Assembly (NCBI GenBank): GCA_019054805.1
Contig: JAHQIY010000028.1
Location: 62,001-126,000, forward strand
Length of the DNA stretch: 64,000 bases
Source of the DNA: Brachionus manjavacas
Lineage: Eukaryota > Rotifera > Eurotatoria > Ploima > Brachionidae
Direction: 5' to 3'
Under the pieces are notes generated by a model. The model ran no database searches. It saw only the letters and a program-made list of their open reading frames with translations, and was not told the origin of the DNA. The first letter of the stretch is position 1; each line of letters opens with the position of its first letter. This document shows, in pieces, positions 1 to 64,000 of this stretch. The position numbers and the translations under genes were made by a program.

Positions 1-120
1 TTTTTAAGTCGAAATTAGATTCTTGGCTTGTGAAAAAAGAAGCGACTGCTATAGCTCAATAGAGCTCTGCTCGAGTATTTTTCCGAGTTGCAGTTCAACA
101 TAATACTACTACTACTACAA
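1..120 (+). mobile_element. 3' end of a CR1-like non-LTR element, cut by the window start
   Basis: Positions 3-62 encode a short open stretch (FKSKLDSWLV..., stop at 60-62). It matches the last residues of the ORF2 of the full element downstream (FKAGIDCWM). A short 3' UTR follows and ends in a TAC/ACT trinucleotide run at about 105-119. The rest of the copy lies outside the window. The family link is inferred from this C-terminal motif and the shared (ACT)n terminus. Confidence 0.75.
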
Positions 121-979
121 ATTGAACTAATTTGGATAATATTGAACTAATATATTAAAAATTTTACTATAAAATAGCAATATAACATAGTGGGTTAGAA
201 TTAAGAAGACTAAAAATTAAGATCCATCATTAGAGAAAAGAAAAAATAAAGTCAAACGGGGTAAAAAATGTGAATTCTTTTATTTGATCGCTAATTAGTT
301 GTCAAATTTTTTTTTTTTGAGAAACATTGAAAATAATAAAAGATGATATTATCTAAATTTAAAAAAAAAATTTTAAAATAAAAAACCTTTCAAAAGTAAA
401 AGTTAAATAAAAAAGCTGTTACATTAACGTTTCAACCCTTACATTGGGATATATCCGTGAATAACACAAATTAAAGCAATTAAAATGCAATTATAGTATG
501 AAAAATTTATTTTTTTTATTTTAAAACAATAAGTATCTATTTAGAACACTCTTTTAAACAAAAAAATTCCATAGTTAAATCAAAACCTCTTGGAAGACAT
601 TTCCCACTTTGTCAATTGTTCTGATTTGCTTTGACTTTTCTAAATGCTGTTTTACACTTGAAATATCTTATTTGGTCGTTCAGTGGAGAAATTTCAATTT
701 AAGAGTCTTCTTCACCTTCTTCTTCACTGATTATTGTCACTATTTTCTTCTTTTTATTCAATTTTTTTTTCATCTTTATCTTCTAATTGTTTCAAAATTG
801 ATTCTCAGCATAACCTTGACAAGATATTCTTTCAATTCTCGTTTTATTTTTGACGTTTTTTCTTTATTTTCTGATTGTAGATGCTGAAGAACAGATTTAC
901 CCAATTACTTTTTCGCCTCTTCAACTGAGTTGCCCGCTTTATTTTTTATTACCAACCTAATTTAATTAAAAGTAAGATT
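121..979. other. AT-rich intergenic, no gene seen
   Basis: Low-complexity AT-rich DNA. The only long open stretch (609-887) starts without ATG, is Phe/Leu-rich and has no recognisable motif. I see nothing functional here. Confidence 0.5.
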
Positions 980-1094
980 CAAAAAAAAAAAAAAAAAAGA
1001 ACACACCAAAATATAAGCACACGTAAGCCAAAAGTAAGGAAAAAAAAAAGCACAAGTAAGCCAAAATAAATAGAAAGCACGCAGTTTTTGTCAA

Positions 1095-1853
1095 ATGGAC
1101 TCAAATTTTTTGCTTGAAACAAACTGGCCAACGTTTGGACAGGGTACCGTATCTGGGCATTCAAAAACTTTGCATGAATGGTGCGGTAATATTTCGAAAT
1201 TCGTCCTGGAGCTTTCAAATCATGTGAAACATCTAGAGGAAAGAGAAATTGAGAAAGACATTGAAATAAACAAATTGAAATCTGAATTGGCAGCAGCAAA
1301 TAAAACAGCAAACTCATCCAACATCAGTAGTCAGTGGGTTCAAGTTGTAAAACAAGGGACAAAAAATGCAAAAAAACCAGCCGATCAGATAGCTGTAGCA
1401 AATGCAACCATCAGCGAAATGAATGAAAGAATCAACAGACCAAAAAATGTGATCATTTATGGTGTGCCAGAATCAAAGAAAGAGATTCTAACAGACAGGA
1501 GGGCAGAAGATGAAGAAAAAATCAAACAAATTTTGACCACTATTGGAAAAGGTGATGTCAAGCCAGCGTATTCAAGACGCTTGAGATCGAAAGACCAAAG
1601 TAAACCAGGCCCAATTCTAGTAGAACTCAAAGAAGAAGCAAACAGAAATCCACTACTCCTAGCAGCCAAAAAGTTGCGAGATTCAAATAATTTCAAATCT
1701 ATTTATCTTAGTCCAGATTTGACTGAAACCGAAAGAGCTTTAGACTATGAATTGAGGAAACAAAGAAACGAAGCAAATAATGGTCTTTCACAAGACTCGC
1801 CCTTTCGATATGGCATCCGTGGAAATCAGATCGTCAAATTCAAGAAGCAATAA
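1095..1853 (+). CDS. LINE ORF1 protein (coiled coil plus RRM-like domain)
   Basis: 252 codons, ATG at 1095, stop at 1851-1853. The N-terminal third has a charged heptad-like helix (about residues 45-75, Glu/Lys/Leu rich) suited to trimerisation. After a linker comes NVIIYGVPES at about residue 119, the first strand of the RRM-like fold seen in L1/CR1-type ORF1 proteins, then a basic stretch (SRRLRSKDQ) and an alternating charged C-terminus. Such proteins coat the element RNA and chaperone nucleic acid. It is intact and overlaps ORF2 by up to 74 nt in another frame. Assignment is by domain pattern and position. Confidence 0.75.
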   Translation: MDSNFLLETNWPTFGQGTVSGHSKTLHEWCGNISKFVLELSNHVKHLEEREIEKDIEINKLKSELAAANKTANSSNISSQWVQVVKQGTKNAKKPADQIAVANATISEMNERINRPKNVIIYGVPESKKEILTDRRAEDEEKIKQILTTIGKGDVKPAYSRRLRSKDQSKPGPILVELKEEANRNPLLLAAKKLRDSNNFKSIYLSPDLTETERALDYELRKQRNEANNGLSQDSPFRYGIRGNQIVKFKKQ

Positions 1854-4751
1854 TAGTTCATCAAAAGCGTCATCACGTGTGGATAATCTCGAATCTTTAA
1901 AATGTATGTATTTAAATGCTACTTCTTTGGACAATAAACTCGATGAATTCAGTGTTGTTATTGAAACATATAGTCCACAAATTGTGGCAGTTAGTGAGAC
2001 TTGGTTTAAGAGCAACTCAAATGCAAACATTAAAGGATACAATTTGTACAGAAAGGACAGAAGTGATGGACGCAGAGGCGGGGGTGTATGTCTCTACATT
2101 GATGAAAATATCGATTCATTTGAATTAAATGATGCAGGTTTTAATTTAAGTAAAATAGAACAAATTTGGGTAGTTGTTAACTTTAACTGTGAAAAGTATT
2201 TAGTTGGCTGTCTTTATAGGCCAAACGATTTTGTTGATATGAACGATTTTGATTTAGTCTTCAAACAAGCTAAAGACTATGTGGATGAAAGAGGTTTTAA
2301 GGATATTCTAATAATGGGTGATTTTAACTTTCCATCGATCATCTGGTCAAATGGCTGTGTTTCAGAAATCTTAAACGAAAATGGCATCGAACATAAATTC
2401 AGCGAGACGCTAAGCGACACTTTTTTATATCAGCATGTAAATGTTCCAACATTTCAAATGTCAAACGAAAAAGCTGTCAACACTTTGGATTTGATTTTCA
2501 CGACTCAGTCTGGCAGTGTGTATGCAATCGATACAAAATTTGTGCTTGGTAACATTAATAAAGGACATCTGGTCATCTTTTTCAATTTTGTTCTCAAAAA
2601 CAAGGTTAGTAAGGAATCATATATTATTGAAAAATTTCTTAATAGTAAAGCTGACTTTGAAAAAATTTCTGATTTTTTATCAAATATTGATTGGGTGCAC
2701 TTATTTGAGAATTTAAATATTCAGGAAATGTACAATGAGTTTATTTTCTATGTCAGTGAAGCTAGTAATCGATTCATTCCAGTGACAGATGGCTCTAAAA
2801 AGAAAAGTATCTCAAAACCTTGGATAAAAGATGATCTCAAAATCTTAATTAGGAATAAGAAAAATCTTAGATACAGGAACTGTTCATGTAACTGGAAGGA
2901 TATGAATCTTTATAATGATTACAAAAGTATCTGTAAATTAGTTTCTTCGGAAATAAAAAGAGCCAGACTAACTTATGAACAAAATTTAGTGGATAAAGCT
3001 AAGAAGAATCCAAAATTATTATACAAATATCTAAATGATCAACAAGTAATCAGAGAATCAATCAAAGTATTAAAGAAGTCAAACAATGAATTAACGCAAG
3101 AACCGAAAGAGATATCAAATCTACTAAATAAATGTTTTCAAGATGTTTTTGTTATTGAACAAGATGGGGAGCTTCCACCTTTTGTAGCTGAACTAAATGA
3201 AAACTGTTCAGAATATGTTGACATTGAACCAAATGATATAAGTTATGAATTGGTTTATAAAAAATTACAAGACCTTAATCAAAATAAATCATGTGGTGTA
3301 GACAAGCTTCATCCGCTATTGCTAAAAAAATGTGCAGAAGCCTTTACTGTTCCTTTAACTTTAATTTTCAGAAAGTCTTTATCTAATAGTCAGCTTCCAA
3401 TACAATTCAGATCAGCAAATATTACTCCATTGTTTAAAAAAGGTGATAAATCAACGGCCAGCAATTATCGTCCCGTGTCTTTAACTTCAATTCCGTGCAA
3501 AATAATGGAAAGCATAATAAGAACTAAAATGGAAGACTATCTTTATAAGAACAATATTATATCTAAAGAACAGCATGGATTTGTCAGGAAAAAGTCATGT
3601 ACATCTAATCTTTTGGAAACTCTAGATTTCATCTCAATGAGTCTAGACAAAAGTATTCCTGTTGATGTAATTCTGCTAGATTTTGCCAAAGCATTTGATA
3701 CTGTTCCGCACAGACGACTAATAGCTAAATTGAAAGCGTATGGCTTTGATGGTCTGACACTAAAATGGATTGAAGCTTTCTTGAAAAATAGAAGACAACG
3801 AGTTGTTCAAGGTGAAATTTTGTCGGATTGGGTTGAGATTTTTAGCGGTGTACCACAAGGATCAGTGATTGGTCCACTTTTGTTCGTTTTGTATATCAAT
3901 GATCTACCAAAAGGAATAGAGAATATTGTCAAAATGTATGCAGATGATACAAAAAATATTCTCGCAAACGGTATCAGAAATAAGCGCAGTGAAACTTCAA
4001 TCAGATTTAGATTTAATTTTCAAGTGGACTCAAGATTGGCTTCTTCTCTTCAACACATCAAAATGTGTGGTTATGCATTACGGTCATAAAAACAAAAAAT
4101 TCACTTATTTTATTAATGGTAAACAGTTATCAACGTCTGAAACCGAAAGAGATCTTGGAGTTATCTTCAATACAAATCTCAAATGGAAAAATCAAGTGAT
4201 AGAGGCTACAAAAAAAGCAAATCAAATGTTGGGTCGCATCAGGAAATCATTCGCTCGTTTTGATTGTAAGTTATTTAGATCATTGTATTTAACTTTTGTT
4301 CGTCCTCTTTTGGAATTTGCTGTGCCTGTATGGTCTCCATTTCTTAAGTCGGATTGTGAGAATCTTGAGAGGATTCAACGCAGAGCTACGAAATTTGTTT
4401 CTTCAATTAGAAACAAACCGTATGAAAGCAGATTGAAGGCTTTAAACATTCCAAATCTGGTGGAAAGAAGAAAAAGAGGTGATCTAATTCAATTATACAA
4501 GTTCATGCATGGAATAGAATTGGTTGAAAAAAGCAACAATTTTAATGTCACCAAAATCCAAGGAAGAGGTCACTGCTTCAAATATCACAAAGAAATTTCG
4601 AGGCTCCAACATAGAGATAACTTTTTTCAACAGAACCGCTAACATATGGAACTCACTGCCAAATCAATTAGTTGAAGCCCCTAATGTTAACAGCTTTAAA
4701 GCAGGCATTGATTGCTGGATGAGCAGCAATCAATCACATCAGCTGTCATAG
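1780..4751 (+). pseudogene. LINE ORF2, endonuclease-reverse transcriptase, two frameshifts
   Basis: Frame 1 runs 1780-4089. It has an APE-type endonuclease (GDFNFPSIIW about 2320-2350, a Leu-Asp-Leu-Ile-Phe stretch about 2485) and RT palm motifs (NYRPVSLTS about 3465, DFAKAFDTVPH about 3675, GVPQGSVIGPLLF about 3845, YADD about 3938). Just after YADD an A-run at 3948-3956 shifts the frame. The sequence continues in 3926-4642 (DLDLIFKWTQDWLLLFN, thumb/connection). A second shift in a T-run near 4622-4627 moves the last segment to the frame ending at 4751 (TANIWNSLP, NSFKAGIDCW). The homologous copy at 61 kb has two more T in that run and stays in frame there, so this is a real lesion of this copy. 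An alternative upstream ATG is at 1811. Confidence 0.88.
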
Positions 4752-4818
4752 TGTGCCTTATCAGCACACTCGCTGGCTAGCCAGCTACAGTCAAAACTAC
4801 TACTACTACTACTACTAA

Positions 4819-5901
4819 TTGTGTGTGATCTTGCCGGCATTTTAAATGAAGAATTTTAAAGTTTAGCATTTCTTGTCTCTTCAAATGTCTTACTTAATGC
4901 TAATTCTTTCTGGCCAAACATTATTTTAATTTATTAGTATAAACAGTAAATATAGTCTTAGTAAATTTAACAATCGCATCACTTTGTCAAAACAGAGAAA
5001 TTTCGTGGTACAAATCAATTATATGACCACGTTCAAAGATTTATAACGGAAAAGAGCTATCATATACACTGAGAATCGATAAAATTAGGACCATGGACCT
5101 AGAAAAAAGAATAAGCTTGACAGAACCAAACAATACTACGAGGGCAAGTTTAAGGTCACTTTTGGTTGTCCAACCAAGCTTTAAATTCTCTAAAACGCTG
5201 ACTCAACGGTCTCAATAAACAAAAATGTATTGGTTTCACATGAAGAAAGGTAATCAGGGACACAGAAAACAGACCAATCATCCATACACCACGAAATAAG
5301 CGTCTTTCATTTTAGAAAACATTTTCTTCATCTTAGAAATCTATATTAAATGCCTAATCAAAAGTATTGGCCCTATTTATTGCAATAAACGAAATTAGGG
5401 TTTAACCCTAGTCTTTTTTTCAATTTTTACTAATTCTCAAAATAGTTTTTTTAAGTCTAAAATAAGTCGTCTTTTTGGAATTTTAAAAAATTGTTCTTTT
5501 TAATTGGTTATTTTTATTAACAAAGACTTTCTTTACTTGCTTTTTTTATAGAAAATTTTTTTTAAAAAAAAGTTAAGATTATTCAAAGAAAAATTGTTTT
5601 ACAACATTAAATGTTCTTCCCTGAATGACTTCATAAAAAATTTGTTTAAATATAGATTTGTTGTAAGCATACGATTAGCTCCTTTAAATTTTGCATATTT
5701 TTCTGATTCCTTTTAAAAAAAAAGAAAAAAAAGCCAATGTCAAGTAAATAAAGTAAATTAAAAAAAATTTGTTTCACATATAATCAAATTCACAAATCCA
5801 GATCTATTGGTAAATTTATTTTTTTCATTTTTTCAAAAAAATTAAATGAAACGGTAGTCAGACCATTCTTACAGAGTCACTTTCGACAACTCATTTGCGA
5901 T
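4819..5901. other. Intergenic, no gene seen
   Basis: AT-rich DNA with a slightly richer part (4850-5300) and no long open frame or recognisable motif. It may contain decayed repeats, but I could not identify any. Confidence 0.45.
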
Positions 5902-6863
5902 ATGTCGGAACTTACAGCTATTTGGAATAAAGGTAAGAGCTTCTTATCTTCTAATAGAATATCATTTTTTCTTTCAAGTTTAAAGATAATCTTTTATTTT
6001 TTGTTCTCTAAAAAATATAAAAGTGTAATATATCCTTGTTCCATGATTGTACATTGATAACTTTGTTTATAGATAAAGAAATTTTGAAATTCAGATTATG
6101 TCTTGCAATGAAAAAATGAATTCTAATTTGAATGAAAAAAACTTAAAGATTTTAAATTATGGCTATTTATATTTGATTTTCTTGAGTTGTTCTCTGCTTA
6201 AAACATTATTTACTAGTCAATTAGTTTGTCTTGGTATTAAAAAAACTTTTAAAAGGTGATTTTAATTCTAATTTCTAGGAAATTATTTTCGATCTGAAAA
6301 TTCTTTAGGGTTAAGAATGATTTGAATGCTATGTTTATTCTTGATTTAACTTTATATTTCTCATTTTTATTTCTGTTCATTTTTACTCCTGATATCTAAC
6401 CCTAACTTTATATTTTATCTCTCGATTATTCATGCGTTGCTTAGCTTCTATACCTTAAGGTGTTTCGCCAGACGTGATTCCGAGTTTTTTGTATTTAATT
6501 GTTTTTTGTAAACCTCGTGATAAACATACAGATCATTCATAAAGACACAGTCGACACTTCAGATTTTGCGAATTGAAATAGAACTTTCTTTTTCTAATAA
6601 AATGATTTGGTGCCGACAGAAGGAACAAACTGTTAAAATTTAATAAAAATATCTTATTTTTTCTTTAATTGTAAAATTCTTTTTTAATTTTTTTCGAGAG
6701 AACCAAAAATGGAAAATTGAGCTTCAAGCCTCAAGAGAAAAAAATTAAATTCTATTGAAAGTAAGATATCTAAATTTATTCTTTTTAAAAACAAATTTCA
6801 TTAATTTTTTTATTTTAAGATTTGAAAGTGATAAATGAGAAATTAGCTGAATTTGAACTGTAA
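5902..6863 (+). pseudogene. Candidate small coiled-coil gene, three exons, one-base lesion
   Basis: ATG at 5902 opens MSELTAIWNK and ends at a strong donor (exon 5902-5932, GTAAGA). A second block 6699-6760 follows a pyrimidine tract ending in AG and stops at another GTAAGA. A third block 6820-6863 follows TTTTAAG and ends LAEFEL-stop. All junctions are phase 1 and the blocks read as one charged helix (WKIELQASREK, LKVINEKLAEFEL). The middle block closes in frame only if the A-run at 6738-6744 had one more A. I do not recognise the protein. It could be a real small gene with an assembly error, a dead gene, or chance. Confidence 0.25.
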
Positions 6864-7534
6864 AAAGAATTCTAGAAATCGACATCATATATTTGCAAAA
6901 TAAAAATCAAAATTTTCATTACAAAACCCAAAAGTCTGAAAAAATAGCAAACTGATTTCAATTTCTTCAAAAAATTCTCACTTAAATTTAAAAATATTAA
7001 AATAAATAAACTTGTAAATTTTAATTTTTAATTTTAATTAAAAAAATTCTATTTTTTATGAATTTTAAAAAATTGTTTTTAATTTAAAAAATAAATAAAT
7101 TATGAGTCTAATTTTTAAAAAGAAAAATATGATTTAAAAAAAACGATGTTTAAAATTGGTCTTATTTTTTTATATCTGAAGAAACTTTAGTTTTGCACAG
7201 ATATAAAAACAAATAATTTTAAATTACTCGCATTTTATTTTATTTAATTGAAAATTTGATTTAAATTTAAACGATGAATGAATATTTTAATGTAAAATAA
7301 ACAGGGATTGGTGTTTTTAAATTTTATCGTGTATGATTATTTACCAATAAAACTAATTTATTTTGGACTTTTTTCCTTAAAGATTAATTTAAATTAAAAA
7401 AAAAATCCAGTTTTTCAGATAAAAAATTTTATTTTTTTATTAATTTATTAAAAAATTGTTTCGAATTTTAATAATATAAAAAAAATGAGTCTTCCTAAAT
7501 ATTGAATTTAGTATTAATTTAGAATTACTAAATA
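6864..7534. other. Intergenic, very AT-rich
   Basis: Long A/T runs; nothing supported. Confidence 0.5.
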
Positions 7535-7690
7535 TTCAATAATAGTAGTAGTAGTAGTAATTTGCTGCGTGGAAACCCACAAGCTGGAACGTGGAACGTG
7601 GGCCAAAAATACGCCCAACTGTAGCAGCCAGAGTACCTGTAATGTTATGAGCCACTGAGCCTGGGCTTCATAACTTTTGAATCTGTCCTC
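7535..7690 (-). mobile_element. 3' UTR stub of an (ACT)n-ended non-LTR element
   Basis: On the minus strand, about 130 bp of richer DNA (about 7561-7690) runs into an ACT/TAC repeat at 7540-7560, the same terminal layout as the CR1-like elements at 1-120 and 4.8 kb. No coding part is left, as expected for a strongly 5'-truncated insertion. The family is inferred from the tail only. Confidence 0.6.
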
Positions 7691-8278
7691 TTAACCAATT
7701 AATAGTGTGTTTATTAATTAGATATCAATAATTTTATTCTTTCAATTGATCTGAGACTTCAGTTTTCTTTAAAAAAATACTAGATTTAAAAAATCCTGTC
7801 TATTTTAATACTTTTTCGATTTAATTTAAGATTAAGTTCATTCTGATACATTATAGCTATTGTTTGTTTTTAAAATAAAATTTGATGCCAAAAATTATTT
7901 GAATAATTTTAAATGATGAAAATTCAAGTTTCATGCTTCATTTATATTGCGTAATTAATTTATTTGCATTCAGACGAAAAACTCACCAAATTGTTTTGCA
8001 TTAGAAAACTTTAAAAAAATTCCAATTTTTATATTCCAAAAAAACTGCTTTAATTAATTTCCATTTTTTATTGATTAGGAAAAAAAGAAATTTGTAATAA
8101 AAAATCAAATAGATCGATGAATTTGCTTTTCTTTTAAAAAATTTTATTAAATATTCTTTCTATTAATCAGTTTACTTTGGGATATTCTATTAATTTTATC
8201 GTCACGCTTTGATTGTTTTTTTTTCTTTAAATTTTTACATATAAAAATTGGTAATATTCATTCTTTTAGTTAAACAAA
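7691..8278. other. Intergenic / upstream of the lipase gene
   Basis: AT-rich sequence without open frames. It must contain the lipase 5' UTR and promoter, but no TATA or initiator could be singled out in such AT-rich DNA. Confidence 0.4.
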
Positions 8279-10137
8279 ATGTTACAAGATAGCAAATTAG
8301 TTATTTTAATAGGAATCATATCTATCATCTCCTTGAGTTTAACTCAATTATTTATTAATGAAGATTTTGTAGATCTTCTTAAATACCACTTGGGATATTT
8401 AAGCATACACACTTTTGGCACTTTAGTAATATTTTATTAATCACAAAATTTAAATAAAATTGTTTTTTTTAGGCAAAATTACTCAATCAGCTTAAAATAG
8501 TTCCTGATTATTTATTTATGCGAGAATTTTTCAATATTTGTTCAAATTTTCCGAAAAACGATATCCAGCAGTATATCGAGGTATTTTTCATTAAGTTTTA
8601 TTGAAAAAAGTCTAACAAGATTGAATAAAAAAAATATTTTTTCTATTTTATTACATTCAGATCTAAATTTTATCTAAAATTAAAAATTATTTTGTTCAAA
8701 ACTTTTCTAACTAATTCTAAATAAAGCAATTGCGTTTATTTAAATTGAGGACAAAATTCGAATTTTAATTAAAAAAAAAAAAATTTAATTTTTAAAAAAT
8801 GTTTTTTTATTTATGAGCAAAAAGATTTAATAAAATAAATTCAAACAATAATCATCAATAAATAAATTTTCTATAATCTAAAAGGTTTTATTTTTTTTAA
8901 ATCAAAAAGTTGATTTTTAAATTTTTTACATTAATTTTTCATTTCAATCTTGACATAATTTCTAAAAAGTTAAAAGACATTCGCAGTTATGCTTTTAATA
9001 AATTAAAGGTTGAAAATCAAGTGTTGAATGGAATAAAGGTAAGAGTCTATAGACCAAGTGATGTAAAAGGGTCTGAACTTCCTCTTATGATTTACATTCA
9101 CGGCGGAGCTTTTTTTATGGGAAACCCTTGTAAATCTCGACGGAAAAAAAATTTTAAATTATTTAAAAATATGTTTAAGATTTTTACGATCGGTTTCTAT
9201 CCAAAATAGCTAATGAGACTGGAATAGCCATCATTTCCGTTAGGTAAAAAGCAAAAATAGAGCACTAGATGTCTTTTTATTTTATGCATTCAATAGTTAT
9301 CGGCTAGCGCCTGAGTTTCCTTTTCCTATTGCAACTGATGATTGTTGGAGAGTTGTCGAGCATGTTTTGGAAAATTGGCAACAACTTAACATTAGCTTAG
9401 ACAAGCTCATATTAGCTGGAGATTCGGCAGGAGGCAATGCAGTGATGGTGCTGAGCAAGCGTTTGGCTAAGGAGACCAAAGTAAAGCCAATTTTTCAAAT
9501 TTTGATTTATCCATGGACGCAGCTTGCTTTCTCAAATTTACCATCTTTGCACATGTATAAAACAGGACTTTTGGAAGCTTTTCATCACTCTTATCTTAAA
9601 CTATGGTATCTTGGATTCAACCAAATTGATGAAAGCATCAAGGAATTGATGGATTCCAACAACCACACTTTGCTACTGAGTCCCAAAGAGCGGCAAAAAA
9701 TGAATTCCTATTTGGATTTTAACTTGATTCAGGAAAAATACAAAAAAGGAAAATCTTATTACGAAAATTTTGATTTAAAAAAATTTAGTTTGATCAATAG
9801 TGGACATTTGGATGAAAATAGTTTGCTGGTAAAAAATAAAGTTTTTGCTGAAAAAATAAAAAAACTTTTCACAGAAGAAGTTTCGCCAGCGCTAACAAGC
9901 CTAGAGCAGCTCAAGTTTCAGCCAAAAACTTATGAGATCATTTGTGAAATAGATAGTTTAAAAGACGAGGGTTTGATTTTAAGTGAGCGGCTTAAACAAG
10001 CAGGAGTTGAAGTTCACTTGGCTTTTTATGATCAATGTTTTCATGGGATGGTTCCTTTAGTTGATAAATACTTTGGTTTTAATTATTCGGTCAAGATCCT
10101 CCGACATTTGTTGAGTTTTATTAAGAAAAATATTTAA
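8279..10137 (+). CDS. Hormone-sensitive-lipase-family esterase (AADAC/NCEH1-like)
   Basis: Five exons: 8279-8425, 8473-8580, 8970-9129, 9210-9243, 9297-10137, joining in frame to 429 residues, close to AADAC/NCEH1 (about 400). Residues about 7-24 are a hydrophobic helix, so a type II membrane protein with its catalytic domain probably in the ER lumen. The alpha/beta-hydrolase set is complete: oxyanion motif HGGAFFMG (His129), the family block SYRLAPEFPFP formed across the exon 4/5 junction, nucleophile GDSAGG (Ser193), acid in EIDSLKDEG (Asp369), and His399 in FHGMVPL, with the usual 30-residue Asp-His spacing. Known members hydrolyse arylacetamides, acylglycerols or cholesteryl esters; the substrate here is unknown. 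The third HGGG glycine is Ala. Exon 5 holds most of the protein; intron 2 is 389 bp and the others 47-80 bp. Confidence 0.9.
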
Positions 10138-10754
10138 GAGTTACAAGCCTTGAATTTTTAGCATTTTTAGATTTTTTTTAATCGTGGAATTTTTGCTGAA
10201 ATTTTAAATAAAATTATTATTTTATTTGACAATTTTTTTCGATTTAATTTCTCTCCAATTTTATGCTCTGCAAATAAAATTTTTTGCCATACATTTTGGT
10301 TAACAATTAAGCTTATTTATTCAAGAAGTAGTCAAACATTGGAAGATTTCAAAAGGCTATTGGTAAGATCAGTAAGAAACTTTATTTTGATGAAAAAGCT
10401 AATTTTAGGTTTTAAATTTTTTTTAAATTATCGCTAAAATTTATGTTTTTTTGTTTTTTCAAATTAATAAAAACAAAATAAACAAATTTTTTTATTCGGC
10501 AAGCTTAAATATACTGCAGACAATTCTCGGCATAACGAACTATTTGATCAAAAAATTGGGCGTGAAAAATGCTTTACCACTAAATTAAAGAAATAAGTAT
10601 AATTAAATTTTTATAATCTATTTATTTAAAAAATACGTAGACAAAAAATATCATTTTTTAGACTTTTTTTGGACAGAATCAATTTCTTAGTTTATTCAAT
10701 TGAGTATTGCAAACTTCACATAATTTAATTTCACTGACAGAATCGATTTTTGAT
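10138..10754. other. Intergenic after the lipase
   Basis: 3' flank of the lipase. AATAAA-type signals occur shortly after the stop (about 10207) but are common in this DNA. Nothing else seen. Confidence 0.4.
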
Positions 10755-11560
10755 CTTTTTTATATTTATTTGTTATCTGTACCGAGCTAGAGCTCCTTCA
10801 GAATAAAATATAAAAAAAATTAAAATAAAAATAAAATATCAAACTAAAGCTAAAAAAATAAATTAAAAATAAAGTAAAATAGCAAGGGTATAACCGATCA
10901 CTCATCGGAAAAAACCTCCATAACTTTTTTGATTCGAGTGTAAAATTGAAAATTTTTTTTTCTGAAAGAATTTTTACAAATTATTTACAAATAAGAAGAA
11001 GTAAAAAAAATATAAAAGTTAGTTAGTGCAACTATAAGGGCTAAAATAACGAAAAATTAACAAAATTTAAAAAAATCAAAACATTCAATTTTTTACAGGA
11101 TCAGATCACTTTTTTTAAACAATAGATTCTATTGTATTATACTAATTAGTTTTATTAGAGTCGGAAATAACAGTTGAATTTATTGTAAAATTAATTTAGG
11201 CATGCGATCGTTTTAAAGCAAAATCTTCCAAAAATGATTTTCTGGTGTAAGTTTTGAACGGAAGATGATAAACAAAAAATAAGGACAGATTTGAAATCAA
11301 AAGAAAATTTACGACAAAATTCTGTTTTTAGTTTTTTTATTTTTTATTTATTTAAAAAAATGTTTTAAGTTTTCTTTTTGAATTTTATTCAAATATTGAA
11401 ATGCAATAGGGAACATTATTTTTTATGCAAAATGTGAAAGACTAATCCATCGGTTTTACCCCATTTTGCTATTTGCTAAAATAAAATATAAAGAAAGTAT
11501 AATAGGTTGTTACATGTGACACATGTTTACATAGTTGAAGCTTCAGGAAAAAAAAGGAAA
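10755..11560 (-). mobile_element. Decayed hairpin-tail non-LTR element (3' part)
   Basis: Read on the minus strand this ends in the hairpin GAGCTCTAGCTC (10784-10795) followed by an (AAATA)n tail. The other end (about 11505-11560) matches the 3' UTR block also found at 19.1 and 40.3 kb (the stretch around TTACATGTGACACATG). The middle is diverged and has no coding sequence. It is one of a family with copies throughout the window. Confidence 0.65.
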
Positions 11561-12159
11561 TGGCATAACAAGCGACCTCATAACAAACAATGGAATCACC
11601 AAGCATTACAAGCTGCAAACAAAGCCAATATTATTCTGTGACAACTCAAGCAAGTGTTTAAATAAGTGAACTCAGAAATCTTAAATACGAGCAAAGATTA
11701 GCATAGTTAAAGCTTACCACCTTAAAAATGAGATGAGAAAGAAGCGCCCTTAAAGAATTTTTTCAGATCACGAATGATTTTAGCTCTGTGGCATGGCATA
11801 ACCAGACTTTAAGTTGGCATTCGAGATCATCAACAAAGTATGACAAAGCAGCTAACTAGGACTAAATAACGAGACAACTTTCTGACAAATAGAGTAATGA
11901 ACAGTTGTAATGAACTGCCTGTGAAATAAATCAACGCAAATTAATCAATGGATAATTATTTGAAAACGAAACACCGAAAACTTTATTTTGATAATAACTA
12001 CTTATTTTTACTGTATTTAAAACCAGACAGCTACCATAGCGAGGTTACGTCTAGCCTTGCTCCGCAGGTCTCCTGCTGTAGCTTAAAATTCTTATGGAGA
12101 TATTTGTGCATTTTTGGTTTTTTTAAATTCATTAATAAAGTATTTTTGTTAAAAATATT
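11561..12159. other. Unassigned repeat-like DNA
   Basis: Less AT-rich than its surroundings (11560-11900 and 12030-12100), so probably an old insertion, but no motif is readable. The open stretch 11948-12214 ends inside a TTA/AGT microsatellite and is not taken as a gene. Confidence 0.3.
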
Positions 12160-12590
12160 ATTATTATTATTATTATTAATAGTAGTAGTAATAGTAGTAG
12201 TGTTTCTCCACTAGTCTGTCTGGCAATCAATGGAATAGAAAGACTCAGTCCTGTTCCAACATATCTCTCACTCAACTCAAAAAGTCGATTAATATATGCT
12301 TACTAAAAGCCTCACGATGCACGATGTTGGAGGGAGTATCATATTTTAACTTAAGGATAGATCTGCCTGCTGTATTCTGAATCGCTTGTAGTTTTCTGAT
12401 ATTATTTTCTAAAAATGATTTTGAGCAAGTAAAAGAACAGTCTAAAATTAATCCGACTAAGGATTTATATAAATTTCCTAGTGTGTTTTGATTGAGACCC
12501 CATTTTCTGTTTGACAATATCTTAATAATATTTAGACTTCTATTGCAGTGTTCTTTAATTTCGTCTCCTAGTATCAGAGTTGTTCCTCAA
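12160..12590 (-). mobile_element. Fused remnants: (ACT)n terminus and hairpin-tail family RT fragment
   Basis: 12160-12210 is a TTA/AGT run like the minus-strand 3' terminus of (ACT)n elements. 12220-12590 is nearly the same as 19270-19640 and encodes, on minus, the RT C-terminal region (NLYKSLVGLILDCSFT, KLQAIQNTAGRSILKLKY, 12272-12517). This family normally reads Ile-Tyr-x-Ala-Leu-x-x-Ser here. The fragment lacks its own 3' hairpin. Confidence 0.7.
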
Positions 12591-12616
12591 GTCGCTATTT
12601 TTCAAGTCTTTCGACC

Positions 12617-12654
12617 AAAAAGTCAAGTCAAGTCTAAACTTGACTTGACTTTTT
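12617..12654. repeat. Perfect 17-bp inverted repeat made of AAGTC units
   Basis: Left arm 12617-12633 (AAAAAGTCAAGTCAAGT), loop CTAA (12634-12637) and exact reverse complement at 12638-12654. Related CAAGTC units occur at 12604, 12692, 13100 and again at 55.60-55.67 kb. It looks like the core or the joined ends of a small repetitive element. Confidence 0.8.
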
Positions 12655-12699
12655 TTAGTTTTTTCTTGATTTTTTTTATATGAGTAAAATGTCAAGTCT

Positions 12700-13450
12700 T
12701 AATTTTTTTTTATTTTTATCTGTACCGAGCTAGTGCTTCTTCAGAGTTTTAAAAAAATAAAAAATAAAAAAAATAAAGTTAAATAAAATAAAAAATAAAC
12801 AATGTTAGATAAAAAAAAAAGAAAATATAATAAAAATATAGTAAGACGGATTTAAATAAACGAAATAAAAAAAAAATTGAATTTTAATTTTTTATTTTAA
12901 TAGTTTTTTTTTATTTTTCAAAAGATTATTTTATAAATTTATAATTTTTTGGTTAACAAAATGATTCAATTAAAAATGTAAACGTTAAAGAGATTTTAGA
13001 GAAAAAAATTCTAAATTCAATTATTACACAAACTATAATTTAGTAAAATAAAATCAGACAAAACATCAACTCAAGTTACTTTTTAACTTTTTACTCAAAA
13101 AATAAAATCAAGTCAAGATTATCACTCTCTTTTTTATACTTAGAAAAGACTATTGAACACAGTTTTTCAACTTATATCTTCATTTTTCACTTAAAAAGAC
13201 ATTGTTCTAGTTCGTTGGTGTATTTATTTATCTTATTTTCTAGGTTCCCTTTTTTGTTGTAAAATGAAGAATGTAACTAGATCATCTGCGAAAAGCAGAG
13301 AGTATTCATTATTTGTTTTGTTTCTTTTTGGAATATCATTGATGAATATACTAAACAGAAGAGAACTAATTACTGAGCCTTGAGGGACACCTAAAAATGT
13401 TAGGTATTCTTAGCTCAGTTGGTCATTCAGTCTTAGTAATTTTATTAATT
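12700..13450 (-). mobile_element. Hairpin-tail non-LTR element, RT fragment
   Basis: Minus strand. A degenerate terminal hairpin lies at 12727-12738, then an A-rich 3' UTR. At about 13200-13445 the RT palm can be read with stops: Gly-Val-Pro-Gln-Gly region near 13375-13395, the LLFSIFIND-like region near 13330-13370, and the AFxADDL region near 13280-13300. 13260-13400 parallels 19870-20350 of another copy but lacks the insertion found there. Confidence 0.72.
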
Positions 13451-14509
13451 AAGAAATAAAAAAAATTCAGATAATTTATCTTTTTCAAGAATAAACTATG
13501 GAAATACATTTTGATAGATTTTGGCATAATATTAAAAGATTTTTTATAGTTATAGTTTAAAGTTTCAATTGCCTTTAATTTACTTCATTAATCCTCTAAA
13601 AGCTCGAAAAAAAAAATTAAAGAATAAAAAAGATATCGAGTCAACTCAAAAAACGAGAGTTTAAGTGATCAATCAGTAGTAAAACTTGGTCATGCAAGCT
13701 TTGTACAAGAAATTAAATTTGAAATTTGTATTTTTCTTTGATTATTATTTTCATTTCTAATAAAATTTTTCACACACGTTTCTAGCTCAATAATTATTTT
13801 ACAGATTTTTTAACTTTCAAATGACATTGCTACAGAATTATATTCTATCTTTACATCTTCCATTTAAATAAAAGACTAAAGAAAATCAAATTTTTTTTCA
13901 CAAATGTTAACTTAGATAAGCAGCTGAAAGAGAAAAAAATAAAAATTATGAATGCAGGCTTAAAACACGTCTTTGAATAAATGCTTGATTTTCATTAGTA
14001 CCAACTAGCGGCGGTGCAAACCTTGACTCGATCGAGTTGCAAGCTAAGCATTTGATATTTGAATTGAAAAAATAGCAAGCCAAGAAAAGACTTTTTGTGA
14101 ATTTTATTTTGCGCCAGCCGCCGACAAACTCTCTCCAAATCTTCGCTAGCTTATGCTGACTATTGCACAACAAAACGTACCTGAATGTAAATTTTGATCT
14201 GTTATCAACACTCAGCCTCTTTCAAATTCATCTAACTCACGCGTCAATCCAACCCAAATGTTCATGTATCCAAAGCAAATTCTGCTTCTCTTTTTTTTAT
14301 TCTAAATTTGCAGCAAATTATAGAAAAAATTTTAAGCAAGCAACACAGCGTCGTATATTTTATTATATAGCTTGCAAGTTGCAACAACCAGCTATTCAGT
14401 TGATTTTATACTTTGGTTTAAAGCTTTTTTTAGCATTTTTTTTCAAAATATAAAAACCACTCTGAATAGCGAATGTAAAAATTCCATTTTGTTTAGATAC
14501 AAGTAGTTT
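13451..14509. other. Intergenic upstream of the ATP synthase beta gene
   Basis: AT-rich apart from 13980-14280, which is richer and includes a CG-containing patch at 14110-14150. It may hold the promoter or 5' UTR of the ATP synthase gene. Open stretches here (13946-14173 minus, 14163-14453 plus) show no domain and are not called. Confidence 0.35.
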
Positions 14510-18471
<3,962 letters not shown>

Positions 18472-18771
18472 ATTGAATGCCAGCCTGCAGCTAAAAAATA
18501 ACACCAGAAAATGAGCAAAAAAAATTTGTTAAATTTTAATTTAAAAATAGACGTATCGTTTAAAAAATAGCGAAAATAACCAGCAATCTATCATCATAAA
18601 CACACAATGAACATTTCTAGATTATCTATCATTTTAATATATTTTAATTTAAACATTAAAAAAAGATTAACTTAAACTCTTTTTTGGAAAAAAAAAATAA
18701 AAAATTTAACTATTTCCAGAGTTTATTTGTTTGTGTTTTATTAATTAAAAAAATTTCATTTTGAGATAGGG
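18472..18771. other. 3' flank of the ATP synthase gene
   Basis: 3' UTR and downstream DNA; an AATAAAAAAT signal candidate is at about 18697. Nothing else is visible. Confidence 0.4.
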
Positions 18772-18912
18772 TCTAGTCGGTTAGGCGAACATTACGTTCA
18801 CATAATTTTTTGTTCACGTATAAGTGAACAAAATAATTTTTAAAATTTTAAATTCTGAAAATATGTGAACAAAATATAAATTATGTGAACATTGAAAACA
18901 TGATATTTATTG
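18772..18912. mobile_element. One end of a MITE-like element with GTTCAC/GTGAAC motifs
   Basis: It starts GGGTCTAGTCGGTTAGG (18778-18784 onward), the same terminus as the complete element at 51.8-52.4 kb. Then come six or so copies of GTTCAC or its complement GTGAAC within 120 bp. The opposite terminus is not present, so this is a truncated copy. Confidence 0.65.
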
Positions 18913-18974
18913 AATAAAATTCGGAGCTGATAATATTTTTACGAAAAAAGGTTTATTCAAAAAATTAAAGTTAT

Positions 18975-20520
18975 TTATTTTATTTATTTATTTATTTGTT
19001 TTCTGGACCGAGCTAAAGCTCCTTCAGAATAAATTAAAAATAAAATTAAAGTTAATAAAATTAGATAAAAAAAAGAATCAAAATAGAGTAAATAAGCTAA
19101 AAAAATGAAAGTTGAAAAGACATAAATTGCAAAAGATTGTTACATGTGGCACATGTTTAAATAGTTCAAGTTTCAGGAAAAAAAGAAGAAATAGTAAGGT
19201 AGCAATTACACAATGGAGTTGGGTATTCAACATATCTTGATTCGAAACCTTCTTTGTATTCCTTCACCAGTCTTTCAACCAATGGAATAGAATGAGTCAG
19301 TCCTGTTCCAACATATCTCTCACTCAACTCAAAAAGTCGATTAATATATGCTTACTAAAAGCCTCATGATGCACGATGTTGGAGGGAGTATCATATTTTA
19401 ACTTAAGGATAGATCTGCCTGCTGTATTCTGAACCTCTTGTAGTTTTTTGATATTATTTTCTGAAAATGAATTCAAGCAAGGAAAAGAATAGTCTAAAAT
19501 CGATCCGACTAAAGATTTATATAAATTTCTTAATCAATAGTGTATGTTGAATCAGACCCAAATTTTTGTTTGAAAGTATCTTAATAATATTTAGACTTCT
19601 ATTGCAGCGTTCTTTAATTTCGTCTAGCAGAATATTAAAATTTAACTTGGAATCATATTTAATACCAAGAAAATTGATTTCTTTTTGGCTCACAATTCTA
19701 TTTTCATAAATTTTTAAGTCAACATTATCACTCTCTTTTTTATACTTAGAAAAGACAATTGAACACAGTTTTTCAACTGATATCTTCATTTTCCACTTAA
19801 TTAGCCATTGTTTTAGTTCGTTGGTGTATTTTTTTACCCATTTTTTTTAGGTTCCCTTTTTTGTTGTAAAATGAAGAATGTAAATAGATCACCTGCCAAA
19901 AGCAGAGAGTATTCATTATTTGTTTTGTTTCTTTATTATTTATTTATTTATTTATTTATTTGTATATCTGTACCGAGCTAGAGCTCCTTCAGATTAAAAA
20001 AAAAAAAAAAAAAAAAAAAAATAAATAAAAAATTAAAATAAAGTTAAATAAAATAAAATAAAAATAAAAAGTAAGAAAAAAATAAAGTTAAAATAATATA
20101 ACTTAAAAAGTAGATAAATATTAAAATTAAAATTAGATAAATTTTGATAGAGAGTAACAGAATACATATTTTAATTATTTGATGATTCAGGAAAAAAAGA
20201 AGAAATAGTAAGGTAGCAATTACACAATGGAGTTGGGTACTCGATGTATCTTGATTCGAAACCTCTGTTATATTCTTCTGTTTCTTTTTGGGATGTCATT
20301 AATATATATACTAAATAAAAGAGGACTAATTACTGAGCCTTGAGGGACACCTGCAGTTATTTGATATTCTTCGCTCAGATGATCATTCACATTTACCTTA
20401 AATGTCCTACTATCTAAAAAGGATCTAATCCAGTTAGTCAAGTAATGAGGTGGAATCATTTTAATCAATTTAAAAAGTAGATCTTCATGCCAAACCCTAT
20501 CAAGTCATTTAATTTTCATT
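18975..20520 (-). mobile_element. Hairpin-tail Jockey/I-like non-LTR element, interrupted by a younger copy
   Basis: Minus strand, 3' end first in plus coordinates: (AAATA)n tail, hairpin GAGCTTTAGCTC (19010-19021), A-rich 3' UTR, RT C-terminus (FLGIKYDSKLNF at about 19650) and palm (ITAGVPQGSVISPLLFSIY at about 20290-20365), ending near 20515 where homology stops (5' truncation). A 344-bp copy of the same family sits inside it at 19935-20278. The coding part is broken by stops and shifts. Confidence 0.85.
19935..20278 (-). mobile_element. Nested 344-bp hairpin-tail copy with 9-bp target duplication
   Basis: Has the tail and hairpin GAGCTCTAGCTC (19975-19986), A-rich 3' UTR and a short piece of the conserved 3' UTR block (20190-20270), and no coding part. 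It is flanked by TGTTTCTTT at 19926-19934 and 20279-20287. The homologous copy at 13.3 kb has the uninterrupted site, which confirms the boundaries. Confidence 0.88.
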
Positions 20521-20699
20521 TTAAACTCCAAAAAAGCTGAATCGATAAATATCATTGAATCCAATACTCAACTGTGCGATTTCATTAGCTCAATAATTAT
20601 CAGCACTTCGAGCGCTTTTGTTAATTCAGTAATGGTCAGAAAACAATTAATTGATGAAGTAGACATTATCGTAGTTTCAAAAGCAAAATCGGCGAAAAT

Positions 20700-21375
20700 T
20701 TTAAGGACTGGTTTTATTGATGCACATGGTACTAAAAGAGATCAAATATTAGCACCGACCCGGCTAACTACCATCCAATTAGTTTTACAAGTAGCTTAGG
20801 AAAAATTTTAGAAAGAAAAATCAATAAAAGGCTTTACACCTTTCTAGAATTTTATTTACTTTAATTTTATTTTTATTTTATTTTTATATTTTATTTTTAA
20901 CTTATTCTGAAGGAGCTTTAGCTCGGTACAGAAAACAAATAAATAAATAAAAAATAGAATATAAAGGTTTAATTAGTTAGGATCAATCTGGTTTCAGGCA
21001 GCATCCCAGAACTTCCGATAATCTTGTTTTCCTAAAACAAAAGGTATCGGAAACACTAACAAGGAAAAAAAAAACTTGTACTCTTTTTTTTGATATTTAT
21101 AAAGCCTGTAAATATCGGTATCATTTATAAACTTATTAAATTTTATTTAATTTCGACCTATAAAAGCTAGTACATTATTTATAAAAAGTCCAGCTCAATA
21201 AATAAAAAAATAGACTTAAAAATATTTGGGGACTTCATCTTAAAAGAAGTCAGTCCGAGATATCTTGGGATCACTTTAGACACAAATCTCACCTTTTCTT
21301 AGCATAAAGATTAAATAAAATAAAGATGCACCCGAAAATTGAATATGTTATGAACGTTAAGTTACGGAAATTATG
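20700..21375 (+). mobile_element. Plus-strand Jockey/I-like RT remnant with a nested 104-bp copy
   Basis: RT pieces in order: PANYHPISFTSSLGKILE (about 20755-20810), DQSGFRQHPRTSDNLVFLKQ (about 20980-21040), KKKTCTLFFDIYKAC (about 21065-21110), then after a deletion PRYLGITLDTNLTFS (about 21255-21300). Between the first two sits a separate insertion at 20851-20954 with hairpin GAGCTTTAGCTC (20913-20924), flanked by TAGAAT (20845-20850 and 20955-20960). Without it the RT reads through the gap. Confidence 0.82.
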
Positions 21376-21404
21376 ATCTACCTGTAAAAACAAATTGATA
21401 TTTA

Positions 21405-24160
21405 TTTATTTTATTTAATAAATAATTTGAGGTAAACCTCAGGCCACACAGAATGGAACTAAGTCCTTCTATTCAGCATAGCGATTGAAAAAAATAAATA
21501 TCAAGAAATTACAAAATTGAGTAAAATACATTTAAAATAAGTAAAAAATATTGACAGATATTGTTTAAATAATTAGAGTTTTTACGGATAAAAAGATCAT
21601 TTAATAAAAGAAAAAAAGGAAAAAAAAATAAAAAAAAAATTTTGATTTGGCATTTTTAAAAGGTTAGCTATTATTCTTTTGACTTAACACGTTCTTAAAT
21701 TCTTCATAAAGTGAGCGAAATTTTGGGTTTAATTCGGACGAATTAGTTGAAAAGCATTCCAAGTCTTTGGTTAGTTGCTGATGTTCTACTCGCTTCAAGA
21801 GGAATTTGTCTAAAAGTAGTTTTGTTCTAGTTTCAATCATATCAATTTATAAATTATTGTGGATGTTTGTAATTCTCGTCTTCAGTGGGAAAATCTTGAT
21901 GTGTCTCATAATTCGGTTTTGCATTTTTTGTAGATCATCGGTAATTTTTTGAGTCAAGCTTGAAAGAGGAATAAAAGCGTAGTCAAATTGTGAGCGGATA
22001 AAATTTCTAAATATGATTTTGCTTAGGGGAATTGAATTAGAGAGTTTTAGTCCTTTTATCCTCCGAATAAGATTGATTTTTGACATGACTTTTTGCTTAG
22101 ACTTTTTTTTTTTTAAGTTTCAAGGTTAATCAACAGGCTAGTGCCCTTATCTATTGAAAAGACTGATTAACTCTTCATTTATTTTAAATTTTGTTTCATA
22201 GTTGTGTCTGTAGCCAGCTGTAGTGAAAACCGAGAGGAAAGTTTTGTTGATGTTTATGACAAGTCCCCATTTTTTGCAGTAATTTTTTAATTCGAAGAAT
22301 GCTTAGGTTTAGTGTCTTTTCAGTTACTCTTAGAGATTTGTGTGAATACCAAATACATAAGCCATCTTTGGAAAGACACTAGCAATGTCACTAAAAAACA
22401 GTGAAAAAAGAGTAGGTGATAAGCAGCTTCCCTGTGGAACTCCAGTTGAGATTTCGAATTCTTTTGAAAGTTTATTGTTTACTGAAACTAGGAATTGTCT
22501 TTTAGCCAGGTATTGTCTTATCCATTCGAACAGGTACCAATTTAATCCTAATATTCTAAGTTTGAAAAGAATTCCACTACGGGATGTTTTATCAAAAGCC
22601 TTTTCTTGGTCGAAAAAATTGAACTTGTGTATTCTTTTTTGCTGAAACCAATGATTATTGATTGACGAGGCGAAATATTTGATCTTGAGTGCTCATGCTC
22701 TTCCTAAATCCAGATTGACACTGTGGAAGTAATCCTTTGGTTTCGATCCAGTTTTGAAGTTTGCAATTAATAATTTTTCCCAATAGTTTAAAGATGCAAC
22801 TTATTAAGGAGATTGCCCTTTATGAATTCAAATTTTCTGGTGGTTTGTCCTTTTTTGGAATCATGATTATTTTAGATATTTTTATAACTGGGAAGGAATA
22901 TGGCCAATTTTGATTGTGGCGTTGAAGAGGTTAAAAATGCGTTTAAGAAATTTGTGAGGACAATTTTCTAAAATTCTATTGCTTACCATGTCGATTATTT
23001 ATTTTATTTATTTGTTTGTTTTCTGTACCGAGCTAAAGCTCCTTCAGAATAAATTAAAAATAAAATAAAAAAATAAAATAAAAATAAAATTAAAGTTAAT
23101 AAAATTAGATAAAAAAAAAAGAATCAAAATAGAGTAAATGTCGATACCAGGAGCTGATTTTAAATTGGTTGAGTTAAGGGCATTGAAAAATTCGCATCTG
23201 TATATTAAGGCTTCATTAATTGCTTGCGGTAAAGTGATGTAAGTATTCGGTATTTCGATTTTAGGGTCGCCGTTGAAGATTTTGTTTAGATTTGTCCAGA
23301 TAGCGTTCGCTATTTTCAAGTCGTCCTCTAAAAAAGTGCCATTATCGCTTTTGATTTTTAAAGTTATCTCTGCCGCCTCCTAGCAAGTATTCTCAAATTC
23401 TTTCAAGGCTTTCCAACATTTGGACTCGTTTTGATTGAATTTAATTAGATCTTTGATCTGAACATCTAATTTTTTGCTTTTATTCGTGCTAGTTGGTTTT
23501 TTATTCGGCTGTTTAATAAGTTGAAAAGCTTATTTAGTACAGGTGATGGGGTCTTGTGTTTCAATCTTTAGATTTGATGTTTTAATTTTTTTTCTTTTAC
23601 TAAATGCTTAGGAATTGGCTTCGCACAGATTGCTTTACATTTGAATGTGGTCGTTTGAGTACAATCTTCTAATGTCGAGTTGATTGTGTTAATAATATCT
23701 GCAAATTCAAGGTCAATATCACTACTACTATTAGAAAGGTCATCTTCGATCGAAAATTGCTCAAATGGTTTTTGAACTTTAGCCAATCTATTTTTTTGAA
23801 TTTGAACTCTTTGGATTCTGCGAAAATATTGTCAAAGGTTGTGATAGTAAGTTGATAGTCACTTATTTGATTATCTGAAACTGTATGTGAGTTAAAAAAA
23901 TAACGCATAGAATTAGAGCAAATTGAGAGGTCCAGAACGTTTTTGCCAGGATTAAATGTATTTTTTCTAAAACTTCGCCTTTTGGGTCGGTTGACTGACA
24001 GTGCCGCATTGAGTTTTTTGCGTTGAAATCACCAATTATAATAAAATTTTTGAATTTTTTGGACAGGTGCACGAAGAGCTCTAAATTGAGCCGGGTGCAT
24101 GGACTGATGTAAAACGAAAAAATAGATAATTTGTTGTTATTTTTTAGTTCCATTTCTAAC
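21405..24160 (-). mobile_element. Jockey/I-like non-LTR element with endonuclease and RT, dead
   Basis: Minus strand. An APE endonuclease piece (IIIGDFNAKNSMRHC, about 24010-24060), linker, RT finger/palm with stops (SAPGID about 23150, AFDKTSRSGILFKLRILG about 22560-22610, STGVPQGSCLSPTLFSLFF about 22400-22455), RT C-terminus (FRNFIRSQFDYAFIPLSSL about 21940-22000, then LYEEFKNVL about 21690-21720), and a 3' end with hairpin TGAGGTTTACCTCA (21428-21441) before an AT-rich tail. YADD has decayed. A younger element sits at 22996-23137. This family is distinct from the GAGC-hairpin family. Confidence 0.85.
22996..23137 (-). mobile_element. Nested 142-bp hairpin-tail copy with 8-bp target duplication
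   Basis: Only the 3' terminal ~140 bp of the GAGC-hairpin family (hairpin 23030-23041), flanked by ATGTCGAT at 22988-22995 and 23138-23145. Removing it and one target copy joins the host RT frame exactly (SAPGID + MVSNRILENCPHKF), which proves both borders. Confidence 0.93.
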
Positions 24161-24192
24161 CCAATTCATTTTCATGAATCAGATGGACTTAA

Positions 24193-25037
24193 TAATTAAT
24201 ATAAAGGAAAATCATTTTTAAATAGATACATTAATATTGATTATAAAGACTTATATTCGAAATTAAATAAGTTTTTAATATAAATAAATGAAAAATTATT
24301 TTTATAAAGAAAAAAATACTAAATTAAAGATAATACTATTTTGTTAAATAATTTCATAAAGTGAGTAAATGAAAAAAATGTTTTTATAAAGTAAATAATA
24401 TTTATCTAAATAGCCAATTTAATCTCTTGTTAATGCACCAGTATTTGATTTTGCTGGTCTACCTCGTCTTTTAATATGAATAAATTCTCTTTCATTTTCT
24501 CCAAATGGATGATTTGTTAACTTACAAAAAGCAATATAATGCTTACATATAGCATATTCTAAAAAATGCATACAACTACAATATTTTGGGAAAATTTGTA
24601 TGTGATATTTGTATGTATTGTTATAAAATCTGTAACCAGTATTCAAATCATGATTTGTTTGATAAGCTTTGGATTTTGGTATTGCAATATTAATGTATTC
24701 ACTCACATCTCTTCACCAACGTTTTCAATTAGAGTTAACCATTTAGAATTACTTGAGCCACTTGATGAATTGGATGAATCATCAAAATTTTCCATTATTT
24801 ATTTTTTGAATGTAATTTTTTAGAAATCAAATGAAATTGCTTTAACAAAAAATGAATCCTTTTATAATGCTCATAACTTTCTTTAGAAAAAATTAAAACT
24901 CTTTAGGATTCTATCCTTCTCTTTATGTTTGTATTTTTTTCTTTAAGTTAGTATTTTTTTTCTATAAATAAATATTAATTCCTTTAAGCTTTATAACTTA
25001 TTCTATAGTAAAATATTTTTTGTCTTTATATTAATTA
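24193..25037 (-). mobile_element. Possible MULE-derived short element
   Basis: It surrounds the SWIM-finger reading frames. TAATTAATATAAAG at 24193-24206 has its exact complement at 25024-25037, a possible inverted terminus. This is weak evidence because the sequence is AT-rich, and no clear 9-bp target duplication is seen. Confidence 0.4.
24419..24795 (-). pseudogene. MULE transposase remnant: acidic N-terminus joined to SWIM finger and AT-hook
   Basis: ATG at 24795 opens an acidic, Ser-rich segment (MENFDDSSNSSSGSSNS...) that stops at about 24705. In another frame, 24706-24419 encodes a SWIM zinc finger (CSCMHFLEYAICKH, CxC...CxH) and an AT-hook (RRGRPAK). SWIM fingers and basic RGRP tails are typical of the C-terminus of Mutator-like transposases. 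The DDE core is missing. GTGAGT at the junction (24701-24706 on minus) could be a donor, so a spliced product is possible. Either way it is a non-autonomous derivative. Confidence 0.6.
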
Positions 25038-25317
25038 GGGAGCCAATCAGATGATTTGTTATGTCAACAACTGATCCAATCAAAGAATTTTTTATTCAAT
25101 TTGCTGCACCACCTCCTTTGCGGTTGAGTCTGTCGGAACGAAATATGGTGAAATTAGTTATTTAAAGGGTATTTTTAGGCTTCAAAAAAGTTTCATTTAA
25201 ACTGATAATGTCAGGATTTGTAATATCAATTTAATTTTGAAGCTGACTTGATTTGATTCACTTGCTATTGATTGAATGTTTAAGTGAAGAATTTTTAGCT
25301 TACTATTTATCATTGAT

Positions 25318-25545
25318 TCAATACAGTACCATGCCTTGAGAATCATCAATAAAGCACCCATTTGCTGTTCAAACACAGAACTTCACCGAAACTTAAAAAT
25401 TGCGAAAATTGTAGAACGCATCAACAATCTCCACTCACGTTACTTGATTAAGGCTCTAAATAACAACGAGTTGATCGATGAAATATTTGACAATTTAAAT
25501 CAATTAGAAGCTCACTTTGAAGTATATAGTCTTTTCAACTAGACT
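25318..25545 (+). mobile_element. C-terminal tip of a Jockey-like RT
   Basis: 25336-25542 reads MRIINKAPICCSNTELH... and HSRYLIKALNNNELI, the usual final segment of Jockey-clade ORF2, and ends with a natural stop. No upstream RT, so it is a 5'-truncated insertion; the ATG is incidental. Confidence 0.6.
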
Positions 25546-25679
25546 ACATTTTTTTTTATTTTATTCAATTTTTTCTACTTTGTTTAAGTTGTAAAAAAAA
25601 CAAAAATTTTTTTTCTTTTTTCTCTAGTTTTATAATATTATTCTAAATGGTGGATGTAAGGGTAAAAGCTCGAATCCCA

Positions 25680-26840
25680 AAAAATTTTCTGAAATAAATA
25701 ATCTAAACTTATTAAAACTGAAGCCCCTCTATATGAATGGGTAAAAAATTTTCTAAATATTCGTAAGTTCTTTGTAAATCCCAATAACTTTGAGTCTGAT
25801 CATGTTAATATTGAGACCGGTGTCCCTCAGGGTTCGGTAATTAGTTCTCTTCTTTTTTCAATTTTTATCAACGATAAACCTAAACAAACCTCAAAAAATA
25901 CCTCATACTCTCTCTTGCTTGCTGATGAAATAGTCACCTTTTTCATTTTCAAAAAAATATGGAAACATTTCTTAGCAGGTAAAAAGTTACCAAAAAAAAT
26001 TGAAATTTAGTTAAAAAAATGGAGGCTTAAGATGTCTCCTGAAAAATGCAATTATACAATTTTTCAGGGAATCCCTCCAAAAAAACAAAAGCTAAATTTT
26101 AGTCTTTTCGATAAGGAAATTCTATTTAGTGACTGTCCAATCTTCCTTGGGTAAAAATTTGACAAAAACTTATGCTTTAAATCACATATTGAATTTATTC
26201 GATCTAGATGTCAAGACAGGATAAATATAATTAAAATCCTTCCACACAAATCTTGGAATTTAAATAAAGAAACTCTATCGAGTATTTATAATGCTCTAAT
26301 AGGGTCTTTAATTGATTACAGCTTCTTCATATTTAGATTAGCTTCACATACTAATTTTCATAAATTAAAAGTACTCCAAAATATATCCTATAAGGCGATT
26401 TATCACCTCCCATATGAAACACCCTCAGAAATCTTCTTATTTCTTGAAAATCAAAAAATTGACACAATCAAAATCAGGTTTAACAAAATCTTTACAAGAA
26501 CTGTTTAAAACTGTTTTCTCTTCAAAAACGAGTTAATTGGACTCATAAAAGGACTTTTAGGATTTTTTTGTTTAGAGCTCAAGAGATCCTGAAAAAAAGT
26601 CTCCCTTATCAATTTCTGTCCATGAATTTCCACGGGAGTGACTTGCATCAGCCAAATCTTTCAAATTGTCTAGAGGCTTCTCTTTCTTGATATTCCCATT
26701 TAACTATTTATTTTTTAAATATTGTGAACCCAATTTTTTAATACCTTATATCTATTTCACTTTCTTTTGATATACGAACAATAGCTAAAGGAGTTTCATT
26801 ACTCAAAGTCTATTTAAATAATAAATAAACAATTAAAAAA
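25680..26840 (+). mobile_element. Jockey/I-like RT, one frame with few stops, GAGT-hairpin family
   Basis: From about 25700 the plus strand reads EAPLYEWVKNFLNIRKFFV, ETGVPQGSVISSLLFSIF, SYSLLLADEIVTFFIF, WRLKMSPEKCNYTIF, IIKILPHKSWNL and SLIDYSFFIFRLAS, with only a few in-frame stops. The YADD box is LADE, so this copy is catalytically dead. It ends with hairpin GAGTTTCATTACTC (26792-26805) and an AAATAATAAATAAACA tail. Confidence 0.82.
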
Positions 26841-26845
26841 AAAAA

Positions 26846-28180
26846 GTTTAATTTTTAGAATTTTTTACTCAAAGTCAAAGTAAAAAAATCAGAAGCTTAA
26901 CTGACTCTTGACCAATTCTGGAATTATTTAAATTAAAAATCTAACATAAATATATCTTATTTTTAAATAAGAAAATATTTGTCTTCAAAAGATTAGTTAG
27001 AAATTTACTTTAAATAATTGGAAAATTGTCAATCAATTCTCAGAAACTCAATGGATATAGTTTGCTTAACAGACAATAAATTGAAAGAACTTGATACTCG
27101 GAAAATATCCTAATAAAAAACACGATAGGTATTAGTATATACTCACAGACAAAACCATTGTATAGTGCTATCAATCTGGAATTTGTTTCTCAAATTTATA
27201 TGAAACATAAATTATTTTTTCTGGGACAAATTTTGAACAATGATTTGAGCAGGAAACTCTTTTTGGAGATTAAGAAAATGCCTTTAATTACTTCGAGAAA
27301 TGATACTTCGTTTGGCAGACAATTGGGAACATTGGAACAAAAGATTAGTGTTGAATGTCTAATATGAAAAAAAAATCTTAATTGAATTTATAAATGAGCT
27401 GTTTTTATTTTCTTGGTAAAATTGTAATTTGTATTTTTGTGTTTCCTTTTCACGTGCCAAAACAGAGGCTTAATTGACTCAGTTAAGTTTTTTGTTCATA
27501 AAATTAGAATTGCATTAGATAGTAATTAAACTTTTTACTTTTATTATGAATACTTGAATCTTTTACTTAAGCCTGCAGTTTCTTAATTATTTAAATCTTT
27601 TTCTCTTTTTGTCCCTCTTGTATGAAATCTGACTTTAAAATTTTTATAAAATTTTAAATGGATTAATTATCTGTGGAACTTAATGCGATTTTATCAGATT
27701 TTTTTTTGATTTTTTGATTTTCTTTGTAAAATTGTAATTTGTATTTTTTTGTTTCCTATGAGGCTTAACATTTTTTTTAAAATAAATAATATAAATAATA
27801 ATCCAATAATTTGTCAAGGTAAGGTTCAAAACCCAGGCAATTGAGTTTTAAATTTTCATTTAAAAAATGACGTCTTAAGCTTTTTCTTTTCAAAAGTTAT
27901 GATTAAAAATGTGAAAACATTTTTGTGTAAAGTTTAGATGACTTGGTATTGCTCATTCAGATAGAAAAAATAAACTGAAGTTAGGAATGATAGACGGGTT
28001 AATTGTATTCAGCTCAGCTTTTTTATTAAGTTATTAATATTTACATTAAAAATTTAAATTTCAAAATTAAAAATTTTTTGAATCATTATTAAATCATTAA
28101 AATAAATTTTTATTGTAATATATTTTTTTCAGATTTTTAGCATTTGGGATTCGGTTATGCTTGGCTATCTTAGAATTTTT
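26846..28180. other. Unassigned AT-rich DNA
   Basis: Nothing firm. The open frame 27158-27367 (SQIYMKHKLFFLGQILNN...) is less AT-biased than chance and may be an element fragment. A ~40-bp segment around GTAAAATTGTAATTTGTATT is repeated at 27417 and 27725. Confidence 0.35.
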
Positions 28181-28770
28181 TAAATAAAATAAACTCTGTT
28201 TCGATTTTGGTTGATAATTTCACTTTCGGACTCCTGCAATCGATTGAAAATAAAGAACTCGATTACACAAAATCCAAAAATGAATTTCTAAATGAAATAA
28301 AAGAAATCCTAAAAACTCGGAATAAACTAGAAATTGGGAAAATAAATGAAAAAATTAAAGAAATAGATGATGAAAAAAAAATTATGGCAAAGAATGGCAT
28401 AATTGAGTCAATCAAAACATGTTTTGCAATGATAAATAACAATGATCAACATGGAAAAACACTTCTCAATCTACTAATAAAGGCATTCTAAAAATCACAG
28501 GAAAAAAAAATAGTTACAAATTTTTGAAAATTAAAATAATTAATTGAAAAATTAGAATCTTTTATACTACACATTATGCAAAAATTAAATCTCTTTAATT
28601 TACAATTTCTTAATATTTCTTTTATCGAATTTAGATTAAAAAAAATAATTAAATAGAAAACAATTTCTAATTTTTCTTTTTCTTTTATATTTTAGAATTT
28701 TACTAGATCGCCAGAATTGGCGCTAAATGAAATAAATAAATAAATAATAATTTATATAAATAAATAAATA
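28181..28770 (+). mobile_element. 3' end of a non-LTR element with CGCCA hairpin
   Basis: An open frame at 28207-28491 without an early ATG encodes a charged helical segment (IKEILKTRNKLEIGKINEK). 218 bp later comes hairpin CGCCAGAATTGGCG (28709-28722) followed by AAATAAATAAATAA tails. The tail layout is that of the other non-LTR families here. The open frame is of unknown function and may belong to the element. Confidence 0.5.
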
Positions 28771-28969
28771 AAGATTTTTTGTTCGCTAAAATGGGCCAAT
28801 TCTTTTAGCTCAACTATCTTAAATTGGGGTTGGTAATTTTTGTGACAATTATTATTATTCAAAAAGGTTAAGGAAAGATGCGAAAGCCATAGCTTTCTTA
28901 CAGCCCAAAAGTAAAGAAAAGTAAAAATTTTATGTTTTGAATAAATTTTAAGTTTTTAGTTCTAATTTT

Positions 28970-29680
28970 TTTTGAATTTTTTCAATATGGTGGGAATAAA
29001 ATTAGAATAATGTATGGGGATATTCATCCAAACAAGTTGTTCTTCGTTTTTTTTTGTGTTGTTTTGATTTATAATTTTTGTTGATTTGATTTTGGTCAAT
29101 TATTTTGTTTATTACTTGATGGTTTTCTCCATTGAGGATGATTTTGTCGTAGTATCTGTGAGTCAGTTTTAAAAGCCGTGGCTTTACCATTTCGATATTT
29201 GCTTGTGAGTGAATATGTTCAGTGCTGTCCATGTAATCGGAGCTAAGACAAAGGCGAATAGATTTGTTTTGGAAGATCTGTAGACGGTCAAGTGCATTTT
29301 TGGATGTGATAATTGCAATATGACTGTATTCGAAAATGGATAGTGTGCATGTTTTACAATAATTTAATAATAATTTTGTATTTGATGACCAGAGTCGTCC
29401 TTTCAAGGCCTTTATTACATTTTGTCGATCAGTGACTTTGTCGCTAATGTATTCAATGTGTTTCATGAAGCTTAATTTTGGATCGAAAATTATACCAAGG
29501 AGTTTTGGATATGGATCAAGAGCTATTTTATGGCCATTAAGAGCTAAGTCTATTGAATACAGTCGCTCGTACGATTTTCTTTTTCCAGCAGGTGTGAAGA
29601 CTGTGTAGGTAGTTTTGCTTGAATTTAGTTTTAAACACCATTCTTCGCGAATAAATTTTATTAAATTTTATTTTGTGTTA
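28970..29680 (-). mobile_element. Well-preserved C-terminal half of a Jockey-like RT
   Basis: 29466-29002 is an uninterrupted minus-strand frame (ALKGRLWSSNTKLLLNYCKT, LDRLQIFQNKSIRLCL, ending PHTLF-stop). Upstream, 29467-29650 continues it (WCLKLNSSKTTYTVFTPAG, LLGIIFDPKLSFMKH). The RT palm itself is missing, so it is 5'-truncated. It belongs to a family different from the hairpin-tail copies. Confidence 0.82.
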
Positions 29681-29689
29681 AGATGATCA

Positions 29690-30460
29690 AACTTTTTATT
29701 CTAAAAAAATATTTTAATTTTATGAACAATTGTTCGCAAAGTTAAATGAAGAAAAAAATTAATTAAAGTTTATATTTAACAGTATAAGAAAATTTTTTCT
29801 TTATTATCCACAAATTTACTTTAATTTTTTGATAATAAAAAATGAAAAAGTTATTTTTTCGGGTTTATTTCTAAGATGATTTTTTCGGCAAACACAAACT
29901 ATTCTGTTTGAGTAGTTTGATGGTCAACCGGCCGAATTTGGCCAAAAATCTAATCTCCTCTTTTTCTTCAATTAGTAATTTACGTCTAATTTTTAAGCTG
30001 GTAGCATCTGTTTGAGTCGATCTTGACTGGAAAATCATTTGATCTTTGATTAATTGTAAAAATATTTAAAGCTCAATTTTGAATAAAAAGTGGATTGAGC
30101 TTGGAAAAATTTCCCCAAAAATATGAATGGATTAGACAAGCTTAAGAAAATATGGTCAAAAATAAATTTAAATATTTACTTTATTACGTAAACTATCTTC
30201 AAGGATTATGTTGGGTAAAAAGTTTCCTTAAATCTCGAATTTTAGCATTTGTTGATCAGCTTTTAAATTTGAAAATAATTGATACTTCTCAAAAGATATT
30301 AATCCTTTTATTTAATGCTTTTATAACGTAATAGAGTAAATATTTAAACATATTCTTGGTCATCTCTCTTAAGCTTTTTAATCCAACCATTTTTTTACTA
30401 TAAATTAAATACGCTTTCCACCTAAGACAATATAACTAAGAACAAAATTTGAAAACAGCC
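29690..30460. other. Intergenic upstream of the chitin-binding protein gene
   Basis: AT-rich. It contains the presumed promoter and 5' UTR (a CTATAAATTAAATACG stretch at 30400-30414 is a possible TATA region about 50-60 bp before the ATG). No other feature. Confidence 0.35.
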
Positions 30461-31333
30461 ATGGCTTTGAAAAGATTCATCGCTTTACTATTTACTTTAC
30501 TTGGTTTAATTCAGCCAAGCTATCAACAAGCTTGGAAAAACAATAATATTGTATGGGGTCAAGCTCAGCAAGAAAACTATCTACCACCATTAAGCAATCA
30601 ACCTTCGGGTGAAAATTTGGGGCTTGGTTCTTTGATCGGCTACAATTTTCAACAGCAACAGCAACAGCAGCAGCAGCTACAGCAGCATCAACAACAACAT
30701 CAACAACAGCAGCATCAACAACAACATCAACAACAGCAGCAACAGCAGCAACATCAGCAACATCAGCAACATCAGCAACAGCAACAACAGCAACAACAGC
30801 TACAGCAGCATCAACAGCAATATCATCAGCAACAACAGCAGCAGCAATCAAATGAGCAAAACGAAGGAAAAAATTTTTTAATCCATAATGCTCCGTCTTT
30901 CTTTTACCCAAACCCTTCTCCAGTTGAAATTCCTGCTCAGGCACCAAAGCCTATAAACTTTGCACCGTCTACTGGGCCTCAACCAGCTGCTGCTGCTTCG
31001 GCGCCTTCTCCACAGCCAGTTTTGGTTGATAAAGCTCAGCCGTCTCAATCAGGCCCCTATGATATCAAGCATGAGACTATAACAAGCAATGGTCAGAAGC
31101 TAGTTGAAAATTTGCTCGGAGGAGTTCCTTACAATTGTGCTGAAAAGCCAACAGGTCACTTTAGAGATGCACATTTCTGTGACGTATTTCACGCCTGTGT
31201 GTTTGGCCAGCAGCAAAAATCTTATGCATGTCCATATGTTGGCGAAGCTCAGTATTTTGATGATGTAACTCGTAAATGCGAATTTGTCCGCAGCAATCCT
31301 GAGGCATGTGCATCAAATGCTTTCTTCCATTAA
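30461..31333 (+). CDS. Secreted chitin-binding (CBM14/peritrophin) protein with poly-Gln/His
   Basis: Single exon, 290 residues, ATG at 30461. Residues 1-22 (MALKRFIALLFTLLGLIQPS) are a signal peptide. A Gln tract broken by His and Leu follows (about 63-130, encoded by mixed CAG/CAA at 30649-30850), then a Pro/Ala-rich linker. The C-terminus has one CBM14 domain with six cysteines (about 226-283; FHACVFG, DVTRKCEF) that should form three disulfides and bind chitin. The architecture resembles one-domain cuticular proteins analogous to peritrophin (CPAP1), so extracellular chitin matrix (cuticle, gut lining or mastax) is likely. The mixed codons suggest selection for the Gln tract or slow slippage. 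An upstream 5' exon cannot be excluded. Confidence 0.88.
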   Translation: MALKRFIALLFTLLGLIQPSYQQAWKNNNIVWGQAQQENYLPPLSNQPSGENLGLGSLIGYNFQQQQQQQQQLQQHQQQHQQQQHQQQHQQQQQQQQHQQHQQHQQQQQQQQQLQQHQQQYHQQQQQQQSNEQNEGKNFLIHNAPSFFYPNPSPVEIPAQAPKPINFAPSTGPQPAAAASAPSPQPVLVDKAQPSQSGPYDIKHETITSNGQKLVENLLGGVPYNCAEKPTGHFRDAHFCDVFHACVFGQQQKSYACPYVGEAQYFDDVTRKCEFVRSNPEACASNAFFH

Positions 31334-32534
31334 TTTTGATTCCAAATCAATATTTGCTTTATTTGCGATTTTAAATCAATTTTTTTTTCAAAAATATATT
31401 TATTAGAAAAAAATAAATTTCAATCTTATCTTAATTTTTAATTTTCTAACTTTATTGCACTAAAAAAAAACAAATCAGAATAATTAAAATTTATTAAATT
31501 TCTTAAAACAAATTAAATTTTTTTTTTACATTCCAAAAGAAGACTAATTGATAACTTACTTAGGAAAAACTTTTTTGCTACTTATATTTTTTAAAAAAAT
31601 AAATTTTATAAATCTAATAGCAGCATGATGGGCTTTCGAGTTTTAATTTTCAGAACCAAATTGGCTTTGGGAAAGTTTGTTAAGTTTTTTGATCTTTTTT
31701 CTTTTTTTGATAAATGCTATTACTTTTTATATTGCTTAGTATTTCTGAACTATTATTATTAGTATAAATGATTGTGACCCAAAAAGTCGTGGAAACAATA
31801 TTTTTTTGTTGTCAGTGTCATGGACCAACTTGACATCCCGTTCTAAGGATAAATTTATTTTTATATTGTTAACTTTTGTAATGATCTTATCAAAATGAAA
31901 ATTCAACTCAGTACAAAATATTTTTTAAAAACCATTAGTATTTTCGATGTATTTTCGAAAAAAAAGAATACCATAGTTTTTAAAATATTTATTCATGAAA
32001 GAGATTTTGTATTTTTTAATAATCGGAAAATTAAAATAACAGTCTTTGGTCTTACTAAAATTTTTTTGCAAATTGTTTTGAATGAACATGTTTTATCTTT
32101 AAATTAAAAATTTTTAAAAATTATTTTAAAATGGTTCAAAAATTAATTAATAATTTAAAAAATTTCACCCTTTTGATATAATACTTTCGCATAATCAAAA
32201 CGCTTTAATTAGAATTTAAAAAACTTGTTATCACAAAACAGAAAACAGAAATTTATTGCAAAAAATATTAATTTTTTTGATAAAAATAATTCATATTTAT
32301 TATTTTAATTTACTCTATTTAAAACATAAAAAAATTAAATTCTCTTCAAAAAAAAAGAAAATTTTACCAGCACGCTTTGATCACTTGGTCGAATTGCTAA
32401 ATTGGTTTGACAGATTTTATTTGCTTTAAAAAAAAAGACAATTTATTTAAGTTTTTAGCTTAAAAATTATGAAAAATAATTTTGTGCATGATCAAAAAAA
32501 TTAAATGAATTTAATTTGAAAAAATTAAATTTTG
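31334..32534. other. Intergenic, AT-rich
   Basis: The open stretch 31895-32107 is AT-biased and motif-free. The E2F 5' UTR and promoter must lie at the right edge. Nothing else is supported. Confidence 0.45.
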
Positions 32535-33771
32535 ATGTCAGGTAGATAAAAACTAGCTGAAACATTTTATGAATGCTCTTCTTAATATTTAAGATTCAGT
32601 CAATACAAAATCTAGCGGCAATATACCACGGTCATCAGCCGCTTCCACATCATCAAACACTTCAACTCAATCATCATCTTCTTTAATAAGCCAAAATTTA
32701 GCCAAGCTGGATCAAAAAATTCCAAAAAACCAGAGCTTGGCTTCTTATGCCAGGGCCGAAAAAAGTCTAACTGCTCTGACCACTAAATTCATGACTTTGC
32801 TTCAAGAATGCGAAGACGGAATCCTCGACTTAAGAAGCGTATAATTAATAAAATATAAATTTAATTAGATAATTACTTTTTCTCTTAAGCTGGTCGAGAG
32901 TATACCATCTAGGCAAAAAAGACGTGTCTACGACATTACCAATGTACTGGAAGGCATCGGACTAATTGAAAAATACTCAGTCAATTCAATCAGATGGTAA
33001 GACTAAAATAAAATAATTTTTTTATCTATTTTTTTCTTAATTAGGAAGTAAATATTCTGGAATTTTGGAAAAGAAATTTATTTTGTTTAAATTTAAGAGG
33101 AGGAGGTCCGCAAACCAATTCGGCAGAAACATATTCTCAACTGAATCAATTAAAATCCGAAGTTGATAATTTGGACAAGCTGGAGAATAGTTTGGATATG
33201 CAGATAAAGTTTATGCAAGAAAATAAAAATCTGCTCTTATCTAATGAGGAAAATAAGAAGTAAAAAAGGAATTTAAAATAAAATTATGACTTGAATTTAA
33301 ATTAAATTAATTTAAGAAATTGTTTTATTTTTGTTGATGACATTGTAAAAGCATGTCCTAGTGATACCACTCAGACAACAATAGTGGCCAAGTTGAATAA
33401 AGATACAGTTGTTGAGGTCCCTGAGCCGTCCTATGTAATTTTTAGAAAAAAAAATACTTTTAATAATTTAAATAATTTAATAATTAATAATTAAGGTCTA
33501 TGAAAATTCAGGTGTCAAGCAAAAGTATCATTTACTCATTAAAGACAGCTTGAATCCCATAGATGTTTTTTTGTGCAATCAGAAAAATGATTTAGTAGGA
33601 TTTTATTTTGTATAATTATTTTTTTAATTAAATTTTTTTCTTTAGCATGAAGATCTCAGTAAAAATGAAGATTTAGTGTTGCTAACCCCAGGTCCCTCAT
33701 CTAAAGACTATTTGTTCACAATGGACAAACAAGAGGGCCTGATTGACATGTTTGATATTAATTTGGAATAA
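32535..33771 (+). CDS. E2F transcription factor, E2F4/5-like
   Basis: Eight coding exons: 32535-32541, 32594-32838, 32890-32996, 33045-33047, 33098-33259, 33317-33434, 33496-33594, 33646-33771; 288 residues in frame. The winged-helix DNA-binding domain ([35 protein letters not shown]) is followed by a leucine-rich dimerisation coil ([14 protein letters not shown]), the marked box ([31 protein letters not shown]) and a C-terminal pocket-protein-binding motif ([18 protein letters not shown]). It should bind E2F sites with a DP partner and be held by Rb-family proteins. It is shorter than vertebrate E2F4/5 because the linker before the tail is short. The first exon holds only ATGTCAG; a 3-nt exon is needed to keep the frame (see findings). 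Introns are 48-61 bp. Confidence 0.9.
33045..33047 (+). other. Inferred 3-nt microexon of the E2F gene
   Basis: GAA between acceptor ...TTAATTAG (33044) and donor GTAAATATT (33048). Joining the flanking exons without it creates TGA directly after the DNA-binding domain. With it the junction reads W-K-G-G-G-P, the residues expected at this place in E2F4/5. Both flanking introns are 48-50 bp. Confidence 0.75.
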
Positions 33772-33884
33772 TAAATAATAGTATTTAATTTAAAATAAAT
33801 ATTAATTTTTGTAGAGATATTTTACTATTCTTAGATATTTTTTATGTTTTTCATTAATAATTTTTGCCAAAATTAACTTATTCA

Positions 33885-34238
33885 ACCCATCTGAGAAGAG
33901 GTGGATCTGGTAATAATAATAGGAAGAAATAATAAAGGTATATCACACACACATCAAATTGTTGGAAATGACTGTAAGGGGTCTAACATTAGAGGAAAAT
34001 TCATTTCTAAAAGAACAGCAACTACTTGGAATTTACTACCTCCCAGGATAGCTAATGCGACTAATGTGAACAGATTTAAAGCTAAACTGGATGCTCATGT
34101 GGCGTCCGGTGATCTGAGGAGTTCGGTTTACCTATTGTACTCTTTGGCAGAACAGATAAGAGCTGATATGATGTAGCCTTATAACCTACATCCACACAGG
34201 TACCTCTGTGTCACAGCTATATTTACTACTACTACTAT
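33885..34238 (+). mobile_element. 3' end of a CR1-like (ACT)n element
   Basis: It encodes the RT C-terminal tail (KFISKRTATTWNLLPPRI, NVNRFKAKLDAHV, stop 34174-34176), then a 3' UTR ending in ACT repeats (34225-34238). It is 5'-truncated and sits about 115 bp downstream of the E2F stop. Sequence differs clearly from the element at 1-4.8 kb, so it is another family of the same group. Confidence 0.85.
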
Positions 34239-34399
34239 TATGAATAAAACAAGTTAAAAGCCCCTATATTTTGATAATTTTTTTGGCAACCTTTTTATTT
34301 TTCACCAAAAAATACTCTATTATATAAGAAATATTCTTGTGTTATCAAAAATCATTTATTGTAAAAATTGTTTTTTTAAATATAAAAAATCACTAAACG

Positions 34400-36345
34400 T
34401 ATATAAAATTGTTTTTAATCTAATTAGTATCTTTGAAAAACCAATCTTTTGCTTTTGATTTTCTACCTCGTTTTTTCTTCATACCTATAGTTTTGAAACT
34501 AAAATCGATTTCGACTAACTTGGTTTTAACAGCTGAAGAAGCAATGCTTACATAAATAATCCTCAAAATAAGTTTTACAAGTACACTTACTAAATTGCCA
34601 TTCAGCTCTATTTAGCTTAACTTTTTTGATACTATTATTCAAAGTGAAATACTGGTCGAAATCAAATTGAGTTCTGTAACATTGGCAATTTGTTAATTTG
34701 TTAATTCACATTCGATAGTTTCGTAATACATTTCAAAAGATTCATCGATTGTTTCATTTTCGAGACTAGATAAAGATCGTATACTTAATAATTGTTTTTT
34801 TATCTAAATTCTCTTGTGTAGCCTCCCAAAGCCTACTACTAACTGATGAAAAATAAAAAAAAGTTTTTAATCTGTCCACCTCCGAAGACCTGTCAAATGA
34901 CCATGTCTCGACTATGAAGCTAATCGACTTCATAAAACGAGATAATTGCTCTCTTTCTCGGAGCGTGTGAGTGTCTTTCAATACTTTATTTGTTGACTCA
35001 AGAGCGTTATTTGTACTTGGAAAAGCTGGTGCAATACCCAATTACAATGCTTACTAACTATCCACTCTTTTTTAAAATATTTCAAAAATTTGATTAATTC
35101 GCTGTTTTTTTTTCTAACTGTTAAGTCGGCTTCCTCTTCTAGTCCCCATTTATCAAAAAATAATTTAATATTCGAGTTGAAATTATAGACAGAATGAGAC
35201 AATTTTATTTTATTAATGTCTTTTATCAAGTCTTCGTCGATAGGATTCGATTTTGGAAATATTGCACGTTCAACATGTGCCCAGCAAACTAATCTACATG
35301 CATTTGGATAGGCATTTTGAATTGCAATGGTTATTTCGTCGGCTGCATCTGCTAGAAAATATTGAATTTCATACTCTTTTTCAAATATCTCATGTATTTT
35401 TGTCTAATTGATTAAAAAAATTAATTAAATAATTACTTTTAAAGTGTGAAAATTTACCTTTATAGAATTAATGATAAAAAAAAATCTTCGTTGTTTTGTT
35501 ACGTAGTAATTGCTAAATATGTTGGATGAAATTGTTTATTTTTGTCAACATGACCACACATTATTACAGGATGGCCTTGGTATACAAGCTGATATGTTGC
35601 ATCAATACATGCAAATACATTTTTACTGGCTAACTCCAATAAGTAAAGAGTCGACACACCATTCGAATATATTGAGACGATTCTTTGTTTGCCACTACTT
35701 CATAATTAACTATAAAACCTTTGTTTGGATCACTCGGAAATGCCGAGTTTGCTTTGCAATAGTCCAAAAATTCTTTATAAGTAATTGCAGGTTTACCTTG
35801 TTTTTTTCTTTTTGTTCTTGCAATTAGATTTGTGATTTGTACAGGACTCGGTAAATTAGTAAAGCCTTGTTTACGTAAACTATATATAATATTCAACGGC
35901 TGTGTTATTCGAAGCTCATACAGTTCAAATATTTTCTCTTTTATCTCTATACGTAATCTTTTGTTACTGTTTGCAATGAAATCATGATTGTGCTCTTCTT
36001 GGTTACGGAGCATATTAATAGTTTGACAGTTATTCAAAATATGAAGATGCATCATTGCTTTACAATTTATGTTTAAGCTGGATTTAAAGTATTGTTTTAG
36101 ACCGTTTTTGCCACCTTGTTCCTTTGTTTTTTTCCAATTTTGTTCAATTGACTTAAAAGCTTCTTGATAGTTTTCAAAAACTAATTCTAGACTCCAATAC
36201 ACACGACGTCTTTTACGAGTCCTATTCGGCTTGTCAAATTGACAATCTAATTCTTTCGCTATTTCTTTTGAATTTAAACATGGTGTAACAGCGTCTTCAT
36301 CATTGGAGTAAAAATCATCATCACTTTCAACGTCAATCATTTTTA
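34400..36345 (-). pseudogene. Mutator-like (MULE) transposase, broken
   Basis: Minus strand, ATG at 36340 (MIDVESDDDF, acidic). In order: a zinc-finger-like N-domain (CQTINMLRNQEEHNHD), helical linker (LNIIYSLRKQGFTNLP), then the MULE DDE core: IDATYQLVYQGHPVIMCGHV (about 35530-35610), DKNKQFHPTYLA, DAADEITIAIQ...CWAHV (about 35260-35370), a Ser/Thr helix with NALESTNKVLKD (about 34960-35010), and a SWIM finger CTCKTYFEDYLCKH (about 34550-34600). Frames change near 35650-35690 and further on. 35404-35459 looks like a proper intron (GTAAATTTTC...CAATTAG), so part of the breaks may be splicing. Cut-and-paste transposition was its role; this copy seems dead. Confidence 0.82.
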
Positions 36346-36721
36346 AAAAGTTTATTTTTTATTTTTTAATAAATTTGGTTTTTAATATTCATAGAGAGTT
36401 TTAAGATTCAAAAAAATATTTTATGTAAATGAATTAATTTTAACCATGTAGTGATTTTTTATTAAAATGAATTTTTTTTGATGAAAAAAAAAAGAAATTA
36501 GTGCAAAAAAGAAATTATCCCCACTTTTTTTTCTAAATAAAATTTTAAATTTTTTTAATTTCATTAATCAAAAAAATAAATTAATTACACATTTTTTGGA
36601 TCGTTCACCCATTATGATTTTTAAAATAGTCTTTTCAATTGATATAAACTTAGGGTTAAATTGTTAAATAGGTTTATTGAATTGTTTTATTAATAAAAAT
36701 TTATACAAAAATTTAGGCAAC

Positions 36722-37198
36722 TTGAAGTTCATGATCATAATCAAAAGATCAAAATTTAATTGATTAAAATCTAAATAAAAATGATTAAATTAAATTTTTT
36801 CAATTTTTTTAAAATTAAACATAAGACGTTTATTATTTTAATTTAAAAAAAAAACAAATCTTTTTAAAATCAAATTTTTAAAGACAATTTAAAATCGACA
36901 TTTAGGTATCCAAATTATGGCTCAAATAAACGCTCTAAATGATATTTTAATATCAATTAAATTATATTACGGCGAAACAAAGTTAAATTTTGCATTTTAA
37001 AATTTCAAAATATTGATTAAGTATTCAATTTACTTCAGATAAAAATTCATATAATTTTCTATCTAATTTTTGTTTAAACAAATAATTTTTAATAAAGTTT
37101 GGTCATTTATTATTAAAAAATTGATAAAAAATACCTATTTATTTAAATCAGAAACTAAAAATTTTGATTTGAAATTTACATTTGATCATGAGCTTCAA
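36722..37198. mobile_element. MITE-like element, copy 1 (inverted termini)
   Basis: Starts TTGAAGTTCATGATCA (36722-36737) and ends with the near complement TGATCATGAGCTTCAA (37183-37198). The same 480-bp sequence, inverted, lies at 49.44-49.93 kb. There is no coding capacity. Confidence 0.75.
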
Positions 37199-37425
37199 TT
37201 TGGCAAAAATTTAGACTTTTTGGTTTTTCAAAAACTAATATTACGATAGTTTTAAATAGAAAATAGACTTAATAATTTATTACGATTAAGCGCGCTATTT
37301 TTCTAATTTCTAAGTTATTATTTTGATAAAGTGCCAAGTAAAATTTAGAAACAAAAATTTATTTTAAAAAATATTTATACATTACTGATAAGGCCAGTTT
37401 AAATTAAATTAAAAAAAAGTTTCCT

Positions 37426-38128
37426 TCAAACACTTGGCGCCAATAATTCAAGTAAATACCTATCTTTGGTGCATGCTTTAACAAATTCCTCCAAACTAAT
37501 TGTTTTACTTTTATCAGTATCCATTTGCTGAAACAAATCATTAGCACTCTGCTCCACATTTTTGAAGCTATGCTGTTTAACATCTAAAACTTTATATATA
37601 GCCTCGATGATTGTCCTAAATTCGTCTTTGTCAATGGTCCCATTGGCGTCAATGTCATACAAATTGAACACCCATTCCAGCTTTTTTTTGTAATTTAGAT
37701 CTGTTGAAGTCAAGCTTATTGAAATAAGGAACTCATTGAAATCTAAAGTAATTTTTATTCTCTGAGAAAAAATTTTTCAACCAAAAAAACCTATATATCC
37801 ATTTTTGTCAGCATCAAATGCTCTGAACACGTGATCACACAGCTTTTCTGGTTTTCCATTAGGGTTAAATTTTCGATATTGTTTGAGAAACATTTTTTTA
37901 TTTAATTTACCATCGGGGCAGTCTTTCTTTGGAAAAAGATGAAAAATTTTTCACCATCAACCAAGAGTTGAGGGACAAGCTTACTAGAAATTGAGTGTGC
38001 CATTCGCTAATCTCCACTCGGTCATAAGTAGTCCTTTCCAAAAGAAACCTAACTTCCTTTTCACTAAGCTGCATGGGAGCCCGGTGTTTTTCCTTTGCTT
38101 TGGTACAACCGCAGATGCTCTGACCCAT
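37426..38128 (-). CDS. Neuronal calcium sensor family EF-hand protein
   Basis: Three exons on minus: 38128-37985, 37926-37791, 37742-37426; 198 residues, the normal NCS length. MGQSICGCTK gives an N-terminal Gly for myristoylation plus nearby cysteines that could be palmitoylated. EF1 is degenerate (DCPDGKLNKKMF, the Cys-Pro typical of NCS proteins); EF2 DADKNGYIDFNE (86-97) and EF3 DIDANGTIDKDE (123-134) look functional; EF4 DTDKSKTISLEE (168-179) has Lys instead of the usual Gly at loop position 6. Such proteins act as calcium-myristoyl switches that regulate membrane channels, kinases or cyclases in neurons. I cannot assign it to neurocalcin, frequenin, VILIP or KChIP. The introns are 58 and 48 bp. 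Confidence 0.9.
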
Positions 38129-39254
38129 GACTGTCTTTAAAATGATAAAGCTTTTTTAAAACGTCAAAAAGATAGTCAAAAGAAAATTAAACGTAAAAAC
38201 ATAATTTAAGGTCTATCATCAATTTCGATTCTTTCTCATTTTAAATTTAATTTAAATTAAATTTGCATATTTTAATAAAAATAGATTCATAAGGAGTATT
38301 CATTCAAATAAATTTATTTTGAACTTAATGACTTTTTAAATTAATTGAATATTTTTATTACGAGTAGAAATCCTCTTTTTAATCTAAATTTGTTTATCTT
38401 AAATAAACTAAAAGATTTTAAAACAAAAAGCGTAATCTAGCATTTATTGTCTTTTATTTCAGACAGAGAATGTTAGCTCTTTAAATATTTATATTGACTA
38501 AATTTCTAGACACGAATTTTTATTTAATAATAAATTTTTTTTTATAAAAATTTTATAGATTTTGATTAAAAGCAAAAGTCAGCTTAATTTTTTGCCAATT
38601 TTTGCTCACTTGACCTAGAATGTTGACAATAAACTGATTTTTTGTTTAAAAATGCAATTATTTTAATTTCCATTAAATGTTTTTGCATTTAAAAAATTTG
38701 ATTTTGAGAAAATTTTAGAAAAGTTTTAAATTAATAAAGATTGAAAATTCTAGTTGAAATCGAATTGAAGAAACATCAAATTTGAATTTATGAAAATTTT
38801 ATTTTTATTACTTTTTATTATGTAATAAAACATAAAATTGTGTATTTAATAAAATATTTGATTTAAGAACTAGTTTTTTTCTTTTTTGTTTTATATCTTT
38901 TTTGTACATATAATTACAGGAATATGTATGTTAGCTTAAATTTTTTTAATTAACTTAAAATTAAAAAAAATATTATTTTTCATTCATCTTATTTTTATTT
39001 TTTTATTGTAAACAATTGATTTATGCTATTAAACCTGAAAGTTTAGATTAAACATTAAATGCGCTGAATTAGGTCCTGCTTTAGCATGGCGAAATAAACC
39101 TTAAATTTTCATAAAAAAATTAAAAAGCCAAAAAATTTAGAACTAGGTATGCTATTTTGAAGAGCACTTGCATTTTTTTTCTAATATTAAATATGATTTA
39201 AAGGTTGTAAGTTTTCATGAGATCTTGAAATATTTTTTTTCTGAATCATCTTAA
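38129..39254. other. Upstream region of the NCS gene, AT-rich
   Basis: It should contain the promoter of the minus-strand NCS gene. There are no open frames, repeats or motifs I can support. Confidence 0.4.
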
Positions 39255-39700
39255 TATTTATTTATTTCATATCTTTATCAAGCGATAACTCTTTCAGAAT
39301 GAAAAAATAAGCATGACAGGTATAAAAGGCTAAATATTTAACTGTTAATGAAAGCAATGTTAAGACAGGAAATTTTTTTTCTATAAGATTTTCTAAATTA
39401 ATTATGCAAATCCATTTTTTAAAGTATCACGGAAAATATTTGAAAAAATACGAAGTCATAGGAAATTTCAAAAATTTCAACAATTTCAAAAGAGAAAAAA
39501 TTACCATTTTCATTTACATTTTCATAATTCCTTTGAAAAGCGATTGTTAAAATTCATTCAGATGTTTATTTGTCTTATTTTCAAGATTTGACTCCCTATT
39601 CATTTTAATTAACTTTCTTTTAGAGATGTCATTAATAGATAAACAAAAATCGGCTAATCACCGAGCCTTGAAGGGTATTAAATAGAGGAGGGATAAAAAT
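39255..39700 (-). mobile_element. Very old hairpin-tail non-LTR fragment
   Basis: A tail with a decayed hairpin (39279-39296, ending CTCTTTCAGAATGAAAA) and, at 39620-39690, the decayed RT palm (the GVPQGSVI region as GCCTTGAAGGG on plus). This matches the layout of the 13 kb and 20 kb copies with much higher divergence. Confidence 0.5.
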
Positions 39701-39899
39701 TAAAATTTTAGTTTCTTAATTTTAACTTAAAAGTTGATGAATTTTAAAGTGTCCCAAATCAAGTTTCAGAAATTCTAATTTTTAATATTTTTGAAATTGA
39801 AACTCAGATAACATAAATTTCTAAGCAAAATTTTTCACAAGAATTGTAAAGAAAAATACTAGTTTAAATTTCAAACAAAAATCATTATTTTTTTATTTT

Positions 39900-40830
39900 T
39901 TATTAAATATATAATTGAGGGGAAAGCCCCAGGGTTCGTCCGAATGGCGCAAGCCTTCGTTTAAATCCTCTAGTTTGAAAAGTTTTTAGGTTTTTACAAA
40001 ATTAGATTAAGTTAAAAGTTGAATTATACAAAAAAAGTAAAATTAATTGAAACAAATTGTTTTATAGCAATATACAAAGGTTAATTATTTATTTGTTTTC
40101 TGTACCGAGCTAGAGCTCCTTCAGAATAAGTTAAAAATTAAAAAAATAAAATAAAAATGAAATAAAATAAAAATTAAATTAAAGTTAATCAAATAAGATA
40201 AAAAAAAAAAAAAAAAAGAATTAAAAAAAAGTAAATAAGCTAAATAAATGAAAATTAAGAATATATAAAATTGGAAAAGATTGTTACATGTGGCTCATGT
40301 TTAAATAGTTCAAGTTTCAGGAAAAAAAGAAGAAATAGTAAGGTAGCAATTACACAATGGAGTTGGGTAGTCAATATATCTTGATTCGAAACCTTCTTTG
40401 TATTCCTTCACCAGTCTTACAACCAATGGAATAGAATGACTCAGTCCTGCCCCAACATATCTCTCACTCAATTCAAAAAGCCGATTCAAAGGTTAAGATA
40501 TGATAAAGATATTTAAATTAGGATTTAAGACAGATTAATTGTCTTTATTGGATTTGAATTCGTAGAATAAGTCAATCGGTGTTTTGAATCTTTTGGGATC
40601 TGAGTGGGAAACAGTTTGCACGTATGCGTGAATTTCTTTGGCTATAAATTCTTGTTTTGATTTACTTTCTATGAATTTGACAAACAAGTGATTTGCCCTT
40701 TCTTCGATTGTGTCAAGATTGTGTCAAAAATCATTAAGATTAATAGAATCTGACGGAAGGAATTAAGTTTGAAGTTAATATGTCTAACTTTAGTTTCAAT
40801 TATATTTTTATCATTAGACTATTTTTTTCT
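39900..40830 (-). mobile_element. Non-LTR 3' end, GGGG-hairpin family, interrupted
   Basis: Minus strand: the RT C-terminal tip (EERANHLFVKFIESKSKQEF, ending FYEFKSNKDN-stop, about 40545-40700) resembles the end of the element at 21.4-24.2 kb (LYEEFK near its stop). The 3' terminus has hairpin GGGGCTTTCCCC (39919-39930) and an AT-rich tail. A 402-bp element of the GAGC-hairpin family is inserted at 40085-40486. Confidence 0.75.
40085..40486 (-). mobile_element. Nested 402-bp hairpin-tail copy with 10-bp target duplication
   Basis: Tail, hairpin GAGCTCTAGCTC (40107-40118), A-rich part and the conserved 3' UTR block (40285-40480), flanked by CAAAGGTTAA at 40075-40084 and 40487-40496. It is 5'-truncated and non-coding. 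Confidence 0.92.
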
Positions 40831-41515
40831 TTTTTTGATAATAAAAAAATTTAACTTATTTGTATTTATTTTGAAATTTATTTTTACATTTATTAATAAC
40901 CTTAAAAAAAATCTATAAATGTATTAGGAATTGTTATTTTTTGAATAAATTTTCTTCAATCATTAAAAAAAATTCTTATAAAAAGAAAATTATTTCTTAT
41001 TTTAATTAATAAATTTGACCATTAAATTGAAAACATATTTTATATTAGAGAAATGTGATGAAAATTGAACATAGATAGAATCAACTAGTACTCTCCTATC
41101 AGAAGAAACATGTGATATGACACGCAGTCATAGAACATTCTAAAATATTTTAATTATTTAGACATGTTTTAATGGAACAATCTTTAATGTTTTTAGTGGA
41201 TAACTTTGTTTCATTTCGACACCTTTACTATTAGCTAAGATGTAATTACCTTTTCTTGTTCTTCTAATCACAGTATAAAGTTTTAAATTAATAAAGATTG
41301 AAAATTCTAAAATGAATCAAAAATGAATCGAAGGATCTCTCGGAGAGATCCTTCAAAATCTTTTATTTATTTCCTTCTTGAACTATGCTCAAACACCAAG
41401 CACCTTTCAATACTTTTTTCAATTTGTTACGGTACAGTTATTCAAATAAAGAATTAAATAATATATTAAATAAAAATTTGCGGCATTGGATTAATTATTA
41501 TAGATAAAAAGATGA
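40831..41515. other. Intergenic, AT-rich, with a perfect palindrome
   Basis: No gene. 41330-41354 is a 12-bp perfect inverted repeat (GAAGGATCTCTC, one central base, complement) in otherwise AT-rich DNA. Confidence 0.5.
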
Positions 41516-41519
41516 AATT

Positions 41520-41560
41520 TAGTTGTAGTAGGAGTAGTAGTAGTTCTTGCTGCGACCCCT
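41520..41560 (-). mobile_element. Terminal stub of an (ACT)n non-LTR element
   Basis: A TAG/AGT run at 41522-41545 joined to TTGCTGCG, like the minus-strand stub at 7.54-7.57 kb. Only the last tens of bases remain. Confidence 0.4.
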
Positions 41561-41699
41561 AGATATTTTTACTAGATAAATTTACTAGATATTTTTATTA
41601 ACTGATAGAAAAAAAGACATAAAACTATATTTTACTAGATACAGAAATTATTTGACAGACAGGAAAATGAAAAAAACTTTATAAAATAAATGAGTAAAA

Positions 41700-41985
41700 A
41701 ATTTCATCTTTTTGAAATTTTTGATTCTTTAAAAGCAGTTTAATTTTTCTTCTTTTATTGCGCGACTCATGAACATGTTCAGCATCAATTTGATTATTGT
41801 TTGAAGCAGGTCTTTTTTTTTGATTGAGTGGTTTGAACACCGTTGGCACTTTTTTTTTGGTCTACCACGACCACGTTTGGGTTGAGTTCTTTCTACACCA
41901 GCAGGAATTCTAAATTCAACGTGGTTTATTTCTTCTTCCTCCTCGTTTTCATAAATGATTTCTGTTGTATCGTTTATTTTTTATT
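41700..41985 (-). pseudogene. AT-hook tail of a MULE-like transposase
   Basis: Minus strand reads VEFRIPAGVERTQPKRGRGR then PKKK, an AT-hook. After a shift in an A-run it continues PLNQKKRPASNNNQIDAEHV. The basic RGRGRPK tail resembles those beside the SWIM finger at 24.4 kb and at 56.8 kb. No catalytic part. Confidence 0.5.
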
Positions 41986-42034
41986 TTTTTAAATTGATTA
42001 TTTTTTTTTTTGGCCATAAGATAAACGTCTTTAT

Positions 42035-43335
42035 TTAATTAAATAAATAAATATTGGCTCGAGCTTTCGCTCCTTTGCCAAGCTTAAATAAAATGTTTCA
42101 AAAAAACAAAAATAAGAAATATAAAATAAAATTATTAAATACGAAAAAAAAGAAAATAGAACATAAAAAAAAACGGAATATTTACAAAAAAATAAAAATA
42201 AAAAAGTAAGATTTTTTTTTTTTTTTTTTTTTATAATTACAAAACAAAAAAAAAATATAAGACAAATTAGGCAATGTTTCTTTTAGTTATTTTTTCTTTT
42301 ACTGCTACACTTTTAGGTTACCAAGAAAAGTATCGAATTTAAGTTTATTTATTCTACCTCTTTTGAATAGTTTGTATTCGTTTATTAAATCATTAATTAA
42401 TGGATTTTTATTCTGAATCGAATCGCTTAAGTAATTTTCATTTAGTTCCCTATATCTATCCTCTAGAACTTTAATGCCTGCTATTCTATGAATGTTTTGA
42501 GTGTTTTCCCGATAATTTAGCTTAAAAATTACCTTAATAGCACAATTTTGAATTCTCTGTAAATTTTTTAGATTTGTTGCAGACAATCTTGGTAAAATTA
42601 CCGAAGAATAGTCTAGAACCGATCGTACAAGAGCAAAGTAGATTTGTTTTAAGGTATTTTTAGACAATTTCCACGATTTATGCGAAAGAATTTTCAAGCA
42701 ATTAAGTCGCTGCTGGCAATTTTTTTTAAGAAATTCTACCTGATTTTTGAAACTCAAACTATGATCGAATCTGATACCCAAAAACAAATGTTATCTGAAG
42801 GTGTTAGGTCTCTATTAAACATTTTAAACTTCAATTTTTTGGTCAGATTTTTCTTCGTACTTGAAAAAATTATATAATTGCATTTTTCTGCTGCCATACT
42901 TAAGCGCCACAGTGAGAGCCATTGTTCTATGTTCCTAATATAACCATTTATCATTTTTTGAATGTTATTGTACTTATTAAAGATAAAATAAGACACTAGA
43001 TCGTCCGCAAAAAGTAGCGAATAACTTTTGTTTTTATTATATTTAGTTGGTATGTCATTTATATAAATCGAAAAAAGTAAAGGACTTAACACTGCTCCTT
43101 GTGGGACTCCTGCTTTTATATCGTAAAGTTTTGATTGTGTATTTCCAATATTAACGAAAAATTTCCTATTTTCTAAAAATGCTCTTAACCATAAAATAAG
43201 ATCAATCGGTATCTTCATTTTGATCATTTTATAAAGAAGACCTTTATGCCAGACCTTGTCGAATGCTGCCTGAATATCGAAAAAAATGGCACAAACTTTC
43301 TTTTGATTATTTATTAAATTGATTATTTGAATATT
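42035..43335 (-). mobile_element. Best-preserved Jockey/I-like RT copy, GAGC-GAAA-GCTC hairpin
   Basis: Minus strand, palm to C-terminus: IQAAFDKVWHKGLLYKM (about 43225-43280), KAGVPQGAVLSPLLFSIYIN (about 43060-43120), SLLFADDLVSYFIF (FADD intact, about 42975-43020), then one frameshift near 42780, then FLGIRFDHSLSFKNQVEFLK to TFLGNLKV-stop (42787-42305). The 3' end has hairpin GAGCGAAAGCTC (42061-42072) and an AAATAAATAA tail. It is 5'-truncated inside the RT, with very few lesions, so comparatively young. Confidence 0.88.
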
Positions 43336-43603
43336 TGTTTGCTTATATACTGGTATATCTAGATATTCTTCATACGTATCTTCATAGCTAAAATCACTTA
43401 CAGCTTCACCCGGTTGTCTTTACAAGCCATTTGCCGTAACATTAGATCTATCGTGTCTTCTTTTCTGGCCGATTGGTATTGATTTATTTTTGACAATCTG
43501 TTGAACGATTGCTATTTTAATGAAACCAGAAGGAGATAGGGCGAGTTTGTTGTGGAGCCACTTCGTATGTTTCAAAATTATCTGGTAATTTAATTGTAAT
43601 TAT
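43336..43603. other. Unassigned DNA left of the Merlin element
   Basis: Less AT-rich than average; possibly an older transposon piece. No readable motif on either strand. Confidence 0.3.
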
Positions 43604-43611
43604 CTAGTAAG

Positions 43612-44346
43612 GGGTCTTGTCACCTCTACGGACAATTGATAAAATGTAAATTTGCGGACAATTTTTTTTGTTTAAGATTTACCTGTAAATATACGGACAA
43701 TGAGAAAATTACCTGGACAATTAAAGAAAAAATTAATATTATTATGATTATACTAAATATGTTTTTGAGTTTTTATAAATTGCATAATCAGAGGCTAAAT
43801 TAAGAATTACAATTTTGTTTGTATGTCCCATTAATGAACCATTTTTAGGACTATCTTAAGACTAAGCGTAGTTGATTCAAAGAATGTACCTTTTCTAATC
43901 GACCGACGCACACGGCAAGTCGAACATCGCCAAGCATACAAATCTGGAATATCTGGTCGTTCAACAAACTTAAAATCTTTTTTACATATCTCACAAAAAA
44001 TTGAAGAAGGAATTAATTTTTTTTGTTTAAGCCAGTTTATTATCAGTAAATTATCGTCGAGTTCCATTACTTCACAAAGTCTAAATTTTTAAATCTCATT
44101 CGGCTTATTCATTTTTTGCTAAGAGTTAAAATAAAACCACAAAATAAGAGAGACAAAATAAAAACAAAAAAAGTCAAACAATACAAGATTTATCAAAACT
44201 AAATCTTGTTGCTTTTTTCATCGCAATTTTTTAAATCAAATAAAAAAATTAATTGACATAAAAACTTGTTTTTTTTTATGGACAATTAATTAAATTAGTG
44301 TCCGCCAATTTACATTTATCAATTGTCCATGGTGGTGACAAGACCC
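43612..44346 (-). mobile_element. Merlin-type DNA transposon, internally shortened, with TIRs and TSD
   Basis: Begins GGGTCTTGTCACC (43612) and ends with its complement GGTGACAAGACCC (to 44346). Similarity of the ends continues for about 48 bp (ACAATTGATAAA... region). It is flanked by the exact 8-bp duplication CTAGTAAG at 43604-43611 and 44347-44354. Merlin elements make 8-bp duplications. At 735 bp it is shorter than an element with a full transposase, so it needs help in trans. The duplication is perfect, so insertion is not ancient. Confidence 0.9.
43831..44067 (-). pseudogene. Merlin transposase N-terminal fragment
   Basis: 78 codons from ATG 44067. It has a zinc-ribbon (CEICKKDF...WRCSTCR, two CxxC pairs) followed by RRSIRKGTFFESTTLSLKIV, the block directly before the catalytic domain in IS1016/Merlin transposases. 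The frame then stops and the DDE domain is absent. It lies inside the TIRs. Confidence 0.85.
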
Positions 44347-44354
44347 CTAGTAAG

Positions 44355-44930
44355 TTCTCTAATCTACAACATAGCCGAATCCCTAAACCAGGACTCTGGC
44401 CCGGACCTCCTTTAACTTATTTGACAATCAGCTTTTTTTTTTAACTTTTTAATCATTAATATGACGACTTAATATTTTAACAACCAAATTCCCTAACCCT
44501 TTAATTATATCTAAAATTTTATTTTATTCTAAAAACGTCTGGCGATGTTTAACGCATGGTCAAATATGGTTAATTTTGAAATTAGATTTTTTTAACTTGA
44601 AATTTAAATTGTTTTAAAAATTTTTGTCAATTTCTGGATTTTTTTGTTTGTTTCCAGTAATTTAAAAGATGCAACAAATGCATATTCGCTTTATTTTCAT
44701 CTAATTCATGCTTTTCATTATATATCTTTTTTTAAAATAAAATTTGCTAATTGAAAAAAAAATTTTATTTGAACTTATTTTAATAACAAGAAGTCAAGTA
44801 GTAAATTAAGTCATCATCATTTTAAAATTAAAAAATTGTCTATTTGAATAATTGAAAAATTAAAAAATTAAAAAGTTAATTTGAAGAAATATAAATTGAA
44901 TAAAATAAATTATTGTATATGAATGCATTG
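44355..44930. other. Unassigned DNA
   Basis: AT-rich; no gene or clear repeat. Confidence 0.35.
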
Positions 44931-44934
44931 GACT

Positions 44935-45170
44935 TTATGATCGAAAATTCAATCGATCATGTTGACAAGATGGATAGCCCTGCAAATTTTCCTGAAGCTA
45001 GACCTATTGAAGATTTTTGGTCAATATTGAAATGAAAAGTCTACGAGGATGGCTGAGAAGAGAAAGCACTTCATCAATTGAGGCTCAGGATCGTAAAATC
45101 AGTTTTAAATCAATACATACCCTAATGGAAGGTGTCAAAAGTCTAAATTCGAAGAAATGATGTAATAGTT
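44935..45170 (+). pseudogene. Tc1/mariner (IS630) transposase C-terminus, dead
   Basis: The plus strand reads ANFPEARPIEDFWSILK, a stop, KVYEDG, then after another stop LRLRIVKSVLNQYIP. The RPIEDFWSILK-KVY block contains the third catalytic acidic residue of the IS630/Tc1 DDE domain. In-frame stops show it is inactive. The N-terminal parts were not found upstream. Confidence 0.78.
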
Positions 45171-45229
45171 AATTTTAGTTCACCTAGTGAATGTAGAAAC
45201 AAAAAGAAAAACTTATATGTGGTTAAGAC

Positions 45230-45690
45230 ATGAGTTGGGCGAAAAGAAAGAAGAAAAGGTGTGGAGTAGATAATGTCCTTGGATCTAAAATAGAGCAAAC
45301 AGTGTTCATATTCAGCATCAAAAGCAAACAGCATCCTTGGCCAAATTTTAAATTTATTCTTTTGTTTAGACAAGAAAACAGTCATACCATTTTATACTAC
45401 ATTAGTCAACTTTTTAAAGTTTTAAATTCTCCTTCTAAATCACTCAGCCCTTATTCATTCAGCTTTCAGACAGTCTTCATTCTTTAAAAAAATAAAGAAG
45501 TTATGACCTTTTTGAAAAAATTCTGGAAACTTTGTCTTCACTCTTTACTTTCCTGAAGCTGTACCATGGTATGTTATCTGGAGAGTCACTTTTAATCCAT
45601 GGGGGCTACGGCTATGGCAGTTTGATCTATTTTGAAGCTGAAATATGATGCTGCCCTCCACCATCATGTATCACGAGGCTTTTAAAAAAC
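45230..45690. other. Unassigned DNA
   Basis: Overlapping open stretches on both strands (45143-45487) are Phe/Lys-rich and have no motif. Not called as genes. Confidence 0.3.
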
Positions 45691-45694
45691 TTAA

Positions 45695-46035
45695 ACTAAC
45701 AGTTTGAGTTGAGTGAGAGATGTGGCAGTGCAGGACTGAGTCATTCTGTTCCATTGATCGACAGACTGGTGGAAGAATATCAAAAAGGTTTGGAATATTG
45801 AACTCCTATGTTGCTCTAAAATTGCGACCTTTTTAATATCTATTTATTCAATTGAATTAACCTCAATTGTGGAGAAGTAAATGCAATGAAAAAATTAAAT
45901 CTTAAGTAAAAATAAAAAAATATTGATTAATATTGATTGGTTTTAATTTTATTTTTATTTATTTTTTATTTTATCTTTAGCTTTATTTCAATTATTTTAA
46001 TATTCTGTAAGAGTTTTAGCTCGAAACGTAAAAAC
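45695..46035 (+). mobile_element. Plus-strand hairpin-tail non-LTR 3' end
   Basis: 45700-45790 is the reverse complement of the conserved 3' UTR block at 19260-19330. An A/T-rich segment follows, then a mutated hairpin GAGTTTTAGCTC (46011-46022) and ACGTAAAAACAAAAA. Confidence 0.65.
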
Positions 46036-46041
46036 AAAAAA

Positions 46042-46240
46042 AGACATCATCAATTTTCAATCATTTATTTTTGTAGCATCATTCCACTTCTTCTCAACGT
46101 CACTTGTAAATGTGTTAAAAAGAAGTGGACTTTTTTTTCTGGTGACGCATTTGTTCTGAAGGGTCTTTAGTCGATGAATGATCTGATCCATGATGCAAAA
46201 CACCACCACTTGTCAAATAATTTTGACCGAGGCTCGATAA
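46042..46240. repeat. Direct repeat, copy A (~195 bp)
   Basis: Starts GACATCATCAATTTTCAATC and matches 47019-47215 with only a few differences. It contains a 10-bp stem, TCCACTTCTT and complement AAGAAGTGGA, about 30 nt apart. Non-coding; identity unknown. Confidence 0.85.
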
Positions 46241-46439
46241 GACTAAATTGTAAATTATTTTTAATTTTTTATTATAAATAAAAATAAATTATTAAGAACT
46301 TTTATCCTTTCTTATTTTGATTTTTGTCTTTCTTTAATTATTAACTTTCACAAATCTATTATACAAAGACTAGCTAATTGTTATTATTTTTGTTTATTTA
46401 AGATGTTTAATTTTTAATTTTCATCTGATGTTATTAATG

Positions 46440-46690
46440 AATACTCAAAAAAATTAAAAAAATTTAAACTCGTCACTTTTCATCAGAAATTTTTTCTAAG
46501 ACTTGGACTTTTTTCCTTCAAGGTTTTCTCGTCTCAAAATCCACCAGTTTTAGCAGAGCAACTAAAAATAAACGAAGTGAGAAATTTACCCTATGAATTA
46601 AGGAACCCGAATCATCTTATTGAACCAGATTCACAGCGAAGATTTGCTAAACAATATTTGCATGTTTTTTTACTAAATTTTTTAATAATT
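46440..46690 (+). mobile_element. C-terminal remnant of a non-LTR RT
   Basis: Plus frame: VTFHQKFFLRLGLFSFKVFS, then PPVLAEQLKINEVRNLPYEL, RNPNHLIEPDSQRRFAKQY. This reads like the region after RT in LINEs of this kind (helix, Tyr-Glu-Leu-Arg, basic). Decayed, and lies between the two direct repeats. Confidence 0.5.
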
Positions 46691-47018
46691 TTTTTTTAAT
46701 CAATTTAATAAAAATATAAATATTTTCTCTTTAAAAAAACAATTATAATACAATTATAATTAAATTTTTATTAATTAATGAAAAATTTCGATTCATAATT
46801 AAGTTTTTTTATTTTTAAAATTTTATTATATTATGTATTTTTCTTACTTTTATATCATTAATTATTTTTAATTGTTTATTTAAAATTATTATGGAGCCAT
46901 TAACTTAAAAAGTTAGCTGGAAAACTAATACCGGATAGACGATTGTTTTATTTAACTTTTGATCTCATTTAATAAATAAATAAACGTAAAAACAAATAAA
47001 TTAATGTCAAATAAAGAC

Positions 47019-47215
47019 ATCATCAATTTTCAATCATTTATTTTTGTAGCATCATTCCACTTCTTCTCAACGTCACTTGTAAATGTGTTAAAAAGAAGTG
47101 GACTTTTTTTTCTGATGACGCATTTGTTCTGAAGGGTCTATAGTCATTGAATGATCTGATCCATAATGCAAAGCACCACCACTTGTCAAATAATTTTGAC
47201 CGAGGCTCGATCAGA
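47019..47215. repeat. Direct repeat, copy B (~195 bp)
   Basis: Near-identical to 46042-46240, in the same orientation, about 975 bp away. Both copies directly follow a similar ACGTAAAAACAAA tail. Solo-LTR-like, a SINE, or a local duplication are all possible. Confidence 0.85.
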
Positions 47216-47372
47216 CCAAATTATCATAAATTATATTTGATTGAAATGATCATAAAATAAATGCAAAATTTTTTATTATAAATAAGCTAGCAATCTATTG
47301 TGTGTGTTTGTGTATTGCAATTGAGATCTGAAAGCACATAAGCCAAACATATTTGTATATATGTATACATGG

Positions 47373-47376
<4 letters not shown>

Positions 47377-47411
<35 letters not shown>

Positions 47412-47490
47412 GAGACACAGTGAAAGAAGAGAGAGAGCATTAAAAATTGAGAATATATTATACATAGCTCTCTCTCTCTCTCTTGTTCGT
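47377..47490. repeat. GT and CT microsatellites upstream of CNOT4
   Basis: A GT run at about 47376-47406 flows into GA-rich DNA, and a CT run lies at 47467-47482. They sit 230-340 bp before the CNOT4 start codon, in the likely promoter. GAGA/CT tracts can act as promoter elements in invertebrates, but that is inference here. Confidence 0.9.
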
Positions 47491-47549
47491 TCTTGTTCTT
47501 TCTATTTCGTATGAAATTTAGTTGGAAACTATAATAAAAAATTCTCATA

Positions 47550-47717
47550 GAATGAGATGGGGCGGCGCGCAGCCACCCTGCACTGGTCCATTCACTTAAT
47601 GCCAATTCATTTCTCCAATTATTCACCAAAAAAATTTTTTTAAATTTTTTTAAATTTTTTCTTTCCATCAAGATTTTCTAAAATTCAAATTTTAAACTAT
47701 ATTTATATTCACAAAAA
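47550..47717 (+). promoter_or_regulatory. Likely CNOT4 promoter / 5' UTR
   Basis: 47558-47582 is a short GC-rich patch (GGGGCGGCGCGCAGCC) in AT-rich DNA just before the CNOT4 ATG. It is probably core promoter or 5' UTR. No TATA or Inr can be assigned with certainty. Confidence 0.35.
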
Positions 47718-50700
47718 ATGACATCCTCAGATGACCAAAACGAAGTATGTATAACATTGATCTCTGTGTGCGTTTCGACGGTCTCTAATTTTTCTTGCCC
47801 AAGTGTCCACTATGCATGGAGCCGCTGGAAGTCGACGACTCTAACTTTTATCCGTGCACATGTGGCTATCAAGTAACTAGGCCCATTTGGCCACCCATCA
47901 CCATAATCTAATCAATTTTCTCCCAGATCTGCCGGTTCTGCTGGCACAGACTGAAGACGGACGGCAACGGCCTGTGTCCCGCGTGCCGCAAGCCCTACTC
48001 GGACAACCCGGCTCACTTCGAGCCCCTCTCCGAAGACGAGTAACACCCCCTACACCCCACCCCATTCACTCTCTTCACTCACCTCTCTTCTCTATCTGTT
48101 TAGAATCATTCGCATAAAAAAAGAGCGCAGACAAAAAGAGCAGCAGAAGAAGCAGCACCGGTCGGGCGAGAGCCGCCTGCACTTGGCCGATGTTCGAGTT
48201 GTGCAAAAGAATCTAGTGTTCGTGGTGGGCTTGTCGCAGCGGCTAGCGGACGCCGAAGTGCTCAAAAAGAACGAGTACTTCGGCCGCTTTGGCAAAATAC
48301 TCAAAGTGGTCATAAACCAGTCGCCGCAGTACGCCGGCTCCCAAGTAACATGCGATCACGCCACCCGACCCCACTTAACCCCACTTTTGTCTCGTTTAGA
48401 TTCCGAGCGCCAGCGCCTACTTGACCTACAGCAAGGCGGACGAAGCGCTCCGCGCCATCCAAACAGTCAACAACATCCAAATAGACAGCCGCACTCTCAA
48501 GGCCAGTCTTGGCACCACCAAATACTGCAGCCACTTTTTGAAGAGCGCCGCTTGTCCCAAACACGACTGCATGTACTTGCACGACTTTGGCGAAGACGCG
48601 GCCTCGTTCACCAAGGAGGAGATGTCGCAGGGCAAGCATCTGGACTACGAGTGCAAGCTCATCGAGACCGTTCTGCACATACCCAAGAGTATGCAGAATG
48701 TGGCGCCGGTGAGCGGTGCGGGCGGCGCTGATGCCGAGGCGGAGAGCGCGCCCGACGAACACAAGAAGAGTCGGACGAGAGCGGGCGCCCAGCGGGCCGC
48801 CAGGGCTTCCAAGGGCCCCGCTGCCGCTGCCGACGACTCCAAGCCGAATCAGACCTCGTCGACCGCTTCACTCACAGTCAACACCAACACAGACCTAATC
48901 TCTTGTTCGTCAATGAACAATCTGAACACTCAGTCATCCTCGTCGTCTTCCTCGTCGTCGTCGTTGACCCCTTCTCTTCAACCAAGTCACCCATCTCAGC
49001 AAGCATCGCCTGTGCACCACGCCGCCGATACCAACAACAACACTAATCCACCATCCAGCCACCATCTTGATCTTAATGGTAAGTGGCACTTTTTTTTTTT
49101 TTTTTCACCTGCTTCTTACTTTTGCTCAAGAATTTGTCAATATTTTTTTTTCCTGAATTTTTCAAATATTTAAACTTGACATGATGATGCAAAATTTTTT
49201 TTTTTCTTACTCTTTTTTTTTGTTGGCAAAGTAATCTGAGAAAAATTTCCTTGGAAAAAATTAACCAAGTGAAAAGAGAGATGGTCGACCGGTTTGGAAA
49301 AGAAAACTGGTCTAGAAATCCGGTTAATATTACTAAAGTTTAAAATCGCCTTGATATTTTAAATAAATTTTTTTCAATAGTTTTAAAATAAAAAATTTTG
49401 TCTTTTACCAACAAAATTGGCATTTTGAACATACAAGCAAATTGAAGTTTATGATCAAATGTAAATTTCAGATCAAAATTTTTAGTTTTCGATTTAAAAA
49501 AAAATTATTTTTTAAATTCTAAATTTTTAAACTTTATTAAACATGATTTGTTTAATCTTTAATTGAGAAGAAAATTATATGAATTTTTATCTGAAGTAAA
49601 ATAAAATCTAAATCAATATTTTGAAATTTTGCAATACAAAATTTAACTTTGTTTCGCTGTAATATATTTTAGTTAATATTAAAAAATCGTTTAAAGCCAC
49701 AATTTGGATGCTTTAATGTGGATTTTAAATCTGTCTTTAAAATTTTCAAATAAATATTTTATAAAAATCAATTAAAGATTCATTGGGAATAAATTTTTTT
49801 TTTTTAATTAGATAATAAATATTTAATGTTTAATTAAAAAGATATTTTTAAAAAAGTTTATTTCATCGTTTTATTAAGATTCTAATCTGTTAAGTTTTGA
49901 TCATGTGATCATAATCATGAACTTCCCAATAAATTAATTATTTTTAATCAAATTGTGTGTTCATCTATAAACATTTATTTAAAAATAATTTAAGAAAGGA
50001 GGGCAGAATTTTATATTTAAATAAAATAAATTCACAAATCGCAAAAAATTTCTAATTCCTCAAAATATTGATATTTTATTTCCCTATTAAGTAAAATAAA
50101 TTTTTATCTGTTGAATTAAGTGTAACATATTTTGTTTTATGTTGTTTCATCATCAAAGTTGAATTTTGTCTATTTAAATTAAAGAAAAATAATTTTATTT
50201 TTGTAAATTTTGGAAGATTTGTATGAAAATCCACTATTTTGTTTAAATAAAATTTTTTATTTTTTTCAATAATTCGACTATTAGAAAAATGAAATAAAAT
50301 GTCCAAAAAAATGTCACATAGCAGTCTGATATAACATAACCTCCTTGGCACTCAAGAGTCAATCCTGAGCTAAAAATAATTTAACTAATGGAATGTGGGA
50401 AAGCTTAAAAAGAATTAAGGTTTTAAGTCTTCCCACAAAAAATTTACCCAAAATTTTCCATTGTTTAAATAAACTCGATTTCGAAGGATTTTCTTTGAAT
50501 TTTTTTTGTTTCAGCAAGTCAATACAACTTCCATTCTCAGGATTTCAAGTCCGACAGTTATGACAACACAAAAAGAATTAAAAAGGCAAATAGAATAGTT
50601 TGAGATGAAGATCAAAACATCAAAATTTAAAATGTCAAATTTTATTTTAATAATAGAGGAAAACATTTTCTTACTAAGCAATAATTTGACAGGCTTTGTC

Positions 50701-53700
50701 TATTTTCATATTTACATCTTTAAAATATATCTTTTTATTGAGCTTTAATAGGTTTAAAGTTTTAATTAATATATGTTAAGTACTAAAAGGGTAAAAAAAA
50801 AACCTTCAAAAAATATGTTTTTTAGATAACATCAAGTACCATAATTATTCAAAGTATGCTAAAAAAATATAATAAATATAAAAATAAATGTCTCTTAATA
50901 ATTACTTACTTATTTGATTAAAAAAAAATATTTATAATTTTAAGTTTAAATTTAAATTATTCATAAATAAAATAATTTCAAATACAGGAAATTTTTTTTT
51001 GTAAATTCGTATTCGTAGCTTGTTCTTAACAATCTTTACAGATCGATTTAAAAACCTTCTCTCCGACAAAAAGACAACACGTAAATTGTTTAAATTTGTC
51101 ACAAGAAAAGCTCGATTTTTTTACGGAAACAAATTGAACTTTTTGCTATTTAACTAAACGAGAAAAAAAAATTTAATTAACATTATTTTTAAAATTTATT
51201 TAGAATGGATCCAAAATTTGTCTTTAATTTCTTTAAACCTGTTTATCGCATTATTGTTTTAAAAGTCGCCTTAAAGGCTTTCATTGAAATAAATAATAAA
51301 TAAATAATTTAAAATAAAAAAATTCTTGATCACATGGCTTTGAGAGGAACATTTTGGCATTAAACACTTGTTGCATAAAAGATGCCGAAAAAAGATAATA
51401 AATCTCTTTTTTGTAAATGAATGTTTAGAAAAATTGACACAATTGGTACAATTCAATATAAAATTAATATAATATATCATTTTATATGGTTTAATTTTTT
51501 TGTTTGAAAAATAATAATTTTAAGTTAATTTTGCAAGCATTTTCATATTTGAAATTAAACTCTTTGGTGAAATAGAATGAGTTTAATTTTTGTTTGGAAA
51601 TTTGAAAAAAATACTGAAAATTCTTTTTTAACTTTTAAACAATTCATTCATTTATTCTTCAGAATAAAAACATTTGAAAAATCTAAAAATAAAGTTAAAT
51701 AATAAAAAATAAAAGAAAAATAAATAAAAAGAAAAAAAGATAAATAATTCACTTAGATTAAAGTTTTTATTCAATTGTTGAAAAATTGGGCCTAGTCGGT
51801 TAGGTAAACCATTGTTCACTTATTATTTGAAAAATTCTTGGTCTCAAGTTTTGTGAACTTTTGGTTCACCCATTTTGTTTGTTCAAAATATCATTAGGGT
51901 GAACCAAAATAGAATTAAGTGAACAAATTGAATAAAGCTATTTAATAGAATTCTTAATTCTCGAAACTGATATAAAAATTAGTTAATAATTTTTTTTTTT
52001 ATTTGAAGGAGCTTTAAAAATAGCTTAGCATTTGCTCTGATCTGGTTGACTTGGAATTACCCTTTCAACAATCCCAAATATCCAAATGCTTTTTCTACTT
52101 GAATATTTTCCTTTCAGCATAAAACAATAAAAATTAAAGAAAATTAAAATTAATTTTTCACCCTTTAAGAGTTTGACTTTGGGGAACATTTATTTTTTTC
52201 GCAGAATTTTCCTTCTCCACCCAACTTTAAATTTTCTATGTAATTATTCTTTCTTTCTTATTTTTTATCATTACATTAGCTTTTTTCCTCAATAGATGAA
52301 AAAATTTCAAAATAGTTGAACAATTTTTAGTTAATGTTATGGTCAATTAATAGTTCATAAAACATGAGAACAAGAATTGTTCCAGTAACAGGTGAACCAT
52401 AGTTAACCAAGCGACTAGACCCGAAAAACTTGGTTTTCTTATAAAATTTTGACTTTAGAGATAATTTACTTTCGTTTGGGGCACTTAAACAAAAACCCAA
52501 TTGATAAAAAATGGATAACAGAGCGTAGATAGTTTTTTAAACTACAAATATTATCATTAAGGATCATCATATCACAAGCCTAAAGTCAAAATTTATAAAA
52601 AAAAAAAAAGTTTTTCATGTTTGCATAATTAACTTAAAATTATTTTTTTTGAAACTGAAAAAATTTTTTGAAACATCGCACTTTTTCAATGTTAATTCAA
52701 CATTGGATACATTTTGTAATTCAAACACAAAAAATCAAACCATATTTTTTTACAGTTGTTATTTTGTTATGGGAATTAATAAAATGTATTAAAGTTTGCA
52801 TGTCATGTCTTTACTTTATTTTACCTAAAAATAATACAGAATTTTTGGAGGGTCCAAAAATTTTACATTTACTTTTTTTGATGCGCATGAAAATAAAAAT
52901 ATTTTTTGATTTTAAAGTACCAATAAAGGTTTGAGTGTTAATTTTACTAAAATTTTTAAAACATTAAATTTTATTTGATTTATTTGATATCAAAATCATC
53001 AGGAAAATTAAGTTTTAAGAAACTTCAATTTGCCATTAGAAAATATTTCTCTTATGCCTGAAAACACGGTCTGAGTCCGTGGCTAAATTTTCTTTTAAAT
53101 AAAATAACAAAACATATGAAAATGTTTAAAATTATTTTTTTGTTTAGCAAAAAATCTGCTAGACCAAGATAGCATAGAGAGTAGTCAAACAAGTTTTTTA
53201 CTCAGCCAACAGCAACAAAGCCAAAAACCGTTTAGTTCCCAGAATAGTCTATTTCACGAGGAGGATCTCGGCTTCGACCCATTAGGTGAGTCATTAAACG
53301 CTTTGCAGGACCTGATGCAGAGCGAAAATTGCCTGAACAGCAAAAATGGTCACACAAACGGAACGAACTATGCGCCGTCAAGACCGGCCGCCCCTTCGCT
53401 CAACCAAAACACCACTCTAAATCCAACCCAATTGGAATACCTTCAAAAGCAACTGTTTCAAAAATCAGATCTTTCACACACGACCTTTCCGCACCCGTCA
53501 CTAGAGTCACTGCTGTCGCTGCAGCACAATTCGCTGCTGGCCAACCCGCTAGCAGCGCCCCTTCCCAGTCTGAACTCTCTGCTGCATCTGAACCACAAAC
53601 CGAACGGCATAGTGCCTCCGCCGGGCTTTGCCAACACAAAACTCTCGTCATCATCTACGCCGTCATCTAACTCCACTTCGACAAATTCATCCGCTTCTTC

Positions 53701-56700
53701 GTCAGTGAACAACAGCGCCTCGTCAACGCCATCAATGAACAACTTTGTCCAAAACAAGAATATGGGCTCGAACGGCAACCTGCATGCTCTCAAGTCGATA
53801 TTTCCCAATGCCAACATCAGCTTCGGCAACAATTTTGTTCAGTCGAATCAAGCCAACTCGTACAGTAAAAATATGGCCAGCTCGAATTCGAGCAGCTACT
53901 GGCCGGACGATCCGGCCATTATATCTCTCACCGATCACATAGCCGCCGCCAACAATCCAACTTGCGGCATCGGTGGTCTTAGCGATTTTAGTTCGAACCT
54001 GAGCCGGTCGCTGTCGCCCGCAATAGGCATCAACGGCTCTCAATCTAGCGTCAAGTCTTCTTTCTATGATAATTTTAGTTCGTTACAAAATTCTTACCCC
54101 AATTATCAGAATTATGAAAATATTGCCAAGCTACAACAGTTGCATCAGTTCATGATGCAGCAGCAGCAGATGAACAACAGCGCCATGGATCAAGCTCATC
54201 AGCACCAACTTCAAATGATCAAATCTTTGCAAAGTAAGAATTTTTTAAGTTTTATGAAAAATTTGTTTAATGCAAAAAAATGAGAATAAATGCATCAAAA
54301 ATTTCGCCCCTTTGCACTAAATTTTATTACACAAAATTTTAAAATTCGTGCTGTGACATTTTTTCACATTTTTTTTTATTCAAATGTTTTAACACTAGAG
54401 GAGAGGAAAAATTTTTTTGCTTTTATTTTTTTGTTGAGTCAGCAATTTTGGAACATTTTGAACTAATTCTCAATTTTAATTTAATAACATAAATTTTGAA
54501 GGTGAAGTCGGGAGCGATTTTGTTCAAATAAAACATCAATAACTTTTTTTAATTTGAATATTGGTTTTAGAAAAATTTATTTAAAATTAATTAACAATTT
54601 GTTAAAATTTAAAATGGGTTTTGGGCCATTTATATTTAATGACAAACCATCATCATGATTGTTTCTAAGTCACAGTTTTAAGTCTAAGTCAAAGTTATGA
54701 CTTGCACAAAATTTTCTATCAATACCTGCTTCATCTGGACCAGTTGAAAGAATTATTTTCTAAATCTGGTTACATTTACTGAGCACATAGGTCAAGATTA
54801 ACGGCCAAGAATTTGGAAGCAACTACTTTATCTTAATATTTAAAACCCAAATGTGTGAAAAAAAGTAAAATTTTCATGCATATACTTACGATAACTAACT
54901 TTAATATTTGAATATGGTGCTTTTATAATTGTCTTAATCCATTTTTTTAGATTACATAATATTTATTAATTTTTTTACAACTTGAAAATAATTTTTAATT
55001 AAAAAATTAAGAAAAGAAAAAAACAATTAAATTCATTAAAATTCATTCATTCAAGTTTTTTTACAAGAAATGTTGATTGTACAGTAAGTCACAAAAAGTT
55101 AGAATCAAGTTGAAAAAAATAAAAATATTGTTTTTTTGTAATTAAAAAAATCGTTAACTATGAATTTTTTTCAAATAATAGCTTTTTTGAAGAAAGACTA
55201 CCTAAAAATCTGACAAAATAGAGAAAAAATGGGTAAAAATAAAATAACTGATCATCATTGATGGCAAATTGCAGGTTTTTTGATAAATCAGACAAAGACT
55301 GAAAGAGAAATAGCCGAGTTAACAAAATAATGAACAAAAAAACAATCAAATAGTAAAAAAAGTTTGATTCTAACTTTTTGTGAAATACTGTACAGGAACA
55401 TTCATTAAATCATTTAATCAAAACTTATGAAAAAAAATTTTTAAAATCAATTTTTAAAAAGAATTTTTTCAATATAATAAATAAAATAAATCAATCAATT
55501 AAATGATCAATACTTATTTCTTTTTCTTTTACTTTTATTATTCTGGCAGCGGAGCAACAGGTAAAACCTTGTTGGTATCAAATATGGATTTACTAAATAA
55601 TTGACTTGACTTTAAAATAAAAAAAAATTTGAGTCATTGACTTGACTTGACTTAAGACTTGTGACTTAAAAACAAGTCTGTTTTTATTAAAGTAGTAAAT
55701 GTAGTAAAAATAAGGCTTTGGCAGTTCTTTGCAATCACACCAGTTTCTGTACCATCAAGTCTTGCTTTGAAGGAATTTAATGAATTTGCTTCAACAACAT
55801 TTTTTGGTAAACGGTTCCATTTGTTAACAACTCTGTTTGTGATTAAGTTGAACCGTGATAGACAATTTTTAATAAGTTTTCTTGTTACCATTTTTGCATG
55901 ACCCCTAAAAAATAATTATTTCTTTTAAGGTACCTGATTTGACTTGCCAATTTAACAGTTTCTAGACTGTTAACAATTTTTAAAAACTGAATCAAATCGC
56001 CTCTTCTTCATCTTGCATCCTTAAGTTTTATTCTATTCAATCTTTCTTCATACTCGAGATTCTTAAAGATTGGAATCAACCTCGTAGCTCTACGTTGTAC
56101 CTTTTCTAATTCCTTCTTATCTTCTTTCAGGTATGGATTCCAAACACTAACTCCATATTCAATAAGAGATCTTACCAATAAGGTATACAGTAACTTAACT
56201 ACATTGGCGTCCAAAAATTTTAAATTTTTCCAAAAATTGCCAAAATCTTATTTGCTCTGCCAGAAGAGTAGCTAACATGTGCACTCCATTTTAGATAATT
56301 TTGAAAAAAACACACCCAAATCCTTTTCTAATTTTGTTTTTTCTAATGATTCTGTTCCATGTTTATTAAAAATTGTGTAGTCAAACTGAGGATTTTTATT
56401 TCCAATATGCATAACTTTAAAAAATGCCCGATTTTAAATTTATTTTATTGAAAATAATTTACGAACTGAAATCCTTAGTTACTTACTGCCAGAATACGCT
56501 TTGTTTTTTGGACCTTAATGATAGAAATCGGTACAAAATTTTTTTTCTTATTTAATAAATGGCTACAAATTATTTTCGTAGTAAAAATAATTAAATTCGT
56601 AGCAAAAAAAATAAAAATAAAAGCAAAAATTCATTAGTAAAAGTAGCAAAATAAATTTATCAGTAGTAAAAAAAATAAAAAAAATAGTAAATTATTATAT

Positions 56701-59700
56701 CAAATATTTATTAATAAAAAAATCCACACATTACTTAGAAATGTTGTTTAGTGTTATTTTATGGATTTTTTCTAGGACGGCCTCTTTTTCTCGGAGCTAA
56801 ATTTGAAGATGTTGTTGGTTGTACAATAGTTTGAATGTCATTATTAATACTTTCGGCTTGATCTTGATCATTATCATTTTCATTTGAAAGCGGATCTTGG
56901 TTGATTGATTGAGCCATTGAAATTGGAAATTCGTAGTTAAAACTTTGTAGAGCTGGATTAATTGGACCAGTCGAAATACGTTGTACCAAAGCAGGTGTAG
57001 CTTGTTTAAGTCTTCCTCGCTTTTTATTATGCAGCATGATGATTATAAACTCTGCTTGCTTTTCTTGCTTTTCTTGCTTTTTTAACGGGAATCTTCTATT
57101 TCGGTATCATTTTCGGTGTCCTCTTCATTTCTTTGGGTCACGAGAATTGATGTAGATGAAGATTCGGTATCGCTCATTTTTAGTTTTTAAATTTTCAGAT
57201 TTGTATATTTAAATTCCAAAATTTTTTTACATTATATACATTAATAAGTGATAATTGAGTAGTGTTATTAATAAGTGATATATCAATTATATTGAGTAAT
57301 TGATAATTGAGTAGTTATCAATCAAAAATTAAATTAATTTATATTTACTATTGAAAAAATACTTTTGCTACTAATTAATTTATTTTACTATTAACAACCT
57401 TTTTTTACTACTTTTTTATTTAATTTACTACGTGTAATATTTGCTACGATTTTTTATTAAATTTGCTACTAGTTTAATTATTTTTGCTACTGGATTAAAT
57501 AGTAGCCTTTAATAAATTTAAGCTTTTTTTATTATATTTATTTGTTCATCTATTCAGATTAAAAAAATAGGAAAAAAAACTTAATTTAAGAATTTAATGT
57601 AACATAAAGTATAATTGAAAATTAAAATTGTTAATTTGAAAAGGCGATGACAGGTGCTGTATGTTTAAGTATTGAATAGTTCAGTAAAGGAACAATTACA
57701 CAGTGGAGTCGGGTATAATTAAAATGGCAAGATTTTTCAATAAATCTCAAAGTAAAAAGGCCAAAAAGGAATTGTTTTTATAAATCAAACAGGATAATAT
57801 TCAAAATATCTCTTTGAATAAAATTTAATCTTTTTACTCTTATGCAAAACTTTAATTTTATTATTATTACTTCTCCTTGTGGAGGTAAATTAGAATTAAA
57901 TAAATAAATTTTCCTTTTTTTGAGCACTCAAAGCTAATAATGATGATAATGATCAGTTGTTTTTTTTCCAAACCCAGTTATTAAAATTGGACTCAGAATT
58001 TTCTTTCACCAAAAATCATCATTTTTTTAAAATTTCTCTTTGCAATCTAAAAATACTCTTTATTAGAGAAAAAGCTTTTTTTAAAAAAAAAAAAAAAAAA
58101 AAATTAATTCCAATAGAAAAAGAAATTTTATATTTGATTCGAAACTCCAGATTTTTACAAATTTTACAAACACAAGTTTATTCTTTCAAGTCTACTCAAA
58201 AAATTGCCAATTTTTTTCTGATCTGGCAAATTTTTAAAACCTTCCTTACGTAAATAATAAATAATATTTATGACGCAGTTACTTTAATATCAAACAGTTG
58301 TATAATTTTGTCTTTAATCTCTTTTCTCAATGGTTTAGACGAGTTGATAAAGCCATGATAATGATCCTCTTGGTTTCGTGGCATATTTGGTCTCAAACTA
58401 AACTATTTTATTTTATTTTATTTTAACTATAATTTTTTATTTTTAACATCGCCTACAAGGCGTTCATTGAATAAATAATAATAATAAAAATAATATTGCC
58501 ATTCTGATTTTCATCAATACATTAAAAATGCATTCAAGTTAGTCATTTCGAATTAGTGGAACATTTATTATATTCTTTTTTTTTAATATTCATTCAATGT
58601 CTCTATCATTTTTCGAAATTAAATTTAAATTCAAGAAGTCAAAAAAGTATTTTTATAAAAATGAAATTTTTTGGTGATAATAGAAAAATTAGTTATAAAA
58701 AAAAATAAAAAATCAATTAACGTCTCAACTTTTTTAAACAAAATATTTTTCTTTGTTTAATTTTTATTTAAAATCAATTGTTCAAAAATTTATTTCTTAA
58801 TTTTTAATATCTTTTTATAAGTTTTTCTCTCGCAAAAGTCGTCTTGATCTTTTGTTCAATTCTCAAATTATTTAAATTTTTTTATTCTTTTTACTTAATT
58901 ATTTGGAGTTTGAGTGCATTCATATTTATACACGTCTTTCTTTCTTTCATCAATAATTAATTAATTTTTTGTTTCGTTCTTTTCACTTTAAAGGATTTTG
59001 TAAGCTGGTGTTTAATTTTTTTGATGAAGAAATTATTATTTTATTATCTTTTTTTAAATTACGCAAAATTTTCAGTTTTTTCTCAAGTTATTTTTACAAA
59101 ACGTGCTGTTTTTATTTTTTTGCTTAATTTTACTTAGATTTTATTGATAAATTGTTCAAACATTTAAAAGAAATTTATTTAAAAAATAGACAACAAAGAT
59201 TTTATGTCAGTTAGGTTATCAATTTTAAAATTTAGAATTAACTAAAAAAAAATTAAATGACCTTGGTTATTTCTTGTGACTTGAAAACTCTTTATCTCAA
59301 ATATTCATAAAAAATATACTAGTGTCATTCTATTTCTAACACTTAGATTTTTTTAAATATAAAAGTTGATTTTTTACAGCTAAAAAATTTAAGTTTACCA
59401 GGAATTTTTTTTGGATCTTTCTTAAAGGTTTTTTTTATTTGGACGCGATCACTCTTATATCAAAAAAAAAATAAAATATATAATATATTGAATTAAGTTT
59501 TCCATAAATTTATTAAAGTATAATAAAAAATGAAATTACATAATATTTTTAATAAAATTCAATAAAATCAATTAAATTCTTACTATTTCTTAATGATTTA
59601 TATTATTTAATAAAAAAAAATCATTAATAAACAATAAAAATAAATAACAAAATTTTTTAATTATTTTTTTTTTGTTTAAAGTTATTAATAGGACAATAAT

Positions 59701-62700
59701 AGTACAATTTGTTTTGCAAAGGCTTACCATAAGTATCGCAAAATTTTCTTTCATTGTCATATTGTCTTTTTTGTTTGGAATTCGGTTTTTGAGTAGTTGT
59801 ACTTCTAAACTTTTGACATTTTTTGACATGAAACAACGTGATTACACTTATAATGCTTTTGCCAAAATGTACAAGTGCAAGTGCTTAACTTCCAGTTTTC
59901 TCGATTAATATTTACTATGTGAATTCAGCTTCGAATGCATTGAGTCCCATTCGTACCTTCAATTAATTATAGGTACAAAGCCGCACGACAACCATTTTTT
60001 GTTGGGTACAATAGCGAAATTTATTATCAATTTGAAATTTAAAGATGAAATGACCCCCATGTATTTATCACATATCTATTTGTTTACTAAAGCTTTCAAT
60101 ATCTTTAAATTCTGTATAGAACTCATATTTCACAGCTAAGCCTCTTGGCTTGGAATTTATTTTTATTTTTATTTATTTGTTTTCTGTACCGAGCTAGGGC
60201 TCCTTCAGAATAAATTAAAAAAATCAAAATAAAAATAAAATTAAAGTTAATGAATTCAAGCAAGGAAAAGAATAGTCTAAAATCGATCCGACTAAAGATT
60301 TATATAAATTTCCTTGTGTGTTTTGATTGAGACCCCATTTTTTATTATATATAACCTTTTGTTTCAGCGTTCTTTAATTTCGTCTACTAATATATTAAAA
60401 TTTAATTTAGAATCAAATTTTATACCAAGAACTTGATTTCTTTTTGGTTCATTATTCTGTTTCCATAAATTTTTAAGTTATGATTATCACTCTCTTTTTT
60501 GTACCTAGAGAAGACTACTGAACACGACTTTTCAACTGATATCTTCATTTTCGATTTAATAAGCCATTGTTCTAGTTCGTTGGTGTATTTATTAATCTTA
60601 TTTTACACCTGCAGTTTTTTGATATTCCTCGCTCAGATGATCATTCACATTTACCTTAAATGTCCTAGAGTCTAAAAAGGATCTAATCCAGATAGTCAAG
60701 TAATGAGGTGGATTTATTCTAATCAATTTAAAAAGTAAAACTTCATGCCAAACCCTATCAAAGGCTTTAGAAATATCAAAAAAAGGCTGCAAACTCTTTT
60801 TCTATTAAATGATTCAACAATTTTTTGAATTAAAAAGAAAAGTTATTTTAGAGATTTATTTATTTATTCGATTAACTAAATCGAACTAGAGATAAGGCTA
60901 TATGGTTTATATTAAATTTAAATCAAAAGTGTTTATTTGAAAAACAAAACAAGAAAGATGAAAAAAAAATTTCAAAGTGGCTATTTTTTTTAACATTATA
61001 GGATTGATTAATAAAAAAATTTTTTTTTGATTGTATAAGAGTTTCTTTTCAATCAATTATGTATTAATAAATTGAAATAGTGATCAATTTAAATGTAATT
61101 GACATTAATTACAAAAAAAAACTAAAATGTTTTTATTTTGTTCCTAATTCAGTATTTTAATTTTTAAATTGCATATTATTGTTATTTAAAAATATTATAC
61201 GTGATAATATAATAGTTCCATATGTTAGCGGTTCTGTTGAAAAAAAAGTTATCTCTATGTTGGAGCCTCGAAATTTCTTTGTGATATTTGAAGCAGTGAC
61301 CTCTTCCTTGGATTTTGGTGACATAAAAATTGTTGCTTTTTTCAACCAATTCTATTCCATGCATGAACTTGTATAATTGAATTAGATCACCTCTTTTTCT
61401 TCTTTCCACTAGATTTGGAATATACAAAGTCTCCAATCTGCTTTCATACGGTTTGTTTCCAATTGAAGAAACAAATTCGTAGCTCTGCGTTGAATCCTTT
61501 CAACATTCTCACATTCCGACTTAAGAATTGGAGACTATACAGGCACAGCAAATTCCAAAAGAGGACGAACAAAAGTTAAATACAATGATCTAAATAACTT
61601 ACAATCAAAACGAGCGAATGATTTCCTGGTGCGACCTTACATTTGATTTGCTTTGTTTGTAGCCTCTTTCACTTGATTTTTCCATTTAAGATTTGTATTG
61701 AAGATAACTCCAAGTTCTCTTTCGGTTTCTGACGTTGATAACTGTTTACCATTAATAAAATAAGTGAATTCTTTGTTTTTATGACCGTAATGCATAACCA
61801 CACATTTTGATGTATTGAAGAGAAGAAGCCAATCTTGAGTCCACTTGAAAATTAAATCTAAATCTGATCGTAGTTTCACTGCGCTGATATATTATTAAAA
61901 ATTTATATAATTATTTATTTTAGAAGACTTAAAAAGTAATAAAGTCTTTCCTTGATTAACGGAACCTCAAAATTCCGAAAATCAGACTAAATTTCAATTT
62001 TCCATGACTTGAATAATTTATTTACAAATCTAAATTTTGTCATTATCTGATATGAATTTAAAAAATTCACTCTTTAATCTAAACAATTATTTACAACAAT
62101 TATTGTTTCTTTCATTTTTGAATTTAAAATTTTTAAATTTCATGAGTAAAAGGACTTTAAATTAGATTAAGAGAGACCGTAGAAGAGACTTTTGTTAAAA
62201 ACTATACTCCAAAAATCAATTATTGAATTTTCTAAAACGAACTAAATAATTAAATTTTTTTTGTGATGTGTGTTAAAAAAAATTAGCTAAATAAATAACC
62301 TATTTAAATTTAGGGGTAAAATTTTTAATTAAAAAAGAGCTTTTCAGTAAAAAAAAATCGATTTTGTTACATTTTATCTTATTCATAATATCTTGATTAT
62401 ATACTGTCTTTAAAATTTTACTTTACTTTTTTTAATTATTTTTTATCTGTCTTCAAACTAAAATAAATTGTCGAACAATTTTTTTTATCAATAAATTAAA
62501 AATAAATAAACAAATTTATTGCTTAATATTAATTTTTGGTTTAAGGGTTTTTTGTGAGTTGACAATTATCAAAGCCGACTAGAAATAGATTATTGTCATC
62601 CAAATTGTTAAAAATTTATAAAACTAGATTCAAATCTTTTAATTAAAACTTTCCACAGAAAAATGAGGACTTACTATAAGATATCTTAATTTTTGCATTA

Positions 62701-62918
62701 AATGAATTTGAAATCTATAATTTTTGTATTTAATTAACTTCAATTTTTAATCATTGATATTTTAAGACTCAAACCAAAATTATTTGTCCAATAGTGGATA
62801 CAATTCTTTGGCTAGTCTTCAACAACAGTTGTTAATGCAGCAGTTTAATGGATTTCAAATGCAGCCAAACTCGATGACTCAAGTACCAACAGCGACCAAA
62901 AGCAGCACTGCTGATTAG
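47718..62918 (+). CDS. CNOT4: CCR4-NOT transcription complex subunit 4 (RING E3 ligase)
   Basis: Seven exons: 47718-47744, 47804-47872, 47927-48039, 48104-48344, 48400-49078, 53148-54233, 62767-62918; 788 residues in frame. C4C4 RING at about 10-55 (CPLCMEPL, CTCGYQICRFCWHR, CPACRKPY); a basic helix; an RRM (NLVFVVGLSQRLAD, FGRFGKILKVVI, AYLTYSKADEALRAI); a CCCH zinc finger (Cys193, Cys202, Cys207, His211). The rest is a long low-complexity Ser/Asn/Gln/Pro tail. It is a ubiquitin ligase acting with CCR4-NOT in mRNA decay and ribosome quality control. The first five exons are packed in 1.4 kb with 54-64-bp introns and high GC; introns 5 (4069 bp) and 6 (8533 bp) are swollen by transposons. The last exon was chosen by frame and by the TTTTAAG acceptor. 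Confidence 0.93.
49442..49926. mobile_element. MITE-like element, copy 2 (inverted relative to copy 1)
   Basis: The reverse complement matches 36722-37198 over most of its length (for example ATTATATGAATTTTTATCTG and TTTAACTTTGTTTCGC). The ends are TTGAAGTTTATGATCA (49442-49457) and about ATAATCATGAACTTCC (to 49926). It lies in CNOT4 intron 5. Confidence 0.75.
49927..51240. other. CNOT4 intron 5, no identifiable feature
   Basis: AT-rich; the open stretch 50076-50351 (minus) has no motif. 50340-50600 is a little richer but unreadable. Confidence 0.4.
51255..51300 (+). mobile_element. Orphan non-LTR 3' terminus (GCC hairpin)
   Basis: Hairpin GCCTTAAAGGC (51268-51278), TTTCATTGAAATAAATAATAA tail. 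The same layout and spacer (TTCATTGA) occur at 58450-58490. Only the last bases of the element are left. Confidence 0.55.
51788..52422. mobile_element. Complete MITE-like element, TIRs and near-perfect 8-bp duplication
   Basis: Starts GGGCCTAGTCGGTTAGGTAA and ends with the complement of GGGTCTAGTCGCTTGGTTAA, about 33 bp of imperfect inverted repeat. GTTCAC/GTGAAC motifs are repeated in the subterminal 150 bp. Flanks are GAAAAATT (51780-51787) and GAAAAACT (52423-52430). 635 bp, no open frame, so non-autonomous. The 8-bp duplication fits hAT- or Merlin-like transposases, but the family is unknown. It lies in CNOT4 intron 5. Confidence 0.8.
54234..55550. other. CNOT4 intron 6, left part
   Basis: AT-rich; open stretches (55158-55349 minus) are motif-free. 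55600-55670 carries ACTTGACTTGACTT units related to the 12.6 kb inverted repeat. Confidence 0.4.
55660..56420 (-). mobile_element. CR1-like RT C-terminal half in CNOT4 intron 6, dead
   Basis: Minus strand with stops: LLYTLLVRSLIEYGVSVWNP and LEKVQRRATRLIPIFKNLEY (56214-56008), then RFNLITNRVVNKWNRLPKNV and NSFKARLDG (about 55740-55870). The order and motifs match the CR1-like ORF2 end of the 1-4.8 kb element, but the sequence is a different family. The 3' end near 55680 has degenerate TACTAC units. Confidence 0.82.
56759..57177 (-). pseudogene. Acidic-N-terminus plus AT-hook remnant (MULE-like derivative?)
   Basis: ATG at 57177 opens MSDTESSSTSILVTQ...NDTEIEDS, acidic, stopping at about 57080. 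In another frame, 57037-56759 reads KKRGRLKQATPALVQ ... RKRGRPRKNP-stop, with AT-hook motifs at both ends. The layout (acidic start fused to RGRP tail, no catalytic core) parallels 24.4-24.8 kb. The assignment to MULEs is by analogy only. Confidence 0.4.
58190..58395 (-). pseudogene. MULE transposase N-terminal fragment
   Basis: Minus strand: NMPRNQEDHYHGFI, LRKEIKDKIIQLFDIKV, then INIIYYLRKEGFKNLP. It matches the N-domain of the 34-36 kb transposase (NMLRNQEEHNHDFI ... LNIIYSLRKQGFTNLP) closely in order and spacing. Frame breaks occur. It lies in CNOT4 intron 6. Confidence 0.78.
58430..58490 (+). mobile_element. Orphan non-LTR 3' terminus (CGCCT hairpin)
   Basis: Hairpin CGCCTACAAGGCG (58450-58462), spacer TTCATTGA, then AATAAATAATAATAA. 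Nothing of the element body can be read upstream. Confidence 0.55.
58500..59750. other. CNOT4 intron 6, AT-rich
   Basis: No feature seen other than low-complexity A/T runs. Confidence 0.4.
59760..59925 (-). pseudogene. SWIM zinc finger fragment of a MULE transposase
   Basis: Minus strand reads NRENWKLSTCTCTFWQKHYKCNH (written in two parts: CTCTFW, then KHYKCNH; 59880-59838). The CxC...CxH spacing is that of SWIM fingers. It is probably part of the same decayed MULE as 58.2-58.4 kb or of a separate copy; order on the strand argues for separate. Confidence 0.65.
60160..60835 (-). mobile_element. Hairpin-tail non-LTR copy with internal deletion
   Basis: Tail, hairpin GAGCCCTAGCTC (60191-60202), short A-rich part, then a jump to the RT C-terminal region (60250-60600 parallels 19460-19850) and the palm (DISKAFDRVWHEVLLFKLI, ISFLDSRTFKVNV-like, 60600-60790). 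Compared with the 19-20 kb copy, about 200 bp of 3' UTR and the FADD region are missing. Confidence 0.8.
61213..61890 (-). mobile_element. Second copy of the 1-4.8 kb CR1-like family, truncated at both ends
   Basis: Minus strand: RSDLDLIFKWTQDWLLLFN (61879), RKSFARFDCKLFRSLYLT, RRKRGDLIQLYKFMHGIELV, HRDNFFFNRTANIWN (61215). It is nearly the same as 3990-4660 of the first element, with several stops. It ends abruptly at TANIWN without the 3' UTR or (ACT)n, which target-primed insertion does not normally give, so a deletion or rearrangement removed the 3' end. Confidence 0.88.
61891..62766. other. CNOT4 intron 6, right end
   Basis: AT-rich intron DNA leading to the last exon. Nothing else seen. 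Confidence 0.4.
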
Positions 62919-63610
62919 ATTCAAGCGGTCCATGTGAAAATCATTTTAGGCTTTAACCCAAATAGACAAAATGAAATACCACAAAATAAAAAGAATGATT
63001 AAGACGATGTTTGATGTTTATTTAAATTTAAATTTGATTTTAAAACTTTTCTTATTAAAAGACACATTATACATGAGCAAAATAAGCGTTTGAATTATTC
63101 CAAAATTAAAAAGAATTTTTCAAATAAAAATGACTTAATTTTGTGTTTTGTTTGGCCATTTTAAATTTCCTTTATTTTTTTTTGAATGAACTAAAAAATT
63201 CTAAATGTTTCATAATTTTTAGATTATCTTGAAATGTTAGACTAAAATTGTAAAATTTTACCCAAACAATATTGATAAATACAAGTCCGGTAATGAATTC
63301 TCTAGACTACAGAGGAAAAAAATCTTTTTCAAGTCAATAAAAATTTTTTTTTTCTTTTTCTAATTAAAAAGTATTTATCTTTTATTGTTTTATTACGTTA
63401 ACAATAGAAGATAAATGATGATGGAGAAAATTAAATTGCTTTTTTATTAATTATATTTTTTTTCATAAATTACGCCGGATTTAGAGATAAAAAATATGAA
63501 ATACAAAAATATTGAATTAAAAAAAAATTACAGTATATCAATTCTTGCAATTAAAAATAATTTCATTTTTAATTTGCTTTGTTAGTTTGTTTATTCTTTT
63601 CTTTTTTTTT
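62919..63610. other. CNOT4 3' UTR and downstream DNA
   Basis: Contains AATAAA at about 62985 (ACAAAATAAAAAG context) and others around 63123, plausible polyadenylation signals. No other feature. Confidence 0.4.
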
Positions 63611-63619
63611 TTTTTCCTT

Positions 63620-64000
63620 ACTTATACAAAGTTAGAATTTAATCCATTAAATTTAATTATTGAAAATATTGAATCTAGTCTCTTGGATCTTTTTGAAAAT
63701 TCTCATATTAGTGAAGAACTTTTTATAAGTTTAATTCCTTCTAGATCTAAATTAGGTAGTTTTAGAATCTTACCAAAACTACATAAAGTAAAATTCTCTT
63801 GTAGACCAATTATTAACTATAAATATCATCCAATGACTTTATTATGTAAATTAATAGATATAATACTTAGACCTTTTGTCAAAAATTGTGAATCTTTTAT
63901 TCAAGATTCTCAAAACTTAATTCAAAAAACACAAAATATAATGTTTCCTAGAAATTCCTTTTTGGTTACTGGTGATTTTGATTCACTTTATTCTAATATT
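63620..64000 (+). mobile_element. Penelope-like element reverse transcriptase, running off the window
   Basis: An open frame from about 63620 to the window end, without stops. Motifs in order: LGSFRILPKLHK (63750-63785), CRPIINY (63800-63820), HPMTLLCKLIDIILRPFV, FIQDSQNLI (63895-63915), and VTGDFDSLYSNI at the end, which carries the first catalytic Asp of the palm. PKLHK...RPI...DS...D-x-SLYTNI is the signature of Penelope-like RTs, not of the LINEs elsewhere in this window. The start is unclear: a long pyrimidine tract ending in AAAG (63590-63641) could be a splice acceptor or just degenerate DNA. The second half and any GIY-YIG endonuclease lie beyond 64000. Confidence 0.85.

Follow-up and report, generated by a model that had tools for sequence, protein, structure and literature searches.

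The short hairpins that stand just before the tails of LINE copies in Brachionus manjavacas are likely to be 3'-terminal RNA structures of several LINE lineages, each bound by the element's own protein to choose its template. Their position, their sequence, their linkage to reverse transcriptases (RTs), the 5' truncation of copies with intact 3' ends and the pairing kept across families were all observed directly.

Hairpins in the window

The initial annotation listed 12 hairpins within a 64,000-nt stretch of contig JAHQIY010000028.1 (hereafter the window) and treated them as one hairpin, with one covarying stem, shared by different non-LTR families. All 12 stems were found in the sequence, at most 1-2 bases from the positions given for them, eight of them on minus-strand elements (the 3' ends at 10784, 19010, 19975, 23030, 40107, 42061, 21428 and 39919), with those at 20913, 26792, 28709 and 58450 on the plus strand. 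The hairpins are thus real, but they do not form a single set: the list holds at least three groups, namely A/F/C (A, 10784 and similar; F, 42061; C, 26792), E (21428 and 39919) and B (28709, or B2, and 58450, or B1), whose stems cannot be aligned with each other, and covariation holds inside homologous groups (the lower stems of A, F and C, E1/E2 against E3, and one pair of B1 against B2) rather than across the whole list. The features are collected in Table 1. A scan of the window with Rfam returned no family at the gathering score, and a scan of two short B stretches gave sub-threshold hits only, to other families; the UnaL2 family, which we take to be RF00436, was absent at E<=1 from the matches of the whole window and at E<=10 from those of the two B stretches.

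Table 1. Hairpins, 3' structures and associated RT sequences in the window
Feature	Position	Strand
Family A 3' hairpin CUG-AAG-GAGC-UCUA-GCUC-GGUA-CAG	10777..10801	-
Degraded family A hairpin, absent from the initial annotation	12720..12744	-
Family A hairpin; copy aligns to ~930 nt of LINE	19003..19027	-
Family A hairpin, lower stem AUCUG/CAGAU; candidate target duplication AAAGAAACA	19968..19992	-
Family A hairpin; short 5'-truncated copy	20907..20931	+
Family A hairpin; truncated copy of ~116 nt, ATGTCGAT on both flanks (22988-22995, 23138-23145)	23023..23047	-
Family A hairpin; target duplication TTAACCTTTG (element orientation)	40100..40124	-
Family A hairpin, absent from the initial annotation	60184..60208	-
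Family F 3' hairpin UUGGC-AAAG-GAGC-GAAA-GCUC-GA-GCCAA	42054..42081	-
RT of the F element whose 3' hairpin is at 42054-42081	42308..43419	-
Family C (Cd) 3' hairpin AAUAGC-UAAAG-GAGU-UUCAUU-ACUC-AAA-G(U)CUAUU	26780..26814	+
Family E1 3' structure: outer stem, inner stem and adjacent hairpin UGAGG/CCUCA	21428..21479	-
RT remains upstream of the E1 end; group in the tree with the E2-linked RT L156	22333..22692	-
Family E3 3' structure: three helices, the last being hairpin GGGG/CCCC	39919..39970	-
Family B2 hairpin CGCCA/TGGCG	28709..28722	+
Family B1 hairpin CGCCT/AGGCG	58450..58462	+
B1-like copy, absent from the initial annotation	51267..51279	+
H hairpin GAAAGC-UAUG-GCUUUC, probably the true 3'-end hairpin of the RT at 29005-29667, absent from the initial annotation	28882..28897	-
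H element, C-terminal part of RT ORF; similar to LINE RT ORFs at other genomic sites	29005..29667	-

Architecture, linkage to reverse transcriptases and tails

The A, F and C hairpins, whose RTs are 49-59% identical to one another, have in common a core made of an AAG internal loop and a GAGY/RCUC upper stem, placed on a lower stem whose letters differ between families with the pairing retained. Representatives of A, F, C and E adopt the same local fold within each group. In A/F/C the upper stem has 4 bp and the lower stem mostly 5-6 bp, the apical loop is variable (4 nt in A and F, 6 nt in C), and the internal loop, whose size was assigned per family from the folds (3/4, 4/2 or 5/3 nt), is asymmetric and purine-rich, with AAG or AAAG on the 5' side and GGUA, GA or AAA on the 3' side. 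The GAGC core AAGGAGCNNNNGCTCG was found at 1347+1294 = 2641 sites in the AT-rich 114 Mb genome against 2+3 = 5 for a reversed-pattern control, and the C core at 192 sites against 0.

On the same strand as the RT match and 366-1207 nt further downstream, an A, F or C hairpin is present at 33 of 38 RT loci, these being the best-scoring matches and not a random sample; it is absent downstream at the other five (L001, L050, L053, L057 and L066), so that the claim of a hairpin at the 3' end of every recognisable RT needs to be narrowed accordingly. Inspection by eye of the regions downstream of L160 and L161 revealed no clear hairpin. When the sequences next to 97 tails were folded, 30 upstream and 12 downstream sequences fell below -7 kcal/mol; the contrast carries a bias, since 30 of the 68 loci had been chosen for carrying the hairpin. 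The A element at L005 has endonuclease and RT domains in one ORF and, since no RNase H was detected in the scanned A, F and C ORFs (some of them partial), these elements may be closer to the Jockey superfamily than to the I clade, on our assumption that endonuclease and RT without RNase H mark the former. The RT tree covered the RTs of the B. manjavacas genome.

The single type of tail proposed earlier is found in A and B (AAAT- or AAT-type repeats), but F, C and partly E differ: F ends in TTTATTTATTTAAATAAAGACGTTTATC followed by ATC-type repeats, C in A runs or CAA repeats, and E in AAT, AAAT or A runs. Likewise, the predicted constancy of hairpin-to-tail spacing applies within A, in which, for 35 of 48 copies, the tail begins 5-7 nt past the lower stem (in eight the tail was unrecognised), but not across families. 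AATAAA, which commonly serves as the polyadenylation signal, is found after the hairpin in C and F and within the tail in A, and a 3' hairpin could aid 3' processing. The structure might then act in mRNA 3'-end formation, export or stability rather than in template choice by the RT, which we consider unlikely, given that it differs by RT lineage (A/F/C, E, H and B), as it should where every protein is matched to its own 3' end, and that the experiments on UnaL2, ZfL2 and SART1, in the accessible parts of the reports, point to RT recognition (PMC4176376, PMC5135761).

Covariation within and between families

The lower stems of A, F, Ca, Cb and Cd have different letters and are all still paired. 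Their own arms scored 12.7, compared with 5.9 when arms were swapped between families; arm-swap permutations reached the observed value in 0 of 20000 cases for ten representatives, which are not independent, and for five only the identity did so among 120. A tree-aware null was applied to 97 aligned rows (39 A, four F, one of them mis-registered, and 54 C), the A and F rows being drawn from 65 distinct A/F/C-type rows that included chance matches. The summed pairing was reached in 0 of 400 simulations, and mutual information (MI) gave p=0.002 and 0.007 for two lower-stem pairs, while the outermost lower pair was paired less than under the null. For A alone, p was 0.13. The bulged base of Cd was omitted from this alignment and test and kept in the shuffle test of C alone, in which, with the bulge scored as broken, pairing and covariation were no better than in shuffles (79/500 and 95/500).

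The A stem GAGC/GCTC, put forward as covarying, proved to be near-invariant: with flanks fixed and stem free, it was intact in 82 of the 100 sites listed out of 1829, none of which had a compensatory change. The first two loop positions have entropies of 1.18 and 1.15 bits, against at most 0.35 bits for stem positions, and the last loop letter, mostly A, varies no more than the stem does (0.33 bits); 15 different apical loops occur among the same 100 listed sites, and that of F is GAAA. A covariance model built from C found no A or F hairpin in 34 sources at E values up to 10, so that the homology of A, C and F rests on the short core and on RT kinship.

The clearest covariation of all was found in group E, in which a longer outer stem encloses an inner hairpin containing GAAGG, a second hairpin follows directly, and the whole is ~50-55 nt long. 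For ten representatives of the 42 E sequences, 96.7% of cells were paired and the covariation score was 0.350, against 0.169 shuffled (0/500) and at most 0.129 when slid, although two of five measures did not exceed shuffles (both-side-change pairs, 47/500; further pair types, 432/500). Tested separately, 41 of the 42 copies (L178 was not anchored) gave a summed pairing of 16.66, the null maximum in 400 runs being 16.30. The three helices are kept despite letter changes on both sides, and these changes mostly fall on one split, E1/E2 against E3. A link of E to the RT at C24 was discarded: because the RT there is A-like, the E copy is probably a separate insertion.

Group B belongs to an RT lineage distant from the other groups (19-28% identity). 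The B1 stem is intact in 62 of the 95 family-like sites among the 100 listed of 277, the other five not being B1-like, with no compensatory change in the 95; none was found either in the 30 B2-like sites of 57, the remaining 27 not being B2-like. The 28709 hairpin belongs to a B2 copy on the plus strand, next to the tail of the minus-strand H element. The stem GAAAGC/GCUUUC of the H hairpin, which is probably that element's own, occurs in four of six fetched regions (L110-L113, L112 with one mismatch) and not in L109 or L114; genome-wide, four sites fit the H flanks against none in the control, and two of the four have an intact stem. The RT-ORF part of the element has no Pfam match of its own. 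Another H candidate, GCTAAAA/TTTTAGC at 28785-28809, was rejected since it is absent from related copies.

Independent changes are few, and one may ask if letters alone are conserved, by shared ancestry or a constraint on the DNA, with the folding incidental. The upper stems of A, B1 and B2, which are near-invariant and show no compensation among the sites listed, and the result for C alone would agree with this; the lower stems of A, F, Ca, Cb and Cd, different in letters and still paired, the survival of three helices in E through changes on both sides, and the shared local forms of the A, F, C and E representatives within each group make it a very improbable account.

Truncated copies

Among 42 distinct A copies, 41 are 5'-truncated LINE 3' ends, colinear with the LINE and variable in their 5' ends, and one has no LINE match. 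The matches are 53-936 nt long, the shortest including the hairpin, which bears out the proposal that copies of ~100-140 bp keep it. Target duplications of 8-13 bp adjoin the tail in several A copies. No SINE with the same 3' end was seen among these 42 copies, family A being the one covered. Many A copies match only 53-250 nt and have AT-rich flanks, as SINEs or MITE-like elements might, yet such an origin was rejected as highly improbable for the short A copies in view of the 41 LINE 3' fragments.

Proposed mechanism and comparison with known LINEs

We propose that the A/F/C RNA just before the 3' tail folds into a lower stem, an internal loop, an upper stem and an apical loop, and that the element's own protein would bind this structure and pick the RNA as template for target-primed reverse transcription. 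The parts read would be the internal loop and the upper stem, not the apical loop, and the tail would serve priming and be exchangeable between families. A tag by which the element's enzyme recognises its own RNA is the most likely role of the hairpin. It is also possible, although we advance it only tentatively, that a single ancestral element for 3' recognition, made up of a lower stem, an AAG-type internal loop and a short upper stem, was kept across the RT lineages A/F/C, E (GAAGG) and H (AAG-AAAGC), which are ~28-41% identical to each other, its letters being read in the internal loop and in the upper stem rather than in the apical loop, and tail repeats (AAAT, ATC, CAA and A runs) being freely swapped between families. 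If true, this would be a recognition mode unlike the loop-reading L2 type, and the co-evolution of RT and hairpin could be traced inside one genome. Only for a few elements is it known in detail how a LINE protein selects its own RNA, and the thousands of related 3' ends found here, with one hairpin plan and differing lower stems, loops and tails, are natural variants that could separate the parts read by the protein (internal loop and upper stem) from those needed for pairing only (lower stem) and for priming (tail).

The principle of 3' hairpin recognition is already known from other LINEs, and the predicted A/F/C plan matches the 3' stem-loop of the "stringent" ones (UnaL2, ZfL2, SART1 and plant L1). 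In the accessible part of PMC5135761, known LINE 3' stem-loops have a 5-7 nt loop, an 8-10 bp stem and, 4-6 bp away from that loop, a bulge or an asymmetric internal loop; A/F/C agrees with this, the 6-nt C loop being in range and the 4-nt loops of A and F just below it. As in the stringent type, a stem-loop precedes the terminal repeat at the LINE 3' end (at 33 of the 38 best-scoring RT loci), and compensatory pairing occurs between families and in E, though not within A, B1 or B2 nor in C alone; conserved apical loop letters such as those of UnaL2 and ZfL2 are not found in A/F/C.

The published parts available to us allow the following comparisons. In the L2 clade, UnaL2, ZfL2-1 and ZfL2-2 have a short 3' stem-loop, its stem interrupted by a bulge or internal loop, ahead of a short tandem repeat, as here; it is needed for retrotransposition, and the stems of ZfL2-1 and ZfL2-2 are exchangeable (PMC4176376, PMC5135761). 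Their apical loop is essential (GGAUA in UnaL2), whereas in A/F/C the loop varies and the internal loop and upper stem are near-fixed. Monocot plant L1 (LINE1-1_ZM and SINEs) also combines compensatory changes in a variable stem with conserved nucleotides outside it (PMC3747384), but belongs to another RT clade, conserves letters in the apical loop and 3' flank, and shares its hairpin with SINEs, of which none was seen here. Clades named with 3' stem-loops or shared tails include L1, L2, CR1, RTE, Tad1, R1, R2 and others (PMC3747384, PMC5135761). Jockey was included in the ORF2 alignment of PMC5135761, which suggests that such regions could recognise stem-loops; the accessible part of the review PMC3747384 does not mention it, and no described Jockey-clade 3' hairpin was found in the literature searched, a mostly open-access set. 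Like group E, R2 has several helices in its 3' structure, which its RT recognises (PMC5135761). The R2 structure is ~250 nt long, compared with ~50-55 nt in group E. SART1, of the R1 clade, inserts at telomeric repeats. Its 3' recognition is stringent, with an essential 3'UTR stem-loop and a poly(A) end like that of the A-run C copies (PMC3747384, PMC5135761). Bird CR1 has a 3' hairpin followed by an 8-bp microsatellite, a proposed RT binding site (PMC5729268, PMC8665684). Both the hairpin and the repeats of bird CR1 differ from those described here. At 1756-4815 the window also contains an element, presumably CR1-like, with hairpins of its own and a (CTA)n tail.

Distribution and folding of the 3' hairpins

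All 12 of the stems that the initial annotation had placed near LINE 3' ends were found in the window (G000:C28:62001-126000 of a genome of 114 Mb in 61 contigs; 27.6% GC), which holds numerous LINE remains and ORFs including one of ATP synthase type and one alpha/beta hydrolase. In size, composition and genes, the genome may be that of a monogonont rotifer, for instance Brachionus. Eight of these stems were assigned to the minus strand because the tail after each hairpin reads on that strand, and the six GAGC sites whose tails are of the AAAT type constitute family A. Genome-wide, the AAGGAGCNNNNGCTCG pattern matched at 2641 sites and its reversed control at 5; for AAGGAGTNNNNNNACTCANAG, the pattern of the related family C, the counts were 192 and none. 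When eight ends of families A, C and the likewise related F were folded singly, the lower stem measured 5-7 bp and led into an asymmetric internal loop, mostly with a 4-bp upper stem and an apical loop of 4-6 nt above it (z-scores -1.7 to -3.6), L026 forming no more than a weaker top; the available portion of PMC5135761 gives the same layout of stem and asymmetric internal loop for UnaL2, ZfL2 and SART1. Seven representatives of group E folded into an outer stem, an inner stem and an adjacent second hairpin (z -1.6 to -4.3), and short hairpins were obtained for the ends of B, a distant reverse transcriptase (RT) lineage (z -2.4 and -2.6), and of repeat family D (z -0.7 to -1.1).

The hairpin had been described as lying 3' of every recognisable RT of this group, which proved accurate for most of the loci sampled: of 38 oriented RT loci (the best 8 RVT_1 matches and the best 30 matches to the window's F RT), 33 have an A, F or C hairpin 366-1207 nt downstream, and none was found downstream of L001, L050, L053, L057 and L066. 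At L062 an A hairpin stands behind a C hairpin, and L068 has two A hairpins. The A, F and C RT sets, labelled from their downstream hairpins, form separate branches in the RT tree and share 49-59% identity between sets; identity to A/F/C is 28-39% for E, 31-41% for the further lineage H and 19-28% for B, with partial domains in some comparisons. The B ends were assigned to their RT lineage through the sequence upstream of 20 copies, at least two of which (L143 and L149) follow LINE-like C-terminal ORFs, with an RVT_1 match below threshold in the former and none in the latter; the RTs upstream of these copies are L157 and L158 (78 and 97 bits in the RT profile search). For E, the ties rest on same-strand position: the ends at C10:3390672, C1:4258160, C13:2434927, C17:1107614, C5:5621886 and C2:1943686 lie just downstream of RT matches, six cases picked by eye from 80 listed places and not through a systematic comparison.

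Covariation of the stems

The proposed covariation is borne out for the lower stems between A, F and C, for group E and for one B1/B2 pair, and not within A, B1 or B2, nor in C alone with its bulge kept, where a separate covariation tool found nothing beyond shuffles. Out of six lower pairs, a mean of 4.5 form in A, certain subtypes of which pair over three positions only, 4.5 in F and 5.3 in C; arms swapped between families form 1.5-4.2, with F and C the closest (3.5 and 4.2). With loop offsets optimised equally for own and swapped arms, the stem score was 12.7 for own arms, 10.4 for same-family and 5.9 for between-family swaps. Under a tree-aware null, summed pairing gave p=0.0025 for A+F+C (the floor of 400 simulations), p=0.022 for C alone with the bulge removed and p=0.13 for A alone, and the outermost lower pair did not beat the null. 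The last upper pair is C-G in A and F and U-A in C. Since the search pattern itself specifies the upper stem, part of its conservation in these rows is built in, and a search with the A stem left open offers a freer view: among the matches listed, 82 of 100 sites were intact, with 18 broken pairs, 5 one-sided changes and no compensatory ones.

The B1 pattern, flanks fixed and stem free, had 277 genome sites against 3 in the control; among the matches listed, 95 of 100 were B1-like, with variable loop letters, 62 intact stems, 11 one-sided changes, 31 broken pairs and no compensatory change. B2 (CGCCA/UGGCG), searched with its own flanks, had 57 sites against 5, of which 30 were B2-like, 17 of them intact and none compensatory. 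A single compensatory difference separates B1 from B2: the top pair is U-A in the former and A-U in the latter. The genome matches to the B2 pattern also repeatedly include ATCTTTTCAAATACTTCTAAATGAATTAA and its variants, which belong to an unrelated repeat.

In 10 representatives of E, 96.7% of cells were paired, and both-side changes (17 cells vs 6.2 shuffled) and covariation (0.350 vs 0.169) exceeded the shuffles (0 of 500 each); neither the pairs changed on both sides (5 vs 3.7; 47 of 500) nor the further pair types (9 vs 9.5; 432 of 500) stood out. RNAalifold, unaided, returned the same structure with one extra pair. Across 41 copies, summed pairing reached 16.66 out of 18, the highest value among 400 tree-null simulations being 16.30, and three pairs had mutual information (MI) p-values of 0.002, 0.007 and 0.047. 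Independent change events in E are few, since the changes mostly represent one split.

The best reading of the hairpin is a conserved 3' RNA signal, which the element's own protein would use by analogy with UnaL2, ZfL2 and SART1, as the accessible parts of PMC4176376, PMC3747384 and PMC5135761 describe them. Compared with ZfL2 and UnaL2, the apical loop here is largely free, whereas the internal loop and upper stem are nearly fixed.

Mobility of family A, and further elements

Among 46 A copies, equivalent to 42 distinct ones since loci overlap, 45 (41 of the distinct) match a LINE 3' end over 53 to 936 nt, with varying 5' ends. Target duplications that are scarce in the control and distinct from simple repeats include those of the copies at 23023 (ATCGACAT), 40107 (TTAACCTTTG), L015 (TGACATGTCA) and L030 (TTAGCATTTTAGT). 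Flank matches of at least 9 occur in 12 of 45 copies, several being tail-like repeats or duplicates, and the mean match length is 7.5 against 6.6 in controls, so that the duplication signal, clear in single copies, is only modest overall.

Family D has ACTTCTCC....GGAGGTTAATT-like ends with a weak fold, and AATAAATAAATAA-type tails shortly after. Another element, which we take to be CR1-like, ends in the hairpins AGTGTGC/GCACACT and GCTGG/CCAGC and a (CTA)n tail; in L025, around 2397, the same 75 nt occur before a CTA-type tail. By eye, and with no Pfam match, one ORF resembles a Penelope-type RT and two a MULE-type transposase. A tandem repeat lies at the end of the ATP synthase-type ORF.

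Table. Features of the window and related loci, and lower stems of the A, F and C families
Feature	Location	Strand	Sequence or basis
Eight hairpin stems	10784, 19010, 19975, 23030, 40107, 42061, 21428, 39919	-	
Extra A copy, degraded	~12727		
Extra A copy	~60191		
A lower stems			UUCUG/CAGAA, AUCUG/CAGAU
F lower stem			UUGGC/GCCAA
C subtype Ca lower stem			AAUGGC/GCCAUU
C subtype Cb lower stem			AAAGGC/GCCUUU
C subtype Cc lower stem			AAUGGU/GCCAUU
C subtype Cd lower stem			AAUAGC/G(u)CUAUU
Presumed CR1-like element	1756-4815		
its RT ORF	1756-4086	+	
its 3' end	4750-4815		
Family D copy	57869	+	
Family D copy	45855	-	
Family D copies elsewhere in the genome	L016, L040, L060		
Penelope-like ORF	63521-64000	+	by eye
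MULE-like ORFs (2)	34981-36358	-	by eye
Tandem repeat	17549-18232		259 bp, 2.6 copies, 98%
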